From Chamaelirium japonicum (taxonomy: Eukaryota; Streptophyta; Magnoliopsida; Liliales; Melanthiaceae): a DNA stretch of 64,000 bases. Positions 1-64,000 of the stretch are shown here, piece by piece. The stretch lies in assembly GCA_947650365.1 (NCBI GenBank), contig CANTAL010000138.1, forward strand, positions 372,001 through 436,000, read 5' to 3'. The stretch's first letter is position 1. Every line of letters starts with the position of its first letter. The notes below the pieces were generated by a model. The model worked only from the letters and a program-made list of their open reading frames with translations, searched no databases and had not been told where the DNA came from. The translations under genes were made by a program, and so were the position numbers.

Positions 1-41
1 TAGAATGGATCGTACGAATGAATTAGAATGGATACATTCGT
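1..41 (-). repeat. R block 1 (partial)
   Basis: Two reverse-orientation units cut by the window edge. It ends at a variant of the J1 dyad ATTCGTGCGAAT (36-47). The right side of the junction carries a local error-like change (CCATCGTATTTC), so it is a degenerate J1 copy. Confidence 0.85.
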
Positions 42-709
42 GCGAATCCATCGTATTTCATTCGTACGATCCATTCTAATTCATTCGCACGATCCATTCT
101 AATTCATTCATACGATCCATTCTAATTCATTCGTACAATCCATTCTAATTCATTCGTACGATCCATTCTAATTCATTCGCACAATCTATTCTAATTCATT
201 CGTACGATCCATTCTAATTCATTCGCACGATCCATTCTAATTCATTCATACGATCCATTCCATCTCATTCGTACGATCCATTCTTACTCATTCGTACGAT
301 CCATTCTAATTCATTTGCACGAAGGTATCCATTCTAATTCATTCGTACTATCCATTCTAATTCCTTCGTACGATCCATTCTAATTCCTTCGTACGATCCA
401 TTTCAATTCATTCGCACGATCCATTCTAATTCATTCATACGATCCATTCTATTTCATTCGTACGATCCATTCTAATTCATTCGTACGATCCATTCTAATT
501 CATTCGCACAATCCATTCTAATTCATTCGTATGATCCATTCTAATTCATTCGCATGAATGTATCCATTCTAATTCATTCGTACGATCCATTCTATCTCAT
601 TCGTACAATCCATTCTATTTCATTCGTACGATCCATTCTAATTCATTCGCACGATCCATTCTAAGTCATTCGCACGATCTATTCTAATTCATTAGCACGA
701 TCATTCATA
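42..709 (+). repeat. F block 1
   Basis: About 28 forward units mixing CGTACG, CGCACG and CATACG cores, with 28-bp variants near 313 and 553. It ends in the dyad CATTCATACGAATG (703-716), a nearly symmetric F-to-R switch seen only once in the window. Confidence 0.92.
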
Positions 710-1271
710 CGAATGAATTAGAATGGATCGTATGAATGAATTAGAATGGATCGTATGAATGAATTAGAATGGATTGTACGAATGAAATAGAAAAGATCAT
801 ACGAATGAATTAGAATGGATCGTGCGAATGAATTAGAATGGATCGTGCGAATGAATTAGAATGGATCATACGAATGAATTAGAATGGATACATTCGTGCG
901 AATGAATTAGAATGGATCGTGCGAATGAATTGGAATGGATCGTACGAAGGAATTAGAATGGATCGTACGAAGGAATTAGAATGGATAGTACGAATGAATT
1001 AGAATAGATACCTTCGTGCAAATGAATTAGAATGGATCGTACGAATGAGTAAGAATGGATCGCACGAATGAAATAGAATGGATCGTATGAATGAATTAGA
1101 ATGGATCGTGCGAATGAATTAGAATGAATCGTACGAATGAATTAGAATAGATTGTGCGAATGAATTAGAATGGATCGTACGAATGAATTAGAATGGATCG
1201 TATGAATAAATTAGAATGGATCGTGCGAATGAATTAGAATGGATCGTACGAATGAAATAGAATGGATTCGC
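710..1271 (-). repeat. R block 2
   Basis: Reverse units containing the 28-bp form with CATTCGTGCGAATG near 890 and the ATACCTTCGTGC form near 1010. It ends at J1 in the GGATTCGCACGAATGTAT orientation (dyad 1266-1277). Confidence 0.92.
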
Positions 1272-2507
1272 ACGAATGTATACATTCTAATTCATTCGTA
1301 CGATCCATTCTAATTCATTCGTACAATCCATTCTAATTCATTCGCACGATCCATTCGCATTCACTCAAACGATCCATTCTAATTCATTCATATGATCCAT
1401 TCTAATTCATTCGCACGAATGTATCCATTCTAATTCATTCGTACGATCCATTCTAATTCATTTGTACGAATGTATCCACTCTAATTCATTCATACGATCC
1501 ATTCTAATTCATTCGCACGAATGTATCCATTCCAATTCATTCGTACGATCCATTCTAATTCATTCGCACAATCTATTCTAATTCATTCGTACGATCTATT
1601 CTAATTCATTAGCATGATCCATTCTAATTCATTCGTACGATCTATTCTATTTCATTCGTACAATCCATTCTTACTCAATCGTATGATTTATTCTAATCCA
1701 TTCGCACAATCTATTCAAATTCATTGGTACGATCCATTCTATTTTATTCGTACGATCCATTCTAATTCATACGATCCATTCTATTATAATCATACGATCC
1801 ATTTTAATTCATTCGCACGATCCATTCTAATTCATTCATACGATCCATTCTAATTCATTCGTACGATCCATTCTAATTTCTTCGTATGATCTATTCTAAT
1901 TCCTTCGTACGATCTATTCTAATTCATTCATACGATCCATTCTTACTCATTCGTACGATCCATTCTAATTCATTCGCACGATCCATTCTAATTCATCCGT
2001 ACGATCCATTCTATTTCATTCGTACGATCCATTCTTACTCATTCGTACGATCCATTCTAATTCATTCGCACGGATGTATCCATTCTAATTCATTCGTACG
2101 ATCCATTCTATTTCATTCATACGATCCATTCTAATTCATTCGTACAATCCATTCTAATTCATTCGCACGATCTATTCGAATTCATTCGCACGAATGTATC
2201 CACTCTAATTCATTCATACGATCCATTCTAATTCCTTCGTACGATCCATTCTAATTCATTCGTACGATCCATTCTAATTCATTCGCACAATCTATTCTAA
2301 TTCATTCGCACGATCCATATGATCCATTCTAATTCATTTGTACGAATGTATCCACTCTATCTCATTCGTATAATCCATTCTATTTCATTCGTACGATCCA
2401 TTCTAATTCATTCGCACGATCCATTCTAATTCATTCGTACAATCTATTCTAATTCATTCGTACGATCAATTCTAATTCATTAGCATGATCCATTCTAATT
2501 CATTCGT
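1272..2507 (+). repeat. F block 2
   Basis: Opens with the string of variants (CGCATTCACTCAAACG near 1356, then 28-bp units) that follows J1 in many later copies, and carries a diverged copy of the 240-bp cassette at 1614. It ends in a perfect 18-bp palindrome TTCATTCGTACGAATGAA (2499-2516). Confidence 0.92.
1614..1853 (+). repeat. 240-bp cassette, forward copy 1
   Basis: Diverged copy of the cassette defined by CATGATCC, CTTACTCAATCG, TAATCCATTCG and a 19-bp TTCATACGATCC unit. It has ATTATAATCATACG where most copies read ATTTCATTCATACG. Confidence 0.85.
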
Positions 2508-3300
2508 ACGAATGAAATAGAATAGATCGTACGAATGAATTAGAATGGATCATGCTAATGAATTAGAATTGATCGTACGAATGAATTAGAATAGATTGTG
2601 CGAATGAATTAGAATGGATCGTACGAATGAATTGGAATGGATACATTCGTGCGAATGAATTAGAATGGATCGTATGAATGAATTAGAGTGGATACATTCG
2701 TACAAATGAATTAGAATGGATCGTACGAATGAATTAGAATGGATACATTCGTGCGAATGAATTAGAATGGATCATGCGAATGAATTAGAATGGATCGTGC
2801 GAATGAATTAGAATGGATCGTACGAATGAAATAGAATGGATTGTACGGATGAGATAGAATGGATCGTACGAATGAATTAGAATGGATTCATTCGTGTGAA
2901 CGAATTAGAATGGATCGTACGAATAAGTAAGAATGGATCATACGAATGAATTAGAATGGATTGAATTAGAATGATCGTACGAATGAATTAGAATGGATCG
3001 TTTGAATGAATTAGAATGGATCGTACTTATGAATTAGAATGGGTCATACGAATGAAATAGAATGGATCGTATGAAGGAATTAGAAAGGATCGTACAAACG
3101 AATTAGAATGGATCGTATGAATGAAATAGAATAGATCGTACGAATGAATTAGAATGGATCGTATGAATGAATTAGATTGGATCTTATGAATGAATTAGAA
3201 TGGATTGTACGAATGAAATAGAATAGATCGTACGAATGAATTAGAATGGATCGTGCGAATGAATTAGAATAGGTCGTACGAATGAATTAGAATGGATACA
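2508..3300 (-). repeat. R block 3
   Basis: Reverse units. The last 300 bp, including the rare variant CGTACTTATG near 3022, match 20378-20702 in the same orientation, except that the 20-kb copy has one extra 23-bp unit. It ends at junction class J6 (GGATACACGATCCAGATCC). Confidence 0.92.
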
Positions 3301-4443
3301 CGATCCAGATCCATTCTAATTCATTCCCACAATCTATTCTAATTCATTCGTAGGATCCATTCTAATTCATTACTACGATCCATTCTAATTCATGCATACG
3401 ATCCATTCTAATTCATTCGTACGATCCATTCTAATTCATTCGCACGATCCATTCTAATTCATTCATACGATCCATTCTAATTCATTCGTATGTATCCATT
3501 CTAATTCATTCATACGATCCATTCTAATTCTACGATCCATTCTTACTCATTCGTATTATCCATTTTAATTCATTCACACGAATGTATCAACTCTAATTCA
3601 TTCGGATGATCCATTCTAATTCATTCCCACGAATGTATCCATTCTAATTCATTCGTACGATCCATTCTAATTCATTCGTACGATCCATTCTAATTCATTC
3701 GTACGATCCATTCTAATTCCTTCGCATGATCCATTCTAATTCATTCGCACGAATGTATCCATTCTAATTCATTCGTACGATCCATTCTAATTCATTCGTA
3801 CGATCCATTCTAATTCCTTCGTATGATCCATTCTAATTCATTCGCACGAATGTATCCATTCTAATTCATTCGTACGATCCATTCTAATTCATTCGTACGA
3901 TCCATTCTAAATCCTTCGTATGATCCATTCTAATTTATTCGTACGATCAATTCTAATTCATACGATCCATTCTAATTCATTCGCACAATCTATTCTAATT
4001 CATTCGTACGATCCATTCTAAATCATTCGCACGAATGTATCCATTCTAATTCATTCGTACGATCCATTCTAATTCATTCATACGATCCATTCTAATTCAT
4101 TCGCACAATCTATTCTAATTCATTCATACGATCCATCCTAATTCATTCGCACGAATGTATCCATTCTAATTCATTCGTACAATCCATTCTATTTCATTCG
4201 TACGATCCATTCTTACTCATTCGTACGATCCATTCGTAGATCCATTCTAATTCATTCGTACGATCCATTCTAATTCATTCGCACAATCTATTCTAATTCA
4301 TTCGTACGATCCATTCTAATTCATTCGCACGATCCATTCTAATTCATTCGTACGATCCATTCTAATTCATTCGCACGATCCATTCTAATTCATGCATACG
4401 ATCGAATCTAATTCATTCATACAATCCATTCTAATTTATTCGT
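3301..4443 (+). repeat. F block 3
   Basis: The first 300 or more bp match 40651-40950 at a constant offset of 37,350, including rare forms CATTACTACGATCC and CGTATTATCC. The 5' part also matches 20703 onward. It ends in an ATTCGTATGAAT dyad (4438-4449). Confidence 0.92.
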
Positions 4444-5842
4444 ATGAATGAAATAGAATGGATCATACGAATGAAATAGAATGGATCGTACTAAGGAATT
4501 AGAATGGATCGTATGAATGAATTAGAATGGATACATTTGTGCGAATGAATTCGAATAGATCGTGCGAATGAATTAGAATGGATTGTACGAATGAATTAGA
4601 ATGGATCGTACGAATGAAATAGAATGGATCGTACGAATGAATTAGAATGGATACATTCGTGCAAAAGAAATAGAATGGATTGTATGAATGAATTAGAATG
4701 GATTGTGTGAATGAATTAGAATGGATCATACGAATGAATTAGAATGGATACATTCGTGTGAATGAATTAGAATGGATCGTGCGAATGAATTAGAATGGAT
4801 CGTACGAATGATTTAGAATGGTACGTATGAATGAATTAGAATGGATCGTGCGAATGAATTAGAATGGATCGTGCGAATGAATTAGAATGGATCGTACGAA
4901 TGAATTAGAATGGATCGTATGAATGAATTAGATTGGATCGTATTAATGAATTAGAATGGATCGTACGAATGAATTAGAATAGATCGTACGAATGAATTAG
5001 AATGGATACGAATGGATCGTACGAATGAGTAAGAATGGATCGTACGAATGAAATAGAATGGATTGTACGAATGAATTAGAATGGATACATTCGTGCGAAT
5101 GAATTAGGATGGACCGTATCAATGAATTAGAATGGATCGTACGGATGAATTAGAATGGATTGAATTAGAATGAATCGTACGAATGAATTAGAATGAATCA
5201 TACCGTACGAATGAATTAGAATGGATCATACGAAGGAGTTAGAATGGATCGTACGAATGAATTAGAATGGATCGTACGAAGGAATTAGAATGGATCGTAC
5301 GAAGGAATTAGAATGGATAGTACGAATGAATTAGAATGGATACCTTCGTGCAAATGAATTAGAATGGATTGTACGAATGAGTAAGAATGGATCGTACGAA
5401 TGAAATAGAATGGATCGTATGAATGAATTAGAATGGATCGTGCGAATGAATTAGAATGGATCGTGCGAATGAATTAGAATGGATCGTACGAATGAAATAG
5501 AATGGATTGTACGAAAGAGATAGAATGGATCGTATGAATGAATTAGAATAGATTGTGCGAATGAATTAGAATGGATCGTACGAATGAATTAGAATGGATC
5601 GTACGAATGAATTAGAATGGATCGTATGAATGAATTAGAATGGATCGTGCGAATGAATTAGAATGGATCGTACGAATGAAATAGAATGGATACATTCGTG
5701 CGAATGAATTAGAATGGATCATATGAATGAATTAGAATGGATCGTTTGAGTGAATGCGAATGGATCGTGCGAATGAATTAGAATGGATTGTACGAATGAA
5801 TTAGAATGGATCGTACGAATGAATTAGAATGGATACATTCGT
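4444..5842 (-). repeat. R block 4
   Basis: Reverse units. It contains the shortened form GGATTGAATTAGAATG followed by the CATACCG marker at 5199, a pair that recurs in many R blocks. It ends at J1 (ATACATTCGTGCGAATCCAT, dyad 5837-5848). Confidence 0.92.
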
Positions 5843-8067
5843 GCGAATCCATTCTATTTCATTCGCACGATCCATTCTAATTCATTCGCACGATCCATTC
5901 TAATTCATTCATGCGATCCATTCTAATTCATTCGTACGAACCATTCTAATTCATTCGTACGATCCATTCTAATTCATTCGCACAATCTATTCTAATTCAT
6001 TCGTACGATCCATTCTAATTCATTCGCACGATCCATTCTAATTCATTCATACGATCCATTCTATTTCATTCGTACGATCCATTCTTACTCATTCGTACGA
6101 TCCATTCTAATTCATTTGCACGAAGGTATCCATTCTAATTCATTCGTACTATCCATTCTAATTCCTTCGTACGATCCATTCTAATTCCTTCGTACGATCC
6201 ATTCTAATTCATTCGTACGATCCATTCTAATTCATTCGTACGATCCATTCTAATTCCTTTGTATGATCCATTCTAATTCATTCGTACGGTATGATTCATT
6301 CTAATTCATTCGTACGATCCATTCTAATTCAATCCATTCTAATTCATTCGTACGATTCATTCTAATTCAATCCATTCTAATTCATTCGTACGATCCATTC
6401 TTACTCATTCGTACGATCCATTATAATTCATTCGCACGAATGAATCCATTCTAATTCATTCGTATGATCCATTCTAATTCATTCGCATGAATGTATCCAT
6501 TCTAATTCATTCGTACGATCCATTCTATCTCATTCGTACAATCCATTCTATTTCATTCGTACGATCCATTCTAATTCATTCGCACGATCCATTCTAATTC
6601 ATTCGCATGATCCATTCTAATTCATTCGTACGATCGATTCTAATTCATTCGTACGATCCATTCTAATTCATTCGTACGATCCATTCTAATTCATTCGCAC
6701 AATCTATTCTTATTCATTCGTACGAATGAATTTATTCGTACGATCCATTCTAATTCCTTCGTAAGATCCATATTCTAATTCTTTCGTACGATCCATTCTA
6801 ATTCATTCGCACGATCCATTCTAATTTATTCATACGATCCATTCTAATTCATTCGTACGATCCATTCTAATTCATTCATACGATCCATTCTAATTCATTC
6901 GCACAATCTATTCTAATTCATTCGTACTATGATTCATTCTAATTCATTCGTACGATTCATTCTAATTCAATCCATTCCAATTCCTTCGTACGATCCATTC
7001 TAATTCATTCGTACGATCCATTCTAATTCATTCGCACGATCCATTCTAATTCATTCGTACGATCCATTCTATTTCATTCATATGATCCATTCTAATTCAT
7101 TCATACGATCAATTCTAATTCATTCGAACGATCCATTCTAATTCATTCGCATGATCCATTCTAATTCATTCGAACGATCGATTCTAATTCATTCATACGA
7201 TCCCTTCTAATTCATTCGCACGAATGTATCCATTCTAATTCATTCGTACGATCCATTCTAATTCATTCATATGATCCATCCTAATTCATTCGCATGAATG
7301 TATCCATTCTAATTCATTCGTACAATCCATTCTATTTCATTCGTACGATCCATTCTTACTCATTCGTACGATCCATTCGTATCCATTCTAATTCATTCGT
7401 ACGATCTATTCTAATTCATTCGTACGATCCATTCTAATTCATTAATACTATCCAATCTAATTCATTCATACGATCCATTCTAATTCATTCGTACGGTCCA
7501 TTCTAATTCATTCGCACGATCCATTCTAATTCATTCACACGATCCATTCTAATTCATTCATACGATCCATTCTAATTCATTCGTACGATCCATTCTAATT
7601 CATTCATACGATCCATTCTAATTCATTCATATGATCCATTCTAATTCATTCGTACGGTATGATTCATTCTAATTCATTCGTACGATTCATTCTAATTCAA
7701 TCCATTCTAATTCATTCGTACGATCCATTCTATTTCATTCGTACGATCCATTCTAATTCATTCATACGATCCATTCTAATTCATTCGTACGATCCATTCT
7801 AATTCATTCGTACAATCCATTCTAATTCATTCACACGATCCATTCGCATTCACTCAAACGATCCATTCTAATTCATTCATATGATCCATTCTAATTCATT
7901 CGCACGAATGTATCCATTCTAATTCATTCGTACGATCCATTCTAATTCATTTGTATGAATGTATCCACTCTAATTTATTCATACGATCCATTCTAATTCA
8001 TTCGCACGAATGTATCCATTCCAATTCATTCGTACGATCAATTCTAATTCATTCGCACGATCTATTC
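5843..8067 (+). repeat. F block 4
   Basis: About 95 forward units with GGTATG markers near 6288 and 7657, each followed by the 15-bp short unit TTCAATCCATTCTAA. A perfect 20-bp palindrome, ATTCATTCGTACGAATGAAT, lies at 6712-6731 without an orientation switch. It ends abruptly at TATTCGAGAATGG (about 8065). Confidence 0.92.
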
Positions 8068-8361
8068 GAGAATGGATTGTATTAATGAATTAGAATGGAT
8101 CGTGCGAATGAATTAGAATGGATCATAGGAATGAGTAAGAATGGATCGTGCGAATGAATTAGAATGGATCATATGAATGAATTAGAATGGATCGTATGAA
8201 TGAATTAGAATGGATCGTACGAATGAATTCGAATGGATCGTACGAATGAATTAGAATGGATCGTTTGAGTGAATGCGAATGGATCGTGTGAATGAATTAG
8301 AATGGATTGTACGAATGAATTAGAATGGATCGTACGAATGAATTAGAATGGATACATTCGT
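8068..8361 (-). repeat. R block 5
   Basis: Short reverse block of about 12 units ending in J1 (dyad 8356-8367). The final 100 bp resemble the end of R block 4, including the TTTGAGTGAATGCG variant near 8264. Confidence 0.9.
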
Positions 8362-8477
8362 GCGAATCCATTCTATTTCATTCGTACGATCCATTCTAAT
8401 TCATTCGCACGATCCATTCTAATTCATTCATACGATCCATTCTAATTCATTCGTACTATCCATTCTAATTCATTTGT
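8362..8477 (+). repeat. F block 5 (five units)
   Basis: Only 116 bp of forward units between two R blocks. The left edge is J1 and the right edge is CATTTGTGCGAATG (8471-8484). It is one of the shortest blocks and looks like the remnant of a longer F block cut back by a second switch. Confidence 0.88.
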
Positions 8478-8750
8478 GCGAATGAATTAGAATGGATCAT
8501 ACGAATGAGTAAGAATGGATCGTACGAATGAAATAGAATGGATTGTACGAATGAATTAGAATGGATCGTACGAATGAATTAGAAAAGATTGTATGAATGT
8601 ATTAGAATGGATACATTCGTGCGAATGAATTAGAATGGATCGTACGAATGAATTAGAATAGATCGTGCGAATGAATTAGAATGGATCGTACGAATGAATT
8701 AGAATTTATTGTGCGAATGAATTAGAATGGATCGTATGAATGAATTAGAT
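8478..8750 (-). repeat. R block 6
   Basis: About 12 reverse units. The right boundary (GAATTAGATTATGATCC, about 8750) has no clear dyad and is found nowhere else in the window. Confidence 0.88.
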
Positions 8751-11700
8751 TATGATCCATTTTATTTCATTCGTATGATCCATTCTAATTCCTTCGTACA
8801 ATCTAATTCATTCATACGATCCATTCTAATTCATTCGCATGAATGTATCCATTCAAATTCATTCGTACGATCCATTCTAATTCATTCGCACGATCTATTC
8901 TAATTCATTCGTACGATCCATTCTAATTCATTTATACGATCCAATCTAATTCATTCATACAATCCATTCTAATTCATTTGCACGAATTTATCCATTCTAA
9001 TTCATTCGTACGATCCATTCTAATTCATTCGCACAATCTATTCTAATTCATTCGCACAATCTATTCTAATTCATTCGTACAATCCATTCGAATTCATTTG
9101 TACGATCCATTCTAATTCATTCGTACGATTCATTCTAATTCAATCCATTCAAATTCATTCGTACGATCCATTCTTACTCATTCGTACGATCCATTCTAAT
9201 TCATTCGCACGAATGAATCCATTCTAATTCATTCGTATGATCCATTCTAATTCATTCGCATGAATATATCCATTCTAATTGATTCGTACGATCCATTCTA
9301 ATTCATAAGTACGATCCATTCTAATTCATTCAAACGATCCATTCTAATTCATTCGTATGATCCATTCTAATTCATTCGCACGAACCATTATAATTCATTC
9401 GCACGATCCATTCTAATTCATTTGTACGAATGTAGCCACTCTAATTCATTCGTACGATTCATTCTAATTCAATCCATTCTAATTCATTCGTACGATCCAT
9501 TCTTACTCATTCGTACGATCCATTCTAATTCATTCGCACGAATGAATCCATTCTAATTCATTCGTATGATCCATTCTAATTCATTCGCATGAATGTATCC
9601 ATTCTAATTCATTCGTACGATCCATTCTATCTCATTCGTACAATCCATTCTATTTCATTCGTACGATCCATTCTAATTCATTCGCACGATCCATTCTAAT
9701 TCATTCGCATGATCCATTCTAATTCATTCGTACGATCGATTCTAATTCATTCATACGATCCATTCTAATTCATTCACACGAATGTATCCATTCTAATTCA
9801 TTCGTACGATCCATTCTAATTCATTCGTACGATCCATTCTTACTCATTCGTACGATCCATTCTAATTCAATCATACGATCCAATCTAATTCATTCATACG
9901 ATCCATTCTAATTCATTCGCACAATCTATTCTAATTCATTCATACGATCCATTCTAATTTATTCGCACGATCCATTCTAATTCATTCATACGATCCATTC
10001 TAATTCATTCATATGATCCATTCTAATTCATTCGCACGATCCATTCTTACTCATTCGTACGATCCATTCTAATTCATTCGTACTATCCATTCTAATTCAT
10101 TCATACGATCCATTCTATTTCATTCGTACGATCCATTCTTACTCATTCGTACGATCCATTCTAATTCATTTGCACGAAGGTATCCATTCTAATTCATTCG
10201 TACTATCCATTCTAATTTTTTCGTACGATCCATTCTAATTCCTTCGTACGATCCATTCTAATTCATTCGTACGATCCATTCTAATTCATTCGTACGATCC
10301 ATTCTAATTCATTCGCACGATCCATTCTAATTCATTCGCACGATCCATTCTAATTCATTCGTACGATCCATTCTAATTCATTCATTCGTACGATCCATTC
10401 TAATTCATTTGCACGAAGGTATCCATTCTAATTCATTCGTACTATCCATTCTAATTTTTTCGTACGATCCATTCTAATTCCTTCGTACGATCCATTCTAA
10501 TTCATTCGTACGATCCATTCTAATTCTTTCGTACGATCCATTCTAATTCATTCGTACAATCCATTCTAATTCATTCGCACGATCCATTCGCATTCACTCA
10601 AACGATCCATTCTAATTCATTCATATGATCCATTCTAATTCATTCGCACGAATGTATGCATTCTAATTCATTCGTACGATCCATTCTAATTCATTTGTAC
10701 GAATGTATCCACTCTAATTCATTCATACGATCCATTCTAATTCATTCGCACGAATGTATCCATTCCAGTTCATTCGTACGATCCATTCTAAATCATTCGC
10801 ACAATCTATTCTAATTCATTCGTACGATCAATTCTAATTCATTAGCATGATCCATTCTAATTCATTCGTACTATCCATTCTAATTCCTTCGTACGATCCA
10901 TTCTAATTCCTTCGTATCCATTCTAATTCACTCATACGATCCATTCTAATTCATTCATACGATCCATTGTAATTCATTCGCATGAATGTATCCATTCTAA
11001 TTTATTCGTACGATCCATTCTAATTCATTCGCACAATCTATTCTAATTCATTCGTGCGAATGAATCCATTCTAATTCATTCGTATGATCCATTCTAATTC
11101 ATTCGCATGAATGTATCCATTCTAATTCATTCGTACGATCCATTCTATCTCATTCGTACAATCCATTCTATTTCATTCCTACGATCCATTCTAATTCATT
11201 CGCACGATCCATTCTAATTCATTCGTATGATCCATTCTAATTCATTCGTACGATCGATTCTAATTCATTCATACGATCCATTCTAATTCATTCGCACGAA
11301 TGTATCCATTCTAATTCATTCGTACGATCCATTCTAATTCATTTGCACGATCCATTCTAATTCATTCATACGATCCATTCTATTTCATTCGTACGATCCA
11401 TTCTTACTCATTCGTACGATCCATCCTAATTCATTTGCACGAAGGTATCCATTCTAATTCATTCGTACTATCCATTCTAATTCCTTCGTACGATCCATTC
11501 TAATTCCTTCGTACGATCCATTCTAATTCATTCGTAAGATCCATTCTAATTCATTCGTACGATCCATTCTAATTCCTTCGTATGATCCATTCTAATTCAT
11601 TCGTACGGTATTATTTATTCTAATTCATTCGTACGATTCATTCTAATTCAATCCATTCTAATTCATTCGTACGATCCATTCTAATTCATTCGTACAATCC

Positions 11701-12599
11701 ATTCTAATTCATTCGTACGATTCATTCTAATTCAATCCATTCTAATTCATTCGTACGATCCATTCTTACTCATTCGTACGATCCATTCTAATTCATTCGC
11801 ACGAATGAATCCATTCTAATTCATTCGTATGATCCATTCTAATTCATTCGCATCAATGTATCCATTCCAATTCATTCGTACGATCCATTCTAATTCATTC
11901 GCACAATCTATTCTAATTCATTCGTACGATCCATTCTAATTCATTCGCACAATCTATTCTAATTCATTAGTACGATCCATTCTAATTCATTCGTACGACC
12001 CATTCTAATTCATTAGCACGATCCAAATTCATTTATCCATACGATCTATTCTATTTCATTCGTACGATCCATTCTTATCGCACGATCCATTCTAATTAAT
12101 TCGCATGATCCATTCTCCATTCTAATTCCTTCGTACGATCCATTCTAATTCTTTCGTATCCATTCTAATTCACTCATACGATCGATTCTAATTCATTCAT
12201 ACGATCCATTCTAATTCATTCGCATGAATGTATCCATTCTAATTCAATCGTACGATCCATTCTAATTCATTCGCACAATCTATTCTAATTCATTCATACG
12301 ATCCATCCTAATTCATTCGCACAAATGTATCCATTCTAATTCATTCGTACAATCCATTCTATTTCATTCGTACGATCCATTTTTACTCATTCGTACGATC
12401 CATTTGTATCCATTCTAATTCATTCGTACGATCTATTCTAATTCATTCGTACGATCCATTCTAATTCATTAATACGATCCAATCTAATTCATTCGTACGA
12501 TCCATTCTAATTCATTCGCACGATCCATTCTAATTCATTCGCACGATCCATTCTAATTCATTCATACGATCCATTCTAATTCATTCGTACGATCCATTC
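8751..12599 (+). repeat. F block 6, 3.8 kb
   Basis: A long forward run. It holds several 28-bp units with CATTCGCACGAATGAATCC (for example 9535, 11800), a 239-bp direct duplication (10144-10550), a GGTATT variant of the GGTATG marker at 11608, and the CCAAATTCATTTATCC marker at 12023. It ends in the 12-bp dyad CCATTCTAATGG (12594-12605). Confidence 0.93.
10144..10550 (+). repeat. Local direct duplication, offset 239 bp
   Basis: TGCACGAAGG occurs at 10171 and 10410, and the otherwise rare CTAATTTTTTCG at 10212 and 10451. The copy junction contains an extra CATT (TTCATTCATTCG, about 10378), which accounts for the offset not being a multiple of 23. Confidence 0.88.
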
Positions 12600-14122
12600 T
12601 AATGGATACATTCGTGCGAATGAATTAGAATGGATCGTATGAATGAATTAGATTGGATCGTATGCATGAATTAGAATGGATCGTGCGAATGAATTAGAAT
12701 GGATCGTAGAAATGAATTAGAATGGATACATTCGTGCGAAAGAATTAGAATGGATCGTACGAATGAATTAGAATGGATCGTATGAATGAATTAGAATGGA
12801 TCGTGTGAATGAATTAGAATGGATACGAATGGATCATACGAATGAGTAAGAATTGATCGTACGAGTGAAATAGAATGGATTGTACGAATGAATTAGAATG
12901 GATACATTCGTGCGAATGAATTAGGATGGATCGTATGAATGAATTAGAATAGATTGTGCGAATGAATTAGAATGGATCGTACGAATGAATTAGAATGGAT
13001 ACATTCATGCGAATGAATTAGAATGGATCGTATGAATGAATTAGAATGGATCGTATGAGTGAATTAGAATGGATACGAAGGAATTAGAATGGATCGTACG
13101 AATGAATTAGAATGGATACATTCGTGCGAATTAATTAGAATGGATCGTATGAATGAATTAGAATCGATCGTAAGAATGAATTAGAATGGATCACGCGAAT
13201 GAATTAGAATGGATCGTGCGAATGAATTAGAATGGATCGTACGAATGAAATAGAATGGATTGTACGAATGAGATAGAATGGATCGTACGAATGAATTAGA
13301 ATGGATAATTCATGCGAATGAATTTGAATGGATTATACGAATGAATTAGAATGGATTCATTCGTGCGAATGAATTAGAATGGATCGTACGAATGAGTAAG
13401 AATGGATCGTACGAATGAATTAGAATGGATTGTACGAATGAATTAGAATGGATCATACGAATGAATTAGAATGGATTGAATTAGAATGAATCGTACGAAT
13501 GAATTAGAATGAATCATACCGTACGAATGAATTAGAATGGATCATACGAAGGAATTAGAATGGATCGTGCGAATAAATTATAATGGAACGTATGAATGAA
13601 TTAGAATAGATTGTGCGAATGGATTAGAATGGATCATACGATTGAGTAAGAATGGATTGTACGAATGAAATAGAATAGATCGTACGAATGAATTAGAATG
13701 GATCATGCTAATGAATTAGAATTGATCGTACGAATGAATTAGAATAGATTGTGCGAATGAATTAGAATGGATCGTACGAATGAATTGGAATGGATACATT
13801 CGTGCGAATGAATTAGAATGGATCGTATGAATGAATTAGAGTGGATACATTCGTACAAATGAATTAGAATGGATCGTACGAATTAATTAGAATGGATACA
13901 TTCGTGCGAATGAATTAGAATGGATCATATGAATGAATTAGAATGGATCATTTGAGTGAATGCGAATGGATCGTGCGAATGAATTAGAATGGATTGTACG
14001 AATGAATTAGAATGGATCGTACGAATGAATTAGAATGGATACATTCGTGCGAATGAATTAGAATGGATTGTACGAATGAATTAGAATGGATCGTACGAAT
14101 GAATTAGAATGGATACATTCGT
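12600..14122 (-). repeat. R block 7
   Basis: Reverse units with the CATACCG marker at 13515 and a partial reverse cassette near 13590-13713. A 28-bp unit with GGATTCATTCGTGCGAATG lies near 13350. It ends at J1 (dyad 14117-14128). Confidence 0.92.
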
Positions 14123-14500
14123 GCGAATCCATTCTATTTCATTCGTACGATCCATTCTAATTCATTCGCACGATCCATTCTAATTCATTCATACGATCCA
14201 TTCTAATTCATTCGTACGATCCATTCTAATTCATTTGTACGATCCATTCTAATTCATTCGCACAATCTATTTTAATTCATTCATACGATCCATTCTAATT
14301 CATTCGCACGATCCATTCTAATTCATTCATACGATCCATTCTATTTCACTCAAACGATCCATTCTAATTCATTCATATGATCCATTCTAATTCTTTTGCA
14401 CGAATGTTTCCATTCTAATTCATTCGTTCGATCCATTCTATTTCATTCGTACGATCCATTCTAATTCATTCGCACGATCCATTCTAATTCATGCATACGA
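14123..14500 (+). repeat. F block 7
   Basis: Forward units. From about 14204 it belongs to the first copy of the 2,851-bp tandem duplication. The rare forms CATTTCACTCAAACG and TTCTTTTGCACG occur here. It ends at junction class J4 (CATGCATACGATGAGTAAG). Confidence 0.92.
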
Positions 14501-15503
14501 TGAGTAAGAATGGATCGTACAAATGAATTAGAATGGATTGAATTAGAATGAATCGTACGAATGAATTAGAATGGATACATTCGTGCAAAAGAATTAGAAT
14601 GGATCATATGAATGAATTAGAATGGATCGTTTGAGTGAAATAGAATGGATCGTATGAATGAATTAGAATGGATCGTGCGAATGAATTAGAATGGATCGTA
14701 CGAATGAATTAGAATAGATTATGCGAATGAATTAGAATGGATCGTACGAATGAATTAGAATGGATCGTACGAATGAATTAGAATGGATCGTATGAGTGAA
14801 GTAGAATGGATCGTACGAATGAATTTGAATGGATCGTACGAAGGAATTAGAATGGATCGTACGAAGGAATTAGAATGGATCATGCTAATGAATTAGAATT
14901 GATCGTACGAATGAATTAGAATAGATTGTGCGAATGAATTAGAATGGATCGTACGAATGAAATAGAATGGATCGTACGAATGAATTAGAATGGATACATT
15001 CGTGCGAATGAATTAGAATGGATCATTTCAATGAATTAGAATGGATCGTTTGAGTGAATGCGAATGGATCGTGCGAATGAATTAGAATGGATTGTACGAA
15101 TGAATTAGAATGGATCGAATGAATTAGAATGGATCGTACGAATGAAATAGAATGGATCGTACGAATGAATTGGAATGGATACATTCGTGCGAATGAATTA
15201 GAATGGATCGTATGAATGAATTAGAGTGGCTACATTCGTACAAATGAATTAGAATGGATCGTGCGAATGAATTAGAATGGATCGTGCGAATGAATTAGAA
15301 TGGATCGTATGAATGAATTAGATTGGATCGTATTAATGAATTAGAATGGATCGTGCGAATGAATTAGAATGGATCGTACGAATGAATTAGAATGGATCGT
15401 ACGAATGACTTAGAATGGATCGTCCGAATTAATTAGAATGGATCATGCGAATGAATTAGAATGGATTGAATTAGAATGAATCGTACGAATGAGTAAGAAT
15501 GGA
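14501..15503 (-). repeat. R block 8
   Basis: Reverse units inside the first 2,851-bp copy. It ends in J7, the perfect 14-bp palindrome GAATGGATCCATTC (15497-15510), where R and F units meet with no extra base. Confidence 0.93.
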
Positions 15504-16520
15504 TCCATTCTATTTCATTCGTACGATCCATTCTAATTCATTCATACGATCCTTTCTAATTCATTCGCACGATCCATTCTAATTCATTAATACGATCCAA
15601 TCTAATTCATTCATACGATCCATTCTAATTCATTCGTACGATCCATTCTAATTCATTCGCATGATCCATTCTAATTCATTCGCACGATCCATTCTAATTC
15701 ATTTGTACGAATGTAGCCACTCTAATTCATTCATACGATCCATTCTAATTCATTCACACGAATGTATCCATTCCAATTCATTCGTACGATCCATTCTATT
15801 TCATTCGTATGATCCATTCTAATTCATTCGATCCATTCAAATTCATTCGTACAATCCATTCTAATTCATTCGCACGATCCATTCGCATTCACTCAAACGA
15901 TCCATTCTAATTCATTCGTACGATCTATTCTAATTCATTCGTACGATCCATTCTAATTCATTCGTACGATTCATTCTAATTCAATCCATTCAAATTCATT
16001 CGTACGATCCATTCTTACTCATTCGTACGATCCATTCTAATTCATTCGCACGAATGAATCCATTCTAATTCATTTGTACGATCCATTCTAATTCATTCGT
16101 ACAATCTATTCTAATTCATTCGAACGATCCATTCTAAGTCATTCGTACGATCCATTCGAATTCATTCGTACGATCCATTCTAATTCATTCGCACGATCCA
16201 TTCTATTTCATTCGTACGATCCATTCTAATTCATTCGCACGAATGATCCATTCCAATTCATTCGTACGATCCATTCTAATTCATTCGCACAATCTATTCT
16301 AATTCATTCGTACGATCAATTCTAATTCATTCGCACGTATCCATTCTAATTCATTCATACGATCCTTTACAATCCATTCTAATTCATTCACACGATCCAT
16401 TCTTACTCATTCTTACGATCCATTCTAACTCATTCGTACGATCCATTCTAATTCATTCTAATTCAATCCATTCTAATTCATTCACACAATCCATTCTAAT
16501 TCATTCGTACGATCCACTCA
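15504..16520 (+). repeat. F block 8
   Basis: Forward units in the first 2,851-bp copy, including CGCATTCACTCAAACG near 15885 and the 28-bp form with GAATGAATCC near 16050. It ends at J5 (GATCCACTCACATACGAATA). Confidence 0.93.
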
Positions 16521-16683
16521 CATACGAATAAATTAGAATGAATTAGAATGGATTGTGTGAATGAATTAGAATGGATCGTATGAATGAATTAGAATGGATC
16601 GTGCGAATGAATTAGAATGGATCGTGCGAATGAATTAGAATATGGATCGTACGAAGGAATTAGAATGGATCGTACGAATGAAT
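16521..16683 (-). repeat. R block 9 (short)
   Basis: About seven reverse units between J5 and J3. The J3 boundary is GAATTCGAATGTATCCTTTC (16680 onward), a switch built on an EcoRI-type GAATTC palindrome. Confidence 0.92.
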
Positions 16684-17351
16684 TCGAATGTATCCTTTCT
16701 AATTCATTCGTACGATCCATTCTAATTCCTTCGTACGATCCATTCTAATTCATTCGTACGATCCATTCTAATTCATTCGCACGATCCATTCTAATTCATT
16801 CATACGATCCATTCTATTTCATTCATACGATCCATTCTAATTCATTCATACGATCTATTCTAATTCTTTCGCACGAATGTATCCATTCTAATTCATTCGT
16901 ACGATCCATTCTAATCCATTCGCACGATCCATTCTAATTCATTCTTACAATCCATTCTAATTCTTTTGCATGAATGTATCCATTCTAATTCATTCGTTCG
17001 ATCCATTCTAATTCATTCGTACGATCCATTCTAATTCATTCGCACGATCCATTTTAATTCATTCGTACGATCCATTCTAATTCATTCGTACGATCCATTC
17101 TAATTCATTCGCATAATCTATTCTAATTCATTCGTACGATCCATTCTAATTCATTCGCACGATCCATTCTAATTCATTCATACGATCCATTCTATTTCAC
17201 TCAAACGATCCATTCTAATTCATTCATATGATCCATTCTAATTCTTTTGCACGAATGTTTCCATTCTAATTCATTCGTTCGATCCATTCTATTTCATTCG
17301 TACGATCCATTCTAATTCATTCGCACGATCCATTCTAATTCATGCATACGA
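16684..17351 (+). repeat. F block 9
   Basis: Forward units spanning the boundary between the two 2,851-bp copies (about 17054). The 3' third repeats F block 7 with a few differences. It ends at the second J4 junction, exactly 2,851 bp after the first. Confidence 0.93.
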
Positions 17352-18354
17352 TGAGTAAGAATGGATCGTACAAATGAATTAGAATGGATTGAATTAGAAT
17401 GAATCGTACGAATGAATTAGAATGGATACATTCGTGCAAAAGAATTAGAATGGATCATATGAATGAATTAGAATGGATCGTTTGAGTGAAATAGAATGGA
17501 TCGTATGAATGAATTAGAATGGATCGTGCGAATGAATTAGAATGGATCGTACGAATGAATTAGAATAGATTATGCGAATGAATTAGAATGGATCGTACGA
17601 ATGAATTAGAATGGATCGTACGAATGAATTAGAATGGATCGTATGAGTGAAGTAGAATGGATCGTACGAATGAATTAGAATGGATCGTACGAAGGAATTA
17701 GAATGGATCGTACGAAGGAATTAGAATGGATCATGCTAATGAATTAGAATTGATCGTACGAATGAATTAGAATAGTTTGTGCGAATGAATTAGAATGGAT
17801 CGTACGAATGAAATAGAATGGATCGTACGAATGAATTAGAATGGATACATTCGTGCGAATGAATTAGAATGGATCATTTCAATGAATTAGAATGGATCGT
17901 TTGAGTGAATGCGAATGGATCGTGCGAATGAATTAGAATGGATTGTACGAATGAATTAGAATGGATCGAATGAATTAGAATGGATCGTACGAATGAAATA
18001 GAATGGATCGTACGAATGAATTGGAATGGATACATTCGTGCGAATGAATTAGAATGGATCGTATGAATGAATTAGAGTGGCTACATTCGTACAAATGAAT
18101 TAGAATGGATCGTGCGAATGAATTAGAATGGATCGTGCGAATGAATTAGAATGGATCGTATGAATGAATTAGATTGGATCGTATTAATGAATTAGAATGG
18201 ATCGTGCGAATGAATTAGAATGGATCGTACGAATGAATTAGAATGGATCGTACGAATGACTTAGAATGGATCGTTCGAATTAATTAGAATGGATCATGCG
18301 AATGAATTAGAATGGATTGAATTAGAATGAATCGTACGAATGAGTAAGAATGGA
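17352..18354 (-). repeat. R block 10 (copy of R block 8)
   Basis: Repeats 14501-15503 at an offset of 2,851 with scattered substitutions (for example TAGATTGTG to TAGTTTGTG near 17773 and CGTCCG to CGTTCG near 18272). It ends in the second J7 palindrome (18348-18361). Confidence 0.95.
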
Positions 18355-19371
18355 TCCATTCTATTTCATTCGTACGATCCATTCTAATTCATTCATACGA
18401 TCCTTTCTAATTCATTCGCACGATCCATTCTAATTCATTAATACGATCCAATCTAATTCATTCATACGATCCATTCTAATTCATTCGTACGATCCATTCT
18501 AATTCATTCGCATGATCCATTCTAATTCATTCGCACGATCCATTCTAATTCATTTGTACGAATGTAGCCACTCTAATTCATTCATACGATCCATTCTAAT
18601 TCATTCGCACGAATGTATCCATTCCAATTCATTCGTACGATCCATTCTATTTCATTCGTATGATCCATTCTAATTCATTCGATCCATTCAAATTCATTCG
18701 TACAATCCATTCTAATTCATTCGCACGATCCATTCGCATTCACTCAAACGATCCATTCTAATTCATTCGTACGATCTATTCTAATTCATTCGTACGATCC
18801 ATTCTAATTCATTCGTACGATTCATTCTAATTCAATCCATTCTAATTCATTCGTACGATCCATTCTTACTCATTCGTACGATCCATTCTAATTCATTCGC
18901 ACGAATGAATCCATTCTAATTCATTTGTACGATCCATTCTAATTCATTCGTACAATCTATTCTAATTCATTCGAACGATCCATTCTAAGTCATTCGTACG
19001 ATCCATTCGAATTCATTCGTACGATCCATTCTAATTCATTCGCACGATCCATTCTATTTCATTCGTACGATCCATTCTAATTCATTCGCACGAATGATCC
19101 ATTCCAATTCATTCGTACGATCCATTCTAATTCATTCGCACAATCTATTCTAATTCATTCGTACGATCAATTCTAATTCATTCGCACGTATCCATTCTAA
19201 TTCATTCATACGATCCTTTACAATCCATTCTAATTCATTCGCACGATCCATTCTTACTCATTCTTACGATCCATTCTAACTCATTCGTACGATCCATTCT
19301 AATTCATTCTAATTCAATCCATTCTAATTCATTCACACAATCCATTCTAATTCATTCGTACGATCCACTCA
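18355..19371 (+). repeat. F block 10 (copy of F block 8)
   Basis: Repeats 15504-16520. Differences are mostly CpG-type (CACACG versus CGCACG near 18604 and 19240). It ends at the second J5. Confidence 0.95.
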
Positions 19372-19534
19372 CATACGAATAAATTAGAATGAATTAGAAT
19401 GGATTGTGTGAATGAATTAGAATGGATCGTATGAATGAATTAGAATGGATCGTGCGAATGAATTAGAATGGATCGTGCGAATGAATTAGAATATGGATCG
19501 TACGAAGGAATTAGAATGGATCGTACGAATGAAT
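19372..19534 (-). repeat. R block 11 (copy of R block 9)
   Basis: Repeats 16521-16683, including the two extra bases in GAATATGGATCG near 19490. It ends at the second J3. Confidence 0.95.
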
Positions 19535-19994
19535 TCGAATGTATCCTTTCTAATTCATTCGTACGATCCATTCTAATTCCTTCGTACGATCCATTCTAAT
19601 TCATTCGTACGATCCATTCTAATTCATTCGCACGATCCATTCTAATTCATTCATACGATCCATTCTATTTCATTCATACGATCCATTCTAATTCATTCAT
19701 ACGATCTATTCTAATTCTTTCGCACGAATGTATCCATTCTAATTCATTCGTACGATCCATTCTAATTCATTCGCACGATCCATTCTAATTCATTCTTACA
19801 ATCCATTCTAATTCTTTTGCATGAATGTATCCATTCTAATTCATTCGTTCGATCCATTCTAATTCATTCGTACGATCCATTCTAATTCATTCGCACGATC
19901 CATTTTAATTCATGCATACGATCCAATCTAATTCATTCATACGATCCATTCTAATTCATTCGCACGAATGTATCCATTCTAATTCATTCGTACA
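19535..19994 (+). repeat. F block 11
   Basis: Matches 16684 onward until about 19912, where the duplication ends. It then runs into J2, CGTACATGTATG, centred on the palindrome TACATGTA (19991-19998). Confidence 0.93.
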
Positions 19995-20702
19995 TGTATG
20001 AATGAATTAGAATGGATCGTACGAATGAATTAGAGTTGATACATTCGTGCGAATGAATTAGAATGGATCGTACGAATGAATTAGATTGGATCGTATGAAT
20101 GAATTATAATGGATCATGCGAATGAATTAGAATAGATCATACGAATGAATTAGAATGGATCGTACGAATGAATTAGAATGGATACATTCGTGCAAAAGAA
20201 TTAGAATGGATTGTATGAATGAATTAGAATGGATCGTGCGAATGAATTAGAATGGATACATTCGTGCGAATGAATTAGAATGGATCGTATGAATGAATTA
20301 GATTGGATCGTATGAATGAATTAGAATGGATCGTGCGAATGAATTAGAATGGATCGTACGAATGAATTAGAATGGATCGTTTGAATGAATTAGAATGGAT
20401 CGTACTTATGAATTAGAATGGGTCATACGAATGAAATAGAATGGATCGTACGAATGAAATAGAATGGATCGTACGAAGGAATTAGAAAGGATCGTACAAA
20501 CTAATTAGAATGGATCGTATGAATGAAATAGAATAGATCGTACGAATGAATTAGAATGGATCGTATGAATGAATTAGATTGGATCGTATGAATGAATTAG
20601 AATGGGTTGTACGAATGAAATAGATTAGATCGTACGAATGAATTAGAATGGATCGTGCGAATGAATTAGAATGGGTCGTACGAATGAATTAGAATGGATA
20701 CA
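19995..20702 (-). repeat. R block 12
   Basis: Reverse units. The first 200 bp resemble the starts of the R blocks at 33653 and 35709 (the GAGTTGATACATTCGTGCG form). The last 320 bp match 2999-3300. It ends at J6. Confidence 0.92.
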
Positions 20703-22180
20703 CGATCCAGATCCATTCTAATTCATTCGCACAATCTATTCTAATTCATTCGTAGGATCCATTCTAATTCATTACTACGATCCATTCTAATTCATTCATA
20801 CGATCCATTCTAATTCATTCGTACGATCCATTCTAATTCATTCGCACGATCCATTCTAATTCATTCATACGATCCATTCTAATTCATTCGTACGATCTAT
20901 TCTATTTCATTCGTACAATCCATTCTTACTCAATCGTATGATCCATTCTAATCCATTCGCACAATCTATTCTAATTCATTCGTACGATCCATTCTATTTC
21001 ATTCGTACGATCCATTCTAATTCATACGATCCATTCTATTTCATTCATACGATCCATTTTAATTCATTCGCACGATCCATTCTAATTCATTCATACGATC
21101 CATTCTTACTCATTCGTACGATCCATTCTAATTCATTCGCACGATCCATTCTAATTCATCCGTACGATCCATTCTATTTCATTCGTACGATCCATTCTAA
21201 TTCATTCGCACAATCAATTCTAATTCATTCGTACGATCCATTCTAATTCATTCGCACGATCCATTCTAATTCATTCATACGATCCATTCTATTTCATTCG
21301 TACGATCCATTCTTACTCATTCGTACGATCCATTCTAATTCATTTGCACAAAGGTATCCATTCTATTTCAATCGTACTATCCATTCTAATTCCTTCGTAC
21401 GATCCATTCTAATTCCTTCGTACGATCCATTCTAATTCATTCGTACGATCCATTCTAATTCATTTGTACGATCCATTCTAATTCCTTCGTATGATCCATT
21501 CTAATTCATTCGTACGTTATGATTCATTCTAATTCATTCGTACGATTCATTCGAATTCAATCAATTCTAATTCATTCATACGATCCATTCTAATTCATTC
21601 GTACGATCCATTCTAATTCATTCGTACGATTCATTCTAATTCAATCATACGATCCATTCTAATTCATTCGCACAATCTATTCTAATTCATTCGTACGATC
21701 CATTCTAATTCATTCGCACGATCCATTCTAATTCATTAATATGATCCATTCTATTTCATTCGTACGATCCATTCTAATTCATTCGTACGATCCATTCTAA
21801 TTCATTCGTATGATTCATTCTAATTCAATCCATTCTAATTCATTCGTACGATCCATTCTTACTCATTCGTACGATCCATTCTAATTCATTCGCACGAATG
21901 AATCCATTCTAATTCATTCGTATGATCCATTATAATTCATTCGCATGAATGTATCCATTCTAATTCATTCGTACGATCCATTCTAATTCATTCATATGAT
22001 CCATTCTAATTCATTCGTATGATCCATTCTAATTCATTCGCACGAATGTATCCATTCTAATTCATTCGTACGATCCATTCTAATTCATTCGCACAATCTA
22101 TTCTAATTCATTCATACGATCCATTCTAATTTATTCGCACGATCCATTCTAATTCATTCATACGATCCATTCTAATTCGT
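20703..22180 (+). repeat. F block 12
   Basis: Begins like F block 3, then holds a cassette-like segment (20938-21246) and a CGTTATG variant of the GGTATG marker near 21506. It ends at a unique switch, CTAATTCGTAGAATGG (about 22180), lacking a long dyad. Confidence 0.92.
20938..21153 (+). repeat. 240-bp cassette, partial forward copy
   Basis: Contains TAATCCATTCG and the 19-bp TTCATACGATCC unit with the surrounding variants of the cassette. Its 5' part (CTTACTCAATCG) lies just upstream at about 20925. The open frame over it runs on into ordinary units. Confidence 0.8.
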
Positions 22181-25100
22181 AGAATGGATCGTACGAATGA
22201 ATTAGAATGGATACATTCGTGCAAATGAATTAGAATGGACTGTAGGAATAAATTAGAATGGATCGTACGAATGAATTAGAATATGGATCGTACGAAGGAA
22301 TTAGAATGGATCGTACGTATGAATTAGAATGGATCGTGCGAATGAATTAGAATGGATCGTATGAATGAATTAGAGTAGATACATTCGTACGAAGGAATTA
22401 GAATGGATCGTACGAATGAATTAGAATGGATTATATGATTGAATTAGAATGGATCGTACGAATGAATTATAATGGATCATGCGAATGAATTAGAATAGAT
22501 CATACGAATGAATTAGAATGGATCGTACGAATGAATTAGAATGGATACATTCGTGCAAAAGAATTAGAATGGATTGTATGAATGAATTAGAATGGATCGT
22601 GCGAATGAATTAGAATGGATACATTCGTGCGAATGAATTAGAATGGATCGTGTGAATGAATTAGATTGGATCGTATGAATGAATTAGAATGGATCGTATG
22701 AATGAATTAGAATGGATCATACGAATGAATTAGAATGGATCGTACGAATGAAATAGAATGGATTGTACAAATGAGATAGAATGGATCGTACGAATGAATA
22801 AGAATGGATACATTCATGCGAATGAATTAGAATGGATCATACGAATGAATGAGAATGGATTAATTCGTGCGAATGAATTAGAGTGGATCGTACGAATGAG
22901 TAAGAATGGATCGTACGAATGAATTAGAATGGATTAAATTAGAATGAATCGTACGAATGAATTAGAATGGATCGTACGAATGAATTAGAATGGATCATAC
23001 GAATGAATTAGAATGGATTGAATTAGAATGAATCGTATGAATAAATTAGAATGAATCATACCGTACGAATGAATTAGAATGGATCATACGAAGGAATTAA
23101 AATGGATCGTAAGAATGAATTAGAATGGATCGTACGAATGAATTAGAATGGATCGTACGAAGGAATTAGAATGGATCGTACGAAGGAATTAGAATGGATA
23201 CCTTCGTGCAAATGAATTAGAATGGATCGTACGAATGAGTAAGAATGGATCGTACGAATGAAATAGAATGGATCGTATGAATGAATTAGCATGGATCATG
23301 CGAATGAATTAGAATGGATCGTACGAATGAATTAGAATAGATTGTGCGAATGAATTAGAATGGATCGTACGAATGAATTAGAATGGATCGTACGAATGAA
23401 TTAGAATGGATCGTACGAATGAATTAGAATAGATTGTGCGAATGAATTAGAATGAAACATACCGTACGAATGAATTAGAATGGATCATACGAAGGAATTA
23501 GAATGGATCGTACGAATGAATTAGAATGGATCGTACAAAGGAATTAGAATGGATCGTACGAAGGAATTAGAATGGATAGTACGAATGAATTAGAATGGAT
23601 ACCTTCGTGCAAATGAATTAGAACGGATCGTACGAATGAGTAAGAATGGATCGTACGAATGAAATAGAATGGATCGTATGAATGAATTAGAATAGATCTT
23701 GCGAATGAATTAGAATGGATCGTACGAATGAATTAGAATAGATTGTGCGAATGAATTAGAATGGATCGTACGAATGAATTAGAATGGATCGTATGAATGA
23801 ATTAGAATGGATCGTGCGAATGAATTAGAATATATCATACGAATGAATTAGAATATGGATCGTACAAAGGAATTAGAATGGATCGTACGAATGAATTAGA
23901 ATGGATCGTCCGAAAGAATTAGAATGGATCGTATGAATGAATTAGAATGGATCGTACGAATGAATTAGAATGGATCGTATGAATGAATTAGAATGGATCG
24001 TGCGAATAAATTAGAATGGATCGTATGAATGAATTAGAATAGATTGTGCGAATGAAATAGAATGGATTGTACGAATGAGATAGAATGGATCGTACGAATG
24101 AATTAGAATGGATACATTCATGCTAATGAATTAGAATGGATTATACGAATGAATTAGAATGGATTCATTCGTGCGAATGAATTAGAATGAATCGTACGAA
24201 TGAGTAAGAATGGATCGTACGAATGAATTAGAATGGATTGAATTAGAATGAATCGTACGAATGAATTAGAATGGATCGTATGAATGAATTAGAATGGATT
24301 GAATTAGAATGAATCGTACGAATGAATTAGAATGAATCATACCGTACGAATGAATTAGAATGGATCATACGAAGGAATTAGAATGGATCGTACGAATGAA
24401 TTAGAATGGATCGTACGAATGAATTAGAATGGATCGTACGAAGGAATTAGAATGGATCGTACGAAGGAATTAGAATGGATAATACGAATGAATTAGAATG
24501 GATACCTTCGTGCAAATGAATTAGAATGGATCGTACGAATGAGTAAGAATGGATCGTACGAATGAAATAGAATGGATCGAATGAATGAATTTGAATGGAT
24601 CGTACGAAAGAATTAGAATGGATCGTACGAAGGAATTAGAATAGATCATACGAAGAAATTAGAATGGATCGTACGAATGAATTAGAATGGATCGTATGAA
24701 TGAATTAGAATGGATCGTGCGAATGAATTAAAATGGATCGTATGAATGAAATAGAATGGATCGTATGAATTAGAATGGATCGTACGAATGAAATAGAATG
24801 GATCGTACGAATGAATTAGAATAGATTGTGCGAATGGATTAGAATGGATCATACGATTGAGTAAGAATGGATTGTACGAATGAAATAGAATAGATAGTAC
24901 GAATGAATTAGAATGGATTATGCTAATGAATTAGAACTGATCGTAGGAATGAATTAGAATAGATTGTGCGAATGAATTAGAATGGATCGTACGAATGAAT
25001 TGGAATGGATACATTCGTGTGAATGAATTAGAATGGATTGTATGAATGAATTAGAGTGGATACATTCGTACAAATGAATTAGAATGGATCGTACGAATAA

Positions 25101-25263
25101 ATTAGAATGGATACATTCGTGCGAATGAATTAGAATGGATCATATGAATGAATTAGAATGGATCGTTTGAGTGAATGCGAATGGATCGTGCGAATGAATT
25201 AGAATGGATTGTACGAATGAATTAGAATGAATCGTACGAATGAATTAGAATGGATATATTCGT
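22181..25263 (-). repeat. R block 13, 3.1 kb
   Basis: The longest reverse block. It carries three or more CATACCG markers (23057, 23458 variant, 24338), each preceded by the short GGATTGAATTAGAATG form, showing internal repetition of a few hundred bp. A reverse cassette lies at 24682-24921. It ends at a J1 variant with ATATTCGTGCGAATCC (25258-25269). Confidence 0.93.
24682..24921 (-). repeat. 240-bp cassette, reverse copy 1
   Basis: Carries all cassette landmarks in reverse complement (TTAAAATGG, GAATTAGAATGG after a 19-bp unit, CGATTGAGTAAG) and ends in ATTATGC instead of ATCATGC. It therefore lacks the ATG that opens the frame in other copies. Confidence 0.88.
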
Positions 25264-25875
25264 GCGAATCCATTCTATTTCATTCGTATGATCCATTCTA
25301 ATTCATTCGCACGATCCATTCTATTTCATTCATACGATCCATTCTAATTCATTCGTACGATCCATTCTAATTCATTCGTACAATCCATTCTAATTCATTC
25401 GCACAATCTATTCTAATTCATTCGTACGATCCATTCTAATTCATTCGCACGATCCATTCTAATTCATTCATACGATCCATTCTATTTCATTCGTACGATC
25501 CATTCTTACTCATTCGTACGATCCATTCTAATTCATTTGCACGAAGGTATCCATTCTAATTCATTCGTACTATCCATTCTAATTCCTTCGTACGATCCAT
25601 TCTAATTCCTTCGTACGATCCATTCTAATTCATTCGTACGATCCATTCTAATTCATTCGTACGATCCATTCTAATTCCTTCGTATGATCCATTCTAATTC
25701 ATTCGTACGGTATGATTCATTCTAATTCATTCGTACGATTCATTCTAATTCAATCCATTCTAATTCATTCGTTCGATCCATTCTAATTCATTCGTACGAT
25801 CCATTCTAATTCATTCGTACGATTCATTCTAATTCAATCCATTCTAATTCATTCGTACGAACCATTCTTACTCAT
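25264..25875 (+). repeat. F block 13
   Basis: Forward units closely resembling the start of F block 4 (CGAAGG near 25542, GGTATG at 25709, short TTCAATCC units). It ends at J4 in inverted form: CTTACTCATCGTATGCATG is the reverse complement of the 14500 and 17351 junctions. Confidence 0.92.
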
Positions 25876-26239
25876 CGTATGCATGAATTAGAATGGATCG
25901 TGCGAATGAATTAGAATGGATCGTACGAATGAAATAGAATGGATCGAACGAATGAATTAGAATGGATACATTCGTGCGAATGAATTAGAATGGATCATAC
26001 AAATGAGTAAGAATGGATCGTACGAATGAAATAGAATGGATTGTACGAATGAATTAGAATGGATCGTACGAATGAATTAGCATTGATAATGCTAATGAAT
26101 TAGAATGGAACGTACGAATGAATTAGAATGGATCGTAGAATGGATCGTATGAATGAATTAGATTGGATCGTACGAATGAGTAAGAATGGATCATACGAAT
26201 GAATTAGAATGGATCGTACGAATGAATTAGAATAGATAC
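25876..26239 (-). repeat. R block 14
   Basis: About 15 reverse units, with an unusual partial unit GGATCGTAGAATGGATCG near 26140. It ends at a unique junction, GATACGTTTCGTACG (about 26239). Confidence 0.9.
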
Positions 26240-26318
26240 GTTTCGTACGATCCATTCTAATTCATTCGTACGATCTATTCTAATTCATTCATGCAATCCA
26301 TTCTAATTCATTCGTACA
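26240..26318 (+). repeat. F block 14 (79 bp)
   Basis: The shortest complete forward block, about 3.5 units. Both edges are unique sequences with no counterpart elsewhere. The right edge is TTCGTACAAAGGAATTAG. Confidence 0.88.
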
Positions 26319-28716
26319 AAGGAATTAGAAAGGATCGTATGAATGAATTAGAATGGATCGTGCGAATGAAATAGAATGGATCGTACTTATGAATTAGAAT
26401 GGATCGTACGAATGAATTAGAATGGATTGTACGAATGAATTAGAATAGATTGTGCGAATGAATTAGAATGGATCGTACGAATGAATTAGAATGGATAAAT
26501 TCGTGCAAATGAATTAGAATGGATTGTATGAATGAATTAGATTGGATCGTATAAATGAATTAGAATGGATCGTACGAATGAATTAGAATAGATCGTACGA
26601 ATGAATTAGAATGGATACAAATGGATCGTACGAATGAGTAAGAATGGATCGTACGAATGAAATAGAATGGATTGTACGAATGAATTAGAATGGATACATT
26701 CGTGCGAATGAATTAGGATGGATCGTATGAATGAATTAGAATAGATTGTGCGAATGAATTAGAATGGATCGTACGAATGAATTAGAATGGATAGATTCGT
26801 GCGAATGAATTTGAATGGATCGTACGAATGAGTAAGAATGGATTGAATTAGAATGAATTAGAATGGATCGTACGAATGAATTAGAATGGATCGTATGAAT
26901 GAATTAGAATGGATCATGCGAATGAATTAGAAGGGATCGTGCGAATGAATTAGAATAGATCGTACGAATGAATTAGAATGGATCGTACGAATGAATTAGA
27001 ATAGATCGTACGAATGAATTAGAATGAATTAGAATGGATAGTACGAATGAGTAAGAATGGATTGAATTAGAATGAATTAGAATGGATCGTACGAATAAAT
27101 TAGAATGGATCGTACGAATGAATTAGAATGGATCATGCGAATGAATTAGAATGGATCGTACGAATGAATTAGAATAGATCGTACGAATGAATTAGAATGG
27201 ATACGAATGGATCGTACGAATGAGTAAGAATGGATCGTACGAATGAAATAGAATGGATTGTACGAATGAATTAGACTGGATACATTCGTGCGAATGAATT
27301 AGGATGGATCGTATGAATGAATTAGAATAGATTGTGCGAATGAATTAGAATGGATCGTACGAATGAATTAGAATGGATACATTCATGCGAATGAATTAGA
27401 ATGGATCGTATGAATGAATTAGAATGGATCGTATGAGTGAATTAGAATGGATACGAAGGAATTAGAATGGATCGTATGAAGGAATTAGAATGGATAATGC
27501 ATCGTGCGAATGAATTAGAATGGATCGTGCGATAAGAATGGATCGTATGAATGAAATAGAATAGATCGTACGGATAAATGAATTTGGATCGTGCTAATGA
27601 ATTAGAATGGATCGTACGAATGAATTAGAATGGATCGTACAAATGAATTAGAATAGATTGTGCGAATGAATTAGAATGGATCGTACGAATGAATTAGAAA
27701 GGATATATTCGTGCGAATGAATTAGAATAGATCGTATAAATGAATTAGATTGGATCGTATTAATGAATTAGAATGGATCGTGCGAATGAATTAGAATGGA
27801 TCGTATGAATGAAATAGAATGGATCGTGCGAATGAATTAGAATGGATCGTACGAATGAATTTGAATCGATCGTACGAATGAATTAGAATGGATCATGCAA
27901 ATGAATTAGAATAGATCATGCGAATGAATTAGAATGGATCGTACGAATGAAATAGAATGGATTGTACGAATGAGATAGAATGGATCGTACGAATGAATTA
28001 GAATGGATACATTCATGCGAATGAATTAGAATGGATCATACGAATGAATTAGAATGGATTCATTCGTGCGAATGAATTAGAATGGATCGTACGAATGAGT
28101 AAGAATGGATCGTACGAATGAATTAGAATGGATTGAATTAGAATGAATCGTACGAATGAATTAGAATGGATCGTACGAATGAATTAGAATGGATCGTACG
28201 AATGAATTAGAATGGATTGAATTAGAATGAATCGTACGAATGAATTAGAATGAATCATACCGTACGAATGAATTAGAATGGATCATACGAAGGAATTAGA
28301 ATGGATCGTACGAATGAATTAGAATGGATCGTACGAATGAATTAGAATGGATCGTACGAAGGAATTAGAATGGATAGTACGAATGAATTAGAATGGATAC
28401 CTTCGTGCAAATGAATTAGAATGGATCGTACGAATGAGTAAGAATGGATCGTACGAATGAAATAGAATGGATCGTATGAATGAATTAGAATGGATCGTGC
28501 GAATGAATTAGAATGGATCGTACAAATGAATTAGAATAGATTGTGCGAATGAATTAGAATGGATCGTACGAATGAATTAGAATGGATCGTACGAATGAAT
28601 TAGAATGGATCGTAAGAATGAATTAGAATGGATCGTGCGAATGAATTAGAATTGATCGTACGAATGAATTAGAATATGGATCGTACGAAGGAATTAGAAT
28701 GGATCATACGAATGAA
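26319..28716 (-). repeat. R block 15, 2.4 kb
   Basis: Reverse units with two tandem copies of GAATGAATTAGAATGG short forms near 26850 and 27020, a reverse copy of the CCAAATTCATTTATCC marker near 27575, and CATACCG at 28256. It ends at J3 (GAATTC, 28714-28719). Confidence 0.92.
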
Positions 28717-29345
28717 TTCGAATGTATCCTTTCTAATTCATTCGTACGATCCATTCTAATTCCTTCGTACGATCCATTCTAATTCATTCGTACGATCCAT
28801 TCTAATTCATTCGCACGATCCATTCTAATTCATTCGTATGATCCATTCTATTTCATTCATACAATCCATTCTAATTCATTCATACGATCTATTCTAATTC
28901 TTTCGCACGAATGTATCCATTCTAATTCATTCGTACGATCCATTCTAATTCATTAGCACGATCCATTCTAATTCATTCATACAATCCATTCTAATTCTAT
29001 TGCACGAATGTATCCATTCTATATCATTCGTTCGATCCATTCTAATTCATCCGTACGATCCATTCTAATTCATTCGCACGATCCAATCGCATTCACTCAA
29101 ACGATCCATTCTAATTCATTCATATGATCCATTCTAATTCATTCGCACGAATGTATCCATTCTAATTCATTCGTATGATCCATTCTAATTCATTTGTACG
29201 AATGTATCCACTCTAATTCATTCATACGATCCATTCTAATTCATTCGCACGAATGTATCCATTCCAATTCATTCGTACGATCCATTCTAATTCATTCGCA
29301 CAATCTATTCTAATTCATTCGTACGATCAATTCCAATTCATTAGC

Positions 29346-29696
29346 ATGATCCATTCTAATTCATTCGTACGATCTATTCTATTTCATTCGTACAATCCAT
29401 TCTTACTCAATCGTATGATCCATTCTAATCCATTCGCACAATCTATTCTAATTCATTCGTACGATCCATTCTATTTCATTCGTACGATCCATTCTAATTC
29501 ATACGATCCATTCTATTTCATTCATACGATCCATTTTAATTCATTCGCACGATCCATTCTAATTCATTCGTACGATCCATTCTATTTCATTCGTACGATC
29601 CATTCTAATTCATACGATCCATTCTATTTTATTCATACGATCCATTTTAATTCATTCGCACGATCCATTCTAATTCATTCATACGATCCATTCTAA
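29346..29696 (+). repeat. 240-bp cassette, forward copy extended to 351 bp
   Basis: All landmarks present. The 111-bp segment with the 19-bp unit is doubled, making this copy 111 bp longer than the standard form. Confidence 0.92.
29461..29682 (+). repeat. 111-bp tandem duplication inside a cassette
   Basis: 29461-29571 is repeated at 29572-29682 with only a few differences (for example CTATTTC to CTATTTT). Each copy contains one 19-bp unit (TTCATACGATCC), which is why the period is 4 x 23 + 19 = 111. It lengthens the open frame here to 147 codons, so the frame length is a by-product of duplication. Confidence 0.93.
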
Positions 29697-30188
29697 TTCA
29701 TTCGTACGATCCATTCTAATTTCTTCGTATGATCTATTCTAATTCCTTCGTACGATCCATTCTAATTCCTTCGTACGATCCATTCAAATTCATTCGCACG
29801 AATCTATCCATTCTAATTCATTCGTACGATCGATTCTAATTCATTCGCACGATCCATTCTAATTCATTAATACGATCCAACCTAATTCATTCATACGATC
29901 TATTCTAATTCATTCGCAGGAATATATCCTTTCTAATTCATTCGTACGATCCATTCTAATTCATTCGCACAATCTATTCTAATTCATTAGTACGATCCAT
30001 TCTAATTCATTCGTACGATCCATTCTAATTCATTAGCACGATCCAAATTCATTTATCCGCACGATCTATTCTATTTCATTCGTACGATCCATTCTTATCG
30101 CACGATCCATTCTAATTCATTCGCACGATCCATTCTCCATTCTAATTCCTTCGTACGATCCATTCTAATTCCTTCGTATCCATTTCGT

Positions 30189-30742
30189 ACGAATGAATTA
30201 GAATGGATCGTACGAATGAATTAGAATGGATCGTACGAAGGAATTAGAATGGATAGTACGAATGAATTAGAATGGATACCTTCGTGCAAATGAATTAGAA
30301 TGGATCGTACGAATGAGTAAGAATGGATCGTACGAATGAAATAGAATGGATCGTATGAATGAATTAGAATGGATCGTGCGAATGAATTAGAATGGATCGT
30401 ACGAATGAATTTGAATAGATTGTGCGAATGAATTAGAATGGATCGTACGAATGAATTAGAATGGATCGTACGAATAAATTGGAATGGATACATTCGTGCG
30501 AATGTATTAGAATGGATCGTATGAATGAATTAGAGTGGATACATTCGTACAAATGAATTAGAATGGATCGTACGAATGAATTAGAATGGATACATTCGTG
30601 CGAATGAATTAGAATAGATCATATGAATGAATTAGAATGGATCGTTTGAGTGAATGCGAATGGATCGTGCGAATGAATTAGAATGGATTGTTCGTATGAA
30701 TTAGAATGGATCGTACGAATGAATTAGAATGGATACATTCGT
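30189..30742 (-). repeat. R block 16
   Basis: About 24 reverse units, with the GATAGTACG and ATACCTTCGTGC forms near 30255 and 30275 that precede J1 in other copies. It ends at J1 (30737-30748). Confidence 0.92.
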
Positions 30743-31020
30743 GCGAATCCATTCTATTTCATTCGTACGATCCATTCTAATTCATTCGCACGATCTATTC
30801 TAATTCATTCATACGATCCATTCTAATTCATTCGTACGATCCATTCTAATTCATTCGCACAATCTATTCTAATTCATTCGTACGATCCATTCTAATTCAT
30901 TCGCACGATCCATTCTAATTCATTCATACGATCCATTCTATTTCATTCATATGATCCATTCTAATTCATTCGCATGATCCATTCTAATTCATTAGCACGA
31001 AAAAACACGATCCACTCATA
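30743..31020 (+). repeat. F block 16
   Basis: About 12 forward units. It ends with a non-unit insertion containing six A residues (GCACGAAAAAACACGATCC, 30995-31013) followed by the J5 junction CTCATATACGAATAAATT. Confidence 0.92.
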
Positions 31021-33090
31021 TACGAATAAATTAGAATGAATTAGAATGGATCGTACGAATGAATTAGAATGGATTGAATTAGAATGTATCGTGCGAATGA
31101 ATTAGAATGGATCGTACGAATGAATTAGATTGGATCGTATGAATGAATTAGAATGGATCGTGCGAATGAATTAGAATGGATCGTACGAATGAATTAGAAT
31201 GGATCGTTTAAATGAATTAGCATGGTTCGTACTTATGAATTAGAATGGGTCATTTGAGTGAATGCGAATGGATCGTGCGAATGAATTAGAATGGATTGTA
31301 CAAATGAATTAGAATGGATCGTACGAATGAATTAGAATGGATCGTGCGAATGAATTAGAATGGATCGTACGAATGAATTAGAATGGATCGCTTGAATGAA
31401 TTAGAATGGATCATACTTATGAATTAGAATGGGTCGTTTGAGTGAATGCGAATGGATCGTGCGAATGAATTAGAATGGATTGTACGAATGAAGTAGAATG
31501 GATCGTACGAAGGAATTAGAATGGATACCTTCGTGCAAATGAATTAGAATGGATTGAATTAGAATGAATCGTACGAATGAATTAGAATGAATCATACCGT
31601 ACGAATGAATTAGAATGGATCATACGAAGGAATTAGAATGGATCGTACGAATGAATTAGAATGGATCGTACGAATGAATTAGAATGGACCGTACGAAGGA
31701 ATTAGAATGGATCGTACGAAGGAATTAGAATGGATAGTACGAATGAATTAGAATGGATACCTTCGTGCAAATGAATAAGAATGGATTGTACGAATGAAAT
31801 AGAATGGATCGTACGAATGAATTAGAATAGATTGTGCGAATGGATTAGAATGGATCGTATGAATGAATTAGAATGGATCGTGCGAATGAATTAGAATGGA
31901 TCGTATGAATGAATTAGAATGGATCGTATGAATGAATTAGATTGGATCGTATTAATGAATTAGATTGGATCGTACGAATGAATTAGAATAGATCGTACGA
32001 ATGAATTAGAATGGGTACGAATGGATCGTACGAATGAGTAAGAATGGATCGTACGAATGAAATAGAATGGATTGTACGAATGAATTAGAATGGATATATT
32101 CGTGCGAATGAATTAGGATGGATCGTATGAATGAATTAGAATAGATTGTGCGAATGAATTAGAATGGATCGTACGAATAAATTAGAATGAATACATTCAT
32201 GCGAATGAATTAGAATGGATCGTATGAATGAATTAGAATGGATCGTATGAGTGAATTAGAATGGATACGAAGGAATTAGAATGGATCGTACGAAGGAATT
32301 AGAATGGAGAATGGATCGTGCGAATGAATTAGAATGGATCGTGCGATAAGAATAGATCGTACGAATGAAATAGAATAGATCGTACGGATAAATGAATTTG
32401 GATCGTGCTAATGAATTAGAATGGATCGTACGAATGAATTCGAATGGATCATACTAATGAATTAGAATAGATTGTGCGAATGAATTAGAATGGATCGTAC
32501 GAATGAATTAGAAGGGATATATTCGTGCGAATGAATTAGAATAGATCGTATGAATGAATTAGATTGGATCGTATTAATGAATTAGAATGGATCGTGCGAA
32601 TGAATTAGAATGGATCGTACGAATGAATTAGAATGGATAGATTCGTGCGAATGAATTTGAATGGATCGTATGAGTGTGAACGAATTAGAATGGATCGTGC
32701 GAATGAATTAGAATGGATCGTATGAATGAATTAGAATGGATCGTGCGAATGAATTAGAATGGATCGTACGAATGAATTACAATAGATTGTGCGAATGAAT
32801 TAGAATGGATCGTACGAATGAATTAGAATGGATCGTACGAATGAATTAGAATGGATCGTACGAATGAATTAGAATGGATCGTGCGAATGAATTAGAATGG
32901 ATCGTACGAATGAATTAGAATAGATTGTGCAAATGAATTAGAATGGATCGTACGAATGAATTAGAATGGATCGTACGAATGAATTAGAATGGATCGTACG
33001 AATGAATTAGAATGGATCGTATGAATGAATTAGAATGGATCGTGCGAATGAATTAGAATGGATCATACGAATGAAATAGAATGGATTCGC
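31021..33090 (-). repeat. R block 17
   Basis: Reverse units, with a local duplication around 31250 and 31440 (TTTGAGTGAATGCG twice, each after a TTATGAATTAGAATGGG form). It carries CATACCG at 31593 and a reverse CCAAATTC marker near 32395. From 32449 it is the first copy of the 2.06-kb duplication. It ends at J1 (33085-33096). Confidence 0.92.
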
Positions 33091-34527
33091 ACGAATGTAT
33101 CCATTCTAATTCATTCGTACGATCCATTCTAATTCATTCGTACAATCCATTCTAATTCATTCGCACGATCCATTCGCATTCACTCAAACGATCCATTCTA
33201 ATTCATTCATATGATCCATTCTAATTCATTCGCACGAATGTATCCATTCTAATTCATTCGTACGATCCATTCTAATTTATTTGTACGAATGTATCCACTC
33301 TAATTCATTCATACGATCCATTCTAATTCATTCGTATGATCCATTCTAATTCATTTACACGAAGGTATCCATTCTATTTCATTCGTACGATCCATTCTAA
33401 TTCATTCGTATGATCCATTCTAATTCATTCGCATGAATGTATCCATTCTAATTCATTCGTACGATCCATTCTATCTCATTCGTACAATCCATTCTATTTC
33501 ATTCGTACGATCCATTCTATCTCATTCGTACGATCCATTCTAATTCGTTTGTACGACCCATTCTAATTCATTCGCACGATCCATTCTAATTCATTCGCAC
33601 AATCTATTCTAATTCATTCGCATGAATGTATCTATTCTAATTCATTCGTACATGTATGAATGAATTAGAATGGATCGTACGAATGAATTAGAGTTGATAC
33701 ATTCGTGCGAATAAATTAGAATGGATCGTACGAATGAATTAGATTGGATCGTATGAATGAATTATAATGGATCATGCGAATGAATTAGAATAGATCATAC
33801 GAATGAATTAGAATGGATTGTAAGAATGAATTAGAATGGATACATACGAATGAATTAGAAAGGATACATTCGTGCGAATGAATTAGAATGGATCGTATGA
33901 GTGTGAATGAATTAGAATGGATCGTGCAAATGAATTAGAATGGATCGTACGAATGAATTAGAATGGATACATTCGTACGAATGAAATAGAATGGATCATA
34001 CGAATGAATTAGAATGGATCGTATTAATGAATTAGAGTGGATACATTCGTACGAATGAATTAGAATGGATACATTCGTGCGAATGAATTAGAATGGATCA
34101 TATGAAAGAATTAGAATGGATCGTTTGAGTGAATGCGAATGGATCGTGCGAATGAATTAGAATGGATTGTACGAATGAATTAGAATGGATCGTATGAATG
34201 AATTAGAATGGATCGTACGAATGAATTAGAATGGATTGAATTAGAACGAATCGTACGAATGAATTAGAATGAATCATACCGTACGAATGAATTAGAATGG
34301 ATCGTACGAAGGAATTAGAATGGATCATACGAATGAATTAGAATGGATCGTACGAATGAATTAGAATGGATCATATGAAGAAATTAGAATGGATCGTACG
34401 AATGAATTAGAATGGATCGTATGAATGAATTAGAATGGATCGTGCGAATGAATTAAAATGGATCGTATGAATGAAATAGAATGGATCGTATGAATTAGAA
34501 TGGATCGTACGAATGAAATAGAATGGA
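32449..34527. repeat. 2.06-kb tandem duplication, copy 1 (2,079 bp)
   Basis: Begins and ends at the variant CATACTAATGAATTAG (32449, 34528). Order: R units, J1, 562-bp F block, J2, R units with CATACCG. It differs from copy 2 in having one more 23-bp unit in the part before J1 (offset 2,079 before, 2,056 after). Confidence 0.92.
33091..33652 (+). repeat. F block 17
   Basis: 562-bp forward block between J1 and J2 (TACATGTA, 33649-33656). It lies inside the first 2.06-kb copy and has exactly the same length as its partner at 35147-35708. Confidence 0.94.
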
Positions 34528-35146
34528 TCATACTAATGAATTAGAATAGATTGTGCGAATGAATTAGAATGGATCGTACGAATGAATTAGAAAGGATATA
34601 TTCGTGCGAATGAATTAGAATAGATCGTATGAATGAATTAGATTGGATCGTATTAATGAATTTGAATGGATCGTGCGAATGAATTAGAATGGATCGTACG
34701 AATGAATTAGAATGCATAGATTCATGCGAATGAATTTGAATGGATCGTATGAGTGTGAATGAATTAGAATGGATCGTGCGAATGAATTAGAATGGATCGT
34801 ATGAATGAATTAGAATGGATCGTGCGAATGAATTAGAATGGATCGTACGAATGAATTAGAATAGATTGTGTGAATGAATTAGAATAGATCGTACGAATGA
34901 ATTAGAATGGATCGTACGAATGAATTAGAATGGATCGTACGAATGAATTAGAATGGATCGTGCGAATGAATTAGAATGGATCGTACGAATGAATTAGAAT
35001 AGATTGTGCGAATAAATTAGAATGGATCGTACGAATGAATTAGAATGGATCGTACGAATGAATTAGAATGGATCGTATGAATGAATTAGAATGGATCGTG
35101 CGAATGAATTAGAATGGATCATACGAATGAAATAGAATGGATTCGC
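33653..35146 (-). repeat. R block 18
   Basis: Reverse units spanning the boundary between the two 2.06-kb copies at about 34528 (CATACTAATG). CATACCG lies at 34275. The second copy contributes its own J1 end (35141-35152). Confidence 0.94.
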
Positions 35147-36582
35147 ACGAATGTATCCATTCTAATTCATTCGTACGATCCATTCTAATTCATTCGTACA
35201 ATCCATTCTAATTCATTCGCACGATCCATTCGCATTCACTCAAACGATCCATTCTAATTCATTCATATGATCCATTCTAATTCATTCGCACGAATGTATC
35301 CATTCTAATTCATTCGTACGATCCATTCTAATTTATTTGTACGAATGTATCCACTCTAATTCATTCATACGATCCATTCTAATCCATTCGTATGATCCAT
35401 TCTAATTCATTTACACGAAGGTATCCATTCTATTTCATTCGTACGATCCATTCTAATTCATTCGTATGATCCATTCTAATTCATTCACATGAATGTATCC
35501 ATTCTAATTCATTCGTACGATCCATTCTATCTCATTCGTACAATCCATTCTATTTCATTCGTATGATCCATTCTATCTCATTCGTACGATCCATTCTAAT
35601 TCGTTTGTACGACCCATTCTAATTCATTCGCACGATCCATTCTAATTCATTCGCACAATCTATTCTAATTCATTCGCATGAATGTATCTATTCTAATTCA
35701 TTCGTACATGTATGAATGAATTAGAATGGATCGTACGAATGAATTAGAGTTGATACATTCGTGCGAATAAATTAGAATGGATCGTACGAATGAATTAGAT
35801 TGGATCGTATGAATGAATTATAATGGATCATGCGAATGAATTAGAATAGATCATACGAATGAATTAGAATGGATTGTAAGAATGAATTAGAATGGATACA
35901 TACGAATGAATTAGAAAGGATACATTCGTGCGAATGAATTAGAATGGATCGTATGAGTGTGAATGAATTAGAATGGATCGTGCGAATGAATTAGAATGGA
36001 TCGTACGAATGAATTAGAATGGATACATTCGTACGAATGAAATAGAATGGATCATACGAATGAATTAGAATGGATCGTATGAATGAATTAGAGTGGATAC
36101 ATTCGTACGAATGAATTAGAATGGATACATTCGTGCGAATGAATTAGAATGGATCATATGAAAGAATTAGAATGGATCGTTTGAGTGAATGCGAATGGAT
36201 CGTGCGAATGAATTAGAATGGATTGTATGAATGAATTAGAATGGATCGTACGAATGAATTAGAATGGATCGTACGAATGAATTAGAATGGATTGAATTAG
36301 AATGAATCGTACGAATGAATTAGAATGAATCATACCGTACGAATGAATTAGAATGGATCGTACGAAGGAATTAGAATGGATCGTACGAATGAATTAGAAT
36401 GGATCGTACGAATGAATTAGAATGGATCATATGAAGAAATTAGAATGGATCGTACGAATGAATTAGAATGGATCGTATGAATGAATTAGAATGGATCGTG
36501 CGAATGAATTAAAATGGATCGTATGAATGAAATAGAATGGATCGTATGAATTAGAATGGATCGTACGAATGAAATAGAATGG
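34528..36582. repeat. 2.06-kb tandem duplication, copy 2 (2,056 bp)
   Basis: Direct copy of 32449-34527. J1, J2, the CATACCG marker and CATATGAAGAAATTAG all keep an offset of 2,056. The right limit is set where the copies separate: the sequence continues here with the cassette, while copy 1 runs into the CATACTAATG boundary. Confidence 0.92.
35147..35708 (+). repeat. F block 18 (copy of F block 17)
   Basis: Repeats 33091-33652 at an offset of 2,056, with few changes (for example CATTCG to CACATG near 35486). It ends at J2 (35705-35712). Confidence 0.95.
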
Positions 36583-37428
36583 ATCGTACGAATGAATTAG
36601 AATAGATTGTGCGAATGGATTAGAATGGATCATACGATTGAGTAAGAATGGATTGTACGAATGAAATAGAATAAATCGTATGAATGAATTAGAATGGATC
36701 ATGCTAATGAATTAGAATTGATCGTACAAATGAATTAGAATAGATTGTGCGAATGAATTAGAATGGATCATACGAATGAATTGGAATGGATACATTCGTG
36801 CGAATGAATTAGAATGGATCGTATGAATGAATTAGAGTGGAGATATTCGTACAAATGAATTAGAATGGATACATTCGTGCGAAAGAATTAGAATAGATCG
36901 TATGAATGAATTAGAATGTATCGTATGAATGAAATAGAATGGATCGTACGAATGAATTAGAATGGATCGTGCGAATGAATTAGAATGGATCGTACGAATG
37001 AATATCGTACGAATGAATTAGAATGGATCGTACGAATGAATTAGAAAGGATCGTACGAAGGAATTAGAATGGATCGTATGAAGGAATTAGAATGGATAGT
37101 ACGAATGAATTAGAATGGATACCTTCGTGCAAATGAATTAGAATGGATCGTACGAATGAGTAAGAATGGATCGTACGAATGAAATAGAATGAATCGTATG
37201 AATGAATTAGAATGGATCGTGCGAATGAATTAGAATGGATCGTACGAATGAATTAAAATAGATTGTGCGAATGAATTAGAATGGATCGTACGAATGAATT
37301 AGAATGGATCGTACGAATGAATTAGAATGGATCGTACGAATGAATTAGAATGGATCGTATGAATGAATTAGAATGGATCGTGCGAATGAATTAGGATGGA
37401 ACGTACGAATGAAATAGAATGGATTCGC
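35709..37428 (-). repeat. R block 19
   Basis: Starts as the second 2.06-kb copy (to about 36582), then continues through the reverse cassette (36463-36702) and the GATAGTACG marker at 37095. It ends at J1 (37423-37434). Confidence 0.93.
36463..36702 (-). repeat. 240-bp cassette, reverse copy 2
   Basis: Full-length inverted copy. It sits 1,068 bp from the forward copy at 37771 with J1 between them, forming one of the R-cassette/F-cassette pairs. Confidence 0.93.
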
Positions 37429-38995
37429 ACGAATGTATCCATTCTAATTCATTCGTACGATCCATTCTAATTCATTCGTACAATCCATTCTAATTCATTC
37501 GCACGATCCATTCGCATTCACTCAAACGATCCATTCTAATTCATTCATATGATCCATTCTAATTTATTCGCACGAATGTATCCATTCTAATTCATTCGTA
37601 CGATCCATTCTAATTCATTTGTACGAATGTATCCACTCTTATTCATTCATATGATCCATTCTAATTCATTCGCACGAATGTATCCATTCCAATTCATTCG
37701 TACGATCCATTCTAATTCATTCGCACAATCTATTCTAATTCATTCGTACGATCAATTCTAATTCATTAGCATGATCCATTCTAATTCATTCGTACGATCT
37801 ATTCTATTTCATTTGTACAATCCATTCTTACTCAATCGTATGATCCATTCTAATCCATTCGCACAATCTATTCTAATTCATTCGTACGATCCTTTCTATT
37901 TCATTCGTACGATCCATTCTAATTCATACGATCCATTCTTTTTCATTCATACGATCCATTTTAATTCATTCGCACGATCCATTCTAATTCATTCATACGA
38001 TCCATTCTAATTCATTCGTACGATCCATTCTAATTTCTTCGTATGATCTATTCTAATTCCTTCGTACGATCCATTCTAATTCCTTCGTACGATCCATTCA
38101 AATTCATTCGCACGAATCTATCCATTCTAATTCATTCGTACGATCCATTCTAATTCATTCGCACGATCCATTCTAATTCATTAATACGATCCAATCTAAT
38201 TCATTCATACGATCTATTCTAATTCATTCGCACGAATATATCCTTTCTAATTCATTCGTACGATCCATTCTAATTCATTCGCACAATCTATTCTAATTCA
38301 TTAGTACGATCCATTCTAATTCATTCGTACGATCCATTCTAATTCATTAGCACGATCCAAATTCATTTATTCGTACGATCTATTCTATTTCATTCGTACG
38401 ATCCATTCTTATCGCATGATCCATTCTAATTCATTTGCACGATCCATTCTCCATTCTAATTCCTTCGTACGATCCATTCTAATTCCTTCGTATCCATTCT
38501 AATTCACTCATACGATCCATTCTAATTCATTCATACGATCCATTCTAATTTATTCGCATGAATGTATCCATTCTAATTCATTCGTACGATCCATTCTAAT
38601 TCATTCGCACAATCTATTCTAATTCATTCATACGATCCATCCTAATTCATTCGCACGAATGTATCCATTCTAATTCATTCATACAATCCATTCTATTTCA
38701 TTCGTACGATCCATTCTTACTCATTCGTACGATCCATTCGTATCCATTCTAATTCATTCGTACGATCTATTCTAATTCATTCGTACGATCCATTCTAATT
38801 CATTAATACGATCCAATGTAATTCATTCATACGATCCATTCTAATTCATTCGTACGATCCATTCTAATTCATTCGCACGATCCATTCTAATTCATTCGCA
38901 CGATCCATTCTAATTCATTCATACGATCCATTCTAATCCATTCGCACAATCTATTCTAATTCATTCGTACGATCTATTCTATTTCATTCGTACGA
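37429..38995 (+). repeat. F block 19
   Basis: Best example of the forward higher-order arm: J1, cassette 342 bp later (37771-38010), then the CCAAATTC marker 588 bp after the cassette start (38359). It ends in a near-palindromic F-to-R switch centred on CGATCG (38985-39006, 20 of 22 bases symmetric). Confidence 0.93.
37771..38010 (+). repeat. 240-bp cassette, forward copy
   Basis: Full length, with TTTGTACAATCC, CCTTTCTATTTC and CTTTTTCATTC substitutions. The CCAAATTC marker follows 588 bp after the start. Confidence 0.93.
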
Positions 38996-40650
38996 TCGTA
39001 TGAATGAATTAGAATGGATTGTATGAATGAATTAGATTAGATCGTATAAATGAATTAGAATAGATCGTAGGAATGAATTAGAATGGATACGAATGGATCG
39101 TACGAATGAGTAAGAATGGATCGTACGAATGAAATAGAATGGATTGTACGAATGAATTAGAATGGATACATTTGTGCGAATGAATTAGGATGGATCGTAT
39201 GAATGAATTAGAATAGATTGTGCGAATGAATTTGAATGGATCGTACGAATGAATTAGAATGGATACATTCATGCGAATGAATTAGAATGGATCGTACGAA
39301 TGAGTAAGAATGGATCGTACGAATGAATTAGAATCGATCGTACGAATGAATTAGATTTAGAATGAATTGGAATGGATCGTACGAATGAATTAGAGTGGAT
39401 CGTACGAATGAATTAGAATGGATACATTCGTGCCAATGAATTAGAATGGATCTTACGAATGAGTAAGAATGGATCGTACGAATGAAATAGAATGGATTGT
39501 ACGAATGAATTAGAATGGATTCATTCGTGCGAATGAATTAGAATGGATCATACGAATGAATTAGAATGGATCGTACGAATGAATTAGAATGGATCGTGTG
39601 AAAGAATTAGAATGGATTGTATGAATGAATTTGAATGGATCGTATGAATGAATTAGAATGGATCGGACGAATGAATTAGAATGGATCGTATGAATGAATT
39701 AGAATGGATCGTACGAATGAATTAGAATGGATACATTCGTGCGAATGAATTAGAATGGATCATACGAATGAGTAAGAATGGATCGTACGAATGAAATAGA
39801 ATTGATCGTATGAATGAATTAGAATGGATCGTGCGAATGAATTAAAATGGATCGTATGAATGAAATAGAATGGATCGTATGAATTAGAATGGATCGTACG
39901 AATGAAATAGAATGGATCGTACGAATGAATTAGATTAGATTGTGCGCATGGATTAGAATGGATCATACGATTGAGTAAGAATGGATTGTACGAATGAAAT
40001 AGAATAGATCGTACGAATGAATTAGAATGGATCATGCTAATGAATTAGAATTGATCGTACGAATGAATTAGAATAGATTGTGTGAATGAATTAGAATAGA
40101 TTGTACGAATGAATTGGAATGGATACATTCGTGCGAATGAATTAGAATGGATCGTATGAATGAATTAGAGTAGATACATTCGTACAAATGAATTAGAATG
40201 GATCGTACGAAGGAATTAGAATGGATACATTCGTGCGAATGAATTATAATGGATCTTATGAATGAATTAGAATCGATCGTACGAATGAATTAGAATGGAT
40301 CGTGCGAATGAATTAGAATGGATCGTGCGAATGAATTAGAATGGATCGTATGAATGAAATAGAATGGATTGTACGAATGAGATAGAATGGATCGTACGAA
40401 TGAATTAGAATGGATACATTCATGCGAATGAATTAGAATGGATCATACGAATGAATTAGAATGGATTCATTCGTGCGAATGAATTAGAATGGATCATACG
40501 AATGAGTAAGAATGGATCGTACGAATGAATTAGAATGGATTGAATTAGAATGAATCGTACGAATGAATTAGAATGGATCGTACGAATGAATTAGAATGAA
40601 TCATGCGAATGAATTAGAATGGGTCATACAAATGAATTAGAATGGATACA
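38996..40650 (-). repeat. R block 20
   Basis: Reverse units with an aberrant stretch near 39350 (GATTTAGAATGAATTGG) and a reverse cassette at 39796-40035. The 28-bp form with GGATTCATTCGTGCG occurs near 39517 and 40463. It ends at a variant of J6 (ACACGACCCTGATCC). Confidence 0.92.
39796..40035 (-). repeat. 240-bp cassette, reverse copy 3
   Basis: Full-length inverted copy with GTGCGCATGG near 39945 and one edge altered (AATAGAATTG). Confidence 0.9.
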
Positions 40651-41675
40651 CGACCCTGATCCATTCTAATTCATTTGCACAATCTATTCTAATTCATTCG
40701 TAGGATCCATTCTAATTCATTACTACGATCCATTCTAATTCATTCATACGATCCATTCTAATTCATTCGTACGATCCATTCTAATTCATTAGCACGATCC
40801 ATTCTAATTCATTCATATGATCCATTCTAATTCATTCGTATGTATCCATTCTAATTCATTCATACGATCCATTCTAATTCTACGATCCATTCTTACTCAT
40901 TCGTATTATCCATTTTAATTCATTCACACGAATGTATCAACTCTATTCATTCGTATGATCCATTCTAATTCATTCGCACGAATGTATCCATTCTAATTCA
41001 TTCGTACGATCCATTCTAATTCATTCGTACGATCCATTCTAATTCATTCGTACAATCTATTCTAATTCATTCGTACGATCCATTCTAATTTATTCGTACA
41101 ATCCATTCGAATTCATTCATACGATCCATTCTAATTCATTCGCACGATTGTATCCATTCTAATTCATTCGTACGATCCATTCTAATTCATTCGTACAATC
41201 CATTCTAATTCATTCGTACGATCCATTCGCATTCACTCAAACGATCCATTCTAATTCATTCATATGATCCATTCTAATTCATTCGCACGAATGTATCCAT
41301 TCTAATTCATTCGTACGATCGATTCTAATTCATTTGTACGAATGTATCCACTCTAATTCATTCATACGATCCATTCTAATTCATTCGTACGAATGTATCC
41401 ATTCCAATTCATTCGTACGATCCATTCTAATTCATTCGCACAATCTATTCTAATTCATTCGTACGATCAATTCTAATTCATTAGCATGATCCATTCTAAT
41501 TCATTCGTACTATCCATTCTAATTCCTTCGTACGATCCATTCTAATTCCTTCGTACGATCCATTCTAATTCATTTGTACGATCCATTCTAATTCCTTCGT
41601 ATGATCCATTCTAATTCATTCGTAAGGTATGATTCATTCTAATTCATTCGTACGATTCATTCTAATTTCTTCGTA
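40651..41675 (+). repeat. F block 20
   Basis: The first 300 or more bp repeat F block 3 (offset 37,350). It then shows the CGCATTCACTCAAACG marker near 41227 and a GGTATG variant at 41626. It ends at CTTCGTATGAATG. Confidence 0.92.
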
Positions 41676-42048
41676 TGAATGAATTAGAATGGATCGTTTG
41701 AGTGAATTAGAATGGATCGTACGAATGAATTAGAATGGATCGTACGAAGGAATTAGAATGGATCGTACGAAGCAATTAGAATGGATAGTACGAATGAATT
41801 AGAATGGATACCTTCGTGCAAATGAATTAGAATGGATCGTATAAATGAGTAAGATTGGATCGTACGAATGAAATAGAATGGATCGTACGAATGAATTAGA
41901 ATAGATTGTGCGAATGAATTAGAATGGATCGTACGAATGAATTAGAATGGATCGTACGAATGAATTAGAATGGATCGTATGAATGAATTAGAATGGATCG
42001 TGCGAATGAATTAGAATGGATCGTACGAATGAAATAGAATGGATTCGC
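41676..42048 (-). repeat. R block 21
   Basis: About 16 reverse units, repeating the end of R block 19 (GATAGTACG, then ATACCTTCGTGC). It ends at J1 (42043-42054). Confidence 0.92.
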
Positions 42049-42300
42049 ACGAATGTATCCATTCTAATTCATTCGTACGATCCATTCTAATTCATTCGTA
42101 CAATCCATTCTAATTCATTCGCACGATCCATTCGCATTCATTCATAGGATCCATTCTAATTCATTCGTACGATCCATTCTAATTCATTCGTACGATCCAT
42201 TCTAATTCATTTGCACGAAGGTATCCATTCTAATTCATTCGTACTATCCATTCTAATTCATTCGCACGATCCATTCTAATTCATTCTAATTTATTCATAT
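42049..42300 (+). repeat. F block 21
   Basis: About 11 forward units ending at J5 in inverted form (TTATTCATATGTGAGTGG), the reverse complement of the 31020 junction. Confidence 0.92.
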
Positions 42301-42730
42301 GTGAGTGGATCGTGTTTTTTCGTGCTAATGAATTAGAATGGATCGTACGAATGAATTAGAATGGATACATTCGTGCGAAAGAATTAGAATGGATCGTATG
42401 AATGAATTAGATTGGATCGTATAAATGAATTAGAATGGATCGTACGAATGAGTTAGAATGGATCGTGCTAATGAATTAGAATGGATCGTGCGAATGAATT
42501 AGAATGGATCGTACGAATGAATTATAATGGATCGTACGAATGAATTAGAATGGATCGTTCGAATGAATTAGAATAGATTGTGCAAACGAATTAGAATGGA
42601 TCGTACGAATGAATTAGAATGGATTGTGCGAATAAATTAGCATGGATCGTATGAATGAATTAGAATGGATCGTGCGAATGAATTAGAATATGGATCGTAC
42701 GAAGGAATTAGAATGGATCGTACGAATGAA
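42301..42730 (-). repeat. R block 22
   Basis: Opens with GTGGATCGTGTTTTTTCGTG (42305-42324), the inverted copy of the A-tract insertion at 30995-31013. It ends at J3 (GAATTC, 42728-42733). Confidence 0.93.
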
Positions 42731-45700
42731 TTCGAATGTATCCTTTCCAATTCATTCGTACGATCCATTCTAATTCCTTCGTACGATCCATTCTAATTCA
42801 TTCGTACGATCCATTCTAATTCATTCACACGATCTATTCTAATTCATTCGTACGATCCAATCTAAGTCATTCGTACGATCCATTCTAATTCATTCGCACA
42901 ATCTATTCTAATTCATTCGTACGATCCATTCTAATTCATTCGCACGATCCATTCTAATTCATTCATACGATCCATTCTATTTTATTCGTACGATCCATTC
43001 TTACTCATTCGTACGATCCATTCTAATTTATTTGCACGAAGGTATCCATTCTAATTCATTCGTACTATCCATTCTAATTCCTTCGTACGATCCATTCTAA
43101 TTCCTTCGTACGATCCATTCTAATTCATTCGTACGATCCATTTTAATTCCTTCGTATGATCCATTCTAATTCATTCATACGGTATGATTCATTCTAATTC
43201 ATTCGTACGATTCATTCTAATTCAATCCATTCTAATTCATTCATACGATCCATTCCAATTCATTCGTATGATTCATTCTAATTCAATCCATTCTAATTCA
43301 TTCGTACGATCCATTCCAATTCATTCGTACGATTCATTCTAATTCAATCCATTCTAATTCATTCGTACGATCCATTCTTACTCATTCGTACGATCCATTC
43401 TAAATCATTCGCACGAATGAATCCATTCTAATTCATTCGTATGATCCATTCTAATTCATTCGCATGAATGTATCTATTCTAATTCATTCGTACGATCCAT
43501 TCTATCTCATTCGTACAATCCATTCTATTTCATTCGTACGATCCATTCTAATTCATTCGCACGATCCATTCTAATTAATTCGCAGGATCCATTCTAATTC
43601 ATTCGTACGATCGATTCTAATTCATTCGCACGATCCATTCTAATTCATTCGTACGATCCATTCTAATTCATTCGCACAATCTATTCTAATTCATTCATAC
43701 GATCCATTCTAATTTATTCGCACGATCCATTCTAATTCCTTCGTATGATCCATTCTAATTCATTCGTACGGTATGATTCATTCTAATTCATTCGTACGAT
43801 TCATTCTAATTCAATCCATTCTAATTCATTCGTATGATCCATTCTAATTCATTCGTACGATCCATTCTAATTCATTCGTACGATTCATTCTAATTCAATC
43901 CATTCTAATTTATTTGTACGATCCATTCTTACTCATTCGTACGATCCATTCTAATTTATTCGCACGAATAAATCCATTCTAATTCATTCGTATGATCCAT
44001 TCTAATTCATTCGCATGAATGTATCCATTCTAATTCATTCGTACGATCCATTCTATCTCATTCGTACAATCCATTCTATTTCATTCGTACGATCCATTCT
44101 AATTCATTCGCACGATCCATTCTAAATCATTCGCATGATCCATTCTAATTCATTCGCATGAATGTATCCATTCTAATTCATTCGTACGATCCATTCTATC
44201 TCATTCGTACAATCCATTCTATTTCATTCGTACGATCCATTCTAATTCATTCGTATGATCCATTCTAATTCATTCGCATGAATGTATCCATTCTAATTCA
44301 TTCGTACGATCCATTCTAGCTCATTCGTACGATTTATTCTAATTCATTCGCACAAATATATCCTTTCTAATTCATTCGTACAATCCATTCTAATTCATTC
44401 GCACAGTCTATTCTAATTCATTAGTACGATCCATTCTAATTCATTCGTACGATCCATTTTAATTCATTAGCACGATCCAAATTCATTTATCCGTACGATC
44501 TATTCTATTTCATTCGTAGGATCCATTCTTATCATACGATCCATTCTAATTCAATCCATTCTAATTCATTCGTACGATCCATTCTAATTCATTCGTACGA
44601 TCCATTCTAATTCATTCGTACGATTCATTCTAATTCAATCCATTCTAATTCATTCGTACGATCCATTCTTACTCATTCGTACGATCCATTCTAATTCATT
44701 CGCACGAATGAATCCATTCTAATTCATTCGTATGATCCATTCTAATTCATTCGCATGAATGTATCCATTATAATTCATTCGTACGATCCATTCTATCTCA
44801 TTCGTACAATCCATTCTATTTCATTCGTACGAATGTATCCATTCTAATTCATTCGTACGATCCATTCTAATTCCTTTGTACGATCCATTCTAATTCATTC
44901 CCATGAATGTATCCATTCTAATTCATTCGCACGATCCATTCTAATTCATTCACACTCATACGATCCATTCTAATTCATTCGCACGAATGTATCCTTTCTA
45001 ATTCATTCGTACGATCCATTCTAATTCATTCGCACAATCTATTCTAATTCATTCGAACGATCCATTCTAATTCATTAGCATGATCCATTCTAATTCATTC
45101 GTACGATCTATTCTATTTCATTCGTACAATCCATTCTTACTCAATCGTATGATCCATTCTAATCCATTCGCAGAATCTATTCTAATTTATTCGTACGATC
45201 CATTCTATTTCATTCGTACGATCCATTCTAATTCATACGATCTATTCTATTTCATTCAAACGATCCATTTTAGTTCATTCGCACGATCCATTCTAATTCA
45301 TTCATACGATCCATTCTAATTCATTCGCACGATCCATTCTCCATTCTAATTCCTTCGTACTATCCATTCTATTTCATTCATACGATCCATTCTAATTCAT
45401 TCATACGATCTATTCTAATTCTTTCGCACGAATGTATCCATTCTAATTCATTCGTACGATCCATTCTAATTCATTCGCACGATCCATTCTAATTCATTAA
45501 TACGATCCGTTCTAATTCATTCGTACGATCCATTCTAATTCATTCGCACGATCCATTCTAATTCATTAATACGATCCATTCTAATTCATTCGCGCGATCC
45601 ATTCGAATTCATTCATACGATCCATTCTAATTTATTCGCACGATCCATTCTAATTCATTCATATGATCCATTCTAATTCATTCGCACGATCCATTCTTAC

Positions 45701-45951
45701 TCATTCGTACGATCCATTCTAATTCATTCGCACAATCCATTCTAATTCTTTTGCACGAATCTATTCATTCTAATTCATTCGTACGATCCATTCTAATTCA
45801 TTCGTATGATCTATTCTAATTCATTCGCATGATCCATTATAATTCATTCATACGATCCAATCTAATTCATTCGTACGATCCATTCTAATTCATTCGCACG
45901 AATGTATCAACTCTAATTCATTCGTACGATCCATTCTAATTCATTCATACA
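42731..45951 (+). repeat. F block 22, 3.2 kb
   Basis: Forward units forming most of the first copy of the 7.3-kb tandem repeat, with GGTATG markers at 43181 and 43770, CCAAATTC at 44479 and a cassette at 45080-45319. It ends at J2 in inverted form (ATACATGTACG, 45948-45955). Confidence 0.94.
45080..45319 (+). repeat. 240-bp cassette, forward copy
   Basis: Full length, with several private changes (CGCAGAATC, TTATTCGTACG, TTTAGTTC). Its partner in the second 7.3-kb copy (52834) lacks them, so they arose after that duplication or were corrected there. Confidence 0.93.
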
Positions 45952-47483
45952 TGTACGAATGAATTAGAATGGATACATTCGTGCGAATGAATTAGAATGG
46001 ATCGTATGAATGAATTAGATTGGATCGTATGCATGAATTAGAATGGATCGTGCGAATGAATTAGAATGGATTGTACGAATTAATTAGAATGGATCGAACG
46101 AATGAATTAGAATGGATACATTCGTGCAAAAGAATTAGAATGGATTGTATGAATGAATTAGAATGGATCGTGCGAATGAATTAGAATGGATCGTACGAAT
46201 GAATTAGAATGGATACATTCGTGCGAAAGAATTAGAATAGATCGTATGAATAAATTAGAATGGATCGTATGAATGAAATAGAATGGATCGTACGAAGGAA
46301 TTAGAATGGAGAATGGATCGTGCGAATGAATTAGAATGGATCGTATGAATGAATTAGAATGGATCGTGCGAACGAATTAAAATGGATCGTATGAGTGAAA
46401 TAGAATGGATCGTATGAATTAGAATGGATCGTACGAATGAAATAGAATGGATCGTACGAATGAATTAGAATAGATTGTGCGAATGGATTAGAATGGATCA
46501 TACGATTGAGTAAGAATGGATTGTACGAATGAAATAGAATAGATCGTACGAATGAATTAGAATGGATCATGCTAATAAATTAGAATGGATCGTTCGAATG
46601 AATTAGAATAGATTGTGCAAATGAATTAGAATGGATCGTACGAATGAATTAGAAAGGATACATTCGTGCGAATGAATTAGAATGGATCGTATGAGTGTGA
46701 ATGAATTAGAATGGATCGTGCGAATGAATTAGAATGGATCGTGTGAATGAATTAGAATGGATCGTACGAATGAAATCGAATGGATTGTACGAATGAGATA
46801 GAATGGATCGTATGAATGAATTAGAATGGATATATTCATGCGAATGAATTAGAATGGATCATACGAATGAATTAGAATGGATTCATTCGTGCGAATGAAT
46901 TAGAATGGATCGTACGAATGAGTAAGAATGAATCGTACGAATGAATTAGAATGGATTGAATTAGAATGAATCGTACGAATGAATTAGAATGGATCGTACG
47001 AATGAATTAGAATGGATCGTACGAATGAATTAGAATGGATTAAATTAGAATGAATCGTATGAATGAATTAGAATGAATCATACCGTACGAATGAATTAGA
47101 ATGGATCATACGAAGGAATTAGAATGGATCGTACGAATGAATTAGAATGGATCGTACAAATGAATTAGAATGGATCGTACGAAGGGATTAGAATGGATCG
47201 TACGAAGGAATTAGAATGGATAGTACGAATGAATTCGAATGGATACCTTCGTGCAAATGAATTAGAATGGATCGTACAAATGAGTAAGAATGGATCGTAC
47301 GAATGAATTAGAATGGATCGTATGAATGAATTAGAATGGATCATGCGAATGAATTAGAATGGATCGTACGAATGAATTAGAATGGATCGTACGAATGAAT
47401 TAGAATGGTTCGTATGAATGAATTAGAATGGATCGTGCGAATGAATTAGAATGGATCGTACGAATGAAATAGAATGGATTTGC
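45952..47483 (-). repeat. R block 23
   Basis: Reverse arm with cassette 46331-46570, CATACCG at 47079 and GATAGTACG at 47219. It ends at a J1 variant (ATTTGCACGACT, 47478-47489). Confidence 0.93.
46331..46570 (-). repeat. 240-bp cassette, reverse copy 4
   Basis: Full-length inverted copy; pairs with 54039-54278 across the 7.3-kb repeat. Both share CGTATGAGTG where other reverse copies have CGTATGAATG. Confidence 0.93.
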
Positions 47484-47825
47484 ACGACTGTATCCATTCT
47501 AATTCATTCGTACGATCCATTCTAATTCATTCGTACAATCCATTCTAATTCATTCGCACGATCCATTCGCATTCACTCAAACGATCCATTCTAATTCATT
47601 CATATGATCCATTCTAATTCATTCGCACGAATGTATCCATTCTAATTCATTCGTACAATCCATTCTAATTCATTTGTACGAATGTATCCACTCTAATTCA
47701 TTCATACGATCCATTCTAATTCATTCGCACGAATGTATCTATTCCAATTCATTCGTACGATCCATTCTAATTCATTCGCACAATCTATTCTAATTCATTC
47801 GTACGATCAATTCTAATTCATTAGC

Positions 47826-48065
47826 ATGATCCATTCTAATTCATTCTTACGATCTATTCTATTTCATTCGTACAATCCATTCTTACTCAATCGTATGATC
47901 CATTCTAATCCATTCGCACAATCTATTCTAATTCATTCGTACGATCCATTCTATTTCATTCGTACGATCCATTCTAATTCATACGATCCATTCTATTTCA
48001 TTCATACGATCCATTTTAATTCATTCGCACGATCCATACTAACTCATTCATACGATCCATTCTAA
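47826..48065 (+). repeat. 240-bp cassette, forward copy
   Basis: Full length; pairs with 55580-55819. Located 342 bp after the J1 switch, as in three other copies. Confidence 0.94.
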
Positions 48066-48735
48066 TTCATTCGTATGATCCATTCTAATTTCTTCGTATG
48101 ATCTATTCTAATTCCTTCATGCGATCCATTCTAATTCCTTCGTACGATCCATTCAAATTCATTCGCACGAATCTATCCATTCTAATTCATTAGTACGATC
48201 CATTCTAATTCATTCGCACGATCCATTCTAATTCATTAATACGATCCAATCTAATTCATTCATACGCTCTATTCTAATTCATTCGCACGAATATATCCTT
48301 TCTAATTCATTCGTACGATCCATTCTAATTCATTCGCACAATCTATTCTAATTCATTAGTACGATCCATTCTAATTCATTCGTACGATCCATTCTAATTC
48401 ATTAGCATGATCCAAATTCATTTATCCGTACGATCTATTCTATTTCATTCGTACAATCCATTCTTATCGCACGATCCATTCTAATTCATTCGCACGATCC
48501 ATTCTCCATTCTAATTCCTTCGTACGATCCATTCTAATTCCTTCGTATCCATTCTAATTCACTCATACGATCCATTCTAATTCATTCATACGATCCATTC
48601 TAATTCATTCGCATGAATGTATCCATTCTAATTCATTCGTACGATCCATTTTAATTCATTCGCACAATCTATTCTAATTCATTCATACGATCCATCCTAA
48701 TTCATTCGCACGAATGTATCCATTCTAATTCATTT

Positions 48736-49041
48736 GTACAATCCATTCTATTTCATTCGTACGATCCATTCTTACTCATTCGTACGATCCTTTCGTATCC
48801 ATTCTAATTCATTCGTACGATCTATTCTAATTCATTCGTACAATCCATTCTATTTCATTCGTACGATCCATTCTTACTCATTCGTACGATCCTTTCGTAT
48901 CCATTCTAATTCATTCGTACGATCTATTCTAATTCATTCGTACAATCCATTCTATTTCATTCGTACGATCCATTCTTACTCATTCGTACGATCCTTTCGT
49001 ATCCATTCTAATTCATTCGTACGATCTATTCTAATTCATTC
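48736..49041 (+). repeat. 102-bp triplication
   Basis: Three consecutive copies, starting at 48736, 48838 and 48940, marked by GTACAATCC at each start and by TTTCGTATCC at 48791, 48893 and 48995. The paired copy at 56.5 kb, and the related sites at 38.7, 58.1 and 63.1 kb, have one copy with ATTCGTATCC. The A-to-T change therefore arose once and was then amplified. Because 102 is divisible by 3, it creates an open 34-residue pseudo-repeat with no coding meaning. Confidence 0.95.
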
Positions 49042-49643
49042 GTATGATCCATTCTAATTCATTAATACGATCCAATCTAATTCATTCATACGATCCATTC
49101 TAATTCATTCGTACGATCCATTCTAATTCATTCGTACGATCCATTCTAATTCATTCGCACGATCCATTCTAATTCATTCGCACGATCCATTCTAATTCAT
49201 TCATACGATCCATTCTAATTCATTCGTACGATCCATTCTAATTCATTCGCACGATCCAATCTAATTCATTCATATGATCCATTCTAATTCATTCGTACGA
49301 TCCATTCTAATTCATTCGCACGATCCATTCTAATTAATTCGCACGATCCATTCTAATTCATTCGCACGATCCATTCTAATTCATTCGTACGATTCATTCT
49401 AATTCAATCCATTCTAATTCATTCGCACGATCCATTCTAATTCATTCGTTCGATCCATTCTAATTCAGTCGTACGATCCATTCTAATTCATTTGTATGAA
49501 TGTATCCACTCTAATTCATTCATACGATCCATTCTAATTCATTCGCACGAATGTATCCATTCCAATTCATTCGTACGATCCATTCTAATTCATTCGCACA
49601 ATCTATTCTAATTCATTCGTACGATCAATTCTAATTCATTAGC

Positions 49644-49883
49644 ATGATCCATTCTAATTCATTCGTACGATCTATTCTATTTCATTCGTACAATCCATTC
49701 TTACTCAATCGTATGATCCATTCTAATCCATTCGCACAATCTATTCTAATTCATTCGTACGATCCATTCTATTTCATTCGTACGATCCATTCTAATTCAT
49801 ACGATCCATTCTATTTCATTCATACGATCCATTTTAATTCATTCGCACGATCCATTCTAAATCATTCATACGATCCATTCTAA
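49644..49883 (+). repeat. 240-bp cassette, forward copy
   Basis: Full length. The partner in the second 7.3-kb copy (57171) has lost about 42 bp including the 19-bp unit. Confidence 0.93.
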
Positions 49884-52833
49884 TTCATTCGTACGATCCA
49901 TTCTAATTTCTTCGTATGATCTATTCTAATTCCTTTGTACGATCCATTCTAATTCCTTCGTACGATCCATTCAAATTCATTCGCACGAATCTATCCATTC
50001 TAATTCATTCGTACGATCCATTCTAATTCATTCGCACGATCCATTCTAATTCATTAATACGTTCCAACCTAATTCATTCATGCGATCTATTCTAATTCAT
50101 TCACACGAATGTATCCTTTCTAATTCATTCGTACGATCCATTCTAATTCATTCGCACAATCTATTCTAATTCATTAGTACGATCCATTCTAATTCATTCG
50201 CACAATCTATTCTAATTCATTCGTACGATCCATTCTAATTCATTCGCACGATCCATTCTAATTCATTCATACGATCCATTCTATTTCATTCGTACGATCC
50301 ATTCTTACTCATTCGTACGATCCATTCTAATTCATTTGCACGAAGGTATCCATTCTAATTCATTCGTAATATCCATTCTAATTCCTTCGTACGATCCATT
50401 CTAATTCCTTCGTACGATCCATTCTAATTCATTCATACGATCCATTCTAATTCATTCGTACGATCCATTTTAATTCCTTCGTATGATCCATTCTAATTCA
50501 TTCATACGGTATGATTCATTCTAATTCATTCGTACGATTCATTCTAATTCAATCCATTCTAATTCATTCGTACGATCCATTCTAATTCATTCGTACGATT
50601 CATTCTAAGTCAATCCATTCTAATTCATTCGTACGATCCATTCTTACTCATTCGTACGATCCATTCTAAATCATTCGCACAAATGAATCCATTCTAATTC
50701 ATTCGTATGATCCATTCTAATTCATTCGCATGAATATATCCATTCTAATTCATTCGTACGATTCATTCGTACGATCCATTCTATCTCATTCGTACAATCC
50801 ATTCTATTTCATTCGTACGATCCATTCTAATTCATTCGCACGATCCATTCTAATTCATTCGCAGGATCCATTCTAATTCATTCGTACGATCGATTCTAAT
50901 TCATTCGCACGATCCATTCTAATTCATTCGTACGATCCATTCTAATTCATTCGCACAATCTATTCTAATTCATTCATACGATCCATTCTAATTTATTCGC
51001 ACGATCCATTCTAATTCCTTCGTATGATCCATTCTAATTCATTCGTACGGTATGATTCATTCTAATTCATTCGTACGATTCATTCTAATAAAATCCATTC
51101 TAATTCATTCGTAGGATCCATTCTAATTCATTCGTACGATCCATTCTAATTCATTCGTACGATTCATTCTAATTCAATCCATTCTAATTCATTCGTACGA
51201 TCCATTCTTACTCATTCGTACGATCCATTCTAATTCATTCGCACGAATGAATCCATTCTAATTCATTCGTATGATCCATTCTAATTCATTCGCATGAATG
51301 TATCCATTCTAATTCATTCGTACGATCCATTCTATCTCATTCGTACAATCCATTCTATTTTATTCGTACGATCCTTTCTAATTCATTCGCACGATCCATT
51401 CTAATTCATTCGCATGATCCATTCTAATTCATTCGCATGAATGTATCCATTCTAATTCATTCGTACGATCCATTCTATCTCATTCGTACAATCCATTCTA
51501 TTTCATTTGTACGATCCATTTTAATTCATTCGTATGATCCATTCTAATTCATTCGCATGAATGTATCCATTTTAATTCATTCGTATGATCCATTCTAATT
51601 CATTCGCATGAATGTATCCATTCTAATTCATTCGTACGATTCATTCGCATGAATGTATCCATTCGTACAATCTATTCTAATTCATTCGTACTATCCATTC
51701 TAATTCATTCGCATGATCCATTCTAATTCATTCATACGATCCATTCTAATTCATTCGTACGATCCATTCTTACTCATTTGTACGATCCATTCAAATTCAT
51801 TTGCACGAAGGTATCCATTCTAATTCATTCGTACTATCCATTCTAATTCCTTCGTACGATTCATTCTAATTCCTTCGTACGATCCATTCTAATTCATTCG
51901 TACGATCCATTCTAATTCATTCGTACGATCCATTCTAATTCCTTCGTATGATCCATTCTAATTCATTCGTACGGTATGATTCATTCTAATTCATTCGTAC
52001 GATTCATTCTAATTCAATCCATTCTAATTCATTCGTACGATCCATTCTAATTCATTCGTACGATCCATTCTAATTCATTCGCACGAATATATCCTTTCTA
52101 ATTCATTCGTACGATCCATTCTAATTCATTCGCACCATCTATTCTAATTCATTAGTACGATCCATTCTAATTCATTCGTACGATCCATTCTAATTCATTA
52201 GCACGATCCAAATTCATTTATCCGTACGATCTATTCTATTTCATTCGTACGATCCATTCTTATCGTACGATCCATTCTAATTCAATCCATTCTAATTCAT
52301 TCGTACGATCCATTCTAATTCATTCTTACGATCCATTCTAATTCATTCGTACGATTCATTCTAATTCAATCCATTCTAATTCATTAGTACGATCCATTCT
52401 TACTCATTCGTACGATCCATTCTAATTCATTCGCACGAATGAATCCATTCTAATTCATTCGTATGATCCATTCTAATTCATTCGCATGAATGTATCCATT
52501 ATAATTCATTCGTACGATCCATTCTATCTCATTCGTACAATCCATTCTATTTCATTTGTACGAATGTATCCATTCTAATTCATTCGTACGATCCATTCTA
52601 ATTCCTTCGTACGATCCATTCTAATTCCTTCGTATGATCCATTCTAATTCATTCCCATGAATGTATCCATTCTAATTCATTCGCACGATCCATTCTAATT
52701 CATTCACACTCATACGATCCATTCTAATTCATTCGCACGAATGTATCCTTTCTAATTCATTCGTACGATCCATTCTAATTCATTCGCACAATCTATTCTA
52801 ATTCATTCGAACGATCCATTCTAATTCATTACC

Positions 52834-53073
52834 ATGATCCATTCTAATTCATTCGTACGATCTATTCTATTTCATTCGTACAATCCATTCTTACTCAATC
52901 GTTTGATCCATTCTAATCCATTCGCACAATCTATTCTAATTCATTCGTACGATCCATTCTATTTCATTCGTACGATCCATTCTAATTCATACGATCCATT
53001 CTATTTCATTCATACGATCCATTTTAATTCATTCGCACGATCCATTCTAATTCATTCATACGATCCATTCTAA
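52834..53073 (+). repeat. 240-bp cassette, forward copy
   Basis: Full length; pairs with 45080-45319. It has TACCATGATCC at the left edge and CGTTTGATCC in place of CGTATGATCC. Confidence 0.93.
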
Positions 53074-53659
53074 TTCATTCGCACGATCCATTCTCCACTC
53101 TAATTCCTTCGTACTATCCATTCTATTTCATTCATACGATCCATTCTAATTCATTCAAACGATCTATTCTAATTCTTTCGCACGAATGTATCCATTCTAA
53201 TTCATTCGTACGATCCATTCTATTTCATTCGCACGATCCATTCTAATTCATTAATACGATCCGTTCTAATTCATTCGTACGATCCATTCTAATTCATTCG
53301 CACGATCCATTCTAATTCATTAATACGATCCATTCTAATTCATTCGCGCGATCCATTCGAATTCATTCATACGATCCATTCTAATTTATTCGCACGATCC
53401 ATTCTAATTCATTCATATGATCCATTCTAATTCATTCGCACAATCCATTCTAATTCTTTTGCACGAATGTATCCATTCTAATTCATTCGTACGATCCATT
53501 CTAATTCATTCGTATGATCTATTCTAATTCATTCGCATGATCCATTATAATTCATTCATACGATCCAATCTAATTCATTCGTACGATCCATTCTAATTCA
53601 TTCGCACGAATGTATCAACTCTAATTCATTCGTACGATCCATTCTAATTCATTCATACA

Positions 53660-55237
53660 TGTACGAATGAATTAGAATGGATACATTCGTGCGAATGAAT
53701 TAGAATGGATCGTATGAATGAATTAGGTTGGATCGTATGCATGAATTAGAATGGATCGTGCGAATGAATTAGAATGGATCGTACGAATGAATTAGAATGG
53801 ATCGAACGAATGAATTAGAATGGATACATTCGTGCAAAAGAATTAGAATGGATTGTATGAATGAATTAGAATGGATCGTGCGAATGAATTAGAATGGATC
53901 GTACGAATGAATTAGAATGGATACATTCGTGCAAAAGAATTAGAATAGATCGTATGAATGAATTAGAATGGATCGTATGAATGAAATAGAATGGATCGTA
54001 CGAAGGAATTAGAATGGAGAATGGATCGTGCGAATGAATTAGAATGGATCGTATGAATGAATTAGAATGGATCGTGCGAATGAATTAAAATGGATCGTAT
54101 GAGTGAAATAGAATGGATCGTATGAATTAGAATGGATCGTACAAATGAAATAGAATGGATCGTACGAATGAATTAGAATAGATTGTGCGAATGGATTAGA
54201 ATGGATCATACGATTGAGTAAGAATGGATTGTACGAATGAAATAGAATAGATCGTACGAATGAATTAGAATGGATCATGCTAATGAATTAGAATGGATTG
54301 TTCAAATGAATTAGAATAGATTGTGCAAATGAATTAGAATGGATCGTACGAATGAATTAGAAAGGATACATTCGAACGAATGAACTAGAATGGATCGTAT
54401 AAGTGTGAATGAATTAGAATGGATCGTGCGAATGAATTAGAATGGATCGTGCGAATGAATTAGAATGGATCGTACGAATGAAATCGAATGGATTGTACGA
54501 ATGAGATAGAATGGATCGTACGAATGAATTAGAATGGATACATTCATGCGAATGAATTAGAATGGATCATACGAATGAATTAGAATGGATTCATTCGTGC
54601 GAATGAATTAGAATGGATCGTACGAATGAGTAAGAATGGATCGTACGAATGAATTAGAATGGATTGAATTAGAATGAATCGTATGAATGAATTAGAATGG
54701 ATCGTACGAATGAATTAGAATGGATCGTACGAATGAATTAGAATGGATTGAATTAGAATGAATCGTACGAATGAATTAGAATGAATCATACCGTACGAAT
54801 GAATTAGAATGGATCATACGAAGGAATTAGAATGGATCGTACGAATGAATTAGAATGGATCGTACGAATGAATTAGAATGGATCGTACGAAGGAATTAGA
54901 ATGAATCGTACGAAGGAATTAGAATGGATAGTACGAATGAATTAGAATGGATACCTTCGTGCAAATGAATTTGAATGGATCGTATAAATGAGTAAGAATG
55001 GATCGTACGAATGAATTAGAATGGATCGTATGAATGAATTAGAATGGATCATGCGAATGAATTAGAATGGATAGTACGAATGAATTAGAATAGATTGTGC
55101 GAATGAATTAGAATGGATCATACGAATGAATTAGAATGGATCGTACGAATGAATTAGAATGGTTCATATGAATGAATTAGAATGGATCGTGCGAATGAAT
55201 TAGAATGGATCGTACGAATGAAATAGAATGGATTTGC
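53660..55237 (-). repeat. R block 24 (copy of R block 23)
   Basis: Repeats 45952-47483 at offsets of 7,708 to 7,754. It is 46 bp longer, which is two units. Cassette 54039-54278. It ends at a J1 variant, ATTTGCACGAAT. Confidence 0.95.
54039..54278 (-). repeat. 240-bp cassette, reverse copy 5
   Basis: Full-length inverted copy; pairs with 46331-46570. Confidence 0.93.
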
Positions 55238-55579
55238 ACGAATGTATCCATTCTAATTCATTCGTACGATCCATTCTAATTCATTCGTACAATCCATTCT
55301 AATTCATTCGCACGATCCATTCGCATTCACTCAAACGATCCATTCTAATTCATTCATATGATCCATTCTAATTCATTCGCACGAATGTATCCATTCTAAT
55401 TCATTCGTACAATCCATTCTAATTCATTTGTACGAATGTATCCACTCTAATTCATTCATACGATCCATTCTAATTCATTCGCACGAATGTATCCATTCCA
55501 ATTCATTCATACGATCCATTCTAATTCATTCGCACAATCTATTCTAATTCATTCGTACGATCAATTCTAATTCATTAGC

Positions 55580-55819
55580 ATGATCCATTCTAATTCATTC
55601 GTACGATCTATTCAATTTCATTCGTACAATCCATTCTTACTCAATCGTATGATCCATTCTAATCCATTCGCACAATCTATTCTAATTCATTCGTACGATC
55701 CATTCTATTTCATTCGTACGATCCATTCTAATTCATACGATCCATTCTATTTCATTCATACGATCCATTTTAATTCATTCGCACGATCCATTCTAATTCA
55801 TTCATACGATCCATTCTAA
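55580..55819 (+). repeat. 240-bp cassette, forward copy
   Basis: Full length, with CTATTCAATTTC replacing CTATTCTATTTC; 342 bp after J1. Confidence 0.94.
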
Positions 55820-57170
55820 TTCATTCGTATGATGCATTCTAATTTCTTCGTATGATCTATTCTAATTCCTTCGTACGATCCATTCTAATTCCTTCGTAAG
55901 ATCCATTCAAATTCATTCGCACGAATCTATCCATTCTAATTCATTAGTACGATCCATTCTAATTCATTCGCACGATCCATTCTAATTCATTAATACGATC
56001 CAATCTAATTCATTCATACGATCTATTCTAATTCATTCGCACGAATATATCCTTTCTAATTCATTCGTACGATCCATTCTAATTCATTCGCACAATCTAT
56101 TCTAATTCATTAGTACGATCCATTCTAATTCATTCGTACGATCCATTCTAATTCATTAGCACGATCCAAATTCATTTATCCGTACGATCTATTCTATTTC
56201 ATTCGTACAATCCATTCTTATCGCACGAACCATTCTAATTCATTCGCACGATCCATTCTCCATTCTAATTCCTTCGTACGATTCATTCTAATTCCTTCGT
56301 ATCCATTCTAATTCACTCATACGATCCATTCTAATTCATTCATACGATCCATTCTAATTCATTCGCATGAATGTATCCATTCTAATTCATTCGTACGATC
56401 CATTTTAATTCATTCGCACAATCTATTCTAATTCATTCATACGATCCATCCTAATTCATTCGCACGAATGTATCCATTCTAATTCATTCGTACAATCCAT
56501 TCTATTTCATTCGTACGATCCATTCTTACTCATTCGTACGATCCATTCGTATCCATTCTAATTCATTCGTACGATCTATTCTAATTCATTCGTACGATCC
56601 ATTCTAATTCATTAATACGATCCAATCTAATTCATTCATACGATCCATTCTAATTCATTCGTACGATCCATTCTAATTCATTCGCACGATCCATTCTAAT
56701 TCATTCGCACGATCCATTCTAATTCATTCATACGATCCATTCTAATTCATTCGTACGATCCATTCTAATTCATTCGCACGATCCAATCTAATTCATTCAT
56801 ACGATCCATTCTAATTCATTCGTACGATCCATTCTAATTCATTCGCACAATCCATTCTAATTCATTCGCACGATCCATTCTAATTCATTCGTACGATCCA
56901 TTCTAATTCATTCGTACGATTCATTCTAATTCAATCCATTCTAATTCATTCGCACAATCCATTCTAATTCATTCGTTCGATCCATTCTAATTCAGTCGTA
57001 TGATCCATTCTAATTCATTTGTACGAATGTATCCACTCTAATTCATTCATACGATCCATTCTAATTCATTCGCACGAATGTATCCATTCCAATTCATTCG
57101 TACGATCCATTCTAATTCATTCGCACAATCTATTCTAATTCATTCGTACGATCAATTCTAATTCATTAGC

Positions 57171-57368
57171 ATGATCCATTCTAATTCATTCGTACGATCT
57201 ATTCTATTTCATTCGTACAATCCATTCTTACTCAATCGTATGATCCATTCTAATCCATTCGCACAATCTATTCTAATTCATTCGTACGATCCATTCTATT
57301 TCATTCGTACGATCCATTCTATTTCATTCATACGATCCATTTTAATTCATTCACACGATCCATTCTAA
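57171..57368 (+). repeat. 240-bp cassette, shortened forward copy
   Basis: Reads like the others until CTATTTCATTCGTACG, then lacks the 19-bp unit and its neighbour. The loss equals one 19-bp plus one 23-bp unit, as expected for slippage or unequal exchange. Confidence 0.92.
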
Positions 57369-58569
57369 TTCAATGATACGATCCATTCTAATTCATTCGT
57401 ACGATCCATTCTAATTTCTTCGTATGATCTATTCTAATTCCTTCGTACGATCCATTCTAATTCCTTCGTACGATCCATTCAAATTCATTCGCACGAATCT
57501 ATCCATTCTAATTCATTCGTACGATCCATTCTAATTCATTCGCATGATCCATTCTAATTCATTAATACGATCCAATCTAATTCATTCATACGATCTATTC
57601 TAATTCATTCGTACGAATATATCCTTTCTAATTCATTCGTACGATCCATTCTAATTCATTCGCACAATCTATTCTAATTCATTAGTACGATCCATTCTAA
57701 TTCATTCGTACGATCCATTCTAGTTCATTAGCACGATCCAAATTCATTTATCCGTACGATCTATTCTATTTCATTCGTACGATCCATTCTTATCGCACGA
57801 TCCATTCTAATTCATTCGCACGATCCATTCTTCATTCTAATTCCTTCGTACGATCCATTCTAATTCCTTCGTATCCATTCTAATTCACTCATACGATCCA
57901 TTCTAATTCATTCATATGATCCATTCTAATTCATTCGCATGAATGTATCCATTCTAATTCATTCGTACGATCCATTCTAATTCATTCGCACAATCTATTC
58001 TAATTCATTCATACGATCCATCCTAATTCATTCGCACGAATGTATCTATTCTAATTCATTCGTACAATCCATTCTATTTCATTTGTACGATCCATTCTTA
58101 CTCATTCGTGCGATCCATTCGTATCCATTCTAATTCATTCGTACGATCTATTCTAATTCATTCGTACGATCCATTCTAATTCATTAATACGATCCAATCT
58201 AATTCATTCATACGATCCATTCTAATTCATTCGCACGATCCATTCTAATTCATTCGCACGATCCATTCTAATTCATTCATACGATCTATTCTAATTCATT
58301 CATACAATCCATTCTAATTCTTTTGCACGAATGTATCCATTCTAATTCATTCGTACGATCCATTCTAATTCATTCATATGATCTATTCTAATTCATTCGC
58401 ATGATCCATTATAATTCATTCATACGATCCAATCTAATTCATTCGTACGATCCATTCTAATTCATTCATACGATCCAATCTAATTCATTCGTACGATCCA
58501 TTCTAATTCATTCGCACGATTGTATCAACTCTAATTCATTCGTACGATCCATTCTAATTCATTCATACA

Positions 58570-58841
58570 TGTACGAATGAATTAGAATGGATACATTCGT
58601 GCGAATGAATTAGAATGGATCGTATGAATGAATTAGATTGGATCATATGCATGAATTAGAATGGATCGTGCGAATGAATTAGGATGGATCGTACGAATGA
58701 ATTAGAATGGATCGAACGAATGAATTAGAATGGATAGATTCGTGCAAAAGAATTAGAATGGATTGTATGAATGAATTAGAATGGATCGTGCGAATGAATT
58801 AGAATGGATCGTCTGAATGAATTAGAATGGATACATTCGAA
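58570..58841 (-). repeat. R block 25
   Basis: Third copy of the opening of R blocks 23 and 24 (TCATATGCATG near 58644), cut after about 270 bp. It ends at J3 in inverted form (ATACATTCGAATTCATTCG). Confidence 0.93.
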
Positions 58842-59440
58842 TTCATTCGTACGATCCATTCTAATTCCTTCGTACAATCCATATTCTAATTCATTCGCAC
58901 AATCCATTTTAATTCGTTTGTACGATCCATTCTAATTCATTCGCACAATCTATTCTAATTCATTCGTACGATCCATTCTAATTCATTCGCACGATCCATT
59001 CTAATTCATTCATACGATCCATTCTATTTCATTCGTACGATCCATTCTTACTCATTCGTACGATCCATTCTAATTCATTTGCACGAAGGTATCCATTCTA
59101 ATTCATTCGTACTATGCATTCTAATTCCTTCGTACGATCCATTCTAATTCCTTCGTACGATCCATTCTAATTCATTCGTACGATCCATTCTAATTCATTC
59201 ATACGATCCATTCTAATTCCTTCGTATGATCCATTCTAATTCATTCATACAATCCGTTCTAATTCTTTTGCACGAATGTATCCATTCTAATTCATTCGTT
59301 CGATCCATTCTAATTCATTCGTACGATCCATTCTAATTCATTCGCACGATCCATTCTAATTCATTCGCACGATCCATTCTAATTCATTCGTACGATCTAA
59401 TTCATTCGCACGAATGTATCCATTCTAATTCATTCGTACA
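58842..59440 (+). repeat. F block 25
   Basis: About 26 forward units, including CGAAGG near 59087. It ends at J2 in the CGTACATGTATG orientation (59437-59444), opposite to the J2 at 58569. Confidence 0.92.
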
Positions 59441-61852
59441 TGTATGAATGAATTAGAATGGATCGTACGAATGAATTAGAGTTGATACATTCGTGCAAAT
59501 GAATTAGAATGGATCGTATGAATGAATTAGATTGGATCGTATGCATGAATTAGATTGGATCATGCGAATGAATTAGAATGGATCGTGCGAATGAATTAGA
59601 ATGGATCGTACGAATGAATTAGAATGGATCGTATGAATGAATTAGATTGGATCGTATTAATGAATTAGAATGGATCGTACGAATGAATTAGAATAGATCG
59701 TACGAATGAATTAGAATGGATACGAATGGATCGTACGAATGAGTAAGAATGGATCGTACGAATGAAATAGAATGGATTGTACGAATGAATTAGAATGGAT
59801 ATATTCGTGCGAATGAATTAGGATGGATCGTATGAATGAATTAGAATAGATTGTGCGAATGAATTAGAATAGATCGTACGAAGGAATTACAATGGATTGT
59901 ATGAATGAATTAGAATAGATCGTATGAATGAATTAGAATGGATCGTGCGAATGAATTAGAATGGATAGTATGAATGAAATAGAATGGATCGTATGAATTA
60001 GAATGGATTGTACGAATGAATTAGAATGGATCGTGCGTCGTACGAATGAATTAGAATGGATCATATTAATGAATTAGAATGGATCGTATGAATGAATTAG
60101 AATGGATCGTGCGAATGAATTAAAATGGATCGTATGAATGAAATAGAATGGATCGTATGAATTAGAATGGATCGTACGAATGAAATAAAATGGATCGTAC
60201 GAATGAATTAGAATAGATTGTGCGAATGGATTAGAATGGATCATACGATTGAGTAAGAATGGATTGTACGAATGAAATAGGATAGATCGTACGAATGAAT
60301 TAGAATGGATCGTATGAATGAATTAGAATAGATCGTACGAATGAATTAAAATGGATCGTATAAATGAATTAGAATGGATCGTACGAATGAGTAAGAATGG
60401 ATCGTACGAATAAAATAGAATGGATCGTATGAATGAATTAGAATGGATCGTGCGAATGAATTAGAATGGATCGTACGAATGAATTAGAATAGATTGTGCG
60501 AATGAATTAGAATGGATCGTACGAATGAATTAGAATGGATCGTACGAATGAATTAGAATGGATCGTGCGAATGAATTAGAATTGATCGTACGAATGAATT
60601 AGAATGGATCGTCCGAATGAATTAGAATGGATCGTTCGAATGAATTAGAATAGATTGTGCGAATGAATTAGAATGGATCGTACGAATGAATTAGAAAGGA
60701 TACATTCGTGCGAATGAATTAGAATGGATCGTATGAGTGTGAATGAATTAGAATGGATCGTGCGAATGAATTAGAATGGATCGTATTAATGAATTAGAAT
60801 GGATCGTGCGAATGAATTAGAATGGATCGTACGAATGAGTAAGAATGGATCGTGCGAATGAATTAGAATGGATCATATGAATGAATTAGAATGAATCGTA
60901 TGAATGAATTAGAATGGATCGTGCGAATAAATTAGAATGGATCGTATGAATGAATTAGAATAGATTGTGCGAATGAATTAGAATGGATCGTACGAATGAA
61001 TTAGAATGGATACATTCGTGCGAATGAATTAGAATGGATCGTATGAATGAATTAGAATCGATCGTACGAATGAATTAGAATGGATCATGCGAATGAATTA
61101 GAATGGATCGTGCGAATGAATTAGAATGGATCGTACGAATGAAATAGAATGGATTGTACGAATGAGATAGAATGGATCGTACGAATGAATAAGAATGGAT
61201 ACATTCATGCGAATGAATTAGAATAGATCATACGAATAAATTAGAATGGATTCATTCGTGCGAATGAATTAGAATGGATCGTACGAATGAGTAAGAATGG
61301 ATCGTACGAATGAATTAGAATGGATTGAATTAGAATGAATCGTACGAATGAATTAGAATGGATCGTACGAATGAATTAGAATGGATCGTACGAATGAATT
61401 AGAATGGATTGAATTAGAATGAATCGTACGAATGAATTAGAATGAATCATACCGTACGAATGAATTAGAATGGATCATACGAAGGAATTAGAATGGATCG
61501 TACGAATGAATTAGAATGGATCGTACAAAGGAATTAGAATGGATCGTACGAAGGAATTAGAATGGATAGTATGAATAAATTAGAATGGATACCTTCGTGC
61601 AAATGAATTAGAATGGATCGTACGAATGAGTAAGAATGGATCGTACGAATGAAATAGAATGGATCGTATGAATGAATTAGAATGGATCGTGCGAATGAAT
61701 TAGAATGGATCGTATGAATGAATTAGAATAGATTGTGCGAATGAATTAGAATGGATCGTACGAATGAATTAGAATGGATCGTACGAATGAATTAGAATGG
61801 ATCGTGCGAATGAATTAGAATGGATCGTACGAATGAAATAGAATGGATTCGC
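59441..61852 (-). repeat. R block 26, 2.4 kb
   Basis: Reverse arm with a degenerate cassette (60074-60313), CATACCG at 61448 and GATAGTATG at 61565. It is about 0.8 kb longer than R blocks 23 and 24. It ends at J1 (61847-61858). Confidence 0.93.
60074..60313 (-). repeat. 240-bp cassette, reverse copy 6 (degenerate)
   Basis: All landmarks are present in reverse, but with AAATAAAATGG and ATAGGATAG changes and CGTATG replacing CATGC at the end. There is no uninterrupted frame here, showing that the frame is not conserved in this family. Confidence 0.88.
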
Positions 61853-64000
61853 ACGAATGTATCCATTCTAATTCATTCGTTCGATCCATTCTAATTCATT
61901 CGTACAATCCATTCTAATTCATTCGCACGATCCATTCGCATTCACTCAAACGATCCATTCTAATTCATTCATATGATCCATTCTAATTCATTCGCACGAA
62001 TGTAGCCATTCTAATTCATTCGTACGATCCATTCTAATTCATTTGTACGAATGTATCCACTCTAATTCATTCATACGATCCATTCTAATTCATTCGCACG
62101 AATGTATCCATTCCAATTCATTCGTACGATCCATTCTAATTCATTCACACAATCTATTCTAATTCATTCGTACGATCAATTCTAATTCATTAGCATGATC
62201 CATTCTAATTTATTTGTACGATCTATTCTATTTCATTCGTACAATTCATTCTTACTCAATCGTGTGATCCATTCTAATCCATTCGCACAATCTATTCAAA
62301 TTCATTCGTACGATCCATTCTATTTCATTCGTACGATCCATTCTAATTTATACGATCCTTTCTATTTCATTCATACGATCCATTTTAATTCATTCGCACG
62401 ATCCATTCTAATTCATTCATACGATCCATTCTAATTCATTCGTACGATCCATTCTAATTTTTTCGTATGATCTATTCTAATTCCTTCGTACGATCCATTC
62501 TAATTCCTTCGTACGATCCATTCAAATTCATTCGCACGAATCTATCCATTCTAATTCATTCGTACGATCCATTCTAATTCATTCGCGCGATCCATTCTAA
62601 TTCATTAATACGATCCAAGAAAATTCATTCATACGATCTATTCTAATTCATTCGCACGAATATATCCTTTCTAATTCATTCGTACGATCCATTCTAATTC
62701 ATTCGCACAATCTATTCTAATTCATTAGTACGATCCATTCTAATTTATTCGTACGATCCATTCTAATTCATTAGCTCGATTCAAATTCATTTATCCGTAC
62801 GATCTATTCTATTTCATTCGTACGATCCATTCTTATCGCACGATCCATTCTAATTCATTCGCACGATCCATTCTCCATTCTAATTCCTTCGTACGATCCA
62901 TTCTAATTCCTTCATATCCATTCTAATTCACTCATACGATCCATTCTAATTCATTCATACGATCCATTCTAATTCATTCGCATGAATGTATCCATTCTAA
63001 TTCATTCGTACGATCCATTCTAATTTATTCGCACAATCTATTCTAATTCATTTATACGATCCATCCTAATTCATTCGCACGAATGTATCCATTCTAATTC
63101 ATTCGTACAATCCATTCTATTTCATTCGTACGATCCATTCTTACTCATTCGTACGATCCATTCGTATCCATTCTAATTCATTTGTACGATCTATTCTAAT
63201 TCATTCTTACGATCCATTCTAATTTATTAATACGATCCAATCTAATTCATTCATACGATCCATTCTAATTCATTCGTACGATCCATTCTAATTCATTCGC
63301 ACGATCCATTCTAATTCATTCACACGATCCATTCTAATTCATTCATACGATCCATTCTAATTCATTCGTACTATCCATTCTAATTCATTCGCACGATCCA
63401 TTCTAATTCATTCGCACGAATGTATCCATTCTAATACATTCGTATGATCCATTCTAATTCATTCACACAATCCATTCTAATTCATTCATACAATCCATTC
63501 TATTTCTTTTGCACAAATGTATCCATTCTAATTCATTCGTACGATCCATTCTAATTCATTCGTACGATCTATTCTAATTTCTTCGTATGATCTATTCTAA
63601 TTCCTTCGTACGATCCATTCTAATTCCTTCGTACGATCCATTCAAATTAATTCGCACGAATCTATCCATTCTAATTCATTCGTACGATCAATTCTAATTC
63701 ATTCGCACGATCCATTCTAATTCAATAATACGATCCAATCTAATTCATTCATACGATCTATTCTAATTCATTCGCACGAATATATCCTTTCTAATTCATT
63801 CGTACGATCCATTCTAATTCATTCACACAATCTATTCTAATTCATTAGTACGATCCATTCTAATTCATTCGTACGAACCATTCTAATTCATTAGCACGAT
63901 CCAAATTCATTTATCCGTACGATCTATTCTATTTCATTCGTACGATCCATTCTTATCGCACGATCCATTCTAATTCATTCGCACGATCCATTCTCCATTC
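61853..64000 (+). repeat. F block 26 (continues beyond window)
   Basis: Fourth copy of the forward arm: cassette 342 bp after J1 (62195-62434) and the CCAAATTC marker 588 bp later (62783). A second CCAAATTC marker lies at 63903, about 1.1 kb on. The window ends within a TCTCCATTC form that also occurs near 62873. Confidence 0.93.
62195..62434 (+). repeat. 240-bp cassette, forward copy
   Basis: Full length, with TTTATTTGTACG, CGTGTGATCC and CCTTTCTATTTC changes; 342 bp after J1 and 588 bp before the CCAAATTC marker. Confidence 0.93.

Follow-up and report, generated by a model that had tools for sequence, protein, structure and literature searches.

An old strand-switch junction copied in both orientations through the Chio-type holocentromere satellite of Chionographis japonica

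The closest known system to the junction reported here is found in the beetle Tribolium madens, whose (peri)centromeric satellites hold a few conserved inversion sites, repeated thousands of times in near-identical form and with predicted hairpins; for these sites a functional role, through hairpin formation or protein binding, has been suggested. In the portions of the publications consulted for Chionographis japonica (PMC10264360, PMC12722358), Chio1 and Chio2 are described as monomers of 23 and 28 bp that differ in 5 bp plus a single substitution, with the common 9-mer TTCGTACGA, an 8-bp dyad and arrays that mix forward and reverse orientations, frequent changes of array orientation being already on record there. 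The same portions give a primary assembly of 1,526,137,861 bp in 3,786 contigs, and to explain how Chio came to occupy about 100 centromere units the authors put forward interlocus gene conversion, inversions that have a single breakpoint inside the satellite, or circular DNA. Chama, the centromere satellite of Chamaelirium luteum from the sister genus, resembles Chio and shares TTCGTACGA, although in the text consulted its arrays are reported as uniform in orientation and as having a higher-order structure that extends for several hundred kb, whereas those of Chio are mixed (PMC12722358). Finally, human fold-back inverted duplications, as far as the excerpted source describes them (PMC3907307), offer a candidate way in which an inverted copy could arise together with a single new joint; they are large single events, and likeness to them was examined here through arm similarity alone.

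The window, that is, the whole stretch of DNA analysed (positions 1..64000, 64,000 bp), is according to a tandem-repeat search an array of 23-bp and 28-bp monomers of Chio1/Chio2 type, with 2167 of 2726 monomer spacings at 23 bp and 270 at 28 bp. Its 28-bp variant, GGAT[ACATT]CGTGCGAATG, is separated from GGATCGTACGAATG by a 5-bp indel and one substitution, and 505 of the 510 occurrences of the 9-mer fall within forward (F) domains. Judged by the published description of monomers, 9-mer and array pattern, in the portions consulted, the window is thus assigned on sequence grounds to the Chio1/Chio2 holocentromere satellite. No open reading frame of at least 150 aa and no Rfam match was found across the window, and, as expected for a plant, nothing matched among prokaryote genomes, viral contigs, phages or plasmids. 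Strand segmentation yielded 52 orientation domains, with 25 F-to-R switches and 26 reverse-to-forward (R-to-F) switches, the latter in agreement with the initial annotation. The window sits on an 833-kb contig (C150), of which a contiguous surrounding region of 204 kb was analysed, and the genome searched comprised 1,518,659,071 bases in 3,253 contigs. Domains over the 204 kb are short and uneven (mean 995 bp, median 710 bp). The two-state segmentation is forced, switches being called in non-satellite DNA as well, and two non-satellite inserts near C150:363-365 kb and 497-502 kb carry 8 of the 204 switches.

A single junction, J1, recurs among the R-to-F switches. Its 30-bp core, GGATACATTCGTGCGAATCCATTCTATTTC, has exactly 14 matches in the window with up to 3 mismatches (chance expectation 0.00 over 100 shuffles), and all 14 coincide with R-to-F switches when segmentation and motif search are compared. 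Orientation A, with J1 on the + strand, is represented at 30..59 (2 mismatches), 5831..5860, 8350..8379 (with an F domain of just 130 bp), 14111..14140 and 30731..30760 (all exact), and 25252..25281 (1 mismatch). Orientation B, the reverse complement on the - strand, is found at 1254..1283 and 55220..55249 (1 mismatch each), 47466..47495 (2 mismatches), and, without mismatch, at 33073..33102, 35129..35158, 37411..37440, 42031..42060 and 61835..61864, the copy at 35129 lying 2,056 bp past the previous J1 and inside a tandem duplication. The six and eight junctions of the initial annotation, and its observation that one form is the reverse complement of the other, are borne out; the sequences it gave are present, the first copy without CTATTTC as it had remarked, but they do not hold letter for letter, since beside nine exact copies three have one mismatch and two have two (5 of 14 inexact). 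Structurally, J1 joins a reverse 28-bp, Chio2-type monomer, GGATACATTCGTGCGAAT, to a forward monomer of 23 bp and Chio1 type, ...CCATTCTATTTC; its asymmetric ATAC/GTAT arm, as read from the sequence, is the Chio2 side, and the breakpoint 7-mers CGAATCC (6) and GGATTCG (6) are confined to J1 in the window.

The flanks bear on the earlier proposal that one original junction lies behind 14 of the 26 R-to-F switches, its carrier segments having been copied in inverted direction. Each of the 13 testable copies is at least 93% identical to the 12 others along 140 or more of 150 bp of flank, the copy at 30, too near the window edge, being omitted from R-arm comparisons, R-arm trees and the copy search. 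When A and B flanks are aligned in inverted direction over the first 200 bp, mean identity is 0.894 for the R arm (40 pairs) and 0.889 for the F arm (48 pairs), against a phase-matched random median of 0.819, and 22 of 40 R-arm and 20 of 48 F-arm pairs lie above the random 99th percentile; in the direct alignment the means drop to 0.841 and 0.828 and no pair lies above it. Since the flanks match in inverted alignment, a single origin of J1 in the window follows, as had been proposed; and since they are related well beyond 30 bp, the outcome that had been named as refuting it did not occur. An R-arm marker begins at an equal distance from the J1 core in 12 of the 13 testable copies, in both orientations; counting against this evidence, it is also present in unmutated form at seven or more places outside J1. 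X-drop extension was uninformative as a flank test, because random satellite arms extend far too.

Inverted copying is common. Among 237 window self-matches of at least 150 bp and at least 95% identity, 112 are direct and 125 inverted, and 500 intra-domain 150-bp windows gave 5,020 direct and 5,021 inverted matches, which overlap and hence are not independent. Over the 204 kb, pairs among 60 J1 copies with at least 98% identity across about 430 bp are in the same orientation 30 times and in opposite orientation 24 times. Against equality of direction, self-matches of at least 97% and 150 bp, the young copies, lean direct (31 to 16), as do those of at least 600 bp at 95% or above (14 to 4), and the nearest relative is same-oriented in 41 of the 60 J1 copies, above chance (P 0.007).

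Genome-wide, the J1 core followed by TATTTC has 6,081 + 5,985 exact copies in the two orientations, 12,066 in all, as opposed to 221 + 286 with TAATTC; of 12,573 exact cores with either continuation, 12,066 thus have TATTTC, the reverse of the ratio among window monomers (TAATTC 1571, TATTTC 154, or 154 of 1,725). Among the matches listed, J1 places occur on the large contigs C1 and C2. The copies on C1 share just about 45 bp of flank with those of C150, with a mean identity of 0.769 over ±200 bp, so that the case for a common origin of these copies comes from the core together with the linked variant. A 600-kb stretch of C2, + only among the matches listed, did not stand, as loci L041 and L044 hold exact B copies. 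In 19 Chio loci surveyed by place (L015, with 7,500 N, left out; switches of non-satellite inserts kept), J1 lies at 52 of 103 called R-to-F switches and is absent from four loci, L014 (about half satellite), L016, L017 and L018. We conclude that J1 goes back to a single old junction, of which thousands of copies in the two orientations are spread over the genome, and that it is not the mark of one big inversion.

The initial annotation had noticed that orientation A is found in the left half of the window and B almost entirely in the right, and had suggested a single large inversion or inverted expansion near 31-33 kb; on this view a once-uniform J1 series would have been split. The split itself stands within the window, where 13 of 14 copies fit one cut (P 0.0096 by shuffling), or 11 of 12 once a local tandem trio is collapsed (P 0.025), and 10 successive B copies, of which seven fall in the window and three outside it, form a modest local cluster (P 0.024). 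It does not extend to the 204 kb, where 30 A and 30 B copies are intermingled and 32 of 59 neighbours are alike, and even in the window the B copy at 1254 sits among A copies. The tree that had been recommended as a check rejects orientation A as a single clade (AU p 0.008 for both arms, 4.7e-5 for the R arm, 0.0045 for the F arm), the arm trees having few well-supported branches (2 of 11, 0 of 9 and 2 of 11 starred). Moreover, 152 inverted left-right matches of at least 250 bp are spread over 51 of 66 antidiagonal bands with at most 8 per band, and the switch families J2, J3, K1 and K2 described below do not obey the split. A large inversion as sole cause is therefore rejected as highly improbable; one local inversion may have contributed. 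Another rival reading is a flip in place, in which the R and F arms, being inverted repeats, recombine and turn J1 without moving it. Such repeats do flank many switches (e.g., 24239-24762 and 25290-25813 around the J1 at 25252), but the inner-inverted, outer-direct signature is seen in 0 of 436 inverted matches of at least 200 bp, and 15 show it on one side, compared with 23.5 on average for 50 shifted controls. The signature could be masked if flips were short or had since eroded, and we regard this route as unlikely.

Formation anew at a hotspot, namely the dyad of the 28-bp monomer, could draw on the near-palindrome ATTCGTGCGAAT of that monomer and on the unrelated flanks of the C1 copies beyond about 45 bp, yet the flanks common to copies in the window region, together with a TATTTC share far from that of window monomers, make it very unlikely for C150. 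Conservation of J1 for a function, such as a hairpin or protein binding in centromeric chromatin, would by analogy be suggested by its abundance of exact copies, by the few R-to-F kinds and by predicted single-strand DNA hairpins of -38 and -40 kcal/mol over 101 bases (z about -12) for two J1 copies folded. Still, a K1 switch folds alike (-31.5, z -10.8), as expected of any strand switch, three fully satellite loci lack J1, and its 12 other copies in the window are not above those of ordinary intra-domain stretches (median 16, mean 20; 500 sampled), so that hitch-hiking would suffice; 133 intra-domain 30-mers likewise have exactly nine exact window copies. A functional role thus appears quite improbable. 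As for an assembly artefact from fold-back chimeric reads or collapsed arrays, a satellite array on an 833-kb contig invites the suspicion, but among 48 of 51 switches measured (three in short domains being left out) none has near-perfect in-register arms (highest 0.941), J1 copies bear individual differences and have places on C1 and C2 among the matches listed, and alternating orientation is reported by the Chionographis authors in the text consulted (PMC10264360, PMC12722358); an artefact is hardly credible.

The two kinds of switch differ in diversity. Besides J1, the R-to-F switches of the window include J3 (16676..16706, -; same orientation at 19542, 28725 and 42739, opposite at 58830, the pair 28725-58830 being below the copy-search threshold), J2 (3289..3319, -; more copies at 20706 and 40654, in a single orientation) and J4 (15487..15517, -; with one more copy, at 18353, that belongs to the same tandem duplication). 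The largest F-to-R family of the window is K1 (19981..20011, +; same at 33654, 35710 and 59442, opposite at 45953, 53661 and 58571); further F-to-R families are K2 (14487..14517, +; same at 17353, opposite at 25876) and K3 (16509..16539, +), grouped partly by eye, in which copy search joined 16524 with 19375, and 31021 (same) matches 42303 (opposite). An initial clustering lumped the switches of each type into a single family and was replaced by naming by eye, copy search and thresholded clustering. In the one 204-kb region covered, minus the two non-satellite inserts, the 98 R-to-F switches make up 7 kinds, one of which has 63 members, and the 98 F-to-R switches make up 42; with the inserts the kinds number 11 and 46, for 102 switches each. 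F-to-R kinds are the more numerous in 15 of 15 clustering settings (inserts included), and only the inverse-Simpson ranking is reversed, in 1 of the 15 (2.2 vs 1.9), the ranking by kinds being unchanged. The second R-to-F family of the 204 kb (19 members) has 87 orientation conflicts, hence its orientation counts were not used. A simple inversion should diversify both kinds of switch equally.

On these grounds, J1 is best read as one old head-to-head joint of the Chionographis japonica satellite that probably arose once, as the shared flanks near the window and the linked TATTTC genome-wide suggest, and that would have spread within segments of very roughly 0.2-2.5 kb, copied about equally in either direction in the window and its surroundings. 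A reversed R-J1-F segment would remain R-to-F, so that a flip is visible only in the small asymmetry of J1. Each copy would thus reuse J1 and create a fresh F-to-R joint where it meets the old array, as the unequal diversity suggests; the most likely route may be repair or replication folding back, or switching template, onto an inverted neighbour. We give this reading, with fold-back or template switching as a possible route, a probability of about 0.72; the rejection of A copies as one clade speaks for several copying events. In favour of the fold-back route, own arms are slightly more alike than crossed arms at F-to-R switches (P 0.015) and not at R-to-F switches (P 0.75), with 76 of 102 and 78 of 102 switches kept, arms under 250 bp dropped and those of non-satellite inserts retained; the signal is weak. 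That J1 itself formed recently when its arms folded back is rejected by the R-to-F value, and the window does not contain the perfect palindrome that such an event would leave. A bolder and rather doubtful extension would treat head-to-head junctions as units of inheritance, the founder dyad J1 seeding inverted segments while tail-to-tail joints are improvised, so that the strand pattern would grow directionally and not by inversion, the two switch kinds having different life histories genome-wide.

J1 resembles the Tribolium madens sites in being a switch sequence with many near-identical copies (12,066 exact) that differs from ordinary monomers. Unlike them, it is asymmetric and present in both orientations; the beetle satellites are unrelated and their 'macro-dyads' consist mostly of two subarrays, whereas J1 is not the centre of such a long dyad, Chio domains being short. 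In the publications as consulted, we found no account of J1 as a recurrent site, of its copy number and two orientations, or of the R-to-F versus F-to-R asymmetry, so that the recurrent junction and the polarity asymmetry appear to be new, while the Chio satellite and its frequent orientation changes are already published. With some 12,000 exact copies of an asymmetric mark, whose flanks and orientation record copying events, J1 can serve as a tracer, and it bears on how satellite arrays switch strand and how Chio reached about 100 centromere units. If general, the asymmetry argues against inversion as the chief source of switching and allows fold-back and template-switch models to be tested on reads that already exist. 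The 14-bp core of a different R-to-F type, an in-register palindrome, has 0 occurrences in the window, yet the notion that such palindromes never form was discarded, as the type is found at 2,878 places in the genome.

The whole 64-kb window (C150:372001-436000; assembly total 1,518,659,071 bases, the published primary C. japonica assembly being 1,526,137,861 bp) consists of a single satellite, built of 23-bp monomers (CATTCGTACGATCCATTCTAATT) and 28-bp variants that differ by a 5-bp insertion and one substitution. Monomer spacing is 23 bp in 2,167 of 2,726 cases and 28 bp in 270, and the window contains neither open frames of at least 150 aa nor Rfam matches at gathering score. The Chio 9-mer TTCGTACGA, named in a later C. 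japonica paper (PMC12722358), occurs 510 times, and the satellite is almost certainly Chio1/Chio2, the holocentromere satellite of Chionographis japonica. Both the Chio satellite and its strand mixture are already known.

Segmentation of the window by satellite strand yields 26 switches from reverse to forward domains (R-to-F), the number given in the initial annotation, and 25 F-to-R. The 30-bp head-to-head junction J1 is indeed present in both orientations, which are mutual reverse complements, with 14 copies at up to 3 mismatches (6 in orientation A, 8 in B; 0 expected). All 14 lie at R-to-F switches, and within the window the breakpoint 7-mers are confined to J1. By its sequence, J1 is a reverse 28-bp monomer passing into a forward 23-bp monomer, with the insertion of the 28-bp monomer as its asymmetric arm. 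Over 200 bp, the A and B flanks agree at 0.894 and 0.889 when aligned in inversion (random phase-matched median 0.819) and are less alike without it (0.841 and 0.828); moreover, all 13 testable copies match one another at 93% identity or better across no fewer than 140 of 150 bp. A marker in the R arm, found also at sites away from J1, stands at equal distance from the junction in 12 of these 13, and is displaced about 73 bp outward at copy 14111. Judging from the flanks, J1 appears to have one origin and many inverted copies. A single clade of A copies is rejected in flank trees (AU p 0.008 with both arms together, 4.7e-5 on the R arm and 0.0045 on the F arm), which have few well-supported branches and are made approximate by recombination among copies.

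The left-right split of orientations, initially taken to suggest one large inversion or inverted expansion near 31-33 kb, is real within the window (13/14, P 0.0096) and modest; its single-inversion reading was not borne out. The contiguous 204 kb around it (C150:302001-506000) hold 60 J1 copies, 30 A and 30 B, neighbours being alike in orientation in 32 of 59 cases, and inverted left-right matches in the window are spread across 51 of 66 antidiagonal bands; these orientation counts and scattered antidiagonals speak against a single large inversion as the sole cause. The nearest relative shares orientation for 41 of the 60 (P 0.007), and pairs at least 98% identical comprise 30 of the same and 24 of opposite orientation. 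In-place flipping left its signature in none of 436 inverted matches. Inverted copying is general in the array: window self-matches (at least 150 bp, at least 95%) number 112 direct and 125 inverted, and the F-to-R families K1, K2 and K3 and the R-to-F family J3 occur in both orientations, J2 and J4 in one. The youngest (at least 97%; 31 direct versus 16 inverted) and longest (at least 600 bp; 14 versus 4) lean direct, as tandem duplication would give.

The two polarities of switch differ in diversity. With inserts included, the 204 kb hold 102 switches of each polarity: those from R to F fall into 11 kinds (63, 19, 11, ...; inverse Simpson 2.3), those from F to R into 46 kinds, 29 of them singletons (17.0); F-to-R kinds are more numerous in 15 of 15 settings and rank higher by inverse Simpson in 14 of 15. 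Leaving out two non-satellite stretches gives 98 R-to-F of 7 kinds (2.2), the largest with 63 members, 59 of them J1 sites, and 98 F-to-R of 42 kinds with 25 singletons (15.8). Since switch copies are not independent events, kinds are compared without a P value. Because inverting part of a uniform stretch creates a pair of new joints, one per type, inversion alone would not be expected to give this asymmetry. Copying an R-J1-F segment into an array of either strand would yield a copied R-to-F joint together with a new F-to-R one, and segment copying fits the pattern as seen; fold-back copying would, in addition, invert J1 with every copy. Like arms, its expected trace, are weakly present at F-to-R joints (P 0.015; R-to-F, P 0.75). 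J1's copy number within the window is ordinary for the array (12 others, where intra-domain stretches have a median of 16), and hitch-hiking on array turnover therefore remains the null for its spread.

Genome-wide, the exact J1 30-mer has 6,081 forward and 5,985 reverse copies and its reversed control has 0; K1 has 1,007 + 996 exact copies. The J1 core with TAATTC replacing TATTTC is found just 221 + 286 times (exact cores, these two continuations counted), although after CCATTC in the window TAATTC is tenfold commoner (1,571 versus 154), a linkage that points to one founder across chromosomes. Among 19 loci sampled by place (together 190 kb; 14 adjoin the window), 52 of the 103 called R-to-F switches carry J1, in orientation A at 28 and B at 24. 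In these loci J1 never lies off a switch; it is absent from four, one of which, L014, is only about half satellite. Thirty loci chosen for holding J1 add eight matches away from called switches, in L044-L048, which amount to four distinct places on contig C2, L046-L048 overlapping. On contig C1, J1 copies often have beside them an opposite domain as short as about 43-52 bp, and their flanks differ from those elsewhere. Three C1 loci (L026, L027 and L028, near 28.0 and 30.65 Mb) repeat one arrangement, in which J1 sits in a near-uniform R array whose forward island measures just 50 bp; this is a J1-bearing higher-order unit of another kind. The pattern TTAGAATGGATCGTACGATCCATTCTAA, an R-to-F junction that forms an in-register palindrome, occupies 2,878 genome places, all on C1 among the matches listed; its core is absent from the window, and other centromere units may have been founded by a different junction.

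Conserved inversion sites in satellite DNA have a precedent in Tribolium madens. Literature searches, together with passages and sections of the C. japonica papers, turned up no description of J1 or of its copy number, nor of the balance between its orientations or the switch asymmetry.

Several local features accompany these patterns. The tandem duplication 14127-17113/16978-19964 (2,851-bp shift, 99.3% identity over 2,987 bp) is the longest and closest among self-matches listed for the window; another, 32701-35139/34757-37191 (2,056-bp shift, 94.7%), contains J1 and K1. The K3-type switches at 31021 and 42303, marked by the run-of-A variant GCACGAAAAAACACGATCC, are inverted copies about 11 kb apart (30961-31090 and 42244-42373). 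Satellite words are missing from two stretches adjoining the window, in L001 (C150, about 363-365 kb) and L014 (about 497-502 kb), which are possibly transposon insertions.
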